From Oryzias latipes (Eukaryota; Chordata; Actinopteri; Beloniformes; Adrianichthyidae): a stretch of DNA of 64,000 nt. Below are positions 1-64,000 of this stretch, piece by piece. The stretch is from NCBI RefSeq assembly GCF_002234675.1, contig NC_019876.2:24547229-24611228 (forward strand), written 5' to 3'. Under the pieces are notes generated by a model. The model saw only the letters and a program-made list of their open reading frames with translations, ran no database searches and was not told where the DNA came from. A program made the position numbers and the translations under genes. Positions within the stretch are counted from its first letter, which is position 1, and each line of letters starts with the position of its first letter.

Positions 1-612
1 AAAATGTTCATGTTTACTTCCAGTCATTAATTAAAACTGTATTATATTTTATTTCCATGTATTTATGCAAATGTATATAATGTACAATTATGTGTTAGTC
101 TGTAATAATAAAAGTAACATTAAAAAAAGTTAAAATAAAAACAAATATATAATCCAGCCTCAGAGAGTCACTAAGCTGTGTACTTTCTGTGATGGTCCCA
201 AGCCCATAGAAATGGAGAGGGTATATATGCTGGTTGGACTCCAGGTTTTTCTTAGCTTCCATGTTCAGTCAAATAAGCAAAAGGCACTGGTAGATGGTAC
301 TCTGGCTTTTGCTAGACGGGGTTCAACTCCCTGCAGTGTCCTTGAAAATTCTTTGACATGAAACATCAAAGTAAATAGTCTTCCAAAAAAGATTATTCTA
401 AAGTTTTAAATATTAATTTATGTTGATAAAGAATTGTTTGGGCATTGATGAATATAGCAATATTAAATGTATTTCATGTACATGTATTCTTTTTTAACTC
501 AGTTGCTTGCATTTATAAAATAAAATGTCAGACATCAAAATAAATAGAAACATTCCAAAAATGAGACTTAATTTCATAAATAGAATAATTAATGTTACAT
601 TTCACAGGGTCT

Positions 613-1430
613 TCCACCTCTCTACTGCTTTGCCAACATTAAGGTTTCTGTCCTGGCCCTCTGTGCTGATGGTCAGTCCGACACAAGACCGGACTTTCGG
701 TTGACCCGCAGGACCATCGGGCATCTGGTGGAACAGCTTCAGGTTCCTCACACTCTGGGGGGGTACAGGACACTGAGGTCCTGGTGTTCCTTTTCTGGTT
801 GGCGTGTGGCACATCTTACCGTGTGTTAGCCAAGGTCTTTGACATGCCACGGTCCGCTGTGAGGGACTTTGTCCACAGGACGGCAGACCGCATCCTCCAG
901 CTGATGTACAGGGTCATCCGGCTACCCACTGTGAATGAACTGCCATTAGTCGCCACTGGTTTAGAGCAGCTCTCTGGGTCTGCTGCCTTCCAAAAGGTCA
1001 TGGGGAGCATTGATGGCTGCCACATAAGAATTAAGGCCCCAAAAGAAAATGCAGTTTATTTTAACAGGAATTTTTTTATTCCATTCAGATGCAGGCTGTA
1101 TGTGATTCTAATGCCACATTTTTAGATATTTTTGTTGGGTATCCAGGATCAGTCCATGATTCACGGGTTCTGCGTAACAGACCAATTTATGCCAATCAAA
1201 CATTCCCCCCTGAAGGATACATCCATTTCGGTGATGGTGGGTATCTCTGCATTGCTCAACCATCATGCTGCTCCATGCTAACAGAAGCAAATCACCTTTG
1301 TTGCAGTTGGGAGGGAGCAGGAATAACAATGACAATGGGATGCTTGAAGTACCCACAGATATCCTTATCATACAGGCCATTGGCTGGAACAAGTGGAAGG
1401 TGGAAAAGCTTGACCAGACACTAGCTAAAA
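613..1430 (+). pseudogene. HARBI1-like DDE transposase remnant (copy 1)
   Basis: Frames must be switched to read it. RPDFRLTRRTIGHLVEQL is followed by a frameshift into FLFWLACGTSYRVLAKVF and MGSIDGCHIRIKAPKE (first Asp). A second shift near 1075 leads to MQAVCDSNATFLDIF and GYPGSVHDSRVLRN (second Asp) and GDGGYLCIA. After that the sequence no longer resembles a transposase, so the ERAFG...R segment with the third acidic residue is missing. Confidence 0.8.
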
Positions 1431-3010
1431 GATGCATCAAGGTAAAAACCAGATAGGTTTTTACTTTTTTCATTCAAACATTACTCAACAATGTTTTTGA
1501 CAGTACAAAGGATTTCTGAGGCATCGGCAGACCTTGATCAGCTGACAACAGAACTATCGGTACAAGAAAACACTGTCCAGCAATGGGTGTCTGATGCTTA
1601 AAAGTGGGCTGCAGGTGCTGTGGAACTTAATATATATATTGACACTTTTTATGTCCAATAATTATTCTAGTAGTGAACTCTAGTAATATCAAGTGAACGC
1701 CTTTTTATAGCATCTTGCCTCAAGTCAAAATGTCCAAATACTCATATAATAATATGAAATGTGTTAACTTTTCTCCCCACAAGAACCAACTGGTCAAAAT
1801 AACCTTGAAAATCCATTGAAGGACTTTATCTGAGCCCAGCAGAGGAAATATGAGCAGTATCACCAGACAGGTGAGGGATAAAATGCAAAGTTCTTGAAGC
1901 AAATATTATTTAATTTCATTTGCCACTTAGAAAGTTTTGTTGACTTTTTGTTTGATCATATCAGCTTGGAAAAAATGTCAGCCCAAAGCTCAAGTAACTT
2001 TGAAAGAATTCAGTCTCTCTGGTCTCCTGTGGTTGACTCCATGACTTAGGGGGTGGGGAGCTTGGTCGTCGCTGCTCCTTGCCCTTCTGCCGTGGTTTGG
2101 GGTGGGGGTCGGGGCTTCCGGTGCCTGGCGGGGGCGGGGGGGGGCGCCGTTAGTCGGGGGGTCGGGTCCGGTGCCTGGGTGGGGCGGGCTGGGGCGCTGC
2201 GTGGTCCTCTGGGCTTGGGTGTGGGGGTGCGTGGTGGGGGGGGTGGGGTGGTGGTCTGGCTTGGCTTGGGGGGGTGGTCCCTTTGCCTGTGCTGGGGGGG
2301 GTTGGCGGGGGGCCCTGTTCGGGGGGGGGGGGGCCCAGCGGCGCCGGGTGGGCTGCCCATCTGCACCTGGGGCTGGGATCGGCCCTTCCCTGGCTCTGGG
2401 ACGGGACGGGACAACCCTCTCGGGGCCCCCGGTCGCTCTGGGTGTCACCCGCTTCGGCTGCGGGGTCTGGGGTGGGGTGGGGTGGGGGGCTTGTCGGCCC
2501 TGTCCTGTGGGGGGGGGGGGCGTTCTGGGGGGGAGGGGGTCCCATTATTGGTACGGGTCGGGGGGGCTAGCGGGTCGGGGTCTCCGCTGAGGCAATCAGT
2601 GGTTGCCTCGGCCGGTTGGCCTCCTCGGTCCCGTCGAGGCCTGACCAGAGCTCCTCTAGGGCCGGCGTCTGGGGGTGGGGGCCTTGGCTTGCTCCGGGGG
2701 GGGCGACGCTTTCTGGTTGCTCTCTCTCCGTGTGGGGTGGGTGGTGCCGGGCCTGGGGTGTCGGCGCCTCCGGGGGTGGGGCCCCTGGGCTGGGTGGCCC
2801 TGGCCCCTCTGCTGGGGGGGGACTGGGGGACGGCTGTTTGACCACCGGGGGACAGTCTACCAGCTGTCCCCAACTTACCCCCTTCCTCATATAACCTCAT
2901 ATTAGGGTGGGGGGGTGGGGGGTCTAGCCTGCGATGCACCTTGGGGGGGGCTACTTGGCAGTGGCCCCCCTCCTATGGTTGCCGTATGGAGTGGGCCCCC
3001 CCTCTTTCGG

Positions 3011-3229
3011 TTTTATTTGCACCTTAGACATGTAGGGTCCTTGGTAGGGGGGGTGCTTGCACATCACTGCAAGAAAGCAGCAGATGTCCTCCTGGCACCC
3101 TACCCGGCAATTTTAACCGCACCTTAGACATTTAGGGCCCCTTGGTGGGGAGGGTGAGGGGACATCACTGTGAGTAATCAGGAGATGTCCCCTTAGTAGC
3201 CTACTCACCAATTTTAACTGCACCCCCCT
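3011..3229 (+). repeat. 100-bp tandem duplication inside the G-rich insertion
   Basis: Two copies of a unit beginning TTTTA...GCACCTTAGACAT, 100 bp apart, each containing ACATCACTG and GATGTCC. A third start of the unit follows near 3219. Confidence 0.75.
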
Positions 3230-4691
3230 TAGTACACACACCCCTCCCCCTTCAATATATACATTCCAACATAAACACACACACATGCACACAAACACCC
3301 TCTCAAACACACATACACGCACACACATTTTACAAGGAAGGTGGGACCTGGGTCCATCTGTCCCCTACCCCTTCCCTGGTGGGGGGGTGCGGGCCCCTTG
3401 GCGATGGCGGCCGTGTCCCTTGGGTGCCGGCTCCCTGGGCCCGGCGGTGCTCTCTCCGCACGGTGGGAGGGTTCATATTACACCTGAGCCGGGGGTGTTC
3501 GTGTCCCTGGGGGGTGGGTCCTGGTCCTTGCCCCTGAGCGCTGGGCCCCGCCAAACTTCCAACATGGCCGAGCCTGGTCGGGCCATATTTATAACACCCC
3601 TTGTGGGCCACCCTTTTTTCCCCGGGGTTCCCCCCTCCTGGGCGGGGGCGGCGGACCCCTGCCTTGCTCCTACCTGGACCAACCGTGGGCCGGGTGGGTG
3701 GCTGCCTGGAGTGCGGAGCGGGTCTCCCTTGGGGGGTCCTGGCTCGTACCTGGGGTTGGGGCGGGGGGATGCCCGGAACTCCTGGGTGGTGGTGGGGTGC
3801 TCGTCTGGGGCTGTGGGCGTCCTTCTCCGGTGGGGCCCTGCGTTGGGCTCTTCCGGCGTGGCGGGGGGGCTGCTTTCCTGGCTGGGCTGGGGCGGCGCTC
3901 TCTTTCCCTCCGCGCCTCCCTGCTCTCTGGCTCTGGGGGCGTCGTGGCGGTCCTGCTGGCCCTGGCCTGGGTGGCGGTCTTGGTCGCCCGGGGGGCGGTT
4001 GTTTCCTGCCTGTTCCCGTGTGGCGTTGGGGGAATTCCGGCTGCCGCTGCTGCTGCGGCGTGGGTCTGGGTGTGGGGGTGGCTGGGCGGTCCTCCTCCTT
4101 TTCACATTCCACCATCCATTTTAGAAGAACATAAACACTCACCTGAGCACAGGTGTTAGCTCACCTTTGCACTTATAGTTTGAATGATTAAATGAATGAA
4201 AGATTTTACACTAGTAGGTTTAAAGGCATAGGTAGGCGTTCGTGAACACTATCTGTTTTGTGTACATGTTGACATGTGGACATTTTTGCAGCTAGCAGGT
4301 GTGTTGATAATATTTGAGTGTGTGTGAACAGGCCCCGCCCTTTTTGTACTACATTTGAACCGTACCGTAATGATAAACAACCAGTAAACCTGTCTGCTCT
4401 ATGCTGCTTCATGGTCTTACCCCCCCTCTCACTATCACCCCCCCCCCCCCCCGACATCCCTCCCTCTTCTTCCCTTCTTTCCTTTTCCGTCCAGTCCAAC
4501 ACCAAAGATTTTCAATCATGGTTGAAATGAATAAAGTTTGGCCTCATTTACAAAAGGGGTTTATTCAGTCATACCTTTGGTTTGTCTGTAGATTAATTAG
4601 ATGAATAACCCCTCTTGTTAAAGTAAAATATGTCCAACACAAGAGGCCCTCACCTCTCATCTGCCTGCCTAGCTGTTGGACAGGACAAGTT

Positions 4692-4717
4692 AAAAAAAAA
4701 AAAAAAAAAAAAAAAAA
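4692..4717 (+). other. Poly(A) tail of the G-rich insertion
   Basis: 26 uninterrupted A residues directly before the right target duplication. Confidence 0.9.
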
Positions 4718-4770
4718 TAGAAAGTTTTGTTTACAATGTCTTTGCATACATATTACTTTATATAAAACAA

Positions 4771-4921
4771 GTGGCCTTAAATCATTGCAGCAAGAAAGAT
4801 ATGCTGTACAGACATGTACCCTTGGATTTATATCAGTTTTTAAATAAAACATAAAGAGCTTTACATTTCATCAAAAATGTTATGTAAGGTTTTCTTTCTT
4901 GTTGCAATGATTTAAGGCCAC
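4771..4921. repeat. Hairpin-forming inverted repeat at the end of Harbinger copy 1
   Basis: The 28-bp arms at 4771-4798 and 4894-4921 match with one mismatch and extend weakly outward. Copy 3 (42268) has only one arm, so the second arm is specific to this locus. Confidence 0.7.
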
Positions 4922-6357
4922 TTTTTTTATATGAATGTAACACCCATTAGTTACACTAAGGAAGTAATCCCTCGATTTTTATGTTATTGTGTTTCTTTAC
5001 TTTATTCAGTTATACAGTCATACAGTTGTATGGCTTAAGGTAGTTCCGATTTTAGCCAGCAGAGTGCGCGTGCGTTTAGAGACAGAGCCGTTTTTTTTCT
5101 CTTTCCTTTTGGATGCACTTGTGCCAGTCAGAACACGGACAAAGGACATGAACTCAGAGCTATACGTACTTTTTGGGAGTAACAGCTAAACTTTGATATT
5201 TTGGTGTGTGTGTTTTTTTTCAATCCTACTTTCGTGAGCGAGTGCTGTGGATAAACATCGCTGATTCTGTATATTTTTTTTCTTGTCGAGTGAATCTCCG
5301 GTGAGTAAAAATATCATTAGCCTCAAGATTAGCATGTTAGCTGAAGTCATTTTGCCTAATTAATTGGTCATTGTATTTTGTGAATGTATGTACATGTTCA
5401 ATGTTGTTCGGTTGATTATAAAGAAAAGAAAAACAATCGGAGGTAGATTGAGTAAATGTTGGTAAAGTGTTATAACTCATGTGAAAATCCAATAATAATC
5501 TAACTATTGGTGTTTTGTAGCCAGCAATTTGGTGCATCTAGTTTTTTTATTAAATATGTCAATAAAAACACACATTGTGCACTGTTAGGCTACAAAAAAA
5601 TATACATATTTGTATATTTTTTTTTATACAAATTTTTTTTTGTGTTGCTGTAAAACTAAAACTATTTTGCAGCTATGTTAATTTTGTCACTGAAATTCCC
5701 TTTTTCATTGATACAGTGAGAGAATACTACTGTGCAGTAAATAAGTAGATAGAGATATTTAGAACATAAGTGAGACAAAAAAAAAATTTTTATTTCTAAA
5801 TTTAGAACTACCACTCCTGCTTCGTGCAGGTTGTTTTTTTTTTTTTTTTTGGTTCTTCCCCAAAGTGAGTTAAAAAGATGGCGAGCCAGAACCGGGATCC
5901 ATAGACCAACGAGCGGGACACAGGCCTACGCGCGCGGAGGGTGTGACGTCTGTTCAAGCTTCGCTGTTGTCTGGAAGGAGGATAACCATCTTTTCACGCA
6001 GATAAGACAAAAGAAAAAAATCACACTACCCGGGTAGATGTACATTGACAAAACTCTGAACACTGACTGACGTTGAAGACTTACTGGACAGACATATTTT
6101 TCTTCTGGGCCCTTTTCCTTTATTTCTTTTGTATTCAGCTGGCATTTATACTAATTGATATAAAAGAACCTGTAGTTACTGTTTGTTGCAGGAATTTGTG
6201 AAAACAATATCTTTTTTTATTTACTATCTACATTTTGTTATTAAACTTGTTCCATCTATTCTTTGCAACCCCAGTGTCCATGTTCACTTTATCCTCCTAG
6301 AGCGTGCTTACCTCTTCTGATATTGGTCCAGGATTTTAGTCACGTGATTTCCAGGTA
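4899..6357. other. Unassigned stretch with LTR-like features
   Basis: Lies between the two inverted Harbinger copies. It begins near TGTAACACCC (4936), has a possible splice donor in CTCCGGTGAGTA near 5300, a GC-richer stretch at 5880-5960, and ATTAAA near 6240 followed by TTGTTCC. This resembles the U3/R/U5 layout of an LTR, but I found no matching TG...CA end or target duplication. No credible coding region. Confidence 0.3.
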
Positions 6358-8410
6358 TTGTAAACAAAACTTTCTAAGTGGCAAATGAAATTAAATAATA
6401 TTTGCTTCAAGAACTTTGCATTTTATCCCTCACCTGTCTGGTGATACTGCTCATATTTACTCTGCTGGGCTCAGATAAAGTCCTTCAATGGATTTTCAAG
6501 GTTATTTTGACCAGTTGGTTCTTGTGGGGAGAAAAGTTAGCACAATTTAAATTATTTTAGGAACAAAAAGTATTTGGACATTTTGACTTGAGGCAAGATG
6601 CTATAAAAAGGCGTTCACTTGATAATACTAGAGTAATTAATTGGACATAAAAAAGAGTCAATATATACAGTATATTAAGTTCCACAGCACCTGCAGCCCA
6701 TTTTTCAGACACCCTTTGCTGGACAGTGTCTTCTTGTATCGATAATTCCTTAGCTAGCTGATCAAGGTCTGCTGATGCCTCAGAAATCCTTGTTACTGTC
6801 AAAAACATTGCAACATTGTTGAGTAATGTTTGAATGAAAAAAGTAAAAACTTCTTAAAAAAACCTATCTGGTTTTTACCTTGATGCATCTTTTAGCTAGT
6901 GTCTGGTCAAGCTTTTCCACCTTCCGCTTGTTCCAGCCAATGGCCTGTATGAAAGGATATCTGTGGGTACTTCAAGCATCCCATTGTCATTGTTATTCCT
7001 GCTCCCTCCCAACTGCAACAAAGGTGATTTGCTTCTGTTAGCATGGAGCAGCATGATGGATGAGCAATGCAGGGATACCCACCATCACCAAAATGGATGT
7101 ATCCTTCAGGTGGGAATGTTTGATTGGCATAAATTGGTCTGTTATGCAGAACCCGTGAATCATGGACTAATCCTGGATATCCAAAAATATCTAAAAATGT
7201 GGCATTAGAATCACATACAGCCTGCATCTGAATGGAATAAAAAGATTCCTGTTAAAATAAACTGCATTTTCTTTTGGGCCCTTAATTCTTATGTGGCAGC
7301 CATCAATGCTCCCCATGACCTTTTGGAAGGCAGCAGACCCAGAGAGCTGCTCTAAACCAGTGGCGACTAATGGCAGTTCATTCACAGTGGGGAGCCGGAT
7401 GACCCTGTACATCAGCTGGAGGATGCGGTCTGACCATCAGCATAGAGGGCCAGGACAGAAACCTTAATGTTGGCAAAGCAGTAGAGAGGTGGAAGACCCT
7501 GTGAAATGTAACATTAATTATTCTATTTATGAAATTAAGTCTCATTTTTGGAATGTTTCTATTTATTTTGATGTCTGACATTTTATTTTATAAACTTTTA
7601 ATGCTGGAAAATCTCATTTGGCTAGATTTTTGGATTTTCCCATTGTTTTTTAAATATGAAACACTTTGTGTTGAAGGCTTATGTGGTTTTACTATGAAGA
7701 GAAAACACAAGACTTTCTCTGAACCCAATAGAGTGTTCAACCTTTCTGGAACAGAAGAGGTTAAAGCATTTTTCAACTGGAGCTCAATCTTTGGTTTGAC
7801 ATGAAAACATTTCCAGGAACAGCAGCTGCCTCCTCATATCTGAAACTTAAGGGGAAAAAGTGTCAGGTTGGTACAATCATAATACAAACCAATGCAAGCA
7901 ACTGAGTTAAAAAGGAATACATGTACATGAAATACATTTAATATTGCTATATTCATTAATCCATAAACAATTCTTTATTAACATAAATTAATCTTTAAAA
8001 CTTTAGAATCATCTTTTTGGAAGACTATTTACTTTGATGTTTCATGTCAAAGAATTTTCAAGGACACTGCAGGGAGTTGAACCCCTTCTAGCTGAAGCCA
8101 GAGTTCCATCTACCAGTGCCTTTTGCTTTTATGACTGAACATGGAAGCAAAGAAAAACCTGGAGTCCAACCAGCATATATACCCTCTCCATTTCTATGGG
8201 CTTGGGACCATCACAGAAAGTACACAGCTTTGTGACTCTCTGAGGCTGGATTATATATTTGTTTTTTATTTTATTTTCTTTACTGTTTTTAATTTTTTTT
8301 ATTACAAACCAAGAAATAACTATTGTACATTATATACATTTTCATAAATACATGGAAATAAATCCTAAAACAGTTTTAATTAATGACTGGAAGTAAACAT
8401 GTACACTTTT
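6358..8410 (-). mobile_element. Harbinger-like repeat copy 2
   Basis: Reverse-oriented relative of copy 1, carrying the same transposase remnants on the minus strand. It lacks the distal extension seen in copies 1 and 3 (it starts at TTGTAAACAAAAC). Its far side runs straight into the 3' flank of the 358-aa coiled-coil gene. Confidence 0.8.
6900..7480 (-). pseudogene. HARBI1-like transposase remnant (copy 2)
   Basis: Minus-strand pieces with MGSIDGCHIRIKGPKE, MQAVCDSNATFLDIFGYPG and VHDSRVLHNRPIYANQTFPP in two frames. A deletion near 7430 removes part of the N-terminal helical region present in copies 1 and 3. The third acidic residue is missing. Confidence 0.8.
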
Positions 8411-8499
8411 GTTAAAAGCTTCAATTTAACCACAAAAAATAAATGTTCTTAAAATCTTTTTCAATGTTTTCCTGGATATTACCAGTGTCTTGTGTCATT

Positions 8500-8815
8500 A
8501 CATTTAAGAATCTTGATTTTAACTTTTTTTGTGAGTGGGGGGAAACTAGAGCACCCAGAGAAAACCCCACGCATGCATGGAAAGAACACGCCAATTTAAC
8601 CATGCAGCCCGTTTTTTCACTTAAAAAACAAAAACAAAAAAACAAAAGTTGAACTCAATCACTGCACACACTCCCACTAGCTTCTAAACCCTGACCAATC
8701 ATGATTTACATCTTTTCTATTTTTGGTTGTGGGGGGAAAACTGGAGCACCCAGAGAAAAACCCACGCATGCATGGAAAGAACATGCAAACCTTACCATGC
8801 AGCCCCTTTTTTTAA
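8500..8815 (-). repeat. Conserved 3' flank block with ACCCAGAGAAAA...CACGCATGCATGG motif
   Basis: Two copies of a GGGGGAAA-CTRGAGCACCCAGAG block containing CACGCATGCATGGAA. The same block recurs at 17400-17676 and, twice, at 44800-45090. It links the Harbinger repeat to the coiled-coil genes. Confidence 0.7.
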
Positions 8816-8834
8816 GACAAGGTTCATCTTTTTT

Positions 8835-9911
8835 TTAATTGTGTGCAGTCGCTTGCGTGACTTTTTTAGAGCAAAACAATCTGCGCCAAAATTTGGTGAA
8901 AGAAAACCTCTTGACCTTCTTTCCTTTCTTTGGTTCCTCTTCTTCTACCTCAACCTGTTCTTCTGTGGTTTCTCCCTCTTTGGTGATGCATTCCTGATTC
9001 CCAGAGTCAGTCTGTACAGAGACTGTTTTCTTCTCCTCAGCATCAGAGTCAATCTGTACAGAGACTGTTTTCTTCTCCTCAGCATCAGAGTCAGTCTGTA
9101 CAGAGACTGTTTTATTCTCCTCAGCATCAGAGTCAGTCTGCACAGAGACTGTTTTCTTCTCTTTGTTTGCCTTCATTTCTTCCAACTCCCTTTTTGCATC
9201 TTCTGCTTCTTTTTCTCTGAGTTTGTTCAATTCAAGGAGAGCCTTTTTCTCCTCCTCATGTTTCTTCAGTTGCTCTTTCAGCTCAGTAATTGTGGATTCA
9301 TGCTGAGCAGAGACCTCCAGTTTCTTGTTTAGGTCAGCATTTTCTTTCTCCAAATCTTCAACTTCATTGACCAGAACTTGATTTTCTGCCTTTAGTTCCT
9401 CATTTTCCTCCTGAGACTCCTGATATTTTCTTTTAAGGTCCTCAAAGGCTTTGTTGGTGTCTGGTTTGGGTCCTTTGCCTCCCTTTGCAGCCTTCTGCTC
9501 TTTGAAATCTTTAAGCTGCTGTTTCAGCTTTTTGATGCAAGCTTCATTTTTGTCATTGATGTCCATTTGTTGGATCAACACGGCCTTGCACTCTTCCAGC
9601 TCCCAGACCATGTCAAGGTTGGCCTGTTTCAGGGTCAACTGTTCTTCAGTCGTCTGATCTTTCTCTTCTTTTAAGTTGTTGAATTTCTGTCTCAACTCTT
9701 TGGTGTCAGTTGAAACAGCAAGTTCTTCTAGTTCTTTCTTCAATTGAGCATTTTCATGCTCAAGAGCTTCCACCTTGGTAGAAAGAGCCTGGCCTTTTTT
9801 GTCCTGGATGAGGTTTTCATGGGCCTTTTTCAGCGTGTTGAGTTCCTCCAGAACTTGACTGAGTTTTGGGCTTGGATTGTTGCGCCTGTTTGCCTTAGTT
9901 ACACGGGGCAT
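8835..9911 (-). CDS. Intronless coiled-coil protein with four VQTD repeats (358 aa), unnamed
   Basis: I do not recognise this gene. The ATG at 9911 (MPRVTKANRR) is used; the open frame continues three codons upstream without an ATG. Residues about 15-240 are a charged, heptad-rich coiled coil. Residues about 250-303 hold four tandem copies of a 14-residue unit (consensus [14 protein letters not shown]), encoded by a 42-bp repeat. A short Glu-rich stretch follows. The C-terminus is a basic aromatic segment, [17 protein letters not shown], that could form a membrane-binding amphipathic helix. There is no signal peptide or obvious enzyme domain. A truncated copy lies at 23416-23934, and a larger relative with a similar C-terminus at 46345-48768. 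The long open frame and a partial copy with the same repeats favour a real gene; expression is not shown. Confidence 0.7.
   Translation of the reverse strand: MPRVTKANRRNNPSPKLSQVLEELNTLKKAHENLIQDKKGQALSTKVEALEHENAQLKKELEELAVSTDTKELRQKFNNLKEEKDQTTEEQLTLKQANLDMVWELEECKAVLIQQMDINDKNEACIKKLKQQLKDFKEQKAAKGGKGPKPDTNKAFEDLKRKYQESQEENEELKAENQVLVNEVEDLEKENADLNKKLEVSAQHESTITELKEQLKKHEEEKKALLELNKLREKEAEDAKRELEEMKANKEKKTVSVQTDSDAEENKTVSVQTDSDAEEKKTVSVQIDSDAEEKKTVSVQTDSGNQECITKEGETTEEQVEVEEEEPKKGKKVKRFSFTKFWRRLFCSKKVTQATAHN
9003..9160 (-). repeat. 42-bp tandem repeat encoding the VQTD units
   Basis: About 3.8 copies of a 42-bp unit (starts at 9003, 9045, 9087, 9129) inside the coiled-coil gene. Differences are mostly single bases. 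The copy at 23416-23934 has one unit fewer, so the array changes length. Confidence 0.9.
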
Positions 9912-10129
9912 TTTTACCACTTGTTAGGTGTAAAATAACAGAAATGACAGAGTTTCCAGAAGATTGCAGAAACAAAAGCTTTTTGTCTCTGCAAAGAATG
10001 AGCTCCAAGTGTCCAAGTTTCCAAAGTACTCTTTCTAGAGCAATAACCTTAGATCTCTTCAACCACAGCGAATGTTTTGACTAGAAATCTGAGATGTATA
10101 TGTGGACTAGAGTGGCAGTCTACAATATG

Positions 10130-10410
10130 TCACATTATGTCATGTGATGTCATGTGATGTCATATGATGTCATGATGACAAACTCACATCAGGTGCTCTG
10201 ACATCATCATTACATAAGGGCATTGATGTCACGTGAGATCTATGACATCACTAAACCCCTTTATCTTTAGAATTGTATACCTTTTATCTCTTGTTGTTTT
10301 TTTCTATTTTTTAATTAATTAGTAACTAACAAAAGCACCAACATCAGGTTGGTATAGTCATCATGACATCATAAAGCAGTTGGTGACATCAATGGGTCTT
10401 GACTTGGGCT
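10130..10410. promoter_or_regulatory. Cluster of TGACATCA/TGATGTCA octamers upstream of the 358-aa gene
   Basis: Many copies of ATGACATCA-like words on both strands, one base from the CRE consensus TGACGTCA. A similar cluster lies just upstream of the 807-aa coiled-coil gene. The function is inferred; the array could be a degenerate satellite. Confidence 0.45.
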
Positions 10411-10419
10411 TTTTGTCAC

Positions 10420-10478
10420 GTTGCCTAGCAACATGACTAAGGCATCATCAAAGGGCCTTTGTCATGTTGCTAGGCAAC
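10420..10478. promoter_or_regulatory. Paired X-box-like palindromes upstream of the 358-aa coiled-coil gene
   Basis: GTTGCCTAGCAAC at 10420-10432 fits the RFX X-box form GTNRCC-N-RGYAAC. Its exact reverse complement GTTGCTAGGCAAC is at 10466-10478. With the adjoining bases they make a perfect 18-bp inverted repeat (10420-10437 and 10461-10478). The site is about 510-570 bp upstream of the ATG at 9911. It could instead be part of a dispersed repeat. Confidence 0.45.
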
Positions 10479-10639
10479 AGAGCTCTTTTCTTGGTACAGA
10501 ATAGGATTGATGCAACCACTTACACAATGTATCAGCTCTCTCCAGCGGTTTAAAGAATGATAAAAGACAATGTTTAAAATTAATTTTAAACAAATATGCA
10601 ATGAAAAACTTAAGAACAGACAAAAAATGTAAATTAAAA

Positions 10640-10810
10640 AAACATACATTTAAAGATAAATACAGATAGGGCATATAGACATTTTTGCTCTTGAGCACCT
10701 CCTGAGGTCACCAGCAGCTTCCTTTGCAGGTTGTTCCTCCTGAGTATTCTTAGGAAGTGGAGACGCTGGGCCTTCTCCAGCGCCGCTGTGGATTGCTCTG
10801 GATCGTATAA
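10640..10810 (-). pseudogene. LINE reverse-transcriptase C-terminal fragment
   Basis: Minus strand reads DPEQSTAALEKAQRLHFLRI followed by LRRNNLQRKLLV, typical of the C-terminal region of fish non-LTR retrotransposon proteins (LEKAQQRL-FLR-LR). Only about 35 codons are recognisable, directly next to the truncated L1-type element. Confidence 0.55.
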
Positions 10811-13010
10811 ATGCACTGTTTACGTTTTCTGAACAAATCTTATCAAGTTGGAATTTGGAGCAAGTTTAACTCGGCCAGATCTTCCTCTGAAGGATCAGCC
10901 GTACTGCATAAAATATTCATATTTCTGACAATTTCCTTTTGCTTTATTTTTCTATTTTTGCCAATTTCACCTGCTATATGTCTGCTTTTGAATGTAAACC
11001 ACTCCCACTTCCCTTTGTTTGTCATTTCCATTCCCTTGACTTTCAAACATAGAGATTTGATCTCCTTGGTAAATATATCTTTTAGTAAAAGTTTATTGTT
11101 AAATTTCCACGTGTTGTGAGATGGGTGTGTATTTTTGCAGTTTTAGGGAAAGGTTAATTAGACAATGGTCAGTAAGTGGAGACGGTTCTATTACACAGTT
11201 TTCTACATCTGCAGATATCGGTTGAGAAATAAGTCAATAATCTATTCTTGATCGCTGTGATTGTTTGAAGCACTAATCCATGTATAGTTTAGAGACGTGG
11301 GATTTTTTAATCTCCAGTAATCAAATGTGTTTGTTGACAAAAATAAGTTTCTGATGACATCATTGTGTTCTGGTTGTTGTCCTTTAATGGGTAATCTATC
11401 AGGCCAGGAATTTGAAACAATGTTAAAGTCTCCTCCAATAATTATTTTATCTATTGCTATGATTTTAGTAGAATGGAAAATCTTTCATGCGAGTTTTTCC
11501 AACCTATTATAATTTTGTAGTTTGTTATTGTACCCATATAAAGTCAGCACAATAATGAATTGCTCATAAATTTCAATAGCTGCTAATAACCAGTGGCCTT
11601 CTCTATCTCCAAGATGCCTAATTATTCTTCCCTGAAAACCTGTTAAACAGAATCATGACTCCTGCTGAGCGGCTCGTGCCGTGTGATAAAGGACTGTATC
11701 TCCCCATTGTTGTTTCCAAAATACTTCATCTGCTGGACCTGAGTGGGTTTCTAGCAGTAAAATTAGATTTGCCTTAAATTCTTTTGTAATATTTATCAAA
11801 CCTCTGGTATTTAATGAAACAAAGAAAATAGACATGAACACTAAACAGAATACTTGGTGTCTAAATAAACGCTGAGATTTCCTAAAGATGCAGGAATGAG
11901 CAGAATGTCTGTCCAAAACCATAAAACGACAATACGAGACCAACTTTCCCCAATAACATTAGTTATACGTTTTTTAATATTTGTATATACTTTGTTGTTA
12001 TCAACCTTTGAACTCACATTCTAAAGCTTAACAAAAACACTGAAACTCTGGTCTTCATGGCGTCACTTTCCTCCCTTCAATCAGCGCGTATCCCTCCTTC
12101 AGAAAGGCTCTCTTCCCGCTCCGTATGGCTTGGTCCTCCATCGTTCTTCTTTGGAAAAGTCCTCTCTGAAGTAGATCTTCATCTCTTTGCAGACTCTGGC
12201 TTCCTGGGATTTTCTCCACACTTCATCTCTCACCGTGCGCATTGCAAACTAGATCATTATGGCTCTTGGCATGTTGTTATTCACAGCGCCTCTTTTCCAC
12301 TGCAGCCGATGAACGGTGTCCTGGAGCTTCTCCACAGACACACAACCACACGGCTAAGGATACCGAGGACGACCTCTCTGGTGTTTTGTTGTCTTTCTCA
12401 GGCCCCCCCATCAGCCCCAGGTCCCATCTTCTCTTGTATCTTTAGCCCTCCAGACATTTCTCTCTCAACTCTTTGTTTTCTGATGAGAGATGCTCCACAC
12501 CTTCTTGCAGCTCCACAAAATTTTATTTCTTCTCTTTTGTAGATTTTCCAATCACATCCATGTGATTCTCTATGCCTTCCAATTTCTTTTCCAAGTCGTC
12601 AAATCTGTTCAACGTGAGGGAGGCTAGCATTACCAGCGCCATCTTGTTTTTTCAAGGCTCCTCGTTTCTTCACTCTTTTTGGTTTGGGCTGTTTCAGCAG
12701 ATCGGGTCATTCACATCCTCAGCAGCCGCTTGCTCCATTTGCACCGTATCTCCTTCTAATAACTGAAGAATGACTAATCATGGTCGCTAACGTTAGCTTG
12801 CCTTGGGTTAGCCATTCTTTGAGAAGTAGAGAAAAAATATGAAAAATGTATCTTGGATCAGGTATCTTCTTTTTTTATATTGATTTTCTGAGGCTTCTGG
12901 GGATGGTTGGTCTCACCACAATTCCTAATTGGACACAAAATTTGGTTTCTCTTTCAGAACCTGCCCCAAAAACCGCCACTCACTCCACCATCTTCCAAAA
13001 CTCTCAGGTC
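10811..13010 (-). mobile_element. 3'-truncated L1-type LINE relic
   Basis: Minus-strand order: a 5' end near 13010 (AGATGGTGGAGTGAG), then ORF1 remnants with FDDLEKKLEGIENHMDVIGK (near 12570) and RTVRDEVWRKSQEARVCKEM (near 12180), then the ORF2 endonuclease with SLNTRGL, GGDFN and RIDYLF motifs (11840-11200), then KGKWEWFTFKSR (near 11000). Several stops and frameshifts show decay. It stops before the reverse transcriptase. Confidence 0.75.
11050..11850 (-). pseudogene. L1-type ORF2 endonuclease remnant
   Basis: Reads with frame changes: LNTRGL, KEFKANLILLLETHSGPADE, WKQQWGD, then IIGGDFN and SRIDYLF. This is the AP-like endonuclease of L1 elements, disrupted by stops. Confidence 0.7.
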
Positions 13011-15280
13011 ACGTTTGTTCTGAAGCACTTGTTTTAATTTTAAAATTGATTATAGGTCAAATGTCAATCTTTTTTCTTAAGCCCTTGTTTTTATTTTTAA
13101 AGTTATGATAGGTCAAAGGTCACTTTTTTAAATTTTTATATCAATTATGGCTACTATGAAGAACCTATAATCTGACATATTCAGTTCTTTCACACTCTTT
13201 TGTTATGTATATCATTCCACATGTGTTAATTCATAGTTTTGATGCATTCAGTGTGAATCTACAATTTATAGTCATGAAAATATAGAAAACTCTTTGAATA
13301 AGAAGGTGTGTCCAAACTTTTGGTCTGTATTGTAACTCATCAGTAGGATTACTCCAAAAATATTTGGCATTTTCCTCATTTTGTGCACCAACTACAACAG
13401 TAGAAATCTTGATCTTAAACAGTGCAGCTGTTTTCCTGCCTGCATTAGCTTCTGTCTTTATGTCAAATAGGATTCTAACACCATCTAAACAACAGGCAGA
13501 CCTAAAAAAAATACATTTTAGATGGAAAATAAAGACACATAATAAAAATGTCTACAATAAAGATTTACATTATCATCATGAGCTGAGTCATCTAAAGGCA
13601 CGCCATGATCCAGGTTTAGCACCCGCGGCTGCGCTCCGTGCTCACCTTGCAGCCTGCGGCCTTCACTCCTCCCCTTTTCCTTCACACACATTTACCGTGT
13701 CAGAGACAGGAGTAGCAGCTGGAGGAGGCGCCAATTCACAAGTTTTAGGCCGTTCTAAAATCTGTGATATTACAGATAATAGAAAACCAAAAGTGGCACA
13801 GATCTTTGTTGTTTCCAAGCACTGAGCCGCCCCCACTTTAAATTTGCGCCCGCGCCACCCCCCGTACGGACCGTTCCTAAAACCGTCACTGATTTTGGTC
13901 TATAATTTTCCAATCTGGTTTCTCGCAGGGACTTCTGGGAGATTTCCAGGGCACTGGATTTTGGAATTGTAGATCCAGACAAAATGGTGAACGCCTATAT
14001 AGTGCACTATGTAGTGAGTAGTAAAGGAATTCGGACATAGCCAGTGTTTTTCTTTGCATTTCATGACATGACTTTAGCAGCAACACAAAGTTGGAATTTT
14101 CTTTTATTCAACACAAACCTTAAAGGAGAAATAAACTGTTTTCCTGCTTTCATCACGATGTTTTGAAGACTGTTAGAAGAGATGTTTGCATTTATTGTGC
14201 TTCATGACGGTTAACAGCAGCACAGTAATAGAAGCTGTCACAATAACGCAATGCATCATGGGAAATGCAGTGAAAAACAGTGGTGCTGATGACGGACAGA
14301 CTTGAATTGAGTTGAATTTCCTCTGTCTGTGTGAACAGGATGATGCACAGATCCAGCTCTTTCTCTGCGCGTTCTTAGTTTATGGATGACAGAAAAGGCA
14401 GAGTGGTCAGACAACCTGAAGATGTTTATTTAGTAGGAGGGTAAAGACTCATTTTACATGTCATTTGTGGTCCTCCATTGTTGATATTGGTTCATTTTGA
14501 ACAATCCAATTCGATCCCATTCACTGACCTAAAATGGATCCAGAACTTCTTTATTCAAAACTTCGGCCAGTGTGACTCAGAGAGAAATACCTGATACTGA
14601 ACAGTGCAGGTGAAGTTTTCCACATTCCTTGGATTTCTTGGAAGATAATCACATTTAAATTAAATATGTGTCCAAACAAACAAGTAAACAAGAATGAATG
14701 TCAAATCCATTCCCATTTTAGTTTTCTAAAGTCCAGCCCACTGTTGTTTTTCCACATCCAAAGAATCCAATCCAAATAGAACATTCTAGCACACTGCATG
14801 TTCATGTCTTTACAAATTCAAAGTGTTTCCACACATTGGACTGGAATGATGGACTGATCCGTGTTTGCTGATATCGCTGTGACAACATGTGACTCACAAT
14901 CAAAATGGTATTTTCCAAGAAGATGGATTTATTTCATTTTGAAACTATTTTCTAATGGTTTAGGTCGATTCGATGAACAACTTGCCTCAGACAGATAATT
15001 GCAGCGCCTGGTGGGGAGTTGGAAATGCTGTGGAACAGAAGCCCAGACAGACTCTGCATGTTGTGAGTCTGTTGAAACCTCTGGCTGAGTCATCTGTCAG
15101 AAGGGAGAACTTTAGCTGGAACTGAGGGAAACAGCAGACATGAAGTTCAAGTAGACCATGTCTTCACCTCCTTGTATGATGTTGCTGTTTAAAGCTGTGA
15201 CCTAAAATTCTTGAGTCTCCTGGGACTCCAGTCCACAAACCCAGTGACAGTCAGCAGATGGGAAGAATTCTGTCACACAC
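13011..15280. other. Mostly unassigned flank with repeat fragments
   Basis: Contains GTGTGTCCAAACTTTTGGTC (13306-13325), familiar from fish interspersed repeats. A block at 13335-13400 (CATCAGTAGGATTACT...ATATTTGGCATTT) recurs at 50927-50998. A Harbinger terminal fragment lies at 13929-14042. From 14043 to 15280 I see no coding signal. Confidence 0.5.
13929..14042 (+). mobile_element. Right-end fragment of the 56181-60549 Harbinger family
   Basis: GACTTCTGGGAGATTTCCAG...ATATAGTGCACTAT...AATTCGGACATAGCC matches the last 115 bp of the complete element at 56181-60549. Probably a MITE or truncated copy; the left end was not found. Confidence 0.65.
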
Positions 15281-15285
15281 AGGTT

Positions 15286-15291
15286 TTTATT
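15286..15291 (-). terminator. Likely ACOX3 polyadenylation signal AATAAA
   Basis: An AATAAA hexamer on the minus strand about 190 nt beyond the ACOX3 stop, the nearest canonical signal. This implies a short 3' UTR. Confidence 0.55.
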
Positions 15292-15477
15292 AAATCTTTA
15301 ATTATGGCTGAAATAGACCCTTTTTGATTAGAAAAAAATGCAGTCAAGGTGTTTGAAACATGTCATCTATTTGTGTGTTTGTACAGTGTTGCAGTCCTCA
15401 TTAGAGACTTTAGTGAATCTGACCCAAAAGAGAGAAATGAGCATTTTTGGTTGACAGTGAAGGAGGAAGATGAAGAT

Positions 15478-15597
15478 CTACAGGTTTGAGCGCAGAGATC
15501 CCACCACCGGTTTGTCCCAGCAGAACTCTTTCCACCAGGAGGGGCGCTCCAGCACCTGATTGTTCTGCAGCACCGCCGACCACAGGTTCTTGTAGAG
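15478..15597 (-). CDS. ACOX3: ACOX3 coding exon 18 (C-terminus, SNL, stop)
   Basis: Encodes [20 protein letters not shown] through [11 protein letters not shown] and a TAG stop at 15480-15478. The final tripeptide is Ser-Asn-Leu where human ACOX3 has Ser-Lys-Leu, so it is a variant type 1 peroxisomal targeting signal. Confidence 0.95.
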
Positions 15598-18500
15598 CTG
15601 CAGGAAGAAGCAACATGGAGATGAATCACAGGATATTAGCTACAAAAACGTCTACAAGCTTTCTCCAAAGGCGTCTTTATGTTGTCTACTCCTGATTCAC
15701 GACAATTTGAATAAAGAAACACTCAAAAATGCAGTTTTAATCTTCATTTTCTTTATATAAGTCTTCCATCATCAGGAAAATGTTTGTGTTAAACACCCAA
15801 AACACAGTTTTCATTATAGTGGGTCTTTGAATATAACCTAGAAACTGCAGGAAAGCCTTGAATCATTATTCCTGTAAAGAACCACACTAAACTAGAAACT
15901 TCCTGCTGAACTTGGAGAAATGGAGCCTGGATCATCCAGAAACATCAGGACTGATAAAAAACAAGTCAAAACCATGAACTGCAGACAGGAGAGACGCTTC
16001 TTCATCAAGAACAGCCATTTCTGCTGAATCATGAAACATGGTATGAAGAGATTTTCAGTGCAGTCGGCTCCTGGTGATGCTCTCACCTGTCCGTCTGCTT
16101 TACCAATAGGAGAGTTGAGGATGAAGTCGGGCGGAGCCAAGACGTCCACCAGAGCAACGGCGTCATCCTTCAGCTGAGCCACAAACAGATTCAGCATCAG
16201 CATCATCAGCCATAGTCATTGCTCTGTGGGTGGATGTCTTTGTGTACCTGGGAGCAGAGAGCCAGGATTGCTGTCTGCAGCAGCTCTGCAGGCCTCCTTC
16301 CATTCACATATCCGCCTGCACACAGATCACCTTTGTGTTACCAGCTCTGCCTCCAGCAGACCGCCTCCTTCTCAACATACCCTGGTACAGTGTGGCCATG
16401 TGGCTGCTGAGGCTCCACAGTCCATACAGGGAGAAGAGCTTGCTGAGAACGGCTCTGAGAGCAGCCGGCGTGTCCTGATCTGAGATCAGCTGCTGACAGT
16501 TCTGCAGACAGCAGTGCTCCATGAAGGCGATGGCCAGAGACCTGCAGAAGTAAACCTGGACAAAGACGGCCGCAGCTTCAACGTCTGAAACCAGGAGGAC
16601 AAAGTAGAACACCAAAGTGTTGGCCTATTAGACTGGAATTCTGTTCAAAGCGCCACCTTAGGGTCATCAGTGGTATTTCACTGCAGGAATTCTGTGATCA
16701 GGAGCCGTTTTCACAGATTTTGGAGATTTCAGACTAAAAGTGATTCAGGAAACTTCTCAGAGCAACAATGGAGAAGAAAAACAGAAGTGGTTTAACCTGA
16801 TCCTATGAAGGATGAATCATTTTAATAAATCAAAATGTGGTTAACACCATAATTACACGAGGATAAGAGGGGCATTACTGATGTTTGATTTTGTAAATAA
16901 ATGTAAAAGAACTAGGCCAGAAGAGCAGCGTCTACTGAGCCTGATTAACGAGACACGAGACAGAAGTTGACTGTGTGCTGTTTGTGTTCCAGCTGCTCAC
17001 TAAAGGCTAACTCTAAAATAAATCCACATTTGTCCGGGTCATCCTTTCAAGTGTGCAACATATATACCCTCTCCATTTCTATGGGCTTGGGACCATCACA
17101 GAAAGTACACAGCTTTGTGACTCTGAGGCTGGATTATGTATTTGTTTTTTTATTTTATTTTCTTTACTGTTTTTAATTTTTTTTTATTACAAACTAAGAA
17201 ATAACTATTGTGCATTATATACATTTGCATAAATACATGGAAATAAAACCTAAAACAGTTTTAATTAATGACTGGAAGTAAACATGAACATTTTTGTTAA
17301 AAGCTTCAATTTAACCACAAAAAATAAATGTTCTTAAAATCTTTTTCAATGTTTTCCAGGATATTACCAGTGTCTTGTGTCATTACATTTAAGAATCTTG
17401 ATTTTAACTTTTTTTGTGTGTGGGGGGAAACTAGAGCTGAGAAAACCCCACGCATGCATGGAAAGAACACGCCAATTTAACCTTGCAGCCCGTTTTTTCA
17501 ATTAAAAAACAAAAACAAAAAAACAAAAGTTGAACTCAATCACTGCACACACTCCCACTAGCTTCTAAACCCTGACCAATCATGATTTACATCTTTTCTA
17601 TTTTTGGTTGTGGGGGGAAAACTGGAGCACCCAGAGAAAAACCCACGCATGCATGGAAAGAACATGCAAACCTTACTGTGACAGAGCACAAGTCTGTCAC
17701 GATTTGAGTTAAATAAAGTGTATTTGCTTCTGACAGCATCAGTGGGTGCACACACTGTATAGCTGTAAACTTCCAACAGTTCTTGCAATTCACTTTATTT
17801 ATTTTCTGTTTTTGGTTGTTTTCTATGTCTTATCTGTTTACTTCCTGATTTCATAGGAGTACTTCCTGTATCCTGAATGTCCAGTGGACCCACCTATTGT
17901 TTTGGTTTCCTTTGACAGGCCTGTTTTAAATTCAAAATGATTTCTTTTTATTTTGCATTTTTGTTTAAAGAATGTTGTTAAAGTTTGGACTTCTTTGTCT
18001 AATTATTGCTTTGGTAATTAGGAAAATGCATGTAATTGTTCTTTTGTTTTTAGGAAATGTTTGATTTTGATTGTTAATTGTGTTTGTTTGGCAAGGGGTG
18101 GAGCCAACCACCTATAAAAGAGGACCTCTTTTCAAGATGGAGTCTGTCTGGTGATGTCTGGCTGCCATGCTGCTGCACTGTAGGCTGCAGACTTGCCACA
18201 TTATTTTCAATGGGTGCATTTTTCCCCACATTCTGCCTTACAACTACATAAAGAATGAGAGCACTTTGACTCTTTGTGTGGACAGTAGTTTGTAATTCTG
18301 ACATATGGTGTCAGAAGTGGGATCAGTGTCTTGGAAGGAGGCCAAATATGGCAAGCCGCAAAGGCCCAAAGAGGAGCTACGCACGTCCCACAATGCGAAC
18401 CAGAAGTCAAGCGGTGAAGGATGAGGAAGTCGAACCAGACTGGGAAACCGATGACGATGGGCCATCAGCAGAGCGTCCCGGCCCGAGTGGAGATGTGGAG

Positions 18501-21500
18501 CAGCCTAAGATGGTGGAAATGCTCCAGCAGTTCCTTGGCGCACAGAGGACCAGAGAAGAGGGTTTGTTGGCTGAACTGAAGAACCTGAGGGTGGTTCTCC
18601 AATCCCAGAGACAACCTGCATCAGATGTAAGTGACTCTCCACGCGCAGTTAGGAGTGAGGCCTCCTTATTGCCACTCCCAACACCAGCGCCCCCACATCG
18701 TCGAACAGATTGCGATGAAGTTGACATGGACATGACAGCTGTACCCTCCATGATGCAACCACCACCCTTCCATCGGAAGGACCCCAAGATGCTACCATAT
18801 CAGCCGGAGGAAGATATTGAAAATTTTTTACTCCGTTTTGAGAGGATTGCAAAGACTTGGGGTTGGGTGTACACTGAATGGGCATACAGACTTGTACCAT
18901 TGTTAACAGGAAAGGCTCTAGCAGCCTACTCAGCGATGGATGAGGACCTCTCAGACTCCTATCCTGATATCAAGGAGGCTTTATTGGCCAAATTTAATGT
19001 CTCAGCTGAGACCTATAGACAACGTTTCAGAGACACTAATGTCCCACAAGGGGAGTTGCCTACAGAGACCTATCATCGTCTTAGGGGTTTATATCGTCGA
19101 TGGATAAGGCCTGACCAACGTGGTGTAGAAGATATTGGAGAAATCATCATCTTGGAACAGTTTCTTCGGACCTTACCCCCTGATATACGCACGTGGGTGA
19201 AGGAGCATGAACCACCAACTGGGATGGAAGCAGCTAAACTTGCAACACAGTACATTAATGCTCACAGAACAACTGGCCCAAGGACACAGCAGCGGGTCTT
19301 TCATCACACCCTTGGAGATGGGCGGCGGCCGGTTGACAAAAGACCAGAGGCTCAGAGAACCGGCAGTGGCGTGAGTAAGACTACACCTCGTGGTGACAAT
19401 GCAGGACAGGCTTTAATCTGCTATTATTGTCAGCAGCCTGGACATAAAGCTTCTGTGTGTCCTCTTAAAAAGCCCAAAATGTCTGGTTATTGTTGTGTGC
19501 CACAAATGAGTGTTACTAAGTTGCAACATCCATGTTCAGACCCTGCTTCTTCCTACCCAGTGATTGTTAATGGTGTTCATTTAACTGCTTTATTAGACAG
19601 CGGCAGTTCCAAGTCTTTGGTAAAGAAATGTTATTTACCAGACCATGTTCTCAATTATAAGAACAAAACTGTTATTGAGTGTGTCCATGGAGATGGCAAA
19701 GTATATCCCACTGCTGAAGTTACTTTGGATCTGGATGATCGAGCATTTCTTTTGCAAGTTGCAGTGTTGGACAAAATGCCAGTGGATTGTGTTATTGGGA
19801 GGGATTGTCCTCTTTTGTGGGACTTACTTGGGGACAAAAGACAGACCAATGTTGTTGCTGTAGTCACAAGGTCTCAGGTTAAGGCTGGGCTGGAACCTCT
19901 TCCAGATCTTCATGGTGATCTTTTTGAGGGCGGCTACAAAGGCCAAAAGAAAACACGGCGTCAACGCCGTCAAGAAAAGCATAGAGGGTCTTTTGAATCT
20001 CTTGAACAGAAACCTCAATGTCAGAATTTTGTTTGGGATGTACCAAATGACATTAGACATTTGCAGTTGACTGACACTACTTTGGCTTTTCTGTATAATC
20101 AAGTTGAAACTGAAACTGACAATGTCTCTACAGATACAAAATGTGTGTTAGATAACGATATTTTGTATATTCAGGGAGAAACAGGTAAGCGGTTGGTAGT
20201 GCCTACTGGATGCAGATCTGTAGTTTTGCACCTAGCTCATACAGTTCCATGGGCAGGACACCTGGGCCATCTAAAAACATATGCAAGATTAGCAAAGCGC
20301 TTTTACTGGCCAGGTATGTTTAAAGATGTCAGAGACTTTTGTGCTTCATGCCCTCAGTGCCAGCTGACCAGTTTAAATAAGGTTAAACAAGCACCGCTAC
20401 ATCCTCTGCCAGTTATTAGTACCCCTTTCCAGCGCATTGCCATGGATATTGTAGGACCCCTGGAGAAAAGCAGTTCTGGAAACAAATATATTCTGGTCAT
20501 CTGTGATTATGCAACCCGCTTTCCGGAAGCTTTCCCTTTACGTACCATCAAAACGAAGGCAATAATAAATGCTCTTGTTCAGCTTTTTTCTCGTGTAGGA
20601 GTGCCGAGCGAAATCCTGACTGATCAAGGTACCAACTTCACCTCCAACCTGATGTTACTACTGCATAAAGAACTGGGCATCAAAGGAATCCGGACAACGC
20701 CATATCATCCACAAACTGATGGCCTGGTGGAGAGATTTAATCAGAGTCTCAAGCAGATGTTGCGTAAATTTGTTTCAGAAACTGGACGTGACTGGGATAA
20801 ATGGTTGCCTTTTCTCCTGTTTGCATACAGAGAAGTTCCCCAGGCTTCCACAGGTTTCTCCCCATTTGAGCTCCTGTACGGGTGGCCAGTCCAGGGACCC
20901 TTGGATTTGCTGAGAAAAGAATGGGAAGCAAGTAAGAAACCAGTGGCTGAGGGAATCCTGTCCTATGTACTTCAGATGAGGAATCATTTGGAAAAGTACA
21001 GGGACCTGGCACAAGAGAACCTTACCAGAGCCCAAAGAGACCAAAAATCCTGGTATGACAAGAAAGCTCGTCAGCGTGAGTTGGAACCAGGTAAAAAAGT
21101 TTTGATACTTTTACCGCTGACGGCAAACAAACTTTTGGCTAAATGGCAGGGTCCATATGAAGTGATTAGACGGGTTGGTCCAGTAACATATGAAATAGCA
21201 CACCCAGACAAAGGGAAGCACAGTCAAATATATCACGTCAATTTGCTGAAAGAGTGGAAAGACCGTGAGCAACTACAATCTCAACAGACATTAATGGTGT
21301 GCAAAATACACGAGGATGGTGATGACCCTATTACCTGTATGCCAGATGTTTCTTCTATGCAGCCTCGATTGGATCATCTTTCACTTCAACAGAAACAGGA
21401 GATGTTGGATCTACTGGCACAAGTACCTGGCCTGTTCAAGGATGGACCAGGGAGGACTTCGCTAGTCCAACACACCATCCATCTAAAAGATTCTGCACCT

Positions 21501-24500
21501 ATTCGACAGAGGCCTTACAGGATCCCTGAGTGTCTGACACACTCTCTTAAGGAGGAAATCAAGAAAATGACAGACTTGGGGGTCATTGAGCCATCTGAAA
21601 GTGAATGGTCTAGTCCAGTGGTAATGGTTCCGAAGAAGGATGGGTCCCAGCGTCTTTGCATTGATTTTAGAAAAGTGAATGCTGTGTCCCGCTTTGATGC
21701 ATACCCCATGCCTCGTGTTGATGACCTGGTAGAGTGTATCGGAAAAGCCCACTATCTGACCACATTAGACCTATGTAAGGGCTATTGGCAGATTCCATTG
21801 GAAGCGGCCTCCAGGCAATACACAGCTTTTCGAACACCAGGGGGTTTATATCAATTCACAGTGATGCCATTTGGGCTCCATGGAGCACCTGCCACTTTTC
21901 AGAGACTAATGGATACACTTCTGAGGGGTTGTGAAAGTTACTGTTCTGCCTATCTAGATGATGTGGTGGTTTTTAGCCATTCATGGGAAGATCACAAGAG
22001 ACATCTTAAAAATGTTCTCACAAACATTGAGAAGGCAGGACTAACACTCAATCCACAGAAATGCGAGTGGGCGAGGATGGAAACCCAGTACCTTGGATTT
22101 CAACTGGGCGGTGGCAACATTCGTCCCATGGTTGATAAGGTGGAGGCAATACAGAAGACTGAACGACCCCGCACCAAGAAACAGCTGAGATCTTTTCTTG
22201 GACTTGTTGGTTGGTACAGCAGATTCATCCCACATTTTGCAACCATGGCAACACCTCTTACGAATCTCACCCGCAAATCCTCACCAAATCCAATTCGATG
22301 GTCAGTTGATTGTGAAAGGTCTTTTGATGCCTTGAAGAATGCCATGTGCTCTTCTCCAGTTTTGTGCAGTCCAGACTTCCAGAAACATTTTTTGGTGCAG
22401 GTGGACGCCTCAGACGTTGGACTTGGAGCAGTTCTGACCCAGAAAACTGAAGGACAAGAAAGACCTGTACTGTATCTAAGTCGTAAGCTGCTGCCAAGAG
22501 AAACCAGGTACTCGACTGTAGAAAAAGAAGCGCTTGCAATCAAATGGGCCTTGGACAGTTTGAAATATTATCTCTTGGGGCGTGACTTTGATCTGGAGTC
22601 AGATCATAGAGCGCTGCAATGGATCCATACTATGAAGGATCACAACCCCAGGATCATGAGATGGTACCTTGCCTTACAACCTTTCAGTTTCAGCATACGT
22701 CACAAGCCTGGAAGAAACAACACCTTGGCAGACTACTTATCTAGATTTCCCACAATGGCAGCGCTCGGAGAGGGGGAAAGTAATGTGACAGAGCACAAGT
22801 CTGTCACGATTTGAGTTAAATAAAGTGTATTTGCTTCTGACAGCATCAGTGGGTGCACACACTGTATAGCTGTAAACTTCCAACAGTTCTTGCAATTCAC
22901 TTTATTTATTTTCTGTTTTTGGTTGTTTTCTATGTCTTATCTGTTTACTTCCTGATTTCATAGGAGTACTTCCTGTATCCTGAATGTCCAGTGGACCCAC
23001 CTATTGTTTTGGTTTCCTTTGACAGGCCTGTTTTAAATTCAAAATGATTTCTTTTTATTTTGCATTTTTGTTTAAAGAATGTTGTTAAAGTTTGGACTTC
23101 TTTGTCTAATTATTGCTTTGGTAATTAGGAAAATGCATGTAATTGTTCTTTTGTTTTTAGGAAATGTTTGATTTTGATTGTTAATTGTGTTTGTTTGGCA
23201 AGGGGTGGAGCCAACCACCTATAAAAGAGGACCTCTTTTCAAGATGGAGTCTGTCTGGTGATGTCTGGCTGCCATGCTGCTGCACTGTAGGCTGCAGACT
23301 TGCCACATTATTTTCAATGGGTGCATTTTTCCCCACATTCTGCCTTACAACTACATAAAGAATGAGAGCACTTTGACTCTTTGTGTGGACAGTAGTTTGT
23401 AATTCTGACACTTACCATGCAGCCCCTTTTTTTAAGACTAGGTTGATCTTTTTTTTTAATTGTGTGCAGTCGCTTGCTTGACTTTTTTAGAGCAAAACAA
23501 TCTGCGCCAAAATTTGGTGAAGGAAAACCTCTTGACCTTCTTTCCTTTCTTTGGTTCCTCTTCTTCTACCTCAACCTGTTCTTCTGTGGTTTCTCCCTCT
23601 TTGGTGATGCATTCCTGATTCCCAGAGTCAGTCTGTACAGAGACTGTTTTCTTCTCCTCAGCATCAGAGTCAGTCTGTACAGAGACTGTTTTCTTCTCCT
23701 CAGCATCAGAGTCAGTCTGCACAGAGACTGTTTTCTTCTCTTTGTTTGCCTTCATTTCTTCCAACTCCCTTTTTGCATCTTCTGCTTCTTTTTCTCTGAG
23801 TTTGTTCAATTCAAGGAGAGCCTTTTTCTCCTCCTCATGTTTCTTCAGTTGCTCTTTCAGCTCAGTAATTGTGGATTCATGCTGAGCAGAGACCTCCAGT
23901 TTCTTGTTTAGGTCAGCATTTTCTTTCTCCAAGTTTAGTTTATTAAATTAGTTTTATAAACTAATTTAATCAAATATTAAAGGATAATTAAAGAGGTTTT
24001 CATGACCAGATGATGATTTCTATGAAGCTTTTTCTCTGAAATTATTGTTACATTTTTCTTTAACAAACTTATATAGTAGAGTGATGGGAAAGCTCTGCAA
24101 TTTCAGTCATTTCAAAGATAATTTAATAGTAAATGCTTGATGCAAATGATCTGACCTGCTAAAGAAAGAAGGAACTAAACGCATCAGGGGGACAGTGATT
24201 AAAAAACATTCAAAATTTCCTGATGAGTAAGTTTAGAAAACATTGTGATCACAGCTCCAGATCTTCTTTTCTGCGTTCCATCTTCTCTACATTTACTTTA
24301 CATTTTTACAGTTTAACCCTTGTGCTATCTTAGATGACCCCACCCTTTCATTGACGTGTTCTCCCTACCATGACAAAGGTGGATAAAGGTGGAAAGATTT
24401 CATGTAATCCATGGACACCAGTGAAGATCACAAATCATTGAAGAAAAAAGGTTCAGAGCACTGTCTAGTGGGTCTAGATGACCCAACTCCCAACGTTAAA

Positions 24501-27500
24501 GTACCTAGGATAGCACAAGGGTTACAATCATAATGCTGAAAATCCTCAATGCAGTTTCTGTTTTCACTGTTTGATATTTCCCACAATTCCTAGCATATTT
24601 ATGGAGAATCCATAGTGTTTTGTGGGAGTTTCTGTTTGAATTGAAGCTGTTTTTTCAAATCCAAACCGCTAAAGTGTGTCATCCAGACTGCTGAGTGGAT
24701 TGTTGGCTCCCCACTACCACAGCTGGAGGAAATCTACTCCACCAGGCCCCTTCGTCGAGCCACAACGACCCCACCACCCGGGACTCTTCATATGCAACCA
24801 TCTCTCTTGTGGCAGACTCATGAGCAGTCATGACCCCCCCAAGTGTTACTGACAAAAAGTAAAAGGTAGTTATATTCAAATATAATAACATGAAAGCTTT
24901 TCCTTCTTTTCCTACCTGGCTGTTGTTCCGAGCCTCAAAGTCGTCTCTGCCTGCAGCTCTCTCCTGCTCCAGCCTCTTCTGACTCTCCTCCATCAGGAAA
25001 CAAACCAGCCACTTATAGGCATCCAGAGGCACTGAGGAGACAGACGAGGGCGCTGTTAGACTGCAGTAGAGACACTGCAGAGACAAAGACGTCAAAGGAG
25101 CTTCTTCTGCTTCTCATCTGTTGGTCTCTTTAGGTAAAAAGCAGCTCAAACTAGATTCAGTTTAACTCAGAATTTCATGTCAGGAAAATAAATGACAGCA
25201 GTGGATTTTAGTGAAAGTATTGAAAATATTTATCAACAAATGAAGATGTCAAACTGTTCAGTCTTGACTCAGTCTTGAAGGAAAATTCAGAAGCAAATTT
25301 TTAAAGGTAACATCCATAAACTGCATTGCTGCTGTGAAGAGTTACCTGATGGGATTAAACAGTAAGGGGCCGAGCACAGAGCCATGTGGTACACCACAGA
25401 AATCTCTGAAATGAACATTTAAATTTTTTCTCTAATGTTTATCTAGAAATTCTCTAAATTGATGTTTTGATAAACCAAACTCTGCTTTGAGGAAAACTCT
25501 TCGTTCCCATAAAAAACTGCATTTGTCTAATAAATGTGATTAGTTTGTCGTGAAGACCTTGTAAGTTCAGACACTCCTCCATTGTTTCTGCTGTGAATCT
25601 GGTCTTCAGGATGTTCTGATAATCGTCCAGAAAGTCCACAGAGTGAAGAGGAGACTGAATGTGAACGGCGTCTGAAAGCAGACAAACACAGAGGTGTTAT
25701 GGAGAAGCAGAGATGCTCACTGATGGTTGCTGCAGCTGCAGCCTCAGCCTCTGCTGCCACCTTTCTGTCTGCAGTGTTAGAGTCAAAGTGACTGAAGGAA
25801 ACATTCAGATAAAATCCCGGAAACTTCAAAGCTCATCACAGAGTGAGATGGACACTGACTGTGCCGTTTGGCCTGGAAACAGCTGAGCAGGTAGTTGCTG
25901 GTCTGTTGCAGCAACACGTTGTTGTCTCCCTCATAGGTGCAGTTTGGGTCGTTGTCGTCACGCAGACTGCCGAGTCGGTTCACTGAAACGCACAAGAACA
26001 GCAGTCAGGTCTCAGGCCCGCTCAGAGTCTGAGCATGTGCGCTGAAGCTGACTGGCGAGGTATCCGTGTCCTCCGCAGGCCTCCCTGCACTCCTGGATCC
26101 CCCTCTGAGCCGTCCAGGAGCCCAGAGGTTTACAGGAACTGGTGATGGCGTGGATCTCCCGACCCAACTCGTCCTGTGGACGACACCAGCAAAGTCTGAC
26201 ACTTGAAGCTGCTTGGTTTCTCCAAGCAGAGGCGGTGAGTGAGCCTCTGATCCATCAATGACCTTTGCCTGAGGTCCAGACATGCAGCGTGTCCACTCAC
26301 CTGTCTGTCACTCTTGTCCTTCATCATCTGTCCCATCTGGAACTCTACAAAGTTCATGAAGACGGATTTGGTGAAGAAGTCCAGAGCGTAAGCTGCTGCC
26401 AGGTAAGGCATGAGACGCCATTGCTGCAGAGAAACCAAAAGCTGTGATCCGTGATCAGCTGCAGCCACATCCTCAGCTCTGGTGGCCTTTTCTCCTCTGA
26501 GACTCAACATCTGAGCTGGAGCCTGAAGACTGAGCCTCTTCAGGATGTCTGCTAGGATCCTTTAAGCTGGAACGGACTTTTATTTCATGCTGACTGGACC
26601 GAGAGTTTAGGAACATGAGAGCTAGAATTCCTTTGAATTTTGGAAACCTAAGTGTACTCATTCTCTCCAGATTATTCTCTTTCAAAGTAATCTGCTTAAA
26701 GTTTTTGGAGAAACCGACATGGGGCCTCTGTCAATTACCTTCCCCCTCCCCCGTTCCTGCTCTGCCCTGGACGCGACCAGCTGGGTTCACTTACCTCATC
26801 TTCATCCCCGCCTACTTAAGGAGATCCAGGACCTGTTTTCGACGCCAGTCCGTTGTTCCTTCCTCGGTGCTTACGTCTGGCCAGCTCACGTTGTGTGCCT
26901 TGTCTAAATCCAAGCTTCGTTAACGTTTTATCTCTTCTCCACCCTCAGGAACTGTCCGCTTCACGGGTGAACCTCAGGTCGCAGTCCACCGCTCACGCTC
27001 TCCCCCTTGGATTCTGCCGAAGTCACGCTCTCTGGACCTTCCTGCGGCAAACCTCCAGTCAGCCGCCACGCCACGTCAAGACTCCTAACTACTCACCCTC
27101 TGTTAATTAAACCATCTTAAACTTACCTCACGACTCCTAGTGTCCTTCTGGGTTCCAGCGTTTGGGTCTGTCAGAAATCCCGCAAGATCATGACAGAAAC
27201 TAGTTTAAGGGAAGTTGAACCACAGCTCTATCATGAAGGGTTAAATCATTATTATAGTTATTATCATCATCATTACATTTATGGACTTTATCAATAAATA
27301 TAGAAAATGTATACGATAAATGCTCTACAATATTAGTGCATAAACTTTTTGTCTTTAGTTACAGTTTAGTACAGCACAGAGTTTCATTCATTGGCTGATC
27401 AATTTCTTCAGGTATTGTGAAATTCAGTGATCAGACAGTTTGATCAAATCCACCTGTAGCTGGTACTCCAGCACTGGAATCTCCTCCGTGTCTTTGGGTC

Positions 27501-30500
27501 CAAACTGTCTCCTGGTGGCTGAGAAGCGGATCGCCACGGTCAGAGCCAGCTTTAAATTGACGACACCCATCCTGCCGATGTACGCACGACCTCCAGACAG
27601 GGCCCCCAGAGAGGCCCCAAAGCGCTTGTTGGGGTCCTGCAGAAGAAAACAGAAACTTAAGACTGTAAACTCTTCAGCACACAAACTGATTTCTTTCAAA
27701 GTTGTAATAAAGCTACAGTCAAATCTGCTGATGAAATCGGAATAAGACACAAAATCTAAATCTCTGAAACACACTAAATGACTCAAAGTAGAGCTAAACC
27801 TGACAGATGTATTTCCATTTCATTCTGAATCAGGGTTTATTGATTTAAAGGGCCTTTATCGTGCTTTTCTTGGGTCTTTTAGAGTACATCCATATATATA
27901 ATTTATTACCTTTGCCACACTAAAGAACAATTTTTCTTTAAATATGAGTTCTTTTTGCAGTTTTTTTTCCTTCCTAGAAGTAAGACGACTCAATCTCTGA
28001 AACTCTGCCTTTCTCTCCTTGTGGGTACCGCCCATTTGATGACGTCATCCCAGAGTTGCCCTCGGCAGCGTTTCTGCCTCCCGCCCACAAAAACAAGCAA
28101 CATCTGAACTTTTGCAAAGATGGATGAGCATATTTTGCATATAAAAGGAAAGTGTTCAGTCGATCACCGCTAGCTAAACAGAGAAAGTGGTTAGCCTGGG
28201 GGCGGGGCTGGCAGACTCTTCCTGGAAGGGGCGATTCCTCACTTTGTGAAGTCACAATGTGAGGACCCCTTGCTTCCTTGAGCTGGGACTTTCTCCACAC
28301 AGACACCTGCATGAACATAGAAGCAGAAAAAGAAGTGAAGACATAACCAAAGATGATGATTGAAACCAACTTTTCTTCAGGCTCTTTAAACCTTCATTAG
28401 TTCAGCAGGAGCTAGGAAAGACAAACGATCCAAACCTCTGTGAGAACCTTCCACCCATGTCAACACCCCCAAAGGTGTTGAAACCACAGAAAGACCACGT
28501 TTCATTTTGAGACATGAAGCTGATAAATGTGAAGAGCATTGGTCAAACTGGAACATCCACCTGAAACGTGGGATAAATGAGAAAATCCTCATTTGTTCAG
28601 CAGAGTTCTGACCTTGTACGGAGTGACGTAGCGTCCATCAGGGGTAACGTCTCCCGTCTTGTTCAGCAGGTTTTCTCGCGGGATTCTCACGTCGTGGAAC
28701 ATTACAAACCTGATAGGAAGGAAACAAACTTTGTAATGACTCCTACATTTCCTATTAAGATATATTTAGCTGCATTTTAATGCTAAAGCCTATCTGTTTC
28801 CATGGTAAAGATTCTGTTAAATTAACACACAGTTTGTGTTCTGTGTCTTCCACCTCCTAACCCTTCTAGAGAAAAGCTGGAAGCTTTACATTAGATACAG
28901 ACAAAATAAAAACACAGAAAAGTGTCGGTCTCTGGTCTCACTGACCCGTTATCCAGTCCGTTCTGGCCCAGTTTCTTGCCCATGTCTCCAACAACAACCC
29001 CTGGCAACGCCAGCAAGGTCTTTGGGTCTCTGACCTGCAGCACAGAGTTGAACATCTTTGATCACTAAATATTAATAAAGTTAAGCTCATTTTGAGTGCA
29101 AGTTCTACAAAACATAAACACAAAAATGGATCAAACAGCTTTTAAGTTTTGATGTTGGAGATATTTGAGCATCAGAATGTTTCTGCTGTGTTCCACAAGG
29201 CTCTGACTCAATATGAAGGGAGAGATTTCATTTTTCATCTCAGTTTTTACTACAGGCTCTATAATTGTACTCAAGTCCCTGTTCATGACTTTATTTTAAG
29301 TCTTTGCGTTTAGAAAAAAATCCAAGGTTTCTACAGTCATTCAGATGTTAGTACAAATAAACAAAAATAGATCAGAATGGAAATATATTATTTCAATAGG
29401 GAGCCAGAAGCTTAATTACTTAAGAAAAAAACATAAAAAACAAAGTTGTTGCAGTTCATACAGTTTTAACGCTTGTGTTATCTTAGATGACCCCACCCAT
29501 GCATTGACGTGTTCTCCCTACCATGACAAAGGTGGATGAAGGTGGAAAGATTTCATGTAATCCATGGACACCAGTGAAGATCACAAATCATTGAAGAAAA
29601 AAGGTTCAGCGCACTGTCTAGTGGGTCTAGATGACCCAACTCCCAATGTTAAAGTGCCTAGGATAGCACAAGGGTTAAGTGTGGGTACGCAGGTTCCGCT
29701 GGTGAGCCTGGTTCCTGCAGGGGGCCTGGGCAGGCCTCCTTGCCCAGGAAGAGGAGCGTCTGCCCTTGGTCTGGAGGTGGAGCTAATGTCGGCTTCTGCT
29801 TCCAGGCTGTAGCCCAGGTGGTCCAAGTTCAGAGCCCTGTGGAACACCATAGCTAATTCTCGGTTGGTTCACATGAGTCATGTCTCCTGCTCATGTTCAT
29901 GTGTGGTTACAGGAGGAAGGAAGGCTGTCTTTTTCATCAGGAAACTTCATACTACCTGAAAAAATGTGCAGAAGTTGTCCTGCAGCTGCAAACCTCACGT
30001 GCTCTATAAACCATGTGAACCAACAGCACCAATCACAAGACAGAAGTTTGTCTAAGCAGACGGCGTTCAGGGGAATTTTCCCACACAAGGATTCGACATT
30101 ACATCCCTTGTAAACATTTTGTTTGTCAGGACTGCCCAAAGCGGCACTTCCGCCTTCAAAAGCCGCCTTTAAAGCTCCTCCTCTGCTCAGAGACTCGGTC
30201 CTCCTGAGCCGGGCAGCTCACTCAGATCAGTCGTACGGACTGAGGTCTGAAGCGTCCTCCGGAGAGTTGTACGTTACAAAGCCCCCTTCCCGCAAACTCG
30301 AGGACTCCGGCTGCACTGATCAGAGACATGCTTGGCTCGCGTTGAGCATGTAGCCACACCGAGTGAGCTCTGATGTCATCGCCCCGCCTCCCTCCTGGAA
30401 ATGCTGACTGGTATTGAGTTTTGCTACAGTTTTTGCAGTGTGAATGTGAAAAAGGGAAAATGCAATCCCCTCTTTGCATTTTCGATTTATTTATGTCACA

Positions 30501-33500
30501 AAATGAGCGATGTTGAAGTAGAAAATGAAAAAGCATTTTAAAGGACTGGCATTTAATTTTATTTTTGAGCCATTTGATGCAGTTACATTGTAAAAATGAA
30601 CAAACATTTCTGTTAATCCATTTTAATGATCAAATTAGATTTTTCTAGATGAATTTTGCTACACATTTACCAGAACTTTTTGAAAATGAAATGTATAATA
30701 CTATTTTCTTTATAATTTTAATTAAGTGACAGAATAAGCAGTGTTTAAGTAGAAAAGAAAAAAGCATTTTAAAGGATTTCTTTTTCATTTTGAGTCAAGA
30801 AATGCAGCTTCATTTTGAAAATGAAGAAGCATTTCTGGTATTGACTTTTATTTTTAGTTATGCTTCAGAAACGCTTCCATAATTTTGAGCTGTAAAAGTG
30901 GAAAAGCTCGACTAGCTTTCCCTAAAACAAATATTTCAAAAAATCCCTTGTTCAACAGTGTGACAACTTTTTTTTTTCCGTTTGACAATGTGACCCCTAA
31001 CTTTTGAAGTTTTGTCCTGATGACGCTGTGATACAGAACTAAACCTGAGGGCTGTGCTGGAAAAATATTGTGAGAACCATCATTACATCTCCTCCTTCCT
31101 CTTTCGGCTTCTCCCATCAGGGGTCGCCACAGCGAAACAACCTCTCCTTCGAGGACGAGTCGCATGGTTAACTTGGCAATGTTTTACGCCGGATGCCCTT
31201 CCTGATGCAACCCTCTCAATTTATCCGGGCTTGGGACCGGCACAGAAGCAGAGAAGGGAATAGGGAGGAGCCCGGATTCGAACCTTGGTCTGACGGACAG
31301 AAGGAGCCGCAAACCAGCACAAGCTAAACTAGCTCCGCTAGAACCATCATTACATCTGTGAGACAAAAAGGACTTACCGGCACGACAAAGAAGGGAAGGC
31401 CATGGCAGACCTGGTCCGGTGTGTAGAGCTGGGCATACAGCAAACAGTGGGTGGCGTTCTTCCCCAGGTTCCCCACCCAGAACTTGGCTGCCTCGAAGTC
31501 TGGAAAGTTGATCACAAACTCCTACACCAAACCAGAAAAAAGAAGTCTCTCTATACGCTATGATTTCAAGCCTTGGTGTTTGGGATGATGGGCAGAGTGG
31601 CTGACCTGGGTGGATGGGTCGTATGTGGCTGTGGTCCTCATGGCTCTGGTGTTGCTGCCATGGCTCAGCTCAGTCAGTGCGAAACAGCCAAAGACCTGAG
31701 AACACGTAGGTAAGTCATTCAAAGGCAGCAAAGCCTCATGGGAGGAATAACTCAGGAGTCACCGATGTGGCATCAAGAGTTTTCTCAGTGCTCAGCTACC
31801 CAACCCTGATCCTCCAATGTTACTCACACCTTTTTTTGAATCTCTGGGAAAAAAATGCTTTTTTTTTGACAATGAATTTAAAAAAATCAATTCAAATGAA
31901 TTTTTAGACATAATCTTTACAGATGGAGTGGATTGTTTTTTGCAACTTTGATAATGCAACCACAAAGGGGCACTATCCAGCGCTTTGGTATGAGAGTTCT
32001 AAGTTTGAGTTATTAAAAAGTATAATTATAGTATTATTATAAAGAATTATTTTTAAGGAAAATGTCCTCCAGTGTAACTCTAAAGCCAAATAAACCATGT
32101 AAATCACTGACAGAACTTCCATACTGGGTCAGTTGTGGTGCAATTGATTCACAAGGTGCTGGTGGAAAATTGGGGGTGGACTTTGCTAAAAGACCGGTCT
32201 GTCTAAAGTTGGCCTAATTGCCTCTCTGCCTGTCATTAATTTTGGAAGGGCCAACATGTTTCCTTGTTGTTGGTTTGGACTTTAGTTTTTGTATAGTAGT
32301 TGTAGTCTTCTGTGTCTTTCTAAAACGTTTGGGGCTGCTGGTTGAACGGGGAGACCTTGAGGACCAGAGTTGGGCAGGTGCTTTAAAACCAAACAGGAAC
32401 TCCTTAATCTTTCTTCTTACCGTCATGTCTTCGCTGCTTTCAACAAATTTTCTGTGCCTGCTTGTTCCTGAATTAGCAATAGTTCCTCCAAACATCTGAA
32501 ATGAACACATTAACAGGAAAAGGGTAGAAGAATGCTAACACAAGTAATGATACAAACTTAGACTCTCTGAATCAGTGCATAAGTTCACGATTTGATTTAT
32601 AGTTTGATCCAACTCAATGCTAATACTATTTCCTATAGCTTTATTTTTTTTAAATGAAAATTCATATAAACTGCCACCTTCTAGGCGTGTGAGAGCTTGA
32701 ATTATCCTAGGGACTATGCTAATCTTGTAAAATGCATTTACCAGGAGGTACTGTCCCTGGTTAGGGTCTCCGATGGCAAATGAGTCTGAGGTGACGAGCC
32801 AGACTAAGAGCACTTCAAATTCCCCTTTTGAATATTTTAAAACAAGGCCTACTAGATCGCCTAGACTGACATCAACATAATCCCAGCCCGGAGCCAGGCC
32901 TGGGGTTCGGGGCTTACAGGCAAGGACCAGGCAGAATAGTCATTGGTTGAGGTTCTTCCCAGTGAGTGAGAGAATTACATCACTGCCATTCCAGGGATGT
33001 CAGGGTCACTGTCAGGGACATGTCTCTACCTGGGATCTTGGCTTCTGAGGCAAACTTTAGTACAGAGTACCCACCCTTCTTGGAGTCTCCAGGAGAGGTA
33101 TTAGAAAGTGCTCCAAATGGGACTCTATTGTCTTACTGAGAGACTTTGTTGCATAAATGGACAGTGACAGTTATACCTGGAAGGTCATGGTTGGGAGAAC
33201 TGTTCTGAATCCCTGATTTTGGAATTTTGTGTCAGTCCCAGTTTGTTGACAACACCGTGTTTGAGTACAAGGTTGTCCATCAGTGCACATGGAACCAGAA
33301 CAGCCAAGGAAGACGGTGAATGATCAACTTTGACGTTGTGTCATCTGACCTTCTGTCATGTGTTTTGGACATTTGGATGAAAAGAGGGGCAGAGCTATTA
33401 ATCAATCACCCACTGGTGGAGGAGAAGGTCGGACAAGCCACGACGACTAAAAAGTATTGGGGGAGTCTTTTGGGCATATTTTGCTGGGCCCACTGTCAGA

Positions 33501-36500
33501 AGGGTCCTTAAACCCTTATGAGCAAGGGCTCTAATGAGGTACCACTGTCTACTGACGGCGTGGCTGTAAGATTTCTGGTATTAGTTGGGGCGGCAATCCA
33601 CAGATCTGGGGACTGTCGCCAAAAGTAAGGGATGCCATCAACCTGTAGGAGCTGGGCTGACTTCCGGGACTCCCAAAGCAGTCAACATGTAGTGATAGTC
33701 CAATTAACATCCACCACAGTTAATTGAAGAGGCAAACATTCATGTGTAAGAGGAGTTTGGGGAGGCCATAGAGAGGGACAATTGGTTGGCATCAAAGAAA
33801 TTCTGGCAAGCCATACCAAACCTCAAGAGGGGAAAACGGTTCTCTCCCAATACTGTCTACAGAGCTGGTGGAAGCTACTCCACTCAACTGAGGACATTGC
33901 CAAGAGGCGGTCGGAATACTTATACTCGCCGACATGCATTCCACTGAGAAAACATAGGCTGAATAGCCAAGGGTGGGCAACAACATCCCCAAGCTGTAGT
34001 CAATGAACTAGTCAAAGCTTCTTGGTACCAAGGATCCCAAGGTGGATATTGTGGGGCTATCCTGAAATTCTCCTTTTGACATCTCACAGTGCCTCTGAAC
34101 TGGCATACTGGTCGTCCTTGTAAAGAGCAATTCCTGTTCCAAAGGGTTCTCTACAGCTACAGTACACACACTTGTATACATTATTCAGCATCCCTAAAAA
34201 AATCCACTCATGGGTAGTGCTGAAGAGAATTCTGACAATAGTCAAACCACAGGATCAAAAGGAACAGATCAGTTTTTGTCCTGGTCGTGGCTCTACTTAC
34301 AGCAGAAAATATTTTCTGGAATTTTATCAGGTGTTGTTGTTCGTCAACTCGTAGTCGAGTATGACCATAGCAATACTAATAGTACATTGTCTAAGGGGCG
34401 GAGGGATGTGTCCGCATATGGCTAATAAGGCCAATATGGGCAAGAAAACCCCTTCCACAGGTTGAACACCAGTGAGAGGGGGTCGTGTTGGTAGGTTGGT
34501 CAGCTAGAGCCTTACGTTTTTGGCGTTTTTCCTTGGCTGCGTTGGAACGTTTATTTTCTGAGTAGATGGCACCTTTATGAATCAAGTTACGCCAAGTCGG
34601 TCTGTCAGATGCTGCAGTTTCCCACGTGGAAACGTCGATATTGAAATCTTTCAGATGTGATTTGATGCAGTCTTTGTAGCGTTTGCGCTGGCCTCCAACT
34701 TTCCTGCTACCATGGCTGAGTTCACCATACAGCAGCTGTTTGGGTATCCTGGAGTCTGACATACGGCAGACGTGTCCTGCCCATCGTGTCTGAGCTTTGC
34801 GCATGGTGGTAATGACGCTAAGGAGGTCTGCTCTCTCCAGGACCTCAGTGTTTGTGATTCGATCATGCCAGCGAATATTAAGGATGTTTCGGAGACAGCG
34901 GAGATGGAACTGCTGGAGAAGTTTCTCATGTCTTCTGTAGGTGGTCCAGGTTTCGCAGCCGTAAAGAAGTGTTGTTAAGACGACTGCTCTGTACACTTTG
35001 ATCTTGGTGTTTTGTAAGATGCCTCTACGTTCCCAGACTGACTTCCTCAGTCTCCCAAAGGCACTGCTTGCCTTCGCGATGCGGTTGTTGACTTCTGCAT
35101 CGATGTTGGCGTTGCGGGAGAGAGTGCTGCCGAGGTAGGTAAAGTTTTCTACATCTTGAAGTCGCTGCCCCTTGACTGTGATGTTTGGTTCCTGATATGG
35201 TTTTCCTGGGGCGGGCTGATACATCACTTCAGTCTTCTTGATATTGATGGTGAGGCCAAAGTTGTCGCAGGCAGATGAGAAAGCGTCCATTTCCTGTTGC
35301 ATGTCTTGCTCATTGATGGCATTGAGGGCACAGTCATCAGCAAAGAGCAGGTCACGAATCACAGTTTCTTTTACTCTAGTGACGGCCTTCAGACGTCTGA
35401 GGTTGAACAGCCTTCCATCACACCTATACCTGATGGGTATGCCTAAGGGTGTCTCCCTGAAAGCATCAGTCAGCATTGCAGAGAACATCAAGCTAAACAG
35501 TGTAGGGGCAAGTACGCAACCTTGCTTAACTCCATTTGACACTTGGAAAGGGGCAGAGGTATTTCCATCATCAAGAACACGGGCCATCATCCCATCGTGA
35601 AATTGTTTAACAATCTTTACAAACCTGTTTGGGCAGCCAAATTTTGCCATGATTTTCCACAGTCCCTCTCTACTCACAGTGTCAAACGCTTTTGTTAAAT
35701 CTACAAAGGTGGTATAGAGATCTTGATTGTGTTCCACACTTTTCTCCTGGATCTGACGAGCAGCAAAGATCATATCAACAGTCCCTCGACCTGCACGGAA
35801 ACCGCATTGGCTCTCAGGGAGATGACCTTGCTCAAGGTGTTTAAGGAGGCGATTTAGGAGCAGTCGGGCAAAGATCTTTGCAGCGATGGAGAGAAGTGAA
35901 ATCCCTCTATGGTTGTCACAGGAACGCTTGTTGCCCTTTCTCTTGTAGATGTGGACAATTGTGGCATCTTTAAAATCTTGCGGGAGGGTCTCACTTACCC
36001 AGAAAGATTGGAGTAGCACTGTTAATTTGTGTAGGAGAGAAGGGCCCCCTGACTTGAATACTTCAGCAGGGATGGCGTCAGAGCCAGGTGCTTTTCCAGT
36101 CGACATCTGCTTGATTGCCTTGGCAACCTCGTCCTCTGATGGTATTATATCCAGGTCTGGGTTAATGTCCACCTGTGGGAGGCGTTGGATAGCTTCGTCA
36201 TTGATAGAAGATGGACGATTTAGTACGCCATTGAAGTGTTCTGCCCATCTCTCTACAATCTTGTTTTTGTCAGTGATGAGTGTTGCTCCGTCGGCGCTCA
36301 GTAGAGGGGAACTGCCTGATGTTGGTGGTCCGAATATACACCTGAGCGAGTCGTAGAATCGTTTCATGTCGTGTCTGTCTGCAAAGCCTTGAATCTCGTC
36401 AGCCTTTTCACTCAGCCATGTATTTCGAATGGAACGGAGTTTTGATTGAACCTGTCTACGTTTACTGACGTAGGCATCTTTCTTTAAGACTGAGTTTGGA

Positions 36501-39500
36501 TCGCACTGATGAGCTCTGAAGAGCTGGTGTTTTTCTTCCAGAAGAGCTGTGATTTTGGCATCATTTTCATCGAACCAGTCTTGATGATTCCTGGTAACTG
36601 GTCCGAGCACCTTAAGGGCAGCAGAATGAATTGTTGTCTTCAAGGAGTCCCAGTCGTTTCCGATATCCTCAGTCAACTGATTTTCTAGGCTTTCTACTAG
36701 TTTTTCTTGAATGAAAGGGAGCTTAAGCTTGTTGACATTGAGCTTTTTTACAACCGTCTGACCCTGTGGTCTTCTTTTGGACTGAATATGCATATTGGTC
36801 TTAGAAATGATGAGACGATGGTCCGTCCAACAGTCAGCACCACACATCGCCTTAGTCACGCAAACATCCCGTCTGTCCTTTGCTCTGACGATGACGTAGT
36901 CGATGAGGTGCCAATGCTTAGATCGAGGGTGCATCCAAGATGTTTTCTTTCGAGATGGGAGGCGGAACATGGTGTTGGTGATAGCTAAGCCATGGGTGGC
37001 GCACATTCTAAGCAGGAGGAGACCGTTACTGTTGCATTTTCCTACTCCATGGTGTCCGAGGACACCTTCCCAAGCCTGGTGGTCTTGACCTACACGAGCA
37101 TTAAAGTCGCCAAGAAGTAGAAGCTTATCCGACTGCGGAACAGTGGAAATGAGGGCATCCAGTTCTTCATAGAACTTCTCCTTAGCATCTTCCGGGTTAG
37201 TCATGGTGGGGGCGTAAGCGCTAATGAGGGTAGCGGATCTCCCTCTGCCCAGTGAGAGCTTGAGTTTCATGAGACGATCGTTTATGCCTTCTGGTATATT
37301 GTCAAGTTTCCCTATAAGATGATCTTTGATTGCAAAGCCAACACCAGACTCACGTCGCTCTTCACTACTGCGGCCACTCCAGAAAAAGGTGTAGCCGCCT
37401 CCGATCTCATTGAGCTGGCCTTTGCCTGGGAAGCGTGTTTCGCTGAGGGCTGCAATGTCGACGTTATAACGGGCAAGTTCTCTCGCTACGAGGGCCGTTC
37501 GTCTTTCTGGTCTCCTTGACTTACAGGTGGTTGAGTCGAGGAGAGTTCTAACGTTCCATGACGCAAGGGTGAGCTTGAGTGTTTTCTTCTTGAGTATTTT
37601 CTTGTAATTTCGACCGCAGTGTGGGAACCCGCCAGCTGCGGTATGCTGGCCAGGTGTGTTGTGGAACAGGCTATGTTTAGAGCACCTTTTCTAGCTCCGT
37701 CCTCAGGCTACGGAGGCAGGCAGAGCTATCCTGAATAGGGCTGCCTGGTCGCTTAGGGGGCTGCCGGACTTCCCTGCTGTCCCAATCAGAGAAGAACGAC
37801 CGTATGGCCTAAGCCGCCTGTGTGTAGGATTGCAGCTACAGCTTCCAGTGATTCCGCACCTGCTGCTTCGCCGTTCCCCCATCGCCACAGGGCTTTGAAT
37901 AGGTCGATGAAAGTATTGCTATGACGTGCGCTGTACTTGGATTAAAGTGAAGGTGGCTTGCGCAGCACCAGCCTCACTCTCTCGTCCTGGTGAGCCTGAC
38001 CCAACGGCAAGACAGGGCCAAGACAGTTGGAGACTCATCGAGGGTGCAGGAGCTGCCGGAGAGGGACGAAGTACGCCTTCTAACCGTCTGCGGGGCTTCA
38101 CTCCGGATTTGCTGTCGGGGTTTACTCCCTTAGCCTTTAGCCAACCAAGACCGACCTGCAAGGCAACAGGAGGCTTATGCCACGCAGTCTCCATTATTTC
38201 GCCGAGACCCTGGCACGGGGGGCTAAGTGGGTACTCGATCTTGCCCAAGGATCTCCCACGGACTAGTGGAGGGAAGGAGGTGTCCTACTTCTCCATTCTA
38301 GACCTGCTCCAGGCTGGGCCTAGCCACCCAGGCTGGGCCTAGCCAAAAATATTTTCTGGAATTTTATCAGGTACTACGGGTATAATCACCTATGATGCCC
38401 TGGTTATTTAGGTCTTTTGAAACAAAGTGACCCATAATGCACTCCTTATGACTCACTCCTTTGTTGAGAAAGACCTTGGCGAGGCAGGACCAGTCGTACA
38501 TGCCGAGGCAGTCCTCCAGGGTTTTCAGCTTCCAGGGGTTCCCATACGCTTCTTCTTTTGTCAGGAAATTGTAGCGAAAAATTTGCTTCATCCTGCAGGT
38601 TCTAAAATTCTCGTCAGAAAATGTTTGTGAAGAGCAAGATCATTTATTCATCATACGTGGTCACCTGAGGAAGTTCAACTCTCTCATTTTCTCTAAGGAG
38701 AGGTCTTCTCCTGGCTGACGGGCAAACAGAGGATCGTTCTCCAGACTCTTGAAGATGTATTCCTGCATGAAGAATACAAAGAATACAGAATACATGCAGA
38801 CAAAACAAAAAGGGCACCACATTAAACAATGTAGTGGTTCCATAGATTGTAAAAATAATGGACAGCTCAACCCCTCCCTTCTCGTCTTCCCAAATAGGAT
38901 GTACCATTGCTTCCTGGTATGGGCGCTGCCATGTTGAAACCAGTTTACAATGATTGAGTTGCTCTGAGTCATTGTATCTATGGTCACTACATTGCCATAG
39001 ATACGATGACTCAGAACGACTCAGACCAATTACTGTCGACTGGTTTCAACATGGCGGCGCCCGTATCAGGAAGTGTTGTTTTTATGGTCTATGAGTGAAC
39101 GTAGAACAGATACGTTTATTTCCAGACACTTTTTACAGGGAGACTGTTTCAACCAGGAAAGGTTTCATCAGGTTTGGTTTAGTCAAACAAACATAAAATT
39201 AGTCAAATGGAAAAGCACCGACTTTCAAAACTGCACAAAAACACAAGAAACAACCAATGTTTGGCAACAAAATATAAGAATGTAGATTAATACAAATTAT
39301 TTTATAAAACAGTTTGATAATAAAATTTCATTTAAATGCTCTGAAACTCTAACATTTTTCAGCTCTTCGAATTTGAACCACTGTAGTCTTTTCTTTCACT
39401 TCATACGAACTAGAAAAATTCTGATGTTTAAAAGCTGCAAATCTGAACTCAAACAGCCTTAAAGTTCCACTCTGATCCTCTTTAAAGTTATTATAAGTGT

Positions 39501-39980
39501 TCCCCATGGTCTCTTAATTATGATCACACAGTTTAAGCCAAAATGGAAAAGAACTGTGTTTTATTCCTCTAGTCTACCCATCGCTGAGAGCTTGGAGCAG
39601 GGAGGTTGAACATCACAAATTTGCTCTTTTTCCAACGGTATTTTCAGTTCACTCCTGATTGACACCAGTTTGAATAAAGAAATACTCAGAAGTTCAATTT
39701 TACGCTTATTTTTCTTTATAAATGTCTTCCATCATCAGAAAAATAAAAAATTTTCATCAGAGTGGGTCTTTACACATCAAGTTTCATGTTTACAGACTCC
39801 AGCAAGTGAGACTGAACTAGCAATGCAGATCATCAGCAGGAGCAGAGACTCTTAGTTCACCTTGAACTGGAGGATTTCATCTCCATCCATGAAGACGAGC
39901 ATTTCCTTCCAGTCGAAGGAGGCCTTCTTCCTGTAAATATCCAGCGGCCCGCTGGGGAAGTCTGCTTTTTGGTGCTTCAT
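15478..39980 (-). CDS. ACOX3: Acyl-CoA oxidase 3 (peroxisomal, branched-chain), complete 18-coding-exon gene
   Basis: ACOX3 is the peroxisomal FAD enzyme that oxidises 2-methyl-branched acyl-CoAs such as pristanoyl-CoA to the trans-2-enoyl-CoA, giving H2O2. Coding exons (5' to 3', minus strand): 39980-39861, 38762-38665, 38592-38457, 32495-32421, 31695-31606, 31521-31378, 29034-28946, 28709-28613, 27636-27454, 26423-26301, 26173-26053, 25982-25860, 25671-25558, 25031-24916, 16555-16381, 16315-16248, 16173-16087, 15597-15478. Every internal junction has AG/GT borders and the phases join without a stop, giving about 692 residues (human about 700). Family landmarks are visible: [12 protein letters not shown] (exon 5), [12 protein letters not shown] and [11 protein letters not shown] (exon 9), ACGGHGY (exon 11), and TYEGDNN with the candidate catalytic Glu443 (exon 12). 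The C-terminus is SNL, a variant of the SKL peroxisomal signal. The exon 14-15 intron is enlarged to 8.4 kb by the Gypsy insertion. Any upstream non-coding exon was not located. Confidence 0.95.
16087..16173 (-). CDS. ACOX3: ACOX3 coding exon 17
   Basis: An 87-bp phase 0 exon encoding [20 protein letters not shown] through KADGQ, nearly identical to the family [17 protein letters not shown] block. Confidence 0.95.
16248..16315 (-). CDS. ACOX3: ACOX3 coding exon 16
   Basis: A 68-bp exon completing a split glycine codon and encoding [20 protein letters not shown] then SQ, matching the GGYFSGEQ...LALCSQ segment. Confidence 0.9.
16381..16555 (-). CDS. ACOX3: ACOX3 coding exon 15
   Basis: A 175-bp exon encoding [20 protein letters not shown] through [16 protein letters not shown], matching the ALYALWSLSRHAALLY family block. 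The acceptor at 16556-16557 is preferred over an upstream AG because it restores Q|V as in the family. Confidence 0.92.
17060..17676 (-). repeat. Duplicated Harbinger-tail/3' flank block (copy B, left part)
   Basis: Matches 8174-8795 (start ATATATACCCTCTCC), including the CACGCATGCATGG block. It continues beyond the Gypsy element at 23411. Together with 23416-23934 it is a second copy of the 8174-9354 block. Confidence 0.85.
17677..18303 (+). repeat. 5' LTR of the Gmr1-like element
   Basis: 627 bp, starting TGTGACAGAGC and ending ATTCTGACA. A TATA-like CCTATAAAAG at 18111-18120 marks a probable promoter. An AATAAA is present near the start. Confidence 0.95.
18111..18120 (+). promoter_or_regulatory. 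TATA-like box in the 5' LTR
   Basis: CCTATAAAAG about 180 bp before the LTR end, the likely core promoter for the genomic RNA of the retrotransposon. The same box is in the 3' LTR. Confidence 0.6.
18306..18323 (+). other. Primer binding site (tRNA-Leu type)
   Basis: TGGTGTCAGAAGTGGGAT starts two bases after the 5' LTR. It is complementary to the CCA-tailed 3' end of vertebrate leucine tRNAs (acceptor stem ending CTGACA). Inferred from general knowledge of tRNA-Leu 3' ends. Confidence 0.8.
18348..22814 (+). CDS. Gag-Pol polyprotein of the Gmr1-like Gypsy element (1,488 aa)
   Basis: A single open frame; the ATG at 18348 (MASRKGPKR) is the first after the primer site. In order: Gag; a CCHC knuckle [14 protein letters not shown] near residue 358; an aspartic protease LLDSGSS near 416; the integrase HHCC finger (H..H...CPQC, about 628-673); the integrase core with MDIVGP (699), LTDQGTNF and DGLVERF (794); and a GPY/F-like C-terminal module near 935. 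Then come reverse transcriptase with [15 protein letters not shown] and YLDD near 1203, and RNase H with [12 protein letters not shown] near 1351. All catalytic residues I looked for are present and there is no stop or frameshift. Gag and Pol are fused in one frame. The last ten codons lie inside the 3' LTR. Confidence 0.93.
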   Translation: MASRKGPKRSYARPTMRTRSQAVKDEEVEPDWETDDDGPSAERPGPSGDVEQPKMVEMLQQFLGAQRTREEGLLAELKNLRVVLQSQRQPASDVSDSPRAVRSEASLLPLPTPAPPHRRTDCDEVDMDMTAVPSMMQPPPFHRKDPKMLPYQPEEDIENFLLRFERIAKTWGWVYTEWAYRLVPLLTGKALAAYSAMDEDLSDSYPDIKEALLAKFNVSAETYRQRFRDTNVPQGELPTETYHRLRGLYRRWIRPDQRGVEDIGEIIILEQFLRTLPPDIRTWVKEHEPPTGMEAAKLATQYINAHRTTGPRTQQRVFHHTLGDGRRPVDKRPEAQRTGSGVSKTTPRGDNAGQALICYYCQQPGHKASVCPLKKPKMSGYCCVPQMSVTKLQHPCSDPASSYPVIVNGVHLTALLDSGSSKSLVKKCYLPDHVLNYKNKTVIECVHGDGKVYPTAEVTLDLDDRAFLLQVAVLDKMPVDCVIGRDCPLLWDLLGDKRQTNVVAVVTRSQVKAGLEPLPDLHGDLFEGGYKGQKKTRRQRRQEKHRGSFESLEQKPQCQNFVWDVPNDIRHLQLTDTTLAFLYNQVETETDNVSTDTKCVLDNDILYIQGETGKRLVVPTGCRSVVLHLAHTVPWAGHLGHLKTYARLAKRFYWPGMFKDVRDFCASCPQCQLTSLNKVKQAPLHPLPVISTPFQRIAMDIVGPLEKSSSGNKYILVICDYATRFPEAFPLRTIKTKAIINALVQLFSRVGVPSEILTDQGTNFTSNLMLLLHKELGIKGIRTTPYHPQTDGLVERFNQSLKQMLRKFVSETGRDWDKWLPFLLFAYREVPQASTGFSPFELLYGWPVQGPLDLLRKEWEASKKPVAEGILSYVLQMRNHLEKYRDLAQENLTRAQRDQKSWYDKKARQRELEPGKKVLILLPLTANKLLAKWQGPYEVIRRVGPVTYEIAHPDKGKHSQIYHVNLLKEWKDREQLQSQQTLMVCKIHEDGDDPITCMPDVSSMQPRLDHLSLQQKQEMLDLLAQVPGLFKDGPGRTSLVQHTIHLKDSAPIRQRPYRIPECLTHSLKEEIKKMTDLGVIEPSESEWSSPVVMVPKKDGSQRLCIDFRKVNAVSRFDAYPMPRVDDLVECIGKAHYLTTLDLCKGYWQIPLEAASRQYTAFRTPGGLYQFTVMPFGLHGAPATFQRLMDTLLRGCESYCSAYLDDVVVFSHSWEDHKRHLKNVLTNIEKAGLTLNPQKCEWARMETQYLGFQLGGGNIRPMVDKVEAIQKTERPRTKKQLRSFLGLVGWYSRFIPHFATMATPLTNLTRKSSPNPIRWSVDCERSFDALKNAMCSSPVLCSPDFQKHFLVQVDASDVGLGAVLTQKTEGQERPVLYLSRKLLPRETRYSTVEKEALAIKWALDSLKYYLLGRDFDLESDHRALQWIHTMKDHNPRIMRWYLALQPFSFSIRHKPGRNNTLADYLSRFPTMAALGEGESNVTEHKSVTI
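22767..22780 (+). other. Polypurine tract
   Basis: GGAGAGGGGGAAAG lies three bases before the 3' LTR and would prime plus-strand DNA synthesis. It sits inside the end of the pol coding region. Confidence 0.85.
22784..23410 (+). repeat. 3' LTR of the Gmr1-like element
   Basis: 627 bp, same length as the 5' LTR and identical to it in my line-by-line comparison. It contributes the last codons and TGA stop of gag-pol. Confidence 0.95.
23416..23934 (-). pseudogene. Truncated copy of the 358-aa coiled-coil gene
   Basis: Contains the C-terminal half of the 8835-9911 gene, from [11 protein letters not shown] to the stop, with three instead of four VQTD units and a few substitutions. Similarity stops abruptly at 23934, before the rest of the coiled coil, so there is no start. 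It lies in an ACOX3 intron, same strand. Its 3' flank is interrupted by the Gypsy element and resumes at 17060-17676. The whole duplicated block corresponds to 8174-9354. Confidence 0.9.
24317..24521. mobile_element. piggyBac-like MITE, copy 1 (205 bp)
   Basis: Inverted ends CCCTTGTGCTATCTTAG and CTAGGATAGCACAAGGG, flanked by TTAA (24313-24316) on the left and TTAC on the right. TTAA targeting fits the piggyBac superfamily. It lies in the ACOX3 exon 14-15 intron and encodes nothing. Confidence 0.8.
24916..25031 (-). CDS. ACOX3: ACOX3 coding exon 14
   Basis: A 116-bp exon encoding [20 protein letters not shown] through DFEARNNSQ, matching AYKWLVCYLLRE and DFEARNKCQ of the family. The next intron (24915-16556) holds the Gypsy element and the coiled-coil gene fragment. 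Confidence 0.95.
25558..25671 (-). CDS. ACOX3: ACOX3 coding exon 13
   Basis: A 114-bp exon encoding [20 protein letters not shown] through EECLNLQ, matching the family FRSPLKSVDFLDAY segment. Phases match both neighbours. Confidence 0.93.
25860..25982 (-). CDS. ACOX3: ACOX3 coding exon 12 (candidate catalytic Glu443)
   Basis: A 123-bp exon with phase 1 breaks at both ends, encoding [20 protein letters not shown] and [10 protein letters not shown]. The glutamate of TYEGDN aligns with the catalytic base of the acyl-CoA oxidase family; by my count it is residue 443. Confidence 0.95.
26053..26173 (-). CDS. ACOX3: ACOX3 coding exon 11
   Basis: A 121-bp exon encoding [20 protein letters not shown] through [12 protein letters not shown]. 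The ACGGHGY motif belongs to the FAD/substrate pocket. It leaves in phase 1 (methionine codon A|TG). Confidence 0.95.
26301..26423 (-). CDS. ACOX3: ACOX3 coding exon 10
   Basis: A 123-bp exon in phase 0 encoding [20 protein letters not shown] through DKSDRQ, matching the [20 protein letters not shown] family block. Confidence 0.96.
26715..27195 (+). mobile_element. Solo LTR
   Basis: A 481-bp block ending GATCATGACA, flanked by GAAAC at 26710-26714 and 27196-27200. It starts CGACATGG, apparently a mutated TGTCATGG. Its 3' part (CCTTCTGGGTTCCAGC...TGTCAGAAATCCCGCAAGATCATGACA) is related to the solo LTR at 54905-55377. Lies in the ACOX3 exon 9-10 intron. Confidence 0.65.
27454..27636 (-). CDS. 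ACOX3: ACOX3 coding exon 9
   Basis: A 183-bp exon of 61 codons in phase 0. It carries [33 protein letters not shown] and [11 protein letters not shown], strongly diagnostic of ACOX3. Confidence 0.97.
27846..28391. repeat. Probable MITE-like repeat with TTTAAAG(R)GCCT ends
   Basis: Begins TTTAAAGGGCCTTTATCG and ends CTTCAGGCTCTTTAAA, a weak inverted match. The GC-rich middle contains TGACGTCA at about 28041 and GGGGCGGGGCTGG. In an ACOX3 intron. Limits are tentative. Confidence 0.4.
28613..28709 (-). CDS. ACOX3: ACOX3 coding exon 8
   Basis: A 97-bp exon encoding [20 protein letters not shown] then [12 protein letters not shown], matching the VRVPRQSLLNRMGDVTPEG segment of the family. Confidence 0.94.
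28946..29034 (-). CDS. ACOX3: ACOX3 coding exon 7
   Basis: An 89-bp exon encoding [20 protein letters not shown] then KLGQNGLDN, matching the family [15 protein letters not shown] motif. It ends in phase 2 (glycine codon GG|G). Confidence 0.94.
29470..29674. mobile_element. piggyBac-like MITE, copy 2 (205 bp)
   Basis: Same length and sequence family as 24317-24521, with intact TTAA on both sides (29466-29469 and 29675-29678). In the ACOX3 exon 6-7 intron. Confidence 0.85.
31091..31339 (-). mobile_element. tRNA-derived SINE with 18-bp target duplication
   Basis: AGAACCATCATTACATCT at 31073-31090 is repeated at 31340-31357. Between them are 249 bp whose minus strand has a tRNA-like head with a B-box GGTTCGAATCC, and whose plus strand shows the fish repeat CTTCTCCCATCAGGGGTCGC. 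The repeat sits about 20-38 nt inside the intron after the ACOX3 exon 6 donor. Confidence 0.88.
31378..31521 (-). CDS. ACOX3: ACOX3 coding exon 6
   Basis: A 144-bp exon encoding [20 protein letters not shown] through HGLPFFVVP, the beta-domain segment around the conserved AAKFWVGN motif. The donor is GTAAGT. A SINE and its target duplication begin about 20 nt into the downstream intron. Confidence 0.95.
31606..31695 (-). CDS. ACOX3: ACOX3 coding exon 5 (flavin-contact motif)
   Basis: A 90-bp exon in phase 0 encoding [20 protein letters not shown] and ten more residues. The [12 protein letters not shown] motif is the acyl-CoA oxidase/dehydrogenase segment that contacts FAD. Confidence 0.95.
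32421..32495 (-). CDS. ACOX3: ACOX3 coding exon 4
   Basis: A 75-bp exon encoding [20 protein letters not shown] and five more residues, in phase 0 at both ends. It corresponds to the family segment beginning with VFGSAV, upstream of the flavin-contact motif. Confidence 0.9.
32980..34332 (+). pseudogene. Decayed LINE relic (endonuclease and start of RT)
   Basis: Plus-strand pieces in shifting frames: [20 protein letters not shown] and [17 protein letters not shown] (near 33240-33370), a GRLWRGT/FWQ-like linker (33740-33900), and [20 protein letters not shown] then [13 protein letters not shown] (34220-34320). These resemble the endonuclease and RT entry of fish LINEs. It is broken at 34332 by the 4-kb LINE on the other strand. 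Confidence 0.6.
34333..38345 (-). mobile_element. 4.0-kb LINE (AP endonuclease type) with 27-bp target duplication
   Basis: A 27-bp sequence containing ATATTTTCTGGAATTTTATC occurs at 34306-34332 and again at 38346-38372, bracketing a 4,013-bp minus-strand element. The 3' end (34333 side) finishes in AAC repeats rather than poly(A). It carries one long ORF (endonuclease, RT, C-terminal zinc finger). It lies in the ACOX3 exon 3-4 intron in the same direction as the gene. Little decay is visible. Confidence 0.88.
34391..37690 (-). CDS. LINE endonuclease-reverse transcriptase ORF (about 1,099 codons open)
   Basis: The frame is open from a stop at 37693-37691 to a stop at 34391. The first ATG in frame is at 37270, but the endonuclease clearly begins before it: [10 protein letters not shown] (near 37560) and LSETRF (near 37440). 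Then come [20 protein letters not shown] and TDHRLI (end of endonuclease), RT motifs [43 protein letters not shown] and LLFADDCAL, and a C-terminal C2H2 finger CSTCGRGF...H..TH. The catalytic residues appear intact. The real start is uncertain: either an initiator further 5' lost to a stop, or non-ATG initiation. Clade not assigned. Confidence 0.85.
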   Translation of the reverse strand, partial: KRCSKHSLFHNTPGQHTAAGGFPHCGRNYKKILKKKTLKLTLASWNVRTLLDSTTCKSRRPERRTALVARELARYNVDIAALSETRFPGKGQLNEIGGGYTFFWSGRSSEERRESGVGFAIKDHLIGKLDNIPEGINDRLMKLKLSLGRGRSATLISAYAPTMTNPEDAKEKFYEELDALISTVPQSDKLLLLGDFNARVGQDHQAWEGVLGHHGVGKCNSNGLLLLRMCATHGLAITNTMFRLPSRKKTSWMHPRSKHWHLIDYVIVRAKDRRDVCVTKAMCGADCWTDHRLIISKTNMHIQSKRRPQGQTVVKKLNVNKLKLPFIQEKLVESLENQLTEDIGNDWDSLKTTIHSAALKVLGPVTRNHQDWFDENDAKITALLEEKHQLFRAHQCDPNSVLKKDAYVSKRRQVQSKLRSIRNTWLSEKADEIQGFADRHDMKRFYDSLRCIFGPPTSGSSPLLSADGATLITDKNKIVERWAEHFNGVLNRPSSINDEAIQRLPQVDINPDLDIIPSEDEVAKAIKQMSTGKAPGSDAIPAEVFKSGGPSLLHKLTVLLQSFWVSETLPQDFKDATIVHIYKRKGNKRSCDNHRGISLLSIAAKIFARLLLNRLLKHLEQGHLPESQCGFRAGRGTVDMIFAARQIQEKSVEHNQDLYTTFVDLTKAFDTVSREGLWKIMAKFGCPNRFVKIVKQFHDGMMARVLDDGNTSAPFQVSNGVKQGCVLAPTLFSLMFSAMLTDAFRETPLGIPIRYRCDGRLFNLRRLKAVTRVKETVIRDLLFADDCALNAINEQDMQQEMDAFSSACDNFGLTINIKKTEVMYQPAPGKPYQEPNITVKGQRLQDVENFTYLGSTLSRNANIDAEVNNRIAKASSAFGRLRKSVWERRGILQNTKIKVYRAVVLTTLLYGCETWTTYRRHEKLLQQFHLRCLRNILNIRWHDRITNTEVLERADLLSVITTMRKAQTRWAGHVCRMSDSRIPKQLLYGELSHGSRKVGGQRKRYKDCIKSHLKDFNIDVSTWETAASDRPTWRNLIHKGAIYSENKRSNAAKEKRQKRKALADQPTNTTPSHWCSTCGRGFLAHIGLISHMRTHPSAP
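38457..38592 (-). CDS. ACOX3: ACOX3 coding exon 3
   Basis: Encodes [10 protein letters not shown] through [18 protein letters not shown], matching the family CLGMYDSSLAAK block. The donor is a strong GTGAGT. The intron that follows is about 6 kb and contains two nested LINE elements. Confidence 0.92.
38665..38762 (-). CDS. ACOX3: ACOX3 coding exon 2
   Basis: Encodes [15 protein letters not shown] through RELNFLR, the conserved N-terminal helical segment. It enters in phase 0 and leaves in phase 2, with the arginine codon split AG|G. Confidence 0.93.
38911..39072. repeat. Near-perfect palindrome in ACOX3 intron 1
   Basis: Arms of about 75 bp (38911-38983 and 38995-39072) are reverse complements with scattered mismatches, for example CTGCCATGTTGAAACCAG against CTGGTTTCAACATGGCGG, around a loop of about 11 bp. 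Probably a foldback or MITE-type element. Confidence 0.8.
39861..39980 (-). CDS. ACOX3: ACOX3 coding exon 1 (start codon, residues 1-40)
   Basis: The exon encodes the N-terminus through [18 protein letters not shown], matching the FPRGPLDAYR region of the family. The ATG at 39980-39978 is chosen because it lies about ten codons before the conserved block, as expected. An AG at a plausible acceptor (tcctgcag) about 10 nt upstream suggests a separate 5' non-coding exon. The donor follows the AAG codon. The frame is also open further upstream, so a longer N-terminus cannot be excluded. Confidence 0.85.
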
Positions 39981-40792
39981 CTTCTTCAGGCTGCAGGAGC
40001 TCAGACACACACCTGGACGACACCTGCAATCAAAAGCCCCTAAATCCACATGAAAATATTCAACTTCCTCTGCCATGTTGGGATTAGTCGTGTTAAGTTT
40101 TACACCGATTTTTGTTTCCATGTATTAACTCTGTTGCTGGTTTTCCATCAAACTGTCCAACAAGAATGTTGGCAGCAAAAAACCCATCAACTATCAACTA
40201 TTAGGGGTTAGATATAAATGTATTTTACCCACAAGGATCAAGCCATGGTTATCCATTTTGACAGAACAGGAAAAAATAGTGATGCACATTCCAACACTTT
40301 GATTTCAGTGTGAAGGAAAACTGTGTCTTTAACGTGTCCCGTGTTCTCAAAATTAACATTTTATGAACAAAACTTGTGAAAAAAAGTGAAATTTTAAGTT
40401 CATTCAAATGTAGGTCCCATTAACGTAGCGTACAGTTTCAACGCTGCATAATAAATGTCAACAATGTTAAAGTATTTACCATTTTAAAAATATGATCCAA
40501 GACAAAAGCAAATATATCACAGAAGTTTGTGTCTTTGAACTTACAGGTTAACCAATCTTCAACACAAAAATCTGTTTCTGGGAGTGGTTTGTTGATCATC
40601 ATGGTGTGGTCAGTACACTTTGACTTTATCAGAGCTGTTCTCTCTAACACATTAAGCCGTAGTCACATGCACCCATACGGGGGTTTGACCTGTGTTGCTG
40701 TTGTGGGACTTCGGGTCTTTTGGATCTTCAGTGGAGCAAAGGTCTGTCCTTCCCTCCCTTGAGGCTTTTTCGGCTGCCCTTAAGGGACGTTA

Positions 40793-40862
40793 TGAAAATG
40801 GAATGTACCATTGTCATAAAAATGGAATGTACCATTGTCATAAAAATGGAATGTACCATTGT
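40793..40862. repeat. 23-bp minisatellite, about three copies
   Basis: Three tandem copies of AAAATGGAATGTACCATTGTC(AT). Each copy contains the palindrome AATGGAATGTACCATT-like core. Confidence 0.85.
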
Positions 40863-41263
40863 CGGGAAATGTATCTGTAAATGTATAGTGAAGTATTTGT
40901 TATGTGAATGTAAGTTACGTAAGGGTTAATGGCTGACGAAGTGTACATATCAGAAATGATACCATGGTCCGGGTAAATAGTTGATTCTGTTTGGCCAAAC
41001 TGCAAGAACGCACAACCACACACTCACATCAACACATCGGGACAATTTAGATTCTCCAATAAACATAAACTTATGAAGCATGTTCGACCATTTGACATGA
41101 AAACCCAGAAATACATGAAATCATTAAAAAAAACAGTTACAGAATGGAGAAATAAAGAGAGTAACAAACATAATCTGACAAAGATAAAAGAAAACTCTCA
41201 GAGGAGCGGCCCTGGCAACCCTCCTTAAGAAGAAGCATGGCTTGGCATGGTACAGCGAGACTT

Positions 41264-41860
41264 CTGCCTTCCGCGGTCCTATTTCGTCGAAACTTCCCCC
41301 CGGACTAGCTTTGTCTGTGGACCGGCAGAGCTGTAGAGCGTAGTGCAGCGTAGTGCAGCGGAGCGCGACGCCCCGCGATCCGAAGCTCCAGATCGCCGAA
41401 GGCGGAAGTGATCTGAGAAACTCTAAAACATTATATGAATTTGTTTTTCCAGTGGTGTCCAGACAAAATAAAGGCTGATGTTATTCCCTCATATTTACAT
41501 CCAAGATGCTAATTACGGCATTATGGAGTTCCTCCATGGCTAATGTTTTTAGCACGTATTAGCCTCATGCTAACCCTTCTATCGGGTCCTTGGAGCCAAG
41601 AAAAAAGCACTGACCAGACAGATTAAACAATTGTGAGCCAGCAGGCCCTTAATATTTATCATAACAGTAATAAAAGGACGATACGTGTTGGTCTAAACGG
41701 CAAATGTTTAGCATGGCGAAATGTGCTATAGCTGTTGATGGGGCTCCAGCTGTCCTCGAACAGCAAAATCAGCGCCAAGCTGCAGGAGAATATCTTCTAA
41801 ATGTGCTTTTCTAACGGTAATGATTATTCATCTGAAGGAGGACCGCGGAAGGCGGAAATG
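41264..41860. repeat. Possible non-autonomous DNA element with CCTTCCGCGGTCC ends
   Basis: TTCTGCCTTCCGCGGTCCTA near 41264 is matched in inverse by AGGACCGCGGAAGGCGGAAA near 41840. Inside, GAAGGCGGAAGTGATCTGAG recalls the ends, and a 50-bp block at 41441-41488 is shared with 52450-52501. Confidence 0.45.
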
Positions 41861-42267
41861 CTGCTACGTAGTCCTGATGAGCTGTGTACAATCATCAGGA
41901 GTGCACAGCCGTCACAAAGCCACAAAAATGCAGATTCATTTTAAAAATGAAAAAGCAATTCTGGTTTTGACTTTTATTTTTAACTATGCTACACAAATGT
42001 TTCAATACCTTCACTGTTTTTGAGTTTTAAAATGTCAGCTTTTTTCAAAATGTTATTTAAAAGAAACATTTAGATATTGTCATGAACAGCTGAAAATGCA
42101 GCTGTGTAAATATTAGTCTCCAGAAACACTGTTCTGGTTCACTACTGCCACCTGCTGGCATAAATGACAGTCAAGTAAAGCTCCATAAGTGAGTGATGAG
42201 CATAAACATGAAGCTGCCTCATAACAGCTAAAAAAATTCCAAATGCCTGAAGCAGAAGAATGAGGCA

Positions 42268-44690
42268 AAAAAGAAAACCTTACATAACATTTTTGATGAA
42301 ATGTAAAGCTCTATATGTTTTATTTAAAAACTGATATAAATCCAAGGGTACATATCTGTACAGCATATCTTTCTTGCTGCAATGATTTAATGCCACTTGT
42401 TTTATATAAAGTAATATGTATCCAAAGACATTGTAAACAAAACTTTCTAAGTGGCAAATGAAATTAAATAATATTTGCTTCAAGAACTTTGCATTTTATC
42501 CCTCACCTGTCTGGTGATACTGCTCATATTTCCTCTGCTGGGCTCAGATAAAGTCCTTCAATGGATTTTCAAGGTGATTTTGACCAGTTGGTTCTTGTGG
42601 GGAGAAAAGTTAACACATTTCATATTATTATATGAGTATTTGGACATTTTGACTTGAGCCAAGATGCTATAAAAAGGCGTTCACTTGATATTACTAGAGT
42701 TCACTACTAGAATAATTATTGGACATAAAAAAGTGTCAATATATATATTAAGTTCCACAGCACCTGCAGCCCACTTTTAAGCATCAGACACCCATTGCTG
42801 GACAGTGTTTTCTTGTACCGATAGTTCTGTTGTCAGCTGATCAAGGTCTGCTGATGCCTCAGAAATCCTTTGTACTGTCAAAAACATTGTTGAGTAATGT
42901 TTGAATGAAAAAAGTAAAAACCTATCTGGTTTTTACCTTGATGCATCTTTTAGCTAGTGTCTGGTCAAGCTTTTCCACCTTCCGCTTGTTCCAGCCAATG
43001 GCCTGTATGATAAAGATATCTGTGGGTACTTCAAGCATCCCATTGTCATTGTTATTCCTGCTCCCTCCCAACTGCAACAAAGGTGATTTGCTTCTGTTAG
43101 CATGGAGCAGCATGATGGTTGAGCAATGCAGAGATACCCACCATCACCAAAATGGATGTATCCTTCAGGTGGGAATGTTTGATTGGCATAAATTGGTCTG
43201 TAACGCAGAACCCGTGAATCATGGACTGATCTTGGATGCCCTACAAAAATATCTAAAAATGTGGCATTAGAATCACATACAGCCTGCATCTGAATGGAAT
43301 AAAAAGATTCCTGTTAAAATAAACTGCATTTTCTTTTGGGGCCTTAATTCTTATGTTGCAGCCATCAATGCTCCCCATGGCCTTTTGGAAGGCAGCAGAC
43401 CCAGAGAGCTGCTCTAAACCAGTGGCGACTAATGGCAGTTCATTCACAGTGGGGAGCCGGATGACCCTGTACATCAGCTGGAGGATGCGGTCTGCCGTCC
43501 TGTGGACAAAGTCCCTCACAGTGGACCGTGGCGTGTCAAAGGCTCTGGCTACCACACAGTGAGATGTGCCACACGCCAACCAGAAAAGGAACACCAGGAC
43601 CTTAGTGTCCTGTACCCCCCCAGAGTGAGAGGAACCCGAAGCTGCTCCACCAGATGCCCGATGGTCCTGCGGGTCAACCGAAAGTCCGGTCTTGTGTCGG
43701 ACTGACCATCAGCATAGAGGGCCAGGACAGAAACCTTAATGTTGGCCAAGCAGTAGAGAGGTGGAAGACCCTGTGAAATGTAACATTAATTATTCTATTT
43801 ATGAAATTAAGTCTCATTTTTGGAATGTTTCTATTTATTTTGATGTCTGACATTTTATTTTATAAAGTATTAAGGCTGGAAAATCTCATTTGGCTAGATT
43901 TTTGGATTTTCCCATTGTTTTTTTAAATATGAAACACTTTGTGTTGAAGGCTACTATGGTTTTACTATGAAGAGAAAACACAAGACTTTCTCTGAACCCA
44001 ATAGAGTGTTCAACCTTTCTGGAACAGAAGAGGTTAAAGCATTTTTCAACTGGAGCTCAATCTTTGGTTTGACATGAAGACATTTCCAGGAACAGCAGCT
44101 GCCTCCTCATATCTGAAACTTAAGGGAAAAAAGTGTCAGGTTGGTACAATCATAATACAAACTAATGCAAGCAACTGAGTTAAAAAATAATACATTTACA
44201 TGAAATACATTTAATATTTCTATATTCATCAATCCCTAAACAATTCTTCATCAACATAAATTAATCTTTAAAACTTTAGAATCCTCTTTTTTGGAAGACT
44301 ATTTACTTTGATGTTTCATGTCAAAGAATTTTCAAGGACACTGCAGGGAGTTGAACCCCGTCTAGCTGAAGCCAGAGTACCATCTACCAGTGCCTTTTGC
44401 TTTTTTGACTGAACATGGAAGCTAAGAAAAACCTGGAGTCCAACCAGCATATATACCCTCTCCATTTCTATGGGCTTGGGACCATCACAGAAAGTACACA
44501 GCTTAGTGACTCTCTGAGGCTGGATTATATATGTTTTTTTATTTTAACTTTTTTTAATTTTAATTTTATTATTACAAACTAACACATAACTAGTTATTGT
44601 ACATTATATATATTTGCATAAATACATGGAAATAAAATATAATACAGTTTTAATTAATGACTGGAAGTAAACATGTACATTTTTGTTAAA
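42268..44690 (-). mobile_element. Harbinger-like repeat copy 3 (uninterrupted)
   Basis: The most complete of the three similar copies. It includes the distal 160 bp (42268-42430) also seen in copy 1 and the whole internal region. It lies on the 3' side of the 807-aa coiled-coil gene, same strand. The minus-strand transposase remnants are broken in the same ways as in copies 1 and 2. Confidence 0.8.
42950..43750 (-). pseudogene. HARBI1-like transposase remnant (copy 3)
   Basis: Segments in order on the minus strand: RPDFRLTRRTIGHLVEQLRV (near 43700), FLFWLACGTSHCVVARAFDT (near 43590), MGSIDGCNIRIKAPKE (Asp 1), MQAVCDSNATFLDIF and HDSRVLRYRPIYANQTFPPE (Asp 2). The frame changes and the missing third acidic residue are the same as in copy 1. 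Confidence 0.8.
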
Positions 44691-44789
44691 AGCTTCAATT
44701 TAACCACAAAAAATAAATGTTCTTAAAATCTTTTTCAATGTTTTCCAGGATATTACCAGTGTCTTGTGTCATTACATTTAGGAATCGTG

Positions 44790-45180
44790 ATTTTCACTTT
44801 TTTTTGTGTGTGGGGGGAAACTAGAGCACCCAGAGAAAACCCCACGCATGCATGGAACGAACACGCCAATTTAACCATGCAGCCCGTTTTTTTAATTAAA
44901 AAACAAAAACAAAAAAACAAAAAATTGAAATCAATAACTGCACACACTCCCACTAGCATCTGAACCCTGACCAATCATGATTTACATCTTTTCCATTTTT
45001 GGTTGTGGGGGGAAACTAGAGCACCCAGAGAAAACCCCACGCATGCATGGAACGAACACGCCAATTTAACCATGCAGCCCGTTTTTTTAATTAAAATAAA
45101 TCCATAAAAGTTGAACTCAATCACTACACACACTCCCACTAGCATCTGAACCCTGACCAATTTTGATTTACATATTTTAT
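44790..45180 (-). repeat. 3' flank block, tandemly duplicated
   Basis: Two copies (44810-44990 and 45005-45170) of the GGGGGAAACTAGAGCACCCAG block with CACGCATGCATGGAACGAAC. The same block adjoins the 358-aa gene. Confidence 0.75.
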
Positions 45181-45470
45181 ATTTTTGGGCACGCAAACCC
45201 CTCCACCGCAATAAGGTGGCAATTCAAGGAGGGGGGATTTTTGTAACTTTTAAGATACATAATACTTTTGCTATTTTTGTAATTTCTTTTTATTTATTTT
45301 TTATTCTAATTATTAGGGAACTAAAATAAAACTGTACAGTGATTAAAATAAACTTTTTTTTTATAACCAAACAAAATAAAAACTCAGACAAAAAGTAAAA
45401 CAAAACTGAAGTAGTTAAAGAAAACCTAGCTAAGACGTAAAAGGGGAGTCGTGGAAAGTTACCTTTAAAA

Positions 45471-45866
45471 CATTCATTCATTTTTTTCATTTTCTTAACC
45501 GTTTTATCCCTTTTGGGGTCACAGGGCTGCCGGAGCCTATCCTGGCCACTTGTGACTTGTCACTTCTGAACAAGTCGCCAGTTTGTTGCAGGGTAGAATG
45601 TCCTCACTCACACACCCATTCACTCCCGCATTCACACCTGTGGTCAATTTAGAGTTGCCAATTAACCTATGAAGCATGTTTTTGGATGGTGGGAGGAAGC
45701 TGGAGACCCCGGAGAGAACCCACACATGCACGGGGAGAACATGCAAACTCCACACAGAAAGGTCCCCCACTGATGTTCTGTTTTTCACGTCCCCCAGCCG
45801 GGACTTGAACCGGGGGCCTTCTTGCTGTGAGGCAAGAGCGCTAACCACTGCGCCACCGTGCAGCCC
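45471..45866 (-). mobile_element. tRNA-derived SINE-like repeat
   Basis: On the minus strand it starts GCTGCACGGTGGCGCAGTGG, then TTAGCGCTCTTGCC and a B-box GGTTCAAGTCCC. The body includes the fish repeat signature GTTTGCATGTTCTCCCCGTG. It ends ACCCCAAAAGGGATAAAACG with an (AATG)n tail. Lies between Harbinger copy 3 and the 807-aa gene. Confidence 0.8.
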
Positions 45867-46101
45867 TTTATTCTATTTTTTAAAACAATAAATTAAAAAA
45901 TAGACTCGAAGATACACATTTACAAGATACACATTTAGAATAGAAAAAGAGGAAAAAGCCTCACTAGTTTTTACCCACACGATAACAATTCAATGTTTAA
46001 CTCTTTAACACTGGAGCTTTTCCTATTGTTTGGCCGTTCTTGGACAGTCATAACTCCATCTAAGGTGTTAAAGGGTTAAAGCCTGAATGTGTGTGGGTGT
46101 T

Positions 46102-46119
46102 GGGGGGGGGGGGGGGGGG
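46102..46119 (+). repeat. Poly(G) run
   Basis: 18 consecutive G residues between two SINE-like repeats. Confidence 0.9.
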
Positions 46120-46133
46120 CTTGGCCTGTGTGA

Positions 46134-46346
46134 GGTAAATGGCGTTTACTTATAAAGTGCTTTTCCACCTTCTTTGAAGGCCCAAAGCCTTCACACACAT
46201 ATTTACACACTGGCGCCGACCTTCCACCAGAGGGATGGTGGGGTTCAGTGTCCTGCCCAAGGACACAAGGGCGTGCAAGGCAGGAATTGAACCTGCAACA
46301 ATTCGATCAGGGGTCGACCGCCCTACCACTGCACCGCGGTCGTCTC
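46134..46346 (-). mobile_element. tRNA-derived SINE-like repeat abutting the 807-aa gene stop
   Basis: Minus strand reads GACCGCGGTGCAGTGGTAGG, then GTTGCAGGTTCAATTCCTGC (B-box), then GTCCTTGGGCAGGACACTGA. Its head touches the stop region of the 807-aa coiled-coil ORF. Confidence 0.75.
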
Positions 46347-48768
46347 AGGGTTGTGGTGGGGTGGGGGTAGAGGGCTCTCTCTCCAGAGCTGTGGTGGGGG
46401 GTCCACTTAGTCTTTTTTTTCTAGATCTTCTAAACAGGTTCAGGAACCTCCGACCAACATTTTTCTTTGTCGTCTTCTCTTTCAGCTCATCCACCTGCTG
46501 CTGTAGTTGATGAACTTGGAGCTGGAAATCCTCTTGAGTTTTTCTGATGATGGTCTTTTTCTTCTTGACAACTTTCTTTAGGTGAGCGATTTGTTGTGAA
46601 AGAGTGGACTTTTCTTCTTCCAGCTGTTGTCTTTCTTCTTCCAGCTGCTGCTGGCCTTCCAGTTCTTTCTGGACCAAAGCAGCTCTTAATTTGGTGGACT
46701 CCTCTACCTCCAGGTCAAAGCTGTGTCTGGCTTGATTTGTTTTGACCCTCTCTTGTTTAAGCTCTTCTTCCACTTGGTGTAATTTCATGCTGAGGTCCAA
46801 ATTCTTCTTGTCAGAGGCCTTTTTTACCGTCTCAAGCTGTTTGTCTTTTTGCTCCAGCTTCTCCCTCAAGATGACCTTAGAATTGCTTATGACCGCATCT
46901 TTTTCTTTGATGGTTTCTTTTAATTTTCCCATGGCCTTCTTGTTATTGGAGAGCAATTCTGAAATGTTCTTTTCACTTTGGTAACAGGCTGCCTTCTGCT
47001 CCTCACATTTTCTTTCTAATTCAGCTATTTTTTCCAGCATGGAGTCCTTTTCCCTATTCCATGCTTCTCTGTCTTCATCCATCTGATCTTGTTCTGTCTC
47101 CAACATCATAGCATAGTGATATTGAAGATCCCCTTTCTCCTTTTCCAAATTTGTGGTAAGCTCCAAACGTTCCTGCTGTTGCTTCCTTTCTAGACCCTCA
47201 ATCTGATTTTGGAGCTGGACGATCTTTTTCTTGGAGACCCTTACAGAATTGCTTAAGATCACATCTTTTTCTCTGATGGTTTCTCTTAACTGTTCCATGC
47301 CCTTCTCATTATTGGAGCGCAATTCCAAAAAGTTCTTTTCAGTTGCGGCCTTATCCTCCTCATGAGCTTTTCTTAGTTCAGCCATTTCTTGCTTGATGGA
47401 GGTGTTTTCTTCTCTTTCTTTAGCCAGCTGAGTTAGTGCTTCTGTTAATGTCAGCTCATGGTAATTTAGAAGACACTCTTTCTCCATTTCCCATTTGCTG
47501 GTGAGGTCCAAATGTTCCTGCTCATGCTGCACTTTTAGGTCGTGCATCTGACGGAGTAGTTGGACCATCTTTTTCTTGGAGACTCTTTTAGACTCAGTGA
47601 CCTGGGTCTCCTTGTCCTCCTGAGCTGACTTTAGCTGAGCCATTTCTTTGAAGACGGAGGACTTTTCTTCCTGCCATTGCTGTCTTTCTTGGCTCATCTC
47701 TTCTACCAACTCATCGGCTTTCCGAGCGGCTTCCCGCAGCATATAATCTTTCTTCCGTTGCTCCATTTTTAGGTCGTCGATCTGACCTAGTAGTTTTACG
47801 ATCCTTGTCCTGGAGACCTTTTCAAATTTGCTCATGATGGTCTCTTTTTCTGTGATGGTTTCTCTTAACTGTTCCATGCTCTTCGCATTATTGGAGAGCG
47901 CCTCCAGAAAGTTCTTTTCAGTTGCGGCCTTATCCTGCTCATGAACTTTTCTTAGTTCAGCCATTTGTTGCTTGAGGGAGGTGTTTTCTTCTCTTTCTTT
48001 AGCCAGATGGTTTTTGGCTTCTGTTAATGCCAGCTGATGGTCATTTAGAAGACGCTCTTTTGCTAAAAGTTCTGTCTTGTGGCTCATCTGTTCTTCAAAG
48101 TGATCAGCTTTGAGAGCAGCATCCGCCAGCTTCTGATCTTTCTGCTGGAGAAGCTCCTTCAGACGCTCTACTTCACTTTTCAGAGCAGTGTTCTCTACTT
48201 GAAGTGCTTCTGCGTTCTCCACTGAGGTCGACTCAGAGGTTGAAGTCGGCTCATCCAAAGCAGTTGAATTTTGTTTTCCCTTTCCCAAGGGTTTGATTTC
48301 CTCAGGCTGAGCTGATTTAGGGACAGACACCGGCTTCACAGGAAAAAATGCAGCTGGGCGAAAGGAGACGGGTGGAGCAAAACTTAAGGGTTTTAACCCT
48401 AAGGTTTGGTTTTGTGGGCAGGTTTTAGGCTTGAGGTTTCCCCAATCCTGCTGTCTTTTTGGTTCAGGGGTTTCTGGCGTCTCAGGAAATTCTTCATCCT
48501 CATTTTCAGAAAGGGGAGAGTAAACATAGTGAGGAGTTCCTGGAGTCTCGGGAAATTCCTCCTCCTCCTCCTCATCATCATCCAAAGGGGGAGGGTAATC
48601 ATTGTCTTCGTCAGTGTCATCCCAGTCCATGAAAGTGTTTAGATTTTTAGGACGGGTAGAATCAAACCCAAAATAAAAAGTGGACTCGTTCTCCACAACA
48701 GAATCAAAATAGCTGAGTTGCAAATTCTTGGTGCTTTTTCGGACAGGACGGCGTCTTGATGGTTCCAT
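46345..48768 (-). CDS. Intronless large coiled-coil protein (807 aa), unnamed
   Basis: Not recognised by name. It starts MEPSRRRPVRKSTKN at the ATG 48768. Residues about 50-100 are very acidic with PETP repeats. From about 183 to 765 it is almost continuous heptad coiled coil. Two long segments, each starting LAKEREENTS (near residues 255 and 447, about 192 apart), are similar, and a weaker third follows, so the rod grew by internal duplication. A KETQV motif near residue 388 resembles an LC8 anchor. The C-terminus has basic aromatic GRRFLNLFRRSRKKR and then a proline-rich tail, recalling the end of the 358-aa gene. The stop falls at the edge of a SINE-like repeat, so the last residues may be repeat-derived. 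No intron or frameshift was seen. Confidence 0.7.
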   Translation of the reverse strand: MEPSRRRPVRKSTKNLQLSYFDSVVENESTFYFGFDSTRPKNLNTFMDWDDTDEDNDYPPPLDDDEEEEEEFPETPGTPHYVYSPLSENEDEEFPETPETPEPKRQQDWGNLKPKTCPQNQTLGLKPLSFAPPVSFRPAAFFPVKPVSVPKSAQPEEIKPLGKGKQNSTALDEPTSTSESTSVENAEALQVENTALKSEVERLKELLQQKDQKLADAALKADHFEEQMSHKTELLAKERLLNDHQLALTEAKNHLAKEREENTSLKQQMAELRKVHEQDKAATEKNFLEALSNNAKSMEQLRETITEKETIMSKFEKVSRTRIVKLLGQIDDLKMEQRKKDYMLREAARKADELVEEMSQERQQWQEEKSSVFKEMAQLKSAQEDKETQVTESKRVSKKKMVQLLRQMHDLKVQHEQEHLDLTSKWEMEKECLLNYHELTLTEALTQLAKEREENTSIKQEMAELRKAHEEDKAATEKNFLELRSNNEKGMEQLRETIREKDVILSNSVRVSKKKIVQLQNQIEGLERKQQQERLELTTNLEKEKGDLQYHYAMMLETEQDQMDEDREAWNREKDSMLEKIAELERKCEEQKAACYQSEKNISELLSNNKKAMGKLKETIKEKDAVISNSKVILREKLEQKDKQLETVKKASDKKNLDLSMKLHQVEEELKQERVKTNQARHSFDLEVEESTKLRAALVQKELEGQQQLEEERQQLEEEKSTLSQQIAHLKKVVKKKKTIIRKTQEDFQLQVHQLQQQVDELKEKTTKKNVGRRFLNLFRRSRKKRLSGPPTTALEREPSTPTPPQP

Positions 48769-48924
48769 GGTACGATTTATTGAGGTTTCTAATCAGTTTG
48801 ACAAGAAAAGTTCTTTGTAACTGATGGCACTTCTTCAACTTAATACTTGGTTCTTTGCAATAGACGAACCTTGTGTGGATGAGAATCTGAAGATTTTGGT
48901 TCTATAAAGGAACTTTTAACAATA

Positions 48925-49045
48925 CATCATGACAGCTGATGTTACATCATATGACATCATTTGACATCAAATGTTTTCATTTGAAGTGATATGACATCAT
49001 ATGTTCTAATGTAATGTATGAGTTATGTCATTGGTGGTGTGATGC
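48925..49045. promoter_or_regulatory. Cluster of TGACATCA-type octamers upstream of the 807-aa gene
   Basis: ATGACATCAT words recur 160-280 bp upstream of the ATG at 48768, in a pattern like that upstream of the 358-aa gene. Shared by the two paralogue-like genes; the role is inferred only. Confidence 0.45.
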
Positions 49046-49049
49046 GTAG

Positions 49050-51500
49050 TGATGCAATCAGCTTTGATATGGGGGGGGGGGTGTATTACTTAAAATTTTT
49101 ACCTAAAATCTATTTTTATGTTAAAGAAGCACACAAAACACACCTTTGGAAAACACACACAATCAAACAACCTAAAAAGGATTTGAATCCCGATATTGAC
49201 AGCCGGGTGAAGTTTCAGGAGAGAAAGGGAGGTTAACTCCAAATTCTTGTTATTTTCACAAATGTTTCAAGTTCAATTTAGTTGAATTTTTCATTGATTT
49301 GCACATTTACATTTTAGGCAGTGGGTTTCATTTTTGTCTGTAGCCCCCTCTTGAGTTTACTATCAGGATTGCTTCAGTGTCAGATGTAAAATATTTAGTC
49401 TGCATCAAATTGAACAAACCGACTTTTTAAAAAAATAGTGAAATGTATTTCCTTTGAGTTCCATTGGCCTCTGTGAATGAATGAATGTGTAATAATAAGT
49501 GAAAAGGATACCATGTTGGTTGAGGCCTTTTTTCTAACTCAGTAAAAAAAAGAAAAACAAAGCTCCTTTTTTTGCTTTTACGTTACTGGTCCGGCCCACT
49601 TGAGATCAGACGGGTTGAATGTGGCCTCCGAACCAAAACCAGTTTGACACCCCTTATTGAGGCCCTGTCTATAACCCTTGAAAATGCCAAAAATAACAAA
49701 ATAGGACTTTCATAACTGCTAATGGAGGGGTGTTAATGTTAATGTTCCAATTCCTTCTTTAAGAATGACTTTTAATCACATTTTCGTTCATAAACAAGAT
49801 TTTTAACCTAAAATAATGCAAAAATTCTCTCATAATGAAAGTTCATTTTTTTTAATTATCTGTTTTTCCTCCTTATTTTACTTGATTTAAATTCTGCTCC
49901 AATAGTCTTTTTTTCCATTGGTGCTTGCACGCCTGTGGCGTTGATGCTGCATGTTATCCTTTGTTCAGTTGGAAAAAATAAACCAACTTTGGCCTATAGC
50001 CAACACATTACTGGCTGTATCATCCAAAGGCCGCTAACAAAGGACCAACACTAACGGGTGAAGGCAGTCCGGTCGACTCGGAAACACACGGACTTTGGCC
50101 AGCTCCACCTTCGCCTAAAGTGCAAGTCCTGTTTCTGTTTTAGAAAATGTCCCAGTCTTCGTCAAAAAAAGCCTTTTTAATACCATTTAATTTACAAAAA
50201 ACAGACTACTTGTCGTTTAGTGAGACTTGGCACAGAGTCCTGCTCTGTATTTACTGAGGCGTGTCCCCCAGGATACTCTCAGGAGGTAAAGGCCACCGTC
50301 ATGGAGGAGCCTGTTGTTTACCACACCAACCTCCAACTGTCCCCTTCCTCTTTGCCTAAGCTCATTAGAAAGTCTCTCATTTCAATGTTTGTCATCATGT
50401 CCGACAACAATGTGACTCAGTGGCGGTTCTACACTAACTTACTCCCTGGGCGAGTAAGGCAAGGCAAGGCAAGGCAAGGCAAGGCAAGTTTATTTGTATA
50501 GCACAATTCGTACACAAAGTAATTCAAGGTGCTTCACAAAACAGAAAAATGCATTAAAATCACAATACATCATAGAAATAATCAACATAAAATTTACTTT
50601 AAAAGAAAAGGAAAAAAAAGAAAGGAAGGAAATAAAGGTGCAGATAGGACCTTTCAGTCATATACACGGCTAAACAGAAATGTTTTAAGTCTAGATTTGA
50701 ACATGAACACAGAAGAGGCCTGTCTTACGCCTTGCTCTTTCATCCTTCTTTAGAGCATTTTTTTTAGAGCTGGACTCCTGCTTCATTTTTAGCAATAATT
50801 TCTTAATGTGTGACGTCCTGTGTGTGTCTTTGTGAAACATATCAGAGGGATTAGATCTAAAAAATAAAACTTATTGTAATTAATATGTTTAGGTCTTATA
50901 AAACATTAAAGACTAAATCATAGAACTCATCAGTGGGATTACTACAAAAATATTTGGCATTTCCCTAAATTTGTGCAACACCAACAGTAGAAATCCTCCA
51001 AAAAACCTCAATCCATGAAAAATGGTCTGCCCCCACCACCCCTCCCCCTTCCCTTCCCCTTCCCTCTCACACACGCGGCTCCGTCTCTATGACGGGAGGC
51101 GCAGCTGCGGCCCAGAGTTGATTGTCAGATAGAAAAAGACTCCCAATCACCTGTTAGTGTGATTCAGCCAGCCACCGGCGAGTTGCGCTCCCCTCTCGAG
51201 TTTTTTTTTACTTATGTTCCAAAGACTACCGCAAAGAGGTGTGGCCGCAAGCGTCTTGCAGCAGAGGGCGGTGGTCACGTGCGCATCGGGTCTGCTGTGT
51301 CGGAGCAAAGAATTGTGGGAAATAATCCCCATTGCCTGCTTTTGTCGAAATTGGGTTGAGCACGGATGTTTGTTCTGCCTAAATCCTTTTCATGTGCCTG
51401 TTTTACGTTGTTTCACTCTAAATTATTCTTTTTTTTTTTTGCACCATAAGTGTGAAGAGGAAACAGGAGGAAGACATTATTAAGAGTCTGATGTGTCAAA
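49050..51500. other. Intergenic stretch with simple repeats
   Basis: Contains a poly(G) run near 49072-49080, a fragment GGTCCGGCCCACTTGAGATC (near 49589) of a common fish repeat, the AAGGC array at 50456-50488, and the 50927-50998 block shared with 13335-13400. No coding region recognised. Confidence 0.5.
50456..50488 (+). repeat. (AAGGC)n microsatellite heading a dispersed repeat
   Basis: About 6.5 copies of AAGGC followed by AAGTTTATTTGTATAGCACA, a 3' sequence common in fish interspersed repeats. Confidence 0.85.
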
Positions 51501-51507
51501 ATAAAAG

Positions 51508-52925
51508 TACTGTAAATTCCGGACTACAAAGCGCACCCAATTATGAGCCGCACCCACCCATTTTCACGTGTTTCACTACTTTTAAACATACACAAGCCGC
51601 GTCGGAATAAGAGCCGCATGTCACGTCCCGATTCACAGAATAGGTAAAGTTCATTACCATTCTGTGGGAGGAGTCGACATTGCCTCATGCTCGTGCATTT
51701 GAGTACGCCCACATCTGCCAAACCGCATGGACCTCTATTCTGTTCACAAGTTCCTCAGTTATGGTTTATTTATTTATTTTTTTAGTTTTTTTTACTTATT
51801 GACAATCTAGGTATCATACATAAAATTACAAACAGTAACCATATAATCAACATTACATCCCTCAGTTATGATGAGGAAATTTACATCCACGATCCCCCAT
51901 TTCCCATGAGTCTTAGGGGCTAAAGACGGGGCCAACGCCCGGCTCGCCACGCTGTTGTACGTGTTTAAGAATGAGCAAGTAGCAGCAGTGCGTGGAGGGG
52001 TGAAAAGGAACAGCTCTCCTTCCGCTTTTGTCGCAGCAGCATTATGGTACTAACAGGGCTGGTTAAAAAAACAAACCACAGCAGTAAAATAAAGCCGCAC
52101 GCGTCAGAAGTTTCCTTCCACAACAAACACTCTTGGTCCGCGGACGCCTCTGCGCTCCGCGCTCGCCCCGCGCGATCCCCTTCCTATCTTCTCCGACACA
52201 TCTGGCCAGGGCGGCTCCAGGGAGGAGCAAATCGTGTCTGTGCAGAGCAATCGGACTTAATACTGTACGTTTTGTGGATGAGGGGCGGATGCGTTGTTAC
52301 GTGTGGGAGCCATCAGACTGCCATCGGCCCCGCAGCTCTATGTGAGCGAGCAGCAGCCAGGAGAACATGTCTCCAGCTCACACGGAGGCTGTGAGCTTTT
52401 CAAAGCAAAATTCCGGTCAGTCCTTAGGAACCGTTAAAACGACCACGTGGATTTGTGTTTCCAGTCGTGTCCCGACAAAATAAAAGCTGATGTTATTCCC
52501 ACATGCGCTGTTCTCTCCGTCACGCAGCTGACCGGCTTTTCCAATCCCGTTGGTGATGGTGGATTTTTTCACGCTGATTTTAACTTGAAAGCTGCATCAT
52601 ATTGTAGCGGCGATCACGTGCACGTTGGGTCTAATGGCACCAAAGGATTCTGGGATGCGGCCGGGCATGCGTGTTTCTTTTTGTTGAACCATGACTGAAA
52701 TGTCTAAGACCTGAAGTGACGTCCATGCTGTTTGGCTGCTTAGTTTGTTGAAAAACAAATGACTGTTGCTTAGTGTTGGATAAAGAATAAAAACCATTCA
52801 CTGAGTCCGAAAGTACGTACATGGCGGCCGCCAATTAAATCCATAAATTAGCCGCGTCACTGAATAAGCCGCAGGGCTGTGAGCGCAGGAAAAAAGTAGC
52901 GGCTTATAGTCCGGGAATTACGGTA
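51508..52925. mobile_element. TIR DNA transposon, non-autonomous, TA-flanked
   Basis: The ends are inverted: (TA)CTGTAAATTCCGGACTACA and the reverse complement (TA)CCGTAATTCCCGGACTATA. TA on each side (51508-51509, 52924-52925) may be the target duplication, as in Tc1/mariner-like elements. GCCGC words recur near both ends (51548, 51595, 52095, 52847). No transposase seen in 1,418 bp. The superfamily is not proven. Confidence 0.7.
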
Positions 52926-53408
52926 TTAAGTGTCGGCTGCTGAAGTAATTTCAAATTAAAACTTCAAGCTACCTCTTTGAATATTGTATGTAGCACATTA
53001 CTCATCGGACACAGCCAATGCCGCCCCCTATGAAGTGCCGCCCTGGGCGACCGCCCACATCGCCCATATCAAAAACCGCCACTGACGTGACTTAATTATC
53101 CCCAACCTATAAACTAAGCCTTTATCAGTAAAATACACTAATCTGCTGACAGCACTGTGTCCACCACCCAACCAGAGAACCAGAACCTGAGAGCTCAGAA
53201 CTAGTAACACAAAAAAGATTTTAAATATTTCACCTCATAGACAAGAGAAGGACAAGCAGCTGTAGATTCTGTGAAAAAAAAACTGGACTTTTAAGAACAT
53301 CCACTTACAGACAAATAGATCCATGAACGTCTTTGTTTACCTCGTCTGAGCTGGAATCTGGATCAAAAAGTCAATATTGCTCACCATTTTTGTTGCACCG
53401 GTAATGTG

Positions 53409-53917
53409 AGGGGCTGTAAGTTAGTGGAAGAGAGTGTAAACAAAGGGGTCATGGCTTACTTCTGCGCCAACAGTCCAAATGGAGAATTGAGGAAATAATG
53501 AGAACTAGAAAAGGGGACCAAGGAGACCTAAAGAAGGATGATGATAAAAGTGGACAGGAGAATGGAGATGAAGATGGAATGGAGCAGATAAACTGTGAAG
53601 AGGTAAGTTTGTGCTGAACTCCTGCCGCTCTGCAGAAACTATGTCCTGGAAAATGGCACAGGTTTTTTGTTCCAGTCATTTTTTGATTCACAGTAAAAGT
53701 GTTGCCAGTGGTCTTTTAATAATGATTATGCTGATTTTAGACAAAAACAAAATAAAACTGGGTGGTTTTTTTTTACTAGAAGTTGGTTTTTGAAGAGTTC
53801 ATTGGAAATTCACCTCTATATTATGGGCGGAGCATATGGCATGGAGTAATTTTGAAGCCTGCTCCAATATCCAATCATCCCTATGTTTACACTCTCCTGC
53901 TATCTTACAGCCCCCTA
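53409..53917. repeat. MITE-like element with AGGGGCTGTAAG ends
   Basis: About 37 bp at 53409-53447 (GGGGCTGTAAGTTAG...GAGTGTAAACA) is matched in inverse at 53879-53917. The interior has purine-rich sequence and no convincing ORF. Confidence 0.65.
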
Positions 53918-54904
53918 CCCATCAGATCTACTGGGTTTTTCAAACAGCACTTTTTCATCTGCTCCTGAATTAATAAAGAGATACTCAGAAATGTGTTGCA
54001 CACTTTAAATGAACAGCAAACCACTGAACATTTTGTGTGTTTTATTCACGGATTCTTCCAAGTACAACAGCGTATGCAAGCTCATACATGTGGTTTTTCC
54101 AGACAAACAAACTCTCAGCAATCAATAGATCCCTGAGAGTTTGATCTATTGATCCCAATAAATACCACAACATACTGAGCTGATACTGGTTTTACCACCA
54201 GTTAAAACAAACTAAGTAAATCAAATTGGTAAATATATTCAAATTGAAAAAAATACAAAGACTGTCAAGATGGTTACAGATTTAAAAAAGTGAAATTTAA
54301 GATTTTAAGAACTTTATAAAGATTATAAAATATAGAAATCATATGTACAAAGAAAATGAACTTCATTTTTATTGTAGCAAACATACATAAACACTAAATG
54401 CAAGAAAATGTGAAACTGATGAAGCAAAAATTACAAAAAAATACAAACACTGACGTAATGATTTCACTGCAGCATCATCAGGTTAGACTTTATGGACAAG
54501 ATTAGAATAATGTTTTCATTACATTTATTTTCTAAATTTCTAAATGATTGAGCATCTGAAGCTGCGTAAACAACAAACGTGATTTGCACATCAGGAGGAG
54601 CAGTGTCAATGTCATCTGAAGTCCTGCAGCGTGATTAGAGCAACGGGTGCAGCAGAATTTGAGCAGCGAGGCAAGAGTTCAAAGTTCAGAGTTCTTAACC
54701 CGCTGTATCCCTTTCAGAGTGACAGGGTTGCTGGAGCCTGTCCCAGCTACTGTTGGGCAAAGGCGGGGTACAGGCTGTACGGCAGCCATGTGAGCGGCTG
54801 TTGTGGTTAAGCCATGTATAAAAATGACTTCATAAGTATTCAATCAAAAGCTTTGCAGTGAAAATATATAGAAAATATAATAAATAAAAACTATCCAGAC
54901 AAAG
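53918..54904. other. AT-rich intergenic stretch with a SINE-tail fragment
   Basis: Nothing coding was seen. At 54690-54790, AACCCGCTGTATCCCTTTCA...GGCGGGGTACAGGCTG resembles the 3' portion of fish SINE-like repeats. Confidence 0.5.
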
Positions 54905-55377
54905 TGTCATGATCTCACAAAGATGAGGAACCCAGATGCTGCAACCCAGAAGGAAGACAGGTAAGTGGATGATGAGAAAGGATTTATTATTTTCTCCAGA
55001 GGTGAAGATGGTTGAAGAGGGTCCAGACTAGACGTGGCTGTGGCGAGGCTGGAGGGTTTAGAAACGGTTAGCGGGTGCCGAGGGTTTCCGATCTCCTGAG
55101 CCGTAGAATGAAAGGTTCGCGCTGCAGTCACTCGTGAGAGGTTGGATCCTGAGACAGGGAATATAGAATTAGTAGGAGCCAGAGACTTTGAACAAAGCAG
55201 TAACAAAGCTTAGAACCAGAACAGTCACCATAAGGGGTAACAAACTGGCGTTGAGTAGTGGCGTAGGGTCTCCTTTTGAATCCACGGAAGATGATGAGGA
55301 GAGTGATGGCAGCTGATGGCACTCAGGAACATCAGAGCAGAGCTGGAGGGGGGAGGAGACTGCCAGGCACCGTGACA
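54905..55377 (-). mobile_element. Solo LTR with CAAAG target duplication
   Basis: 473 bp with ends TGTCATGATC and GCACCGTGACA, flanked by CAAAG at 54900-54904 and 55378-55382. The minus strand is the sense orientation, judged from similarity of its end (CTTCTGGGTTGCAGC...GATCATGACA) to the LTR at 26715-27195. Confidence 0.85.
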
Positions 55378-56434
55378 CAAAGTGCGCATATCTTTGTAAT
55401 TTTGTTAGTTTTATGCGCCAAAGTCACTTTATTTAACCTCAAAGTTGACAACATTAACTGTCTTCACACAAAAATGACATGTAATAACTGATAAATAGTA
55501 CAAATAAGCCATTAAAGTAGACATCGTTTTGTTAGGAGAAAGTCATTTGAATGTGTTAACAGATGGGGTTTACATATCATGTTCTATCCTAAACATACTT
55601 TAACCACGGCTGAGCAAACAGCGGCTCACTTGACCGCAGCCACCCTAAACCGGTCACTGCATGAAGCTGGAGCCGCCTGACCAAAATCATTTGGAAAGCT
55701 AGCTTCCCCACAAGCACTTGCATAGTTAGCTTCCAAAGAACCAAGCTAGTTAGCATCACCATGTGCTCGGCTCTCCAGCAATTCCACCGGAGAAAAGCTC
55801 GATTAGCCAGAATAAATAGGTCTCAAAGTCATTTAGTGTCTGAATTTAAAGAGTTTTGCCAAGACTTACCTAGATTCCATGGAAAATCGTTGTTAATTCA
55901 GAGACTTTGAAATCCCAGTTTTGAAAAGATACATAAACGTACATTTCTTGGTTTGACCCTTAATCCCCAAATCTAAGGAAAAATCATGTTTATTATTTAC
56001 AGTTATTTACAGTATAAGTTACATTTATTAGTAGTATTTTAAGACAAACTAGTTATGTCTTAAAAGTTTAATGTTTTGAATGAACGTTCTATGTGTTATA
56101 TTGTTCTGTAGTTTTACCATAACTTATTTATTTTGTCAAAATGAAAGAAAACACTTCAAATCTAGCACCACACAAACTCTGGCTGTGTCTGAATTACTAC
56201 CCTAACCCCTAACTACTAAAACCCTATATAGTGTGGCACTATATAGTTCTCTATAGTTCTCTGAATCTTCAAAGCAATTCGGACACCCGTGCTCACTACT
56301 TTTCTCTTTCGGGTGTTATTCATATGGCGCTTGACACGAAAACAAAGTGGCGCGTTACCGCCACCACATGGTCTGGAGATGAACTAGTTATCCTTTAACA
56401 GATTAGGACGAAACCAAATTATCCAAAATAAAAA

Positions 56435-56442
<8 letters not shown>

Positions 56443-56485
<43 letters not shown>
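56443..56485. repeat. (AT)n microsatellite
   Basis: About 20 AT units after a short poly(A) run. Confidence 0.95.
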
Positions 56486-56488
<3 letters not shown>

Positions 56489-56673
56489 ATTTTACGAAGA
56501 CTGTGTTTATGAATCTGCTGTGTTCTGATGATGTAAAATTTGACTGATTTATAAATAATAAAATTACAAACACATTGGTGTGGATTTAATGTATTTGTTC
56601 AGAAATAAATTGGCAAGTTTATACTAGTCCATGGCAATGTTTATATTTATTTTCTTAACCCTTTACTGTCCCG

Positions 56674-57600
56674 TGTGTAGCAGGATGAGTTAATTGGGCT
56701 CCCAGGTGTAGGCACTCCAGTCCTGGTGCTGCTAATTAGCGCCAGGCCACCTATATAGCGGGACGGAGCTGGCTTCTGCTCATTCCTGCCTGAGACTGCC
56801 TCCCTGGGTTGTACAGCCGGTGGGCTTGTGACTGGGGTGGAGGCGAAATGAGAACGCAGCGCTCCGGCTCCTTGTGATATCCCCCACTGACTGGTATGTG
56901 TGTGATGTGTGCCTCTTCGCCCTGCATGTCCTCTGGTTGCAGAGGTAATGCCCTGCTGCCTATTTTCTGGTTTGCCTCCACAGGGTGATTGGTGGAACCT
57001 GCTGCTGCTTTGCTTTTATCGTTTTTGCTGTGATTTCTCTGTCCGGGTCCCACCCCCGCCACGACGGGGCCGGTTGGAGCGAACGCCCAGCTCACTGAGA
57101 CCTCTCGTTGCTGTGGCATCTCACCGTACTGTGGACGGCTCCCACCAGTTGATCGGCGGTGGTCGGGCAGCTTACCGCCCCGGAACACTAATCATCTTTT
57201 TTTTAATCTTTATTTTTAATTTTGTGTCTTTTATTGATATTGTCAATTTTATTTGTTTCAGGTGGTAGGAGGCCGAGGTGGTGGACTGCTGTGTCTGGTG
57301 GTGGGTCCCAGTGAGCTGTGTGGTTTTCCATCACGTGTGCAGTGATTCCCAAAGGGGTGTTTGCGCTGTTCTTGCGCTGTTTTTAGCCACCTCGGTAAGC
57401 TCCTCCTCCAGAACATTTTTAACTGACTTTTATCAAGGATTGGTGTATTAAAAGGTTTCTTAACATTGTTTTTAACTGAATTCTAATAAATTATATTTTA
57501 AAACAAACCACAGCCTCTGCCTTGGTTTAGAGCAGGACCTGCACCTGCCTTCCTTTAAAATCTTTTCCTGGGGCTCAGCAGCCCCAGGTGGCGTTGTCAA
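56674..57600 (+). mobile_element. Candidate solo LTR inside the Harbinger element
   Basis: Begins TGTGTAGCAGGATG, has a TATA-like CCTATATAGCGGG (near 56751) and an AATAAA (near 57486), and ends GGCGTTGTCAA. CCCG precedes (56670-56673) and follows (57601-57604) it. The layout is LTR-like but the ends are imperfect. Confidence 0.4.
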
Positions 57601-58204
57601 CCCGTTTTCTCGTGCTGCCACACGTGCGACGAGAAAATGGCGAATATTAATCTGGCCGTTTTTCTGTTGGCAATAATTTGATTTGTTTTTTGCAACATCA
57701 GTCCAAAAACGAGCTGATATGCTACACAAGGCAGCAAGGAGGAGAACCAGGCGTCTCACAGCGGCAAGGAGAAGCAAACGTCTCATTTTCAGAAGATTTC
57801 CTCTGGCTGTCCTAGCCAGACATGAACAACTTGTGAGTTAAACTTTAGCATTTGGGGGTACGCCATCTACTGGGCCAGAGTAGATTCTTTTTTTTTTTTC
57901 TTCACTGCATGAGTTGTATAAATCCATGTAACACTCGTAAGTTCAGAGAAAGTTGTGTTTTTCTTCAGAGTCAAACCATATCAGCCTTCAACACAAAGTA
58001 TTCTGTACCAGTTTATTTAGAAAAAAGATTTACAGCACACTTGTTTTATACAAAAATGCTTTCATTTTTAAAAATTAATATGAAAACCCAAAAACCCAGC
58101 CCAAAAAACTTGAGGTTTTCCAGCATTCAAAAATACGCTATAAACTAAACTGTAAGACATCAGAATAAATAGAAACTTTCCAAAATGAAACTACGTTCTA
58201 TTTT

Positions 58205-59154
58205 ACAGGGTCTTCCGCGTATCTACTGCCTTCCCAACATTAAGGTTTCTGTCCTGGCCCTTTACGCTGACGGTCAGACACAAGACCGGATTTTCGGTTG
58301 ACCCGCAGGACCATCAAGCTCTGGAGCAGCTTCGGGTTCCTCACACTCTGGGGGGGGCACAGGAGACTGAGGTCCTGATGTTCCTGGCTGGCGTGTGGAA
58401 CATCTTACCGTGTGGTAGCCAGGGCCTTTGGTATGCCACGGTCCACTGTAAGTGACATAGTCCACAGGACGGCAGACCGCATCCTCCAGCTGATGTCCAG
58501 GGTCATCTGCCTTCCCAGTAGGGCTGAACTGACATTAGTCGCCTCTCGTTTTGAGCAGCTCTCTGGGTCTGATGCCTTCCAAAAGGTCGTGGGGAGCATT
58601 GAAGGCTGCCACATAAGAATTAAGGCCCCAAAAGAAGATCCAGCTATCCTTTTGTTAGATATCCTAGATCGGTCCATGACTCACGGGTTCTGCGCAACAG
58701 CCCAATTTACGCCAATAAAACGTACCCACCTGAAGGATACATCCTTTTAGGTGATGGTGGGTATCCCTGCATTGCGCAACCCATCACGCTAACACCCTAC
58801 AGGGAACCCCTGAGAAATGCAGTTGAGGCCCGATAAAACCGGCACCACACCAAGGCACGCTCTGTGGTGGAGAGAGCCTTTGGAATGATGAAGACGAGGT
58901 GGAGAGCCATATTTCTGGGGTCGTTGGAAGTTAAATCAAAATTTGCCGTCAAAATCATTGCCTGCAGCGCCATCCTGCACAATATGTGCATCAGTAAAGG
59001 GGACTGGTTGGAGCCCACAGTTGTTGAGCCACAGCAGGACAACGCCAGGAACCAGCAGGACAAGCAGAGGGGCGTCCGTCTGCGAGGACAAATCTCTGGT
59101 TTCCTGTCAGCTCCAACTGTGCCACAAATGGCTCTAGAAGACCACGATTATTAA
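58205..59154 (+). pseudogene. HARBI1-like transposase remnant of the 4.37-kb element
   Basis: Plus-strand pieces: VARAFGMPRSTVSDIVHRTA then DRILQLMSRV, VGSIEGCHIRIKAPKE (the usual Asp reads Glu here), HDSRVLRN-like region out of frame with an internal deletion near 58650, GDGGYPCIAQP, TLTPYREPLRNAVEAR, and VERAFGMMKTRWRAIF with the third acidic residue. Frameshifts and a stop before NRHHTKARS make it non-functional. Confidence 0.85.
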
Positions 59155-59321
59155 GATGTATAAAAAATAAGTGTTAAAGATGAGATGAAATTGTAAATAG
59201 TTACCTTTGATGTTTTTGAGATTGTTAAAAATGAATCAGGTTTAAATAATACTTGTTAATAATTCATTTCTGTTCATGAATTTTTTTAAACATATTGGAA
59301 CAATAAAAAAATTACTTTTTT

Positions 59322-60000
59322 TCAACAATCTTTTCCAGAACTAGTAAGAGTCTTTCTTGTCGCTTTTCCTCTCTTCTGGCTCCTCTCTGCCTTTTCTAAA
59401 ATACATAAAGGCTGCCTCTTAGGCTGCCTCTTAGCTGGCGGTCGCTCCTCCATCATCTTTCCCTGCCTGCTGCTGCTGTTGTTGGACTGAGGCAGAGGAT
59501 GCTCCAGAGGATGTGGAAGGGTTCTCCCAGCATGAGGCATGGAGGCCTAACAGATGTCCTGCTGCCTATTGCCTCATGCATCAGGGAGAACCACTTCCAG
59601 GATGCTGCTGAAGCTTCCCCTGCCTCAGTGCCACTGCCGGTGGGAGGCCTTAGAAGTTCCTTGAAATACCAAAAGGACACTTGTGAAAAAATATCTTAAG
59701 TTTACAGACTTTTCTAGGCCTTTATTTCTTCACAAACTGTTTTCTTTAGGTTCTCCTGTTTTTTTGCAGCTCTGGCTGGACTAATAAATTCTGTCAGCCC
59801 CAATTCCCGTATCACTGCTCTAAATACAAGGTAACACCAAAAACCTTTTCCCCAAATGACAATTAACACTTTAATGGTAAATGAATAAAAATCTGAGCTG
59901 TATCTTTACTCCCATCTAGCAGCTGAGGCGAATATTTTGCCTGAAAACAGGTTCTTTCTCCATCTGCAGGCGGATCAATCTCTCCACATCCTCGTCTGTC
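59322..60000 (-). pseudogene. Myb/SANT-like protein gene of the Harbinger element (remnant)
   Basis: Minus-strand pieces in exon-like order: DEDVERLIRLQMEKEPVFRQ (near 59980-59930), RAVIRELGLTEFISPARAAK then KQENLKK (near 59820-59730), and WKWFSLMHEAIGSRTSVRPP (near 59600-59530). The middle piece matches the W-R-L-AKKWENLK form of Harbinger Myb-like DNA-binding proteins. It is convergent with the transposase. No intact frame. Confidence 0.7.
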
Positions 60001-60589
60001 CCTACATTTGTAAAAACATTTTTGAAAAATGCGTTAATAACTAATAAGTGCGGTTAGAACTCATCCTTTTTGGATGTACTACTACTACCTCCTGTGTTTG
60101 TTTTTAGCCTTTGACGCTAGTTAGCGTTAGCTTTAGCATTACCGAAATCAATGAGCTTCAAAATAATGTAGGCTGTCGATTGAGGAATATAACATTTTAA
60201 ACATGTCATATAATATATATACAAATATATTTGACAACAGATACTTGCTACTTCTTCAAATCCTTACATTTATAAGTCATCTTCTTTGTGCCACCGTCCG
60301 CCATTTTTGGATCCATCAAACGCAATGTATTGTGGGTCAGACGCAATGCATTCTGGTTTGAACGCAGTGCATTCTGGGCAATATTCGCCAATCGAGTGAG
60401 CATCGATCCACACTGGTTTTTCAAGGAGACTTCTGGGAAATTTCTAGTGCACACGATTTTTGAACTGTAGATTCGGACAGCACTACAAAATGGCGACCGC
60501 ACTATATAGTGCACTATATAAGGGTTAGGGCAGTAATTCGGACACAGCCTCTGATCTTATTACAATGGAAAGTTTTGTAAAATGGTAAC

Positions 60590-60930
60590 GCTTTCTTTTA
60601 CAGTAAAGTACTTACAGTGTACTTAAGTGGTATTTACATGGTACTTATAGTGTAACTACTGGGTACTTTCAGGGTACTTACATGGTACTTTTTTATGGAA
60701 TTTACTGGGTACTTACAGTGTGTTTACATGGTACTTTCTATGGGACTTTACTGGGTACTTACATGGTACTTTTTGTGTCTACTCTGTACTTACATGGTAC
60801 TTACTGTGTATTTATATGGTACTATTTGGTTCATACCTATGTGGTACATACTGGGTATTTATAATATTCTTACTGGGTATTTACATGTTGTGCAAAGGTG
60901 TCTTTTATGGTACTTACCACATGTAAGAAC
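60590..60930. repeat. Degenerate short repeats (GGTACTTACATGGTACTT)
   Basis: Many imperfect 20-40-bp units of TGGTACTTACATGG and ACTGGGTATT. Open frames across it are artefacts of the repeat. Confidence 0.8.
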
Positions 60931-60968
60931 AAGGTAAGTACAAATAAAGTACCTTGACCTTTAGGTCT

Positions 60969-61805
60969 GCACTCGCTGCACGTTTCATGGTATTTACCAT
61001 GAATTTACCACAGAAACTACCCCTTAAGTACAGTGAAACTGTAACTGTAAAAGAAAGTCAGCCCTATTTCCACTCAACTACATGGTACTTTCATTACTAA
61101 ATACTGGGTATGTTCACTTGAATAGTACTTGGTACTTACCCCTTAAGTACACTGAAACTGTAACTGTAAAAGAAAGTCAGCCCTATTTCCACTCTATTAC
61201 ATGGTACTTTCAGTAGTAAATGCTGGGTATGTACACGTATTACCATCCCGTACAGTGTACATGAACACACTTGGTCTTCTGTCCTCACCACATGAGACAA
61301 TGCTAACCTGTTGGTAAGGGTAAAGTAACTACATTGTAAAAACATATTCTGGCCTGATTACTTCTTGTAACATGAGGCAAGTTTAAAGAGAAACAAGACA
61401 GCTGTGAAAACAACAATCTTTAATATGATACATGTCTGCAGCATACAAAGTGTCATCACAATGAAATATGTTTTAAGTACAAAACAGTACAAAGGAGCAT
61501 TCCAAAAAACACATTATTGGCCTGAGGGTCGTGCTTTTTGTCCATCAAAATTCTTTCAGCAGAGTTTGGTAACGGTGCAGGACTTCTTCAGGGTTTGTAA
61601 CTGCAAGAAAATTCACAATATGAGCTCAAGTGAACATAAAAAGCATAACGACTTTGATAAAATACAAAATAAATTGTACTTATTTAATCATTTCTGTAAT
61701 GAGTTTGATAAATTTCTGTGAATTCTTTATAGCTTTGACTGTAATGCTTGAAATTAATCAATTATCCTCATTTATGAACATGACAATAAATTATTCACAA
61801 CTTTA
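60969..61805 (+). repeat. Left inverted arm of the foldback-like element
   Basis: Contains two 119-bp units (period from 61081 to 61200) followed by unique arm sequence such as CATGAGACAATGCTAACCTG and GGCCTGAGGGTCGTGC, both found inverted in the right arm. Confidence 0.85.
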
Positions 61806-62949
61806 TATTTTAGTTACATAAACAAGAACAACAAAAAAGAAATCAAAGAAAAAAAATCAAAATTGCCATAAAAAAATCAAATTTGTTTAGACAAAGAATG
61901 ACAAAAGCAATGTTTTAATTGGCAATTGCTGTGTGTATTTATTCTTTATAAATATTATTCGCACCTACAATTTGCATTAGCATGAAAAACATTGCAGTGT
62001 AAAAGAAAAGGAAAAAATAAATAAATAGGCAATTTCAAATTCAACACAGTTATTCACAAAAATATGTTTTAATTTTCAAACATTTACATTCACTGTTGGG
62101 TGGTATTGTTGTCTCTATCATATTTGAAAATAAATAAATAAATAAAAATAAAATAAAAACGGCGAAAGAAAAGAAAATGGGGAAACGGCATTTAAACTCT
62201 TCATTAATGTAAATAATATGTCCACTTGGAGGATTTAGCTTACTTTAGCTTACTCTCCTGTGGCTTCACGGATTCGTCTGGGATGTCTTCTTCACCATAG
62301 CTGATCTAAAGCGGTAAAAAGACGGAAGTACGTCATCATTATTTTAAATAAACGCCTTTCTTTGATTTTCCCAGAAAGACGTGCGCTCAGTCAAACGACC
62401 ACAGAACAACAGACTTTATCATTTAGGCTACGTGCTTGTTTTACAGGTGCCTCTCTCCTGGTAAGTAACAAAAATGTTTGTAGATTTTCATTACAAACTT
62501 TGAAAATGTATACATGAAATAACTGAAATTATTGCAGCAAGGTAGACAGGCTCTTACGTCACGTTTCAAACACAGAGATAGCGGCTTGAAATCACGAGGT
62601 TAGCTTCTTTATAAAGTTTGATCAGTTTAAATATTTACATGTAATTTATCCAATATTTAAAAAAAAAAAAAACACTGGCTTACCTGCCAGATGAAGAGAA
62701 ATTCAAACTGTTGCGCGCGCCTCGAGGTTCTCCGGATTAATCTGCACGTTCACTTTGGGGGTAGTTGTGCTGCATTCAAGTGCGCTGGGAATTTGCAACT
62801 TTACTTCCCCTGCCATACTTAACAAAAACACACACTCGGGGTGTTTTTAGTATTAAAACTAATTATTTAGCCTTGTTGTTTTACATATTTTCCTGACATT
62901 ATATAATATATATTTAAAAAAGTTCATTTTTAGAACAATATTTTAAAAA
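61806..62949. other. Loop of the foldback-like element
   Basis: AT-rich outer parts. A GC-richer core at 62240-62470 contains TACGTCATCATT and a possible splice-donor CTCCTGGTAAGTAA near 62461. No ORF of note. It may hold a promoter or first exon of an unrelated transcript; this is only a suggestion. Confidence 0.35.
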
Positions 62950-64000
62950 AGTTAAGTTTTGAATAATTTATTATCATGTTTTTAAATGAGGATAGTACTT
63001 GATTAATTTCAAGCATTACAGTCAAAGCGATAAAAAAATTCATAGAGATTTATCAAACTCATTACAGAAATGATTAAATAAGTAAAATTTATTTTGTATT
63101 TCATCAAAGTCGTTATGCTTTTTATGTTCACTTGAGCTCATATTGTGAATTTTCTTGCAGTTACAAACCCTGAAGAAGTCCTGCACCTTTACCAAACTGG
63201 ACAAAAAGCACGACCCTCAGGCCAATAATGTGTTTTTTAGAATTCTCCTTTGTACTGTTTTGTACTTAAAACCTATTTCATTGTGATGACACTTTGTATG
63301 CTGCAGACATGTATCATATTAAAGATTGTTGTTTTCACAGCTGTCTTGTTTCTCTTTAAACTTGCCTCATGTTACAAGAAGTAATCAGGCCAGTATATTT
63401 TTTTTTACAATGTAGTTACTTTACCCTTACCAACAGGTTAGCATTGTCTCATGTGGTGAGGTCAGAAGACCAAGTGTGTTCATGTACACTGTACGGGAAG
63501 GTAATAAGTGGCATTTACTACTGAAAGTACCATGTAATAGAGTGGAAATAGGTCTGACTTTCTTTTACAGTACAGTTTCATTGTACTTAAGGGGTAAGTA
63601 CCAAGTACTATTCAAGTGAACATACCCGGTATTTAGTAATGAAAGTACCATGTAATAGAGTGGAAATAGGTCTGACTTTCTTTTACAGTACAGTTTCATT
63701 GTACTTAAGGGGTAAGTACCAAGTACTATTCAAGTGAACATACCCGGTATTTAGTAATGAAAGTACCATGTAGTTGAGTGGAAATAGGGCTGACTTTCTT
63801 TTACAGTTACAGTTTCACTGTACTTAAGAGGTAAGTACCAAGTACTATTCAAGTGAACATACCCAGTATTTAGTAAGGAAAGTACCATGTAGTTGAGTGG
63901 AAATAGGGCTGACTTTCTTTTACAGTTACAGTTTCACTGTACTTAAGGGGTAGTTTCTGTGGTAAATTCATGGTAAATACCATGAAACGTGCAGCGAGTG
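62950..64000 (-). repeat. Right inverted arm of the foldback-like element (partial)
   Basis: Mirrors the left arm, with four tandem 118-bp units instead of two. Cut by the window end. Confidence 0.85.
63523..64000. repeat. 118-bp tandem repeat array, about four units
   Basis: Units start with GAAAGTACCATGTA at 63523, 63641, 63759 and 63878. Each contains CTGACTTTCTTTTACAGT and GGGGTAAGTACCAAGTACTA. Confidence 0.9.

Follow-up and report, generated by a model that had tools for sequence, protein, structure and literature searches.

ORF1 and ORF2, the two minus-strand open reading frames of interest in the window (the whole stretch of 64,000 nucleotides of Oryzias latipes DNA analysed here), probably belong to a genome-wide regulon, a group of young gene families that are multi-copy and one-exon and have a putative promoter of tandem bZIP/CRE-type octamers. 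Both frames are open, as the sequence-only reading that preceded this analysis had claimed. The features are listed below in window coordinates, with array-linked families numbered F1 to F9.

1-4901 (1-1941 and 4718-4901), plus strand: Harbinger copy 1, split by an insertion, with its ORF1 copy outside the window to the left
6357-7727, minus strand: Harbinger copy A, assigned to its family via copy 1 and read as a local passenger
7728-8410: distal half of the 3′ module, parts of which are also found 3′ of F3, F4 and F5 ORFs
8411-8815: 3′ flank block of ORF1, made up of two ~195-bp units that are relatives of a dispersed repeat
8835-9911, minus strand: ORF1 (F1), 358 aa, open, without an intron inside the coding frame
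10145-10391: putative promoter array of ORF1, eight TGATGTCA/TGACATCA octamers 241-480 bp 5′ of the ATG, three at 10-bp period
17056-17676: left part of copy B, comprising 3′ module and block and resuming at 23411-23932
17677-23410, plus strand: LTR element inside copy B, with a gag-pol ORF, integrase before RT, and a 5-bp duplication, CTTAC
23411-23932, minus strand: right part of copy B, a truncated 3′ half of an ORF1 copy
42266-43997, minus strand: Harbinger copy C, from comparison within the window
43998-45188: ORF1-type 3′ module and block downstream of ORF2, a chimeric junction
46345-48768, minus strand: ORF2 (F2), 807 aa, coiled-coil-like, open, without an intron inside the coding frame
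48952-48999: putative promoter array of ORF2, three octamers 191-231 bp 5′ of the ATG

Clusters of CRE-like octamers (TGATGTCA/TGACATCA) lie 190-480 bp before the ATG of both ORFs. Judged by sequence comparison, ORF1 and ORF2 are separate families whose common feature is this upstream array, which is absent from the sequence-only reading. The unfiltered BLASTP comparison of the two proteins gives an E-value of 0.001, DNA homology was not found between the coding regions, and a single family comprising both is ruled out at the BLAST level. Of the rod and C-terminus that the two proteins were said to share, a coiled-coil-type similarity stands and nothing further. Searches of Pfam and of solved structures with both proteins returned no match above curated cut-offs and weak coiled-coil-type matches only.

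Genome-wide, the tandem octamer pair TGAYRTCANNTGAYRTCA occurs at 234 sites versus 21 for the reversed control, and the strict pattern TGATGTCANNTGATGTCA at 116 versus 10. Among the 100 of these 116 strict sites that were listed, 60 fall 147-295 bp 5′ of a mapped family ATG, as against a mean of 0.2 over 40 shifts of the sites; five more were tied to family starts by hand, and the other 35 have no assigned gene. Nine array loci were read blind, a non-random sample in which most loci have several sites, and each holds a one-exon ORF whose ATG lies just beyond the array and which points away from it. Seven of these ORFs reach at least 374 aa (four of the seven run past the fetched end). The remaining two were cut short, one at 128 aa of a frame of 873 aa and the other at 96 aa of a frame of 588 aa. 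From a random point in the window, the ATG of an ORF of at least 300 aa is found 100-400 bp away in 1-2% of cases. At the loci tested, spread over a whole vertebrate genome, a simple DNA signature predicts the starts of multi-copy one-exon genes.

The same signature links gene families that BLASTP does not connect: octamer arrays are carried by at least eight families without mutual BLASTP similarity, and F1-F9 show no cross-family BLASTP match at 1e-3 with the low-complexity filter on. The F2 loci, mapped ahead of any array search, carry a strict site in 13 of 17 cases on C1-C19. The corresponding figures are 5 of 13 for F1 and 2 of 13 for F3, and the copies of these families that were read have looser octamer clusters. 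At C2:17.17-17.28 Mb, all 12 listed pair sites lie ~210-230 bp upstream of F6 copies; the positions of F6 and F9 were derived from array sampling, and these two families are therefore not independent of the array. Canonical TGACGTCA accounts for 6 of 11 sites in locus L046 and 2 of 7 in L049. Other listed pair sites are at C1:348417, C1:357670, C1:1907283, C1:35145305, C2:24552599 and C3:34389130.

We infer that the array acts as a promoter. The octamer cluster would consist of TGACGTCA together with CpG-deaminated TGATGTCA/TGACATCA, often at a 10-bp period and mostly 100-400 bp 5′ of the ATG, and a CREB/ATF/CREM-type bZIP factor would most likely bind it and turn the whole set on together. 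The timing is probably germline or early embryonic. The earliest zygotic genes of zebrafish were reportedly described by Heyn et al. in 2014 as short and newly evolved. The medaka set is likewise short and lineage-specific, its joint switch-on being putative; its putative tandem CRE-type promoter is not known to feature in the zebrafish description. Intronless spermatid genes driven by CREM have CRE-type sites nearby, as do the apparently intronless medaka genes. In contrast to the CREM-driven and intronless spermatid genes treated in PMC3285179 and PMC3428356, the medaka arrays are dense and common to many unrelated multi-copy families. According to passages of PMC1796609, TGATGTCA is a functional, lower-affinity CRE variant produced by CpG deamination, and the TG-variant promoters described there share with medaka the identical octamer and its CpG-deaminated variant. 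They differ in that those sites are found near vertebrate transcription starts generally, whereas the medaka clusters of 3-11 sites mark multi-copy families. Another study (PMC8633743) describes sex-biased medaka gene clusters, among them two ovary-biased ~1-Mb regions on chromosome 13. Those genes, like ours, are clustered and possibly lineage-specific, and theirs are co-expressed; arrays are present at C13:19.14-20.14 Mb, on the same chromosome, but an overlap is unproven. In the open-licence literature we found no description of the array signature and nothing on the tissue of expression of the array-linked families. With one motif class and dozens of targets, lineage-specific gene regulation and birth become testable in a laboratory fish.

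A genome search for the ORF1 family gave 16 clear loci among the matches listed, and 11 of the 17 loci examined are full length. The sequence-only reading had predicted a coiled-coil ORF left of position 1, and one is present at C18:24545772-24546803 on the plus strand with 97% identity, ending 426 bp before the window. It had also proposed a dN/dS comparison among copies, which gives a median of 0.38 (range 0.17-0.62, 76 pairs); purifying selection acts on ORF1. Elsewhere, the ratio is 0.32 for an F4 pair, but it is not low in young pairs (1.6 for K1/K1b and 1.5 for an F6 pair, with few changes in both, 0.76 for K1/K2 and 0.72 for an F2 pair) or in an F9 pair (0.63). The predicted structure of ORF1 contains a helical rod (~15-255) and a linker with four VQTD/VQID-type repeats that has no structure in the model, followed by a basic-aromatic C-terminal tail with a helix at 338-356 modelled at low confidence. 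SVQTD at 256-260 is invariant in all 11 full-length copies. The VQT repeats are candidates for an LC8-type docking motif (TQT-type, in a disordered linker adjoining a coiled coil), so that ORF1 would probably act as a helical scaffold, combining LC8-type docking with a basic tail.

Each family could go back to a retrogene, processed from a parent gene of its own, a possible but doubtful origin to which the intron-free frames of up to ~1000 codons and the A-rich stretch ~20 bp beyond the ORF1 stop would both be suited. Upstream and downstream DNA travels with the copies, however, so their present spread is by DNA duplication. Under the regulon reading, the families would have spread through segmental and tandem duplication, with recombination between neighbouring copies. 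Such recombination would account for the ORF1-type 3′ module at the C18 ORF2, where the ORF1-type block is found at all four C18 copies.

More tentatively, a common promoter-and-flank chassis may repeatedly acquire or swap unrelated ORFs, such that the tandem-CRE switch feeds one-exon gene turnover; if so, gene birth in medaka would run via a common regulatory cassette. In F1, in the F2 copies on C18 and in some members of F3, F4 and F5, the ORF is followed by parts of the 3′ module, always in one orientation. This distribution, together with the coiled-coil look and basic tails of several families (by eye), would fit a single, very fast family whose ORFs have diverged from one ancestral gene past recognition. 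We consider this rather unlikely, as the distance from module to stop codon ranges from ~30 bp to >1 kb, the filtered comparisons of F1-F9 gave no cross-family match, and F3 (kinase-like) matches protein kinases at E = 6e-11 (its AlphaFold model, with a pLDDT of 36, is too poor for use). The module also occurs apart from the array: of five further places with the module that were read, three lack it. C4 (L042) and C1 (L044) are devoid of both octamers and a family ORF, and at C19 (L040), again without octamers, a 216-aa ORF resembles the end of a C11 protein by eye.

It is improbable that the array is a mere repeat duplicated with each family and devoid of a regulatory role. Upstream regions within the ORF1 family are indeed homologous by descent, and dispersed repeats are frequent around these loci, but in the loci compared the kinase-like upstream regions have no BLASTN match to those of ORF1 or ORF2 and the octamers recur nonetheless. 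The ATG distance of the 60 strict sites is also narrow (147-295 bp). Furthermore, 4-8 octamers lie within 500 bp upstream of all 11 full-length ORF1 copies versus one of six broken copies. The starts of the broken copies were extrapolated from partial matches; a scan of the whole locus at five of them (L023 and L025-L028) found no octamer cluster.

The sequence-only reading had instead tied the ORFs to a flank block and a Harbinger-like repeat on their 3′ side. The block is a consistent neighbour of ORF1: it adjoins the ORF at all 16 clear loci among the matches listed, is kept by all 11 full-length copies, and in 10 of the 11 its motif lies 61-62 bp beyond the stop. CACGCATGCATGG has six exact occurrences, and 15 at up to two mismatches versus 1.1 expected. 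The block resembles a dispersed repeat (79% match at ~45679-45748), has ~60-90-bp matches scattered over many chromosomes, and at C17:7103128 occurs without an ORF1 or ORF2 match, the longest ORF in the 3.7 kb read being 181 aa. Repeat, block and fragment are placed as claimed, except that the block 3′ of ORF2 reaches only to 45188, which leaves 1157 bp between it and the stop codon of ORF2; parts of this gap match other, unrelated loci too.

The Harbinger label itself is sound, since one stop-free piece of copy 1 (1065-1421) matches the PIF/Harbinger-type transposase domain DDE_Tnp_4 at E = 1.7e-11; a second (670-1122) gave no domain match. Block and repeat are separable, because the Harbinger fragment at 57941-58790 shares no sequence beyond ~7724, while in most other ORF1 copies the similarity does not extend below 7728. 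Among the matches listed, from which copy A itself is missing, 29 of 35 Harbinger relatives (82-85% identity) are on other chromosomes. By coordinates, none of these 29 listed relatives has an ORF1 match within 10 kb, and two have an ORF2-family match, both in one C5 tandem unit. In the co-occurrence check, the association with the block thus survives and that with Harbinger fails.

That a transposon amplified a mobile cassette of coiled-coil ORF and Harbinger-derived flank, as first proposed, is very improbable: the constant block and the ORF found left of the window speak for it, but nine of the 11 full-length ORF1 copies lack the Harbinger element, an ORF-carrying PIF/Harbinger element would be expected to accompany its ORF, and no precise ends common to all ORF1 copies were seen. 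Candidate element ends at 10333 and 7728 proved in the flank comparison to be merely where copy A diverges, other ORF1 copies sharing sequence farther out on both sides, and BLASTN found no strong inverted partner of the Harbinger 3′ end upstream of ORF1 or ORF2. The claim of a young, amplifying family stands without Harbinger as its agent; the repeat looks like a passenger that would have been carried along in local C18 duplications.

Copy B had been described as a separate minus-strand fragment (23416-23934) with its own repeat (17060-17676). Those positions hold, but 17056-17676 and 23411-23932 form a single continuous copy of 8171-9353, interrupted by the 5.7-kb LTR element. The sequence at its left end has no poly-A tail, and a tailed retrocopy was rejected. 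The two LTRs of the insertion differ at one position in 630.

The window spans C18:24547229-24611228. Both of its ORFs that had been picked out by the sequence-only reading are open, and 'intronless' here means one long open frame, with introns in the UTRs possible. Self-comparison confirms the claimed repeats but gives them another meaning: the 17060-17676 repeat and the 23416-23934 fragment belong together. They form a single continuous copy of 8171-9353 (copy B, a truncated ORF1 copy), interrupted by an LTR element whose LTRs differ at 1 of 630 positions and which is accompanied by a 5-bp duplication. The ORFs and the other elements of the window are as follows.

1942-4717: GC-rich insertion (about 68% at 2001-4000) within copy 1, the Harbinger sequence at the left end of the window, ending in a 26-A run
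8835-9911 (-): ORF1 (family F1), 358 aa
10420-10478: two RFX X-box-like palindromes at greater distance upstream of ORF1, beyond the stretch that most other copies share
17677-23410: young LTR element whose gag-pol is a single open frame of 1488 aa, with a SCAN domain match in gag and the integrase preceding the reverse transcriptase, a Gmr1-like layout
24307-24524 and 29459-29677: short repeats, 96% identical to each other, possibly a MITE
34391-37270 (-): LINE whose 959-aa endonuclease/reverse transcriptase frame is open
46345-48768 (-): ORF2 (family F2), 807 aa
60970-64000: 118-119-bp tandem repeats in inverted arrays

The Harbinger-like repeat is a real PIF/Harbinger relative (DDE_Tnp_4 match), and the coiled-coil ORF predicted to lie left of the window is present at C18:24545772-24546803 (+), 97% identical to ORF1 and stopping 426 bp before position 1. 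The transposon does not, however, tie the ORFs together. Harbinger sequence follows the 3' module (the flank block plus the distal half, 7728-8410) only in copy A, which is ORF1 with its Harbinger in the window, and in the copy beyond the window's left end; it is absent after the module in the 9 other of the 11 full-length ORF1 copies, within the sequence read per locus. Among the matches listed, which do not include copy A, there are at least 35 Harbinger relatives at 82-85%, and 29 of these lie outside C18. By coordinates, none of these 29 is within 10 kb of an ORF1 match, and two are within 10 kb of ORF2-family matches, both in a tandem unit on C5. The copies at 94-97% among the matches listed are all on C18, some adjoining ORF2 copies at 25.18 and 25.22 Mb. 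In our reading, Harbinger was carried along locally as a passenger when parts of C18 were duplicated.

The genome search (734 Mb, 25 contigs; counts are lower bounds wherever only the best candidates were scored) yielded 16 clear ORF1 loci on C18, C1, C2 and C9, plus two weak ones. Of these loci, 16 (14 clear, both weak ones) were read over 9.9 kb each; copies A and B account for the remaining two clear loci. ORF1 is full length at 11 of 17 loci (copy A and the 16 read, with copy B left out), where it ends in KRFSFTKF followed by RRLF or a close variant; SVQTD at residues 256-260 and a 14-residue stretch of the tail are invariant in all 11. One copy (L022, C18:23593000-23602900) reaches 592 aa with 17 VQTD-type repeats. 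An AlphaFold model of ORF1 (mean pLDDT 60) has helices at 15-64, 70-142 and 150-255, followed by an unstructured linker and a low-confidence terminal helix. Over residues 1-250, the median dN/dS is 0.38 (range 0.17-0.62; 76 pairs with dS >0.03 from 13 copies, including two truncated ones). Young pairs, those of F2 and F6 among them, have dN/dS from 0.7 to >1.

The proposed tie between ORF1 and its flank block, the CACGCATGCATGG block on the 3' side, holds: the block adjoins all 16 clear loci genome-wide, and in 10 of 11 full-length copies the CACGCATGCATGG motif has a fixed place, 61-62 bp after the stop codon. No block was found beside the two weak loci. In sequence the block is similar to a dispersed repeat, of which a stretch lies at about 45679-45748 (79% over 71 bp). 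On C10 the block follows an 818-aa ORF that matches a protein kinase and has no tblastn similarity to either ORF1 or ORF2; the C17 block has no kinase-type or other such long ORF beside it. Five further places reached through the distal module were read. A long one-exon ORF preceded by CRE-like octamers is present at the C6 and C11 places (on C11 the start is uncertain: the longest frame opens within the cluster of octamers, and distance was measured from a later ATG), and octamers are absent from those on C19, C4 and C1. Some members of the kinase-like family F3 and of F4 and F5 likewise have parts of the module on their 3' side, in the same orientation, at distances between some hundred bp and about 3 kb. 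Either a common cassette may have swapped ORFs, or one ancestral gene may have diverged beyond recognition.

ORF2 has at least 22 loci (C18, C21, C23, C5, C17, C11, C4 and C8), with the match reaching within 8 residues of the N-terminus, and C23:12492383-12584492 holds a more divergent, ORF2-related tandem cluster of >10 genes with open frames mostly of about 609-664 aa, some broken. An ORF1-type block follows ORF2 at all four C18 copies; among the matches listed, neither block nor module was found by ORF2 copies on other chromosomes. The C18 arrangement resembles a chimera between two families. ORF1 and ORF2 themselves are not one family at the level of BLAST: the proteins are similar in coiled-coil type only, and their coding DNA is without similarity.

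The octamers TGATGTCA/TGACATCA occur at 14 places in the window, eight of them <500 bp upstream of ORF1 and three upstream of ORF2. All 11 full-length ORF1 copies have an octamer cluster within 500 bp upstream, as against 1 of 6 broken copies, for 4 of which the start position was extrapolated; the broken copies L023 and L025-L028 have at most two octamers each over the whole 9.9 kb. At the kinase-type loci whose upstream DNA was read (n = 2), 6 and 5 octamers lie within 323 bp of the ATG.

Genome-wide, the pair site TGAYRTCANNTGAYRTCA occurs 234 times vs 21 for the reversed pattern. Seven array loci, a non-random choice made blind to ORFs and mostly with several sites, all have an ORF of >=374 aa with its ATG just past the array; a random window point has a comparable long-ORF ATG nearby in 1-2% of cases. 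Array loci on C13 and C19 likewise have an ORF with the ATG just beyond the array, the frames running off the read sequence. The ORFs of these nine loci belong to families F4, F6, F7, F8 and F9, several coiled-coil by eye, and no cross-family BLASTP match was found among F1-F9 at 1e-3 (F5, F7 and F8 being one sequence each, and F7-F9 sequences partial). In the tandem cluster of 12 F6 copies at C2:17168603-17276257, 10 with 400-402-aa frames, every copy has in its upstream DNA, at about 210-230 bp, one of the 12 TGAYRTCANNTGAYRTCA sites listed for C2:17.17-17.28 Mb.

The strict site TGATGTCANNTGATGTCA occurs 116 times vs 10 in the control. Of these, 100 were listed, reaching C20, and several may belong to one gene; for 60, an ATG mapped by family searches and sampled loci follows 147-295 bp downstream, the mean over 40 shifts being 0.2. 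Five more, on C2, were matched by hand 161-179 bp upstream of F6 copies, one of them decayed with many stops, and 35 fall outside these two sets. Over C1-C19, a strict site is present at 13/17 F2, 15/22 F9, 5/13 F1 and 2/13 F3 copies; in the F1 and F3 copies read, the octamers form looser clusters.

PMC1796609 describes TGATGTCA, the CpG-deaminated form of the CRE TGACGTCA, as a functional variant of lower affinity, and canonical TGACGTCA accounts for 6 of 11 sites in array locus L046 and 2 of 7 in L049. On these grounds the array is most likely a bZIP/CRE-type promoter common to unrelated multi-copy one-exon genes. TATA-like stretches are seen by eye between array and ATG in many promoters; a strict TATA pattern is matched in only 5 of 17, in two of these upstream of most octamers. 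Timing may be early zygotic or germline, as the gene families resemble such gene sets. Compared at chromosome level only, five F9 loci with arrays (C13:19.14-20.14 Mb) share chromosome 13 with two ovary-biased regions of about 1 Mb that PMC8633743 reports for medaka gonads.
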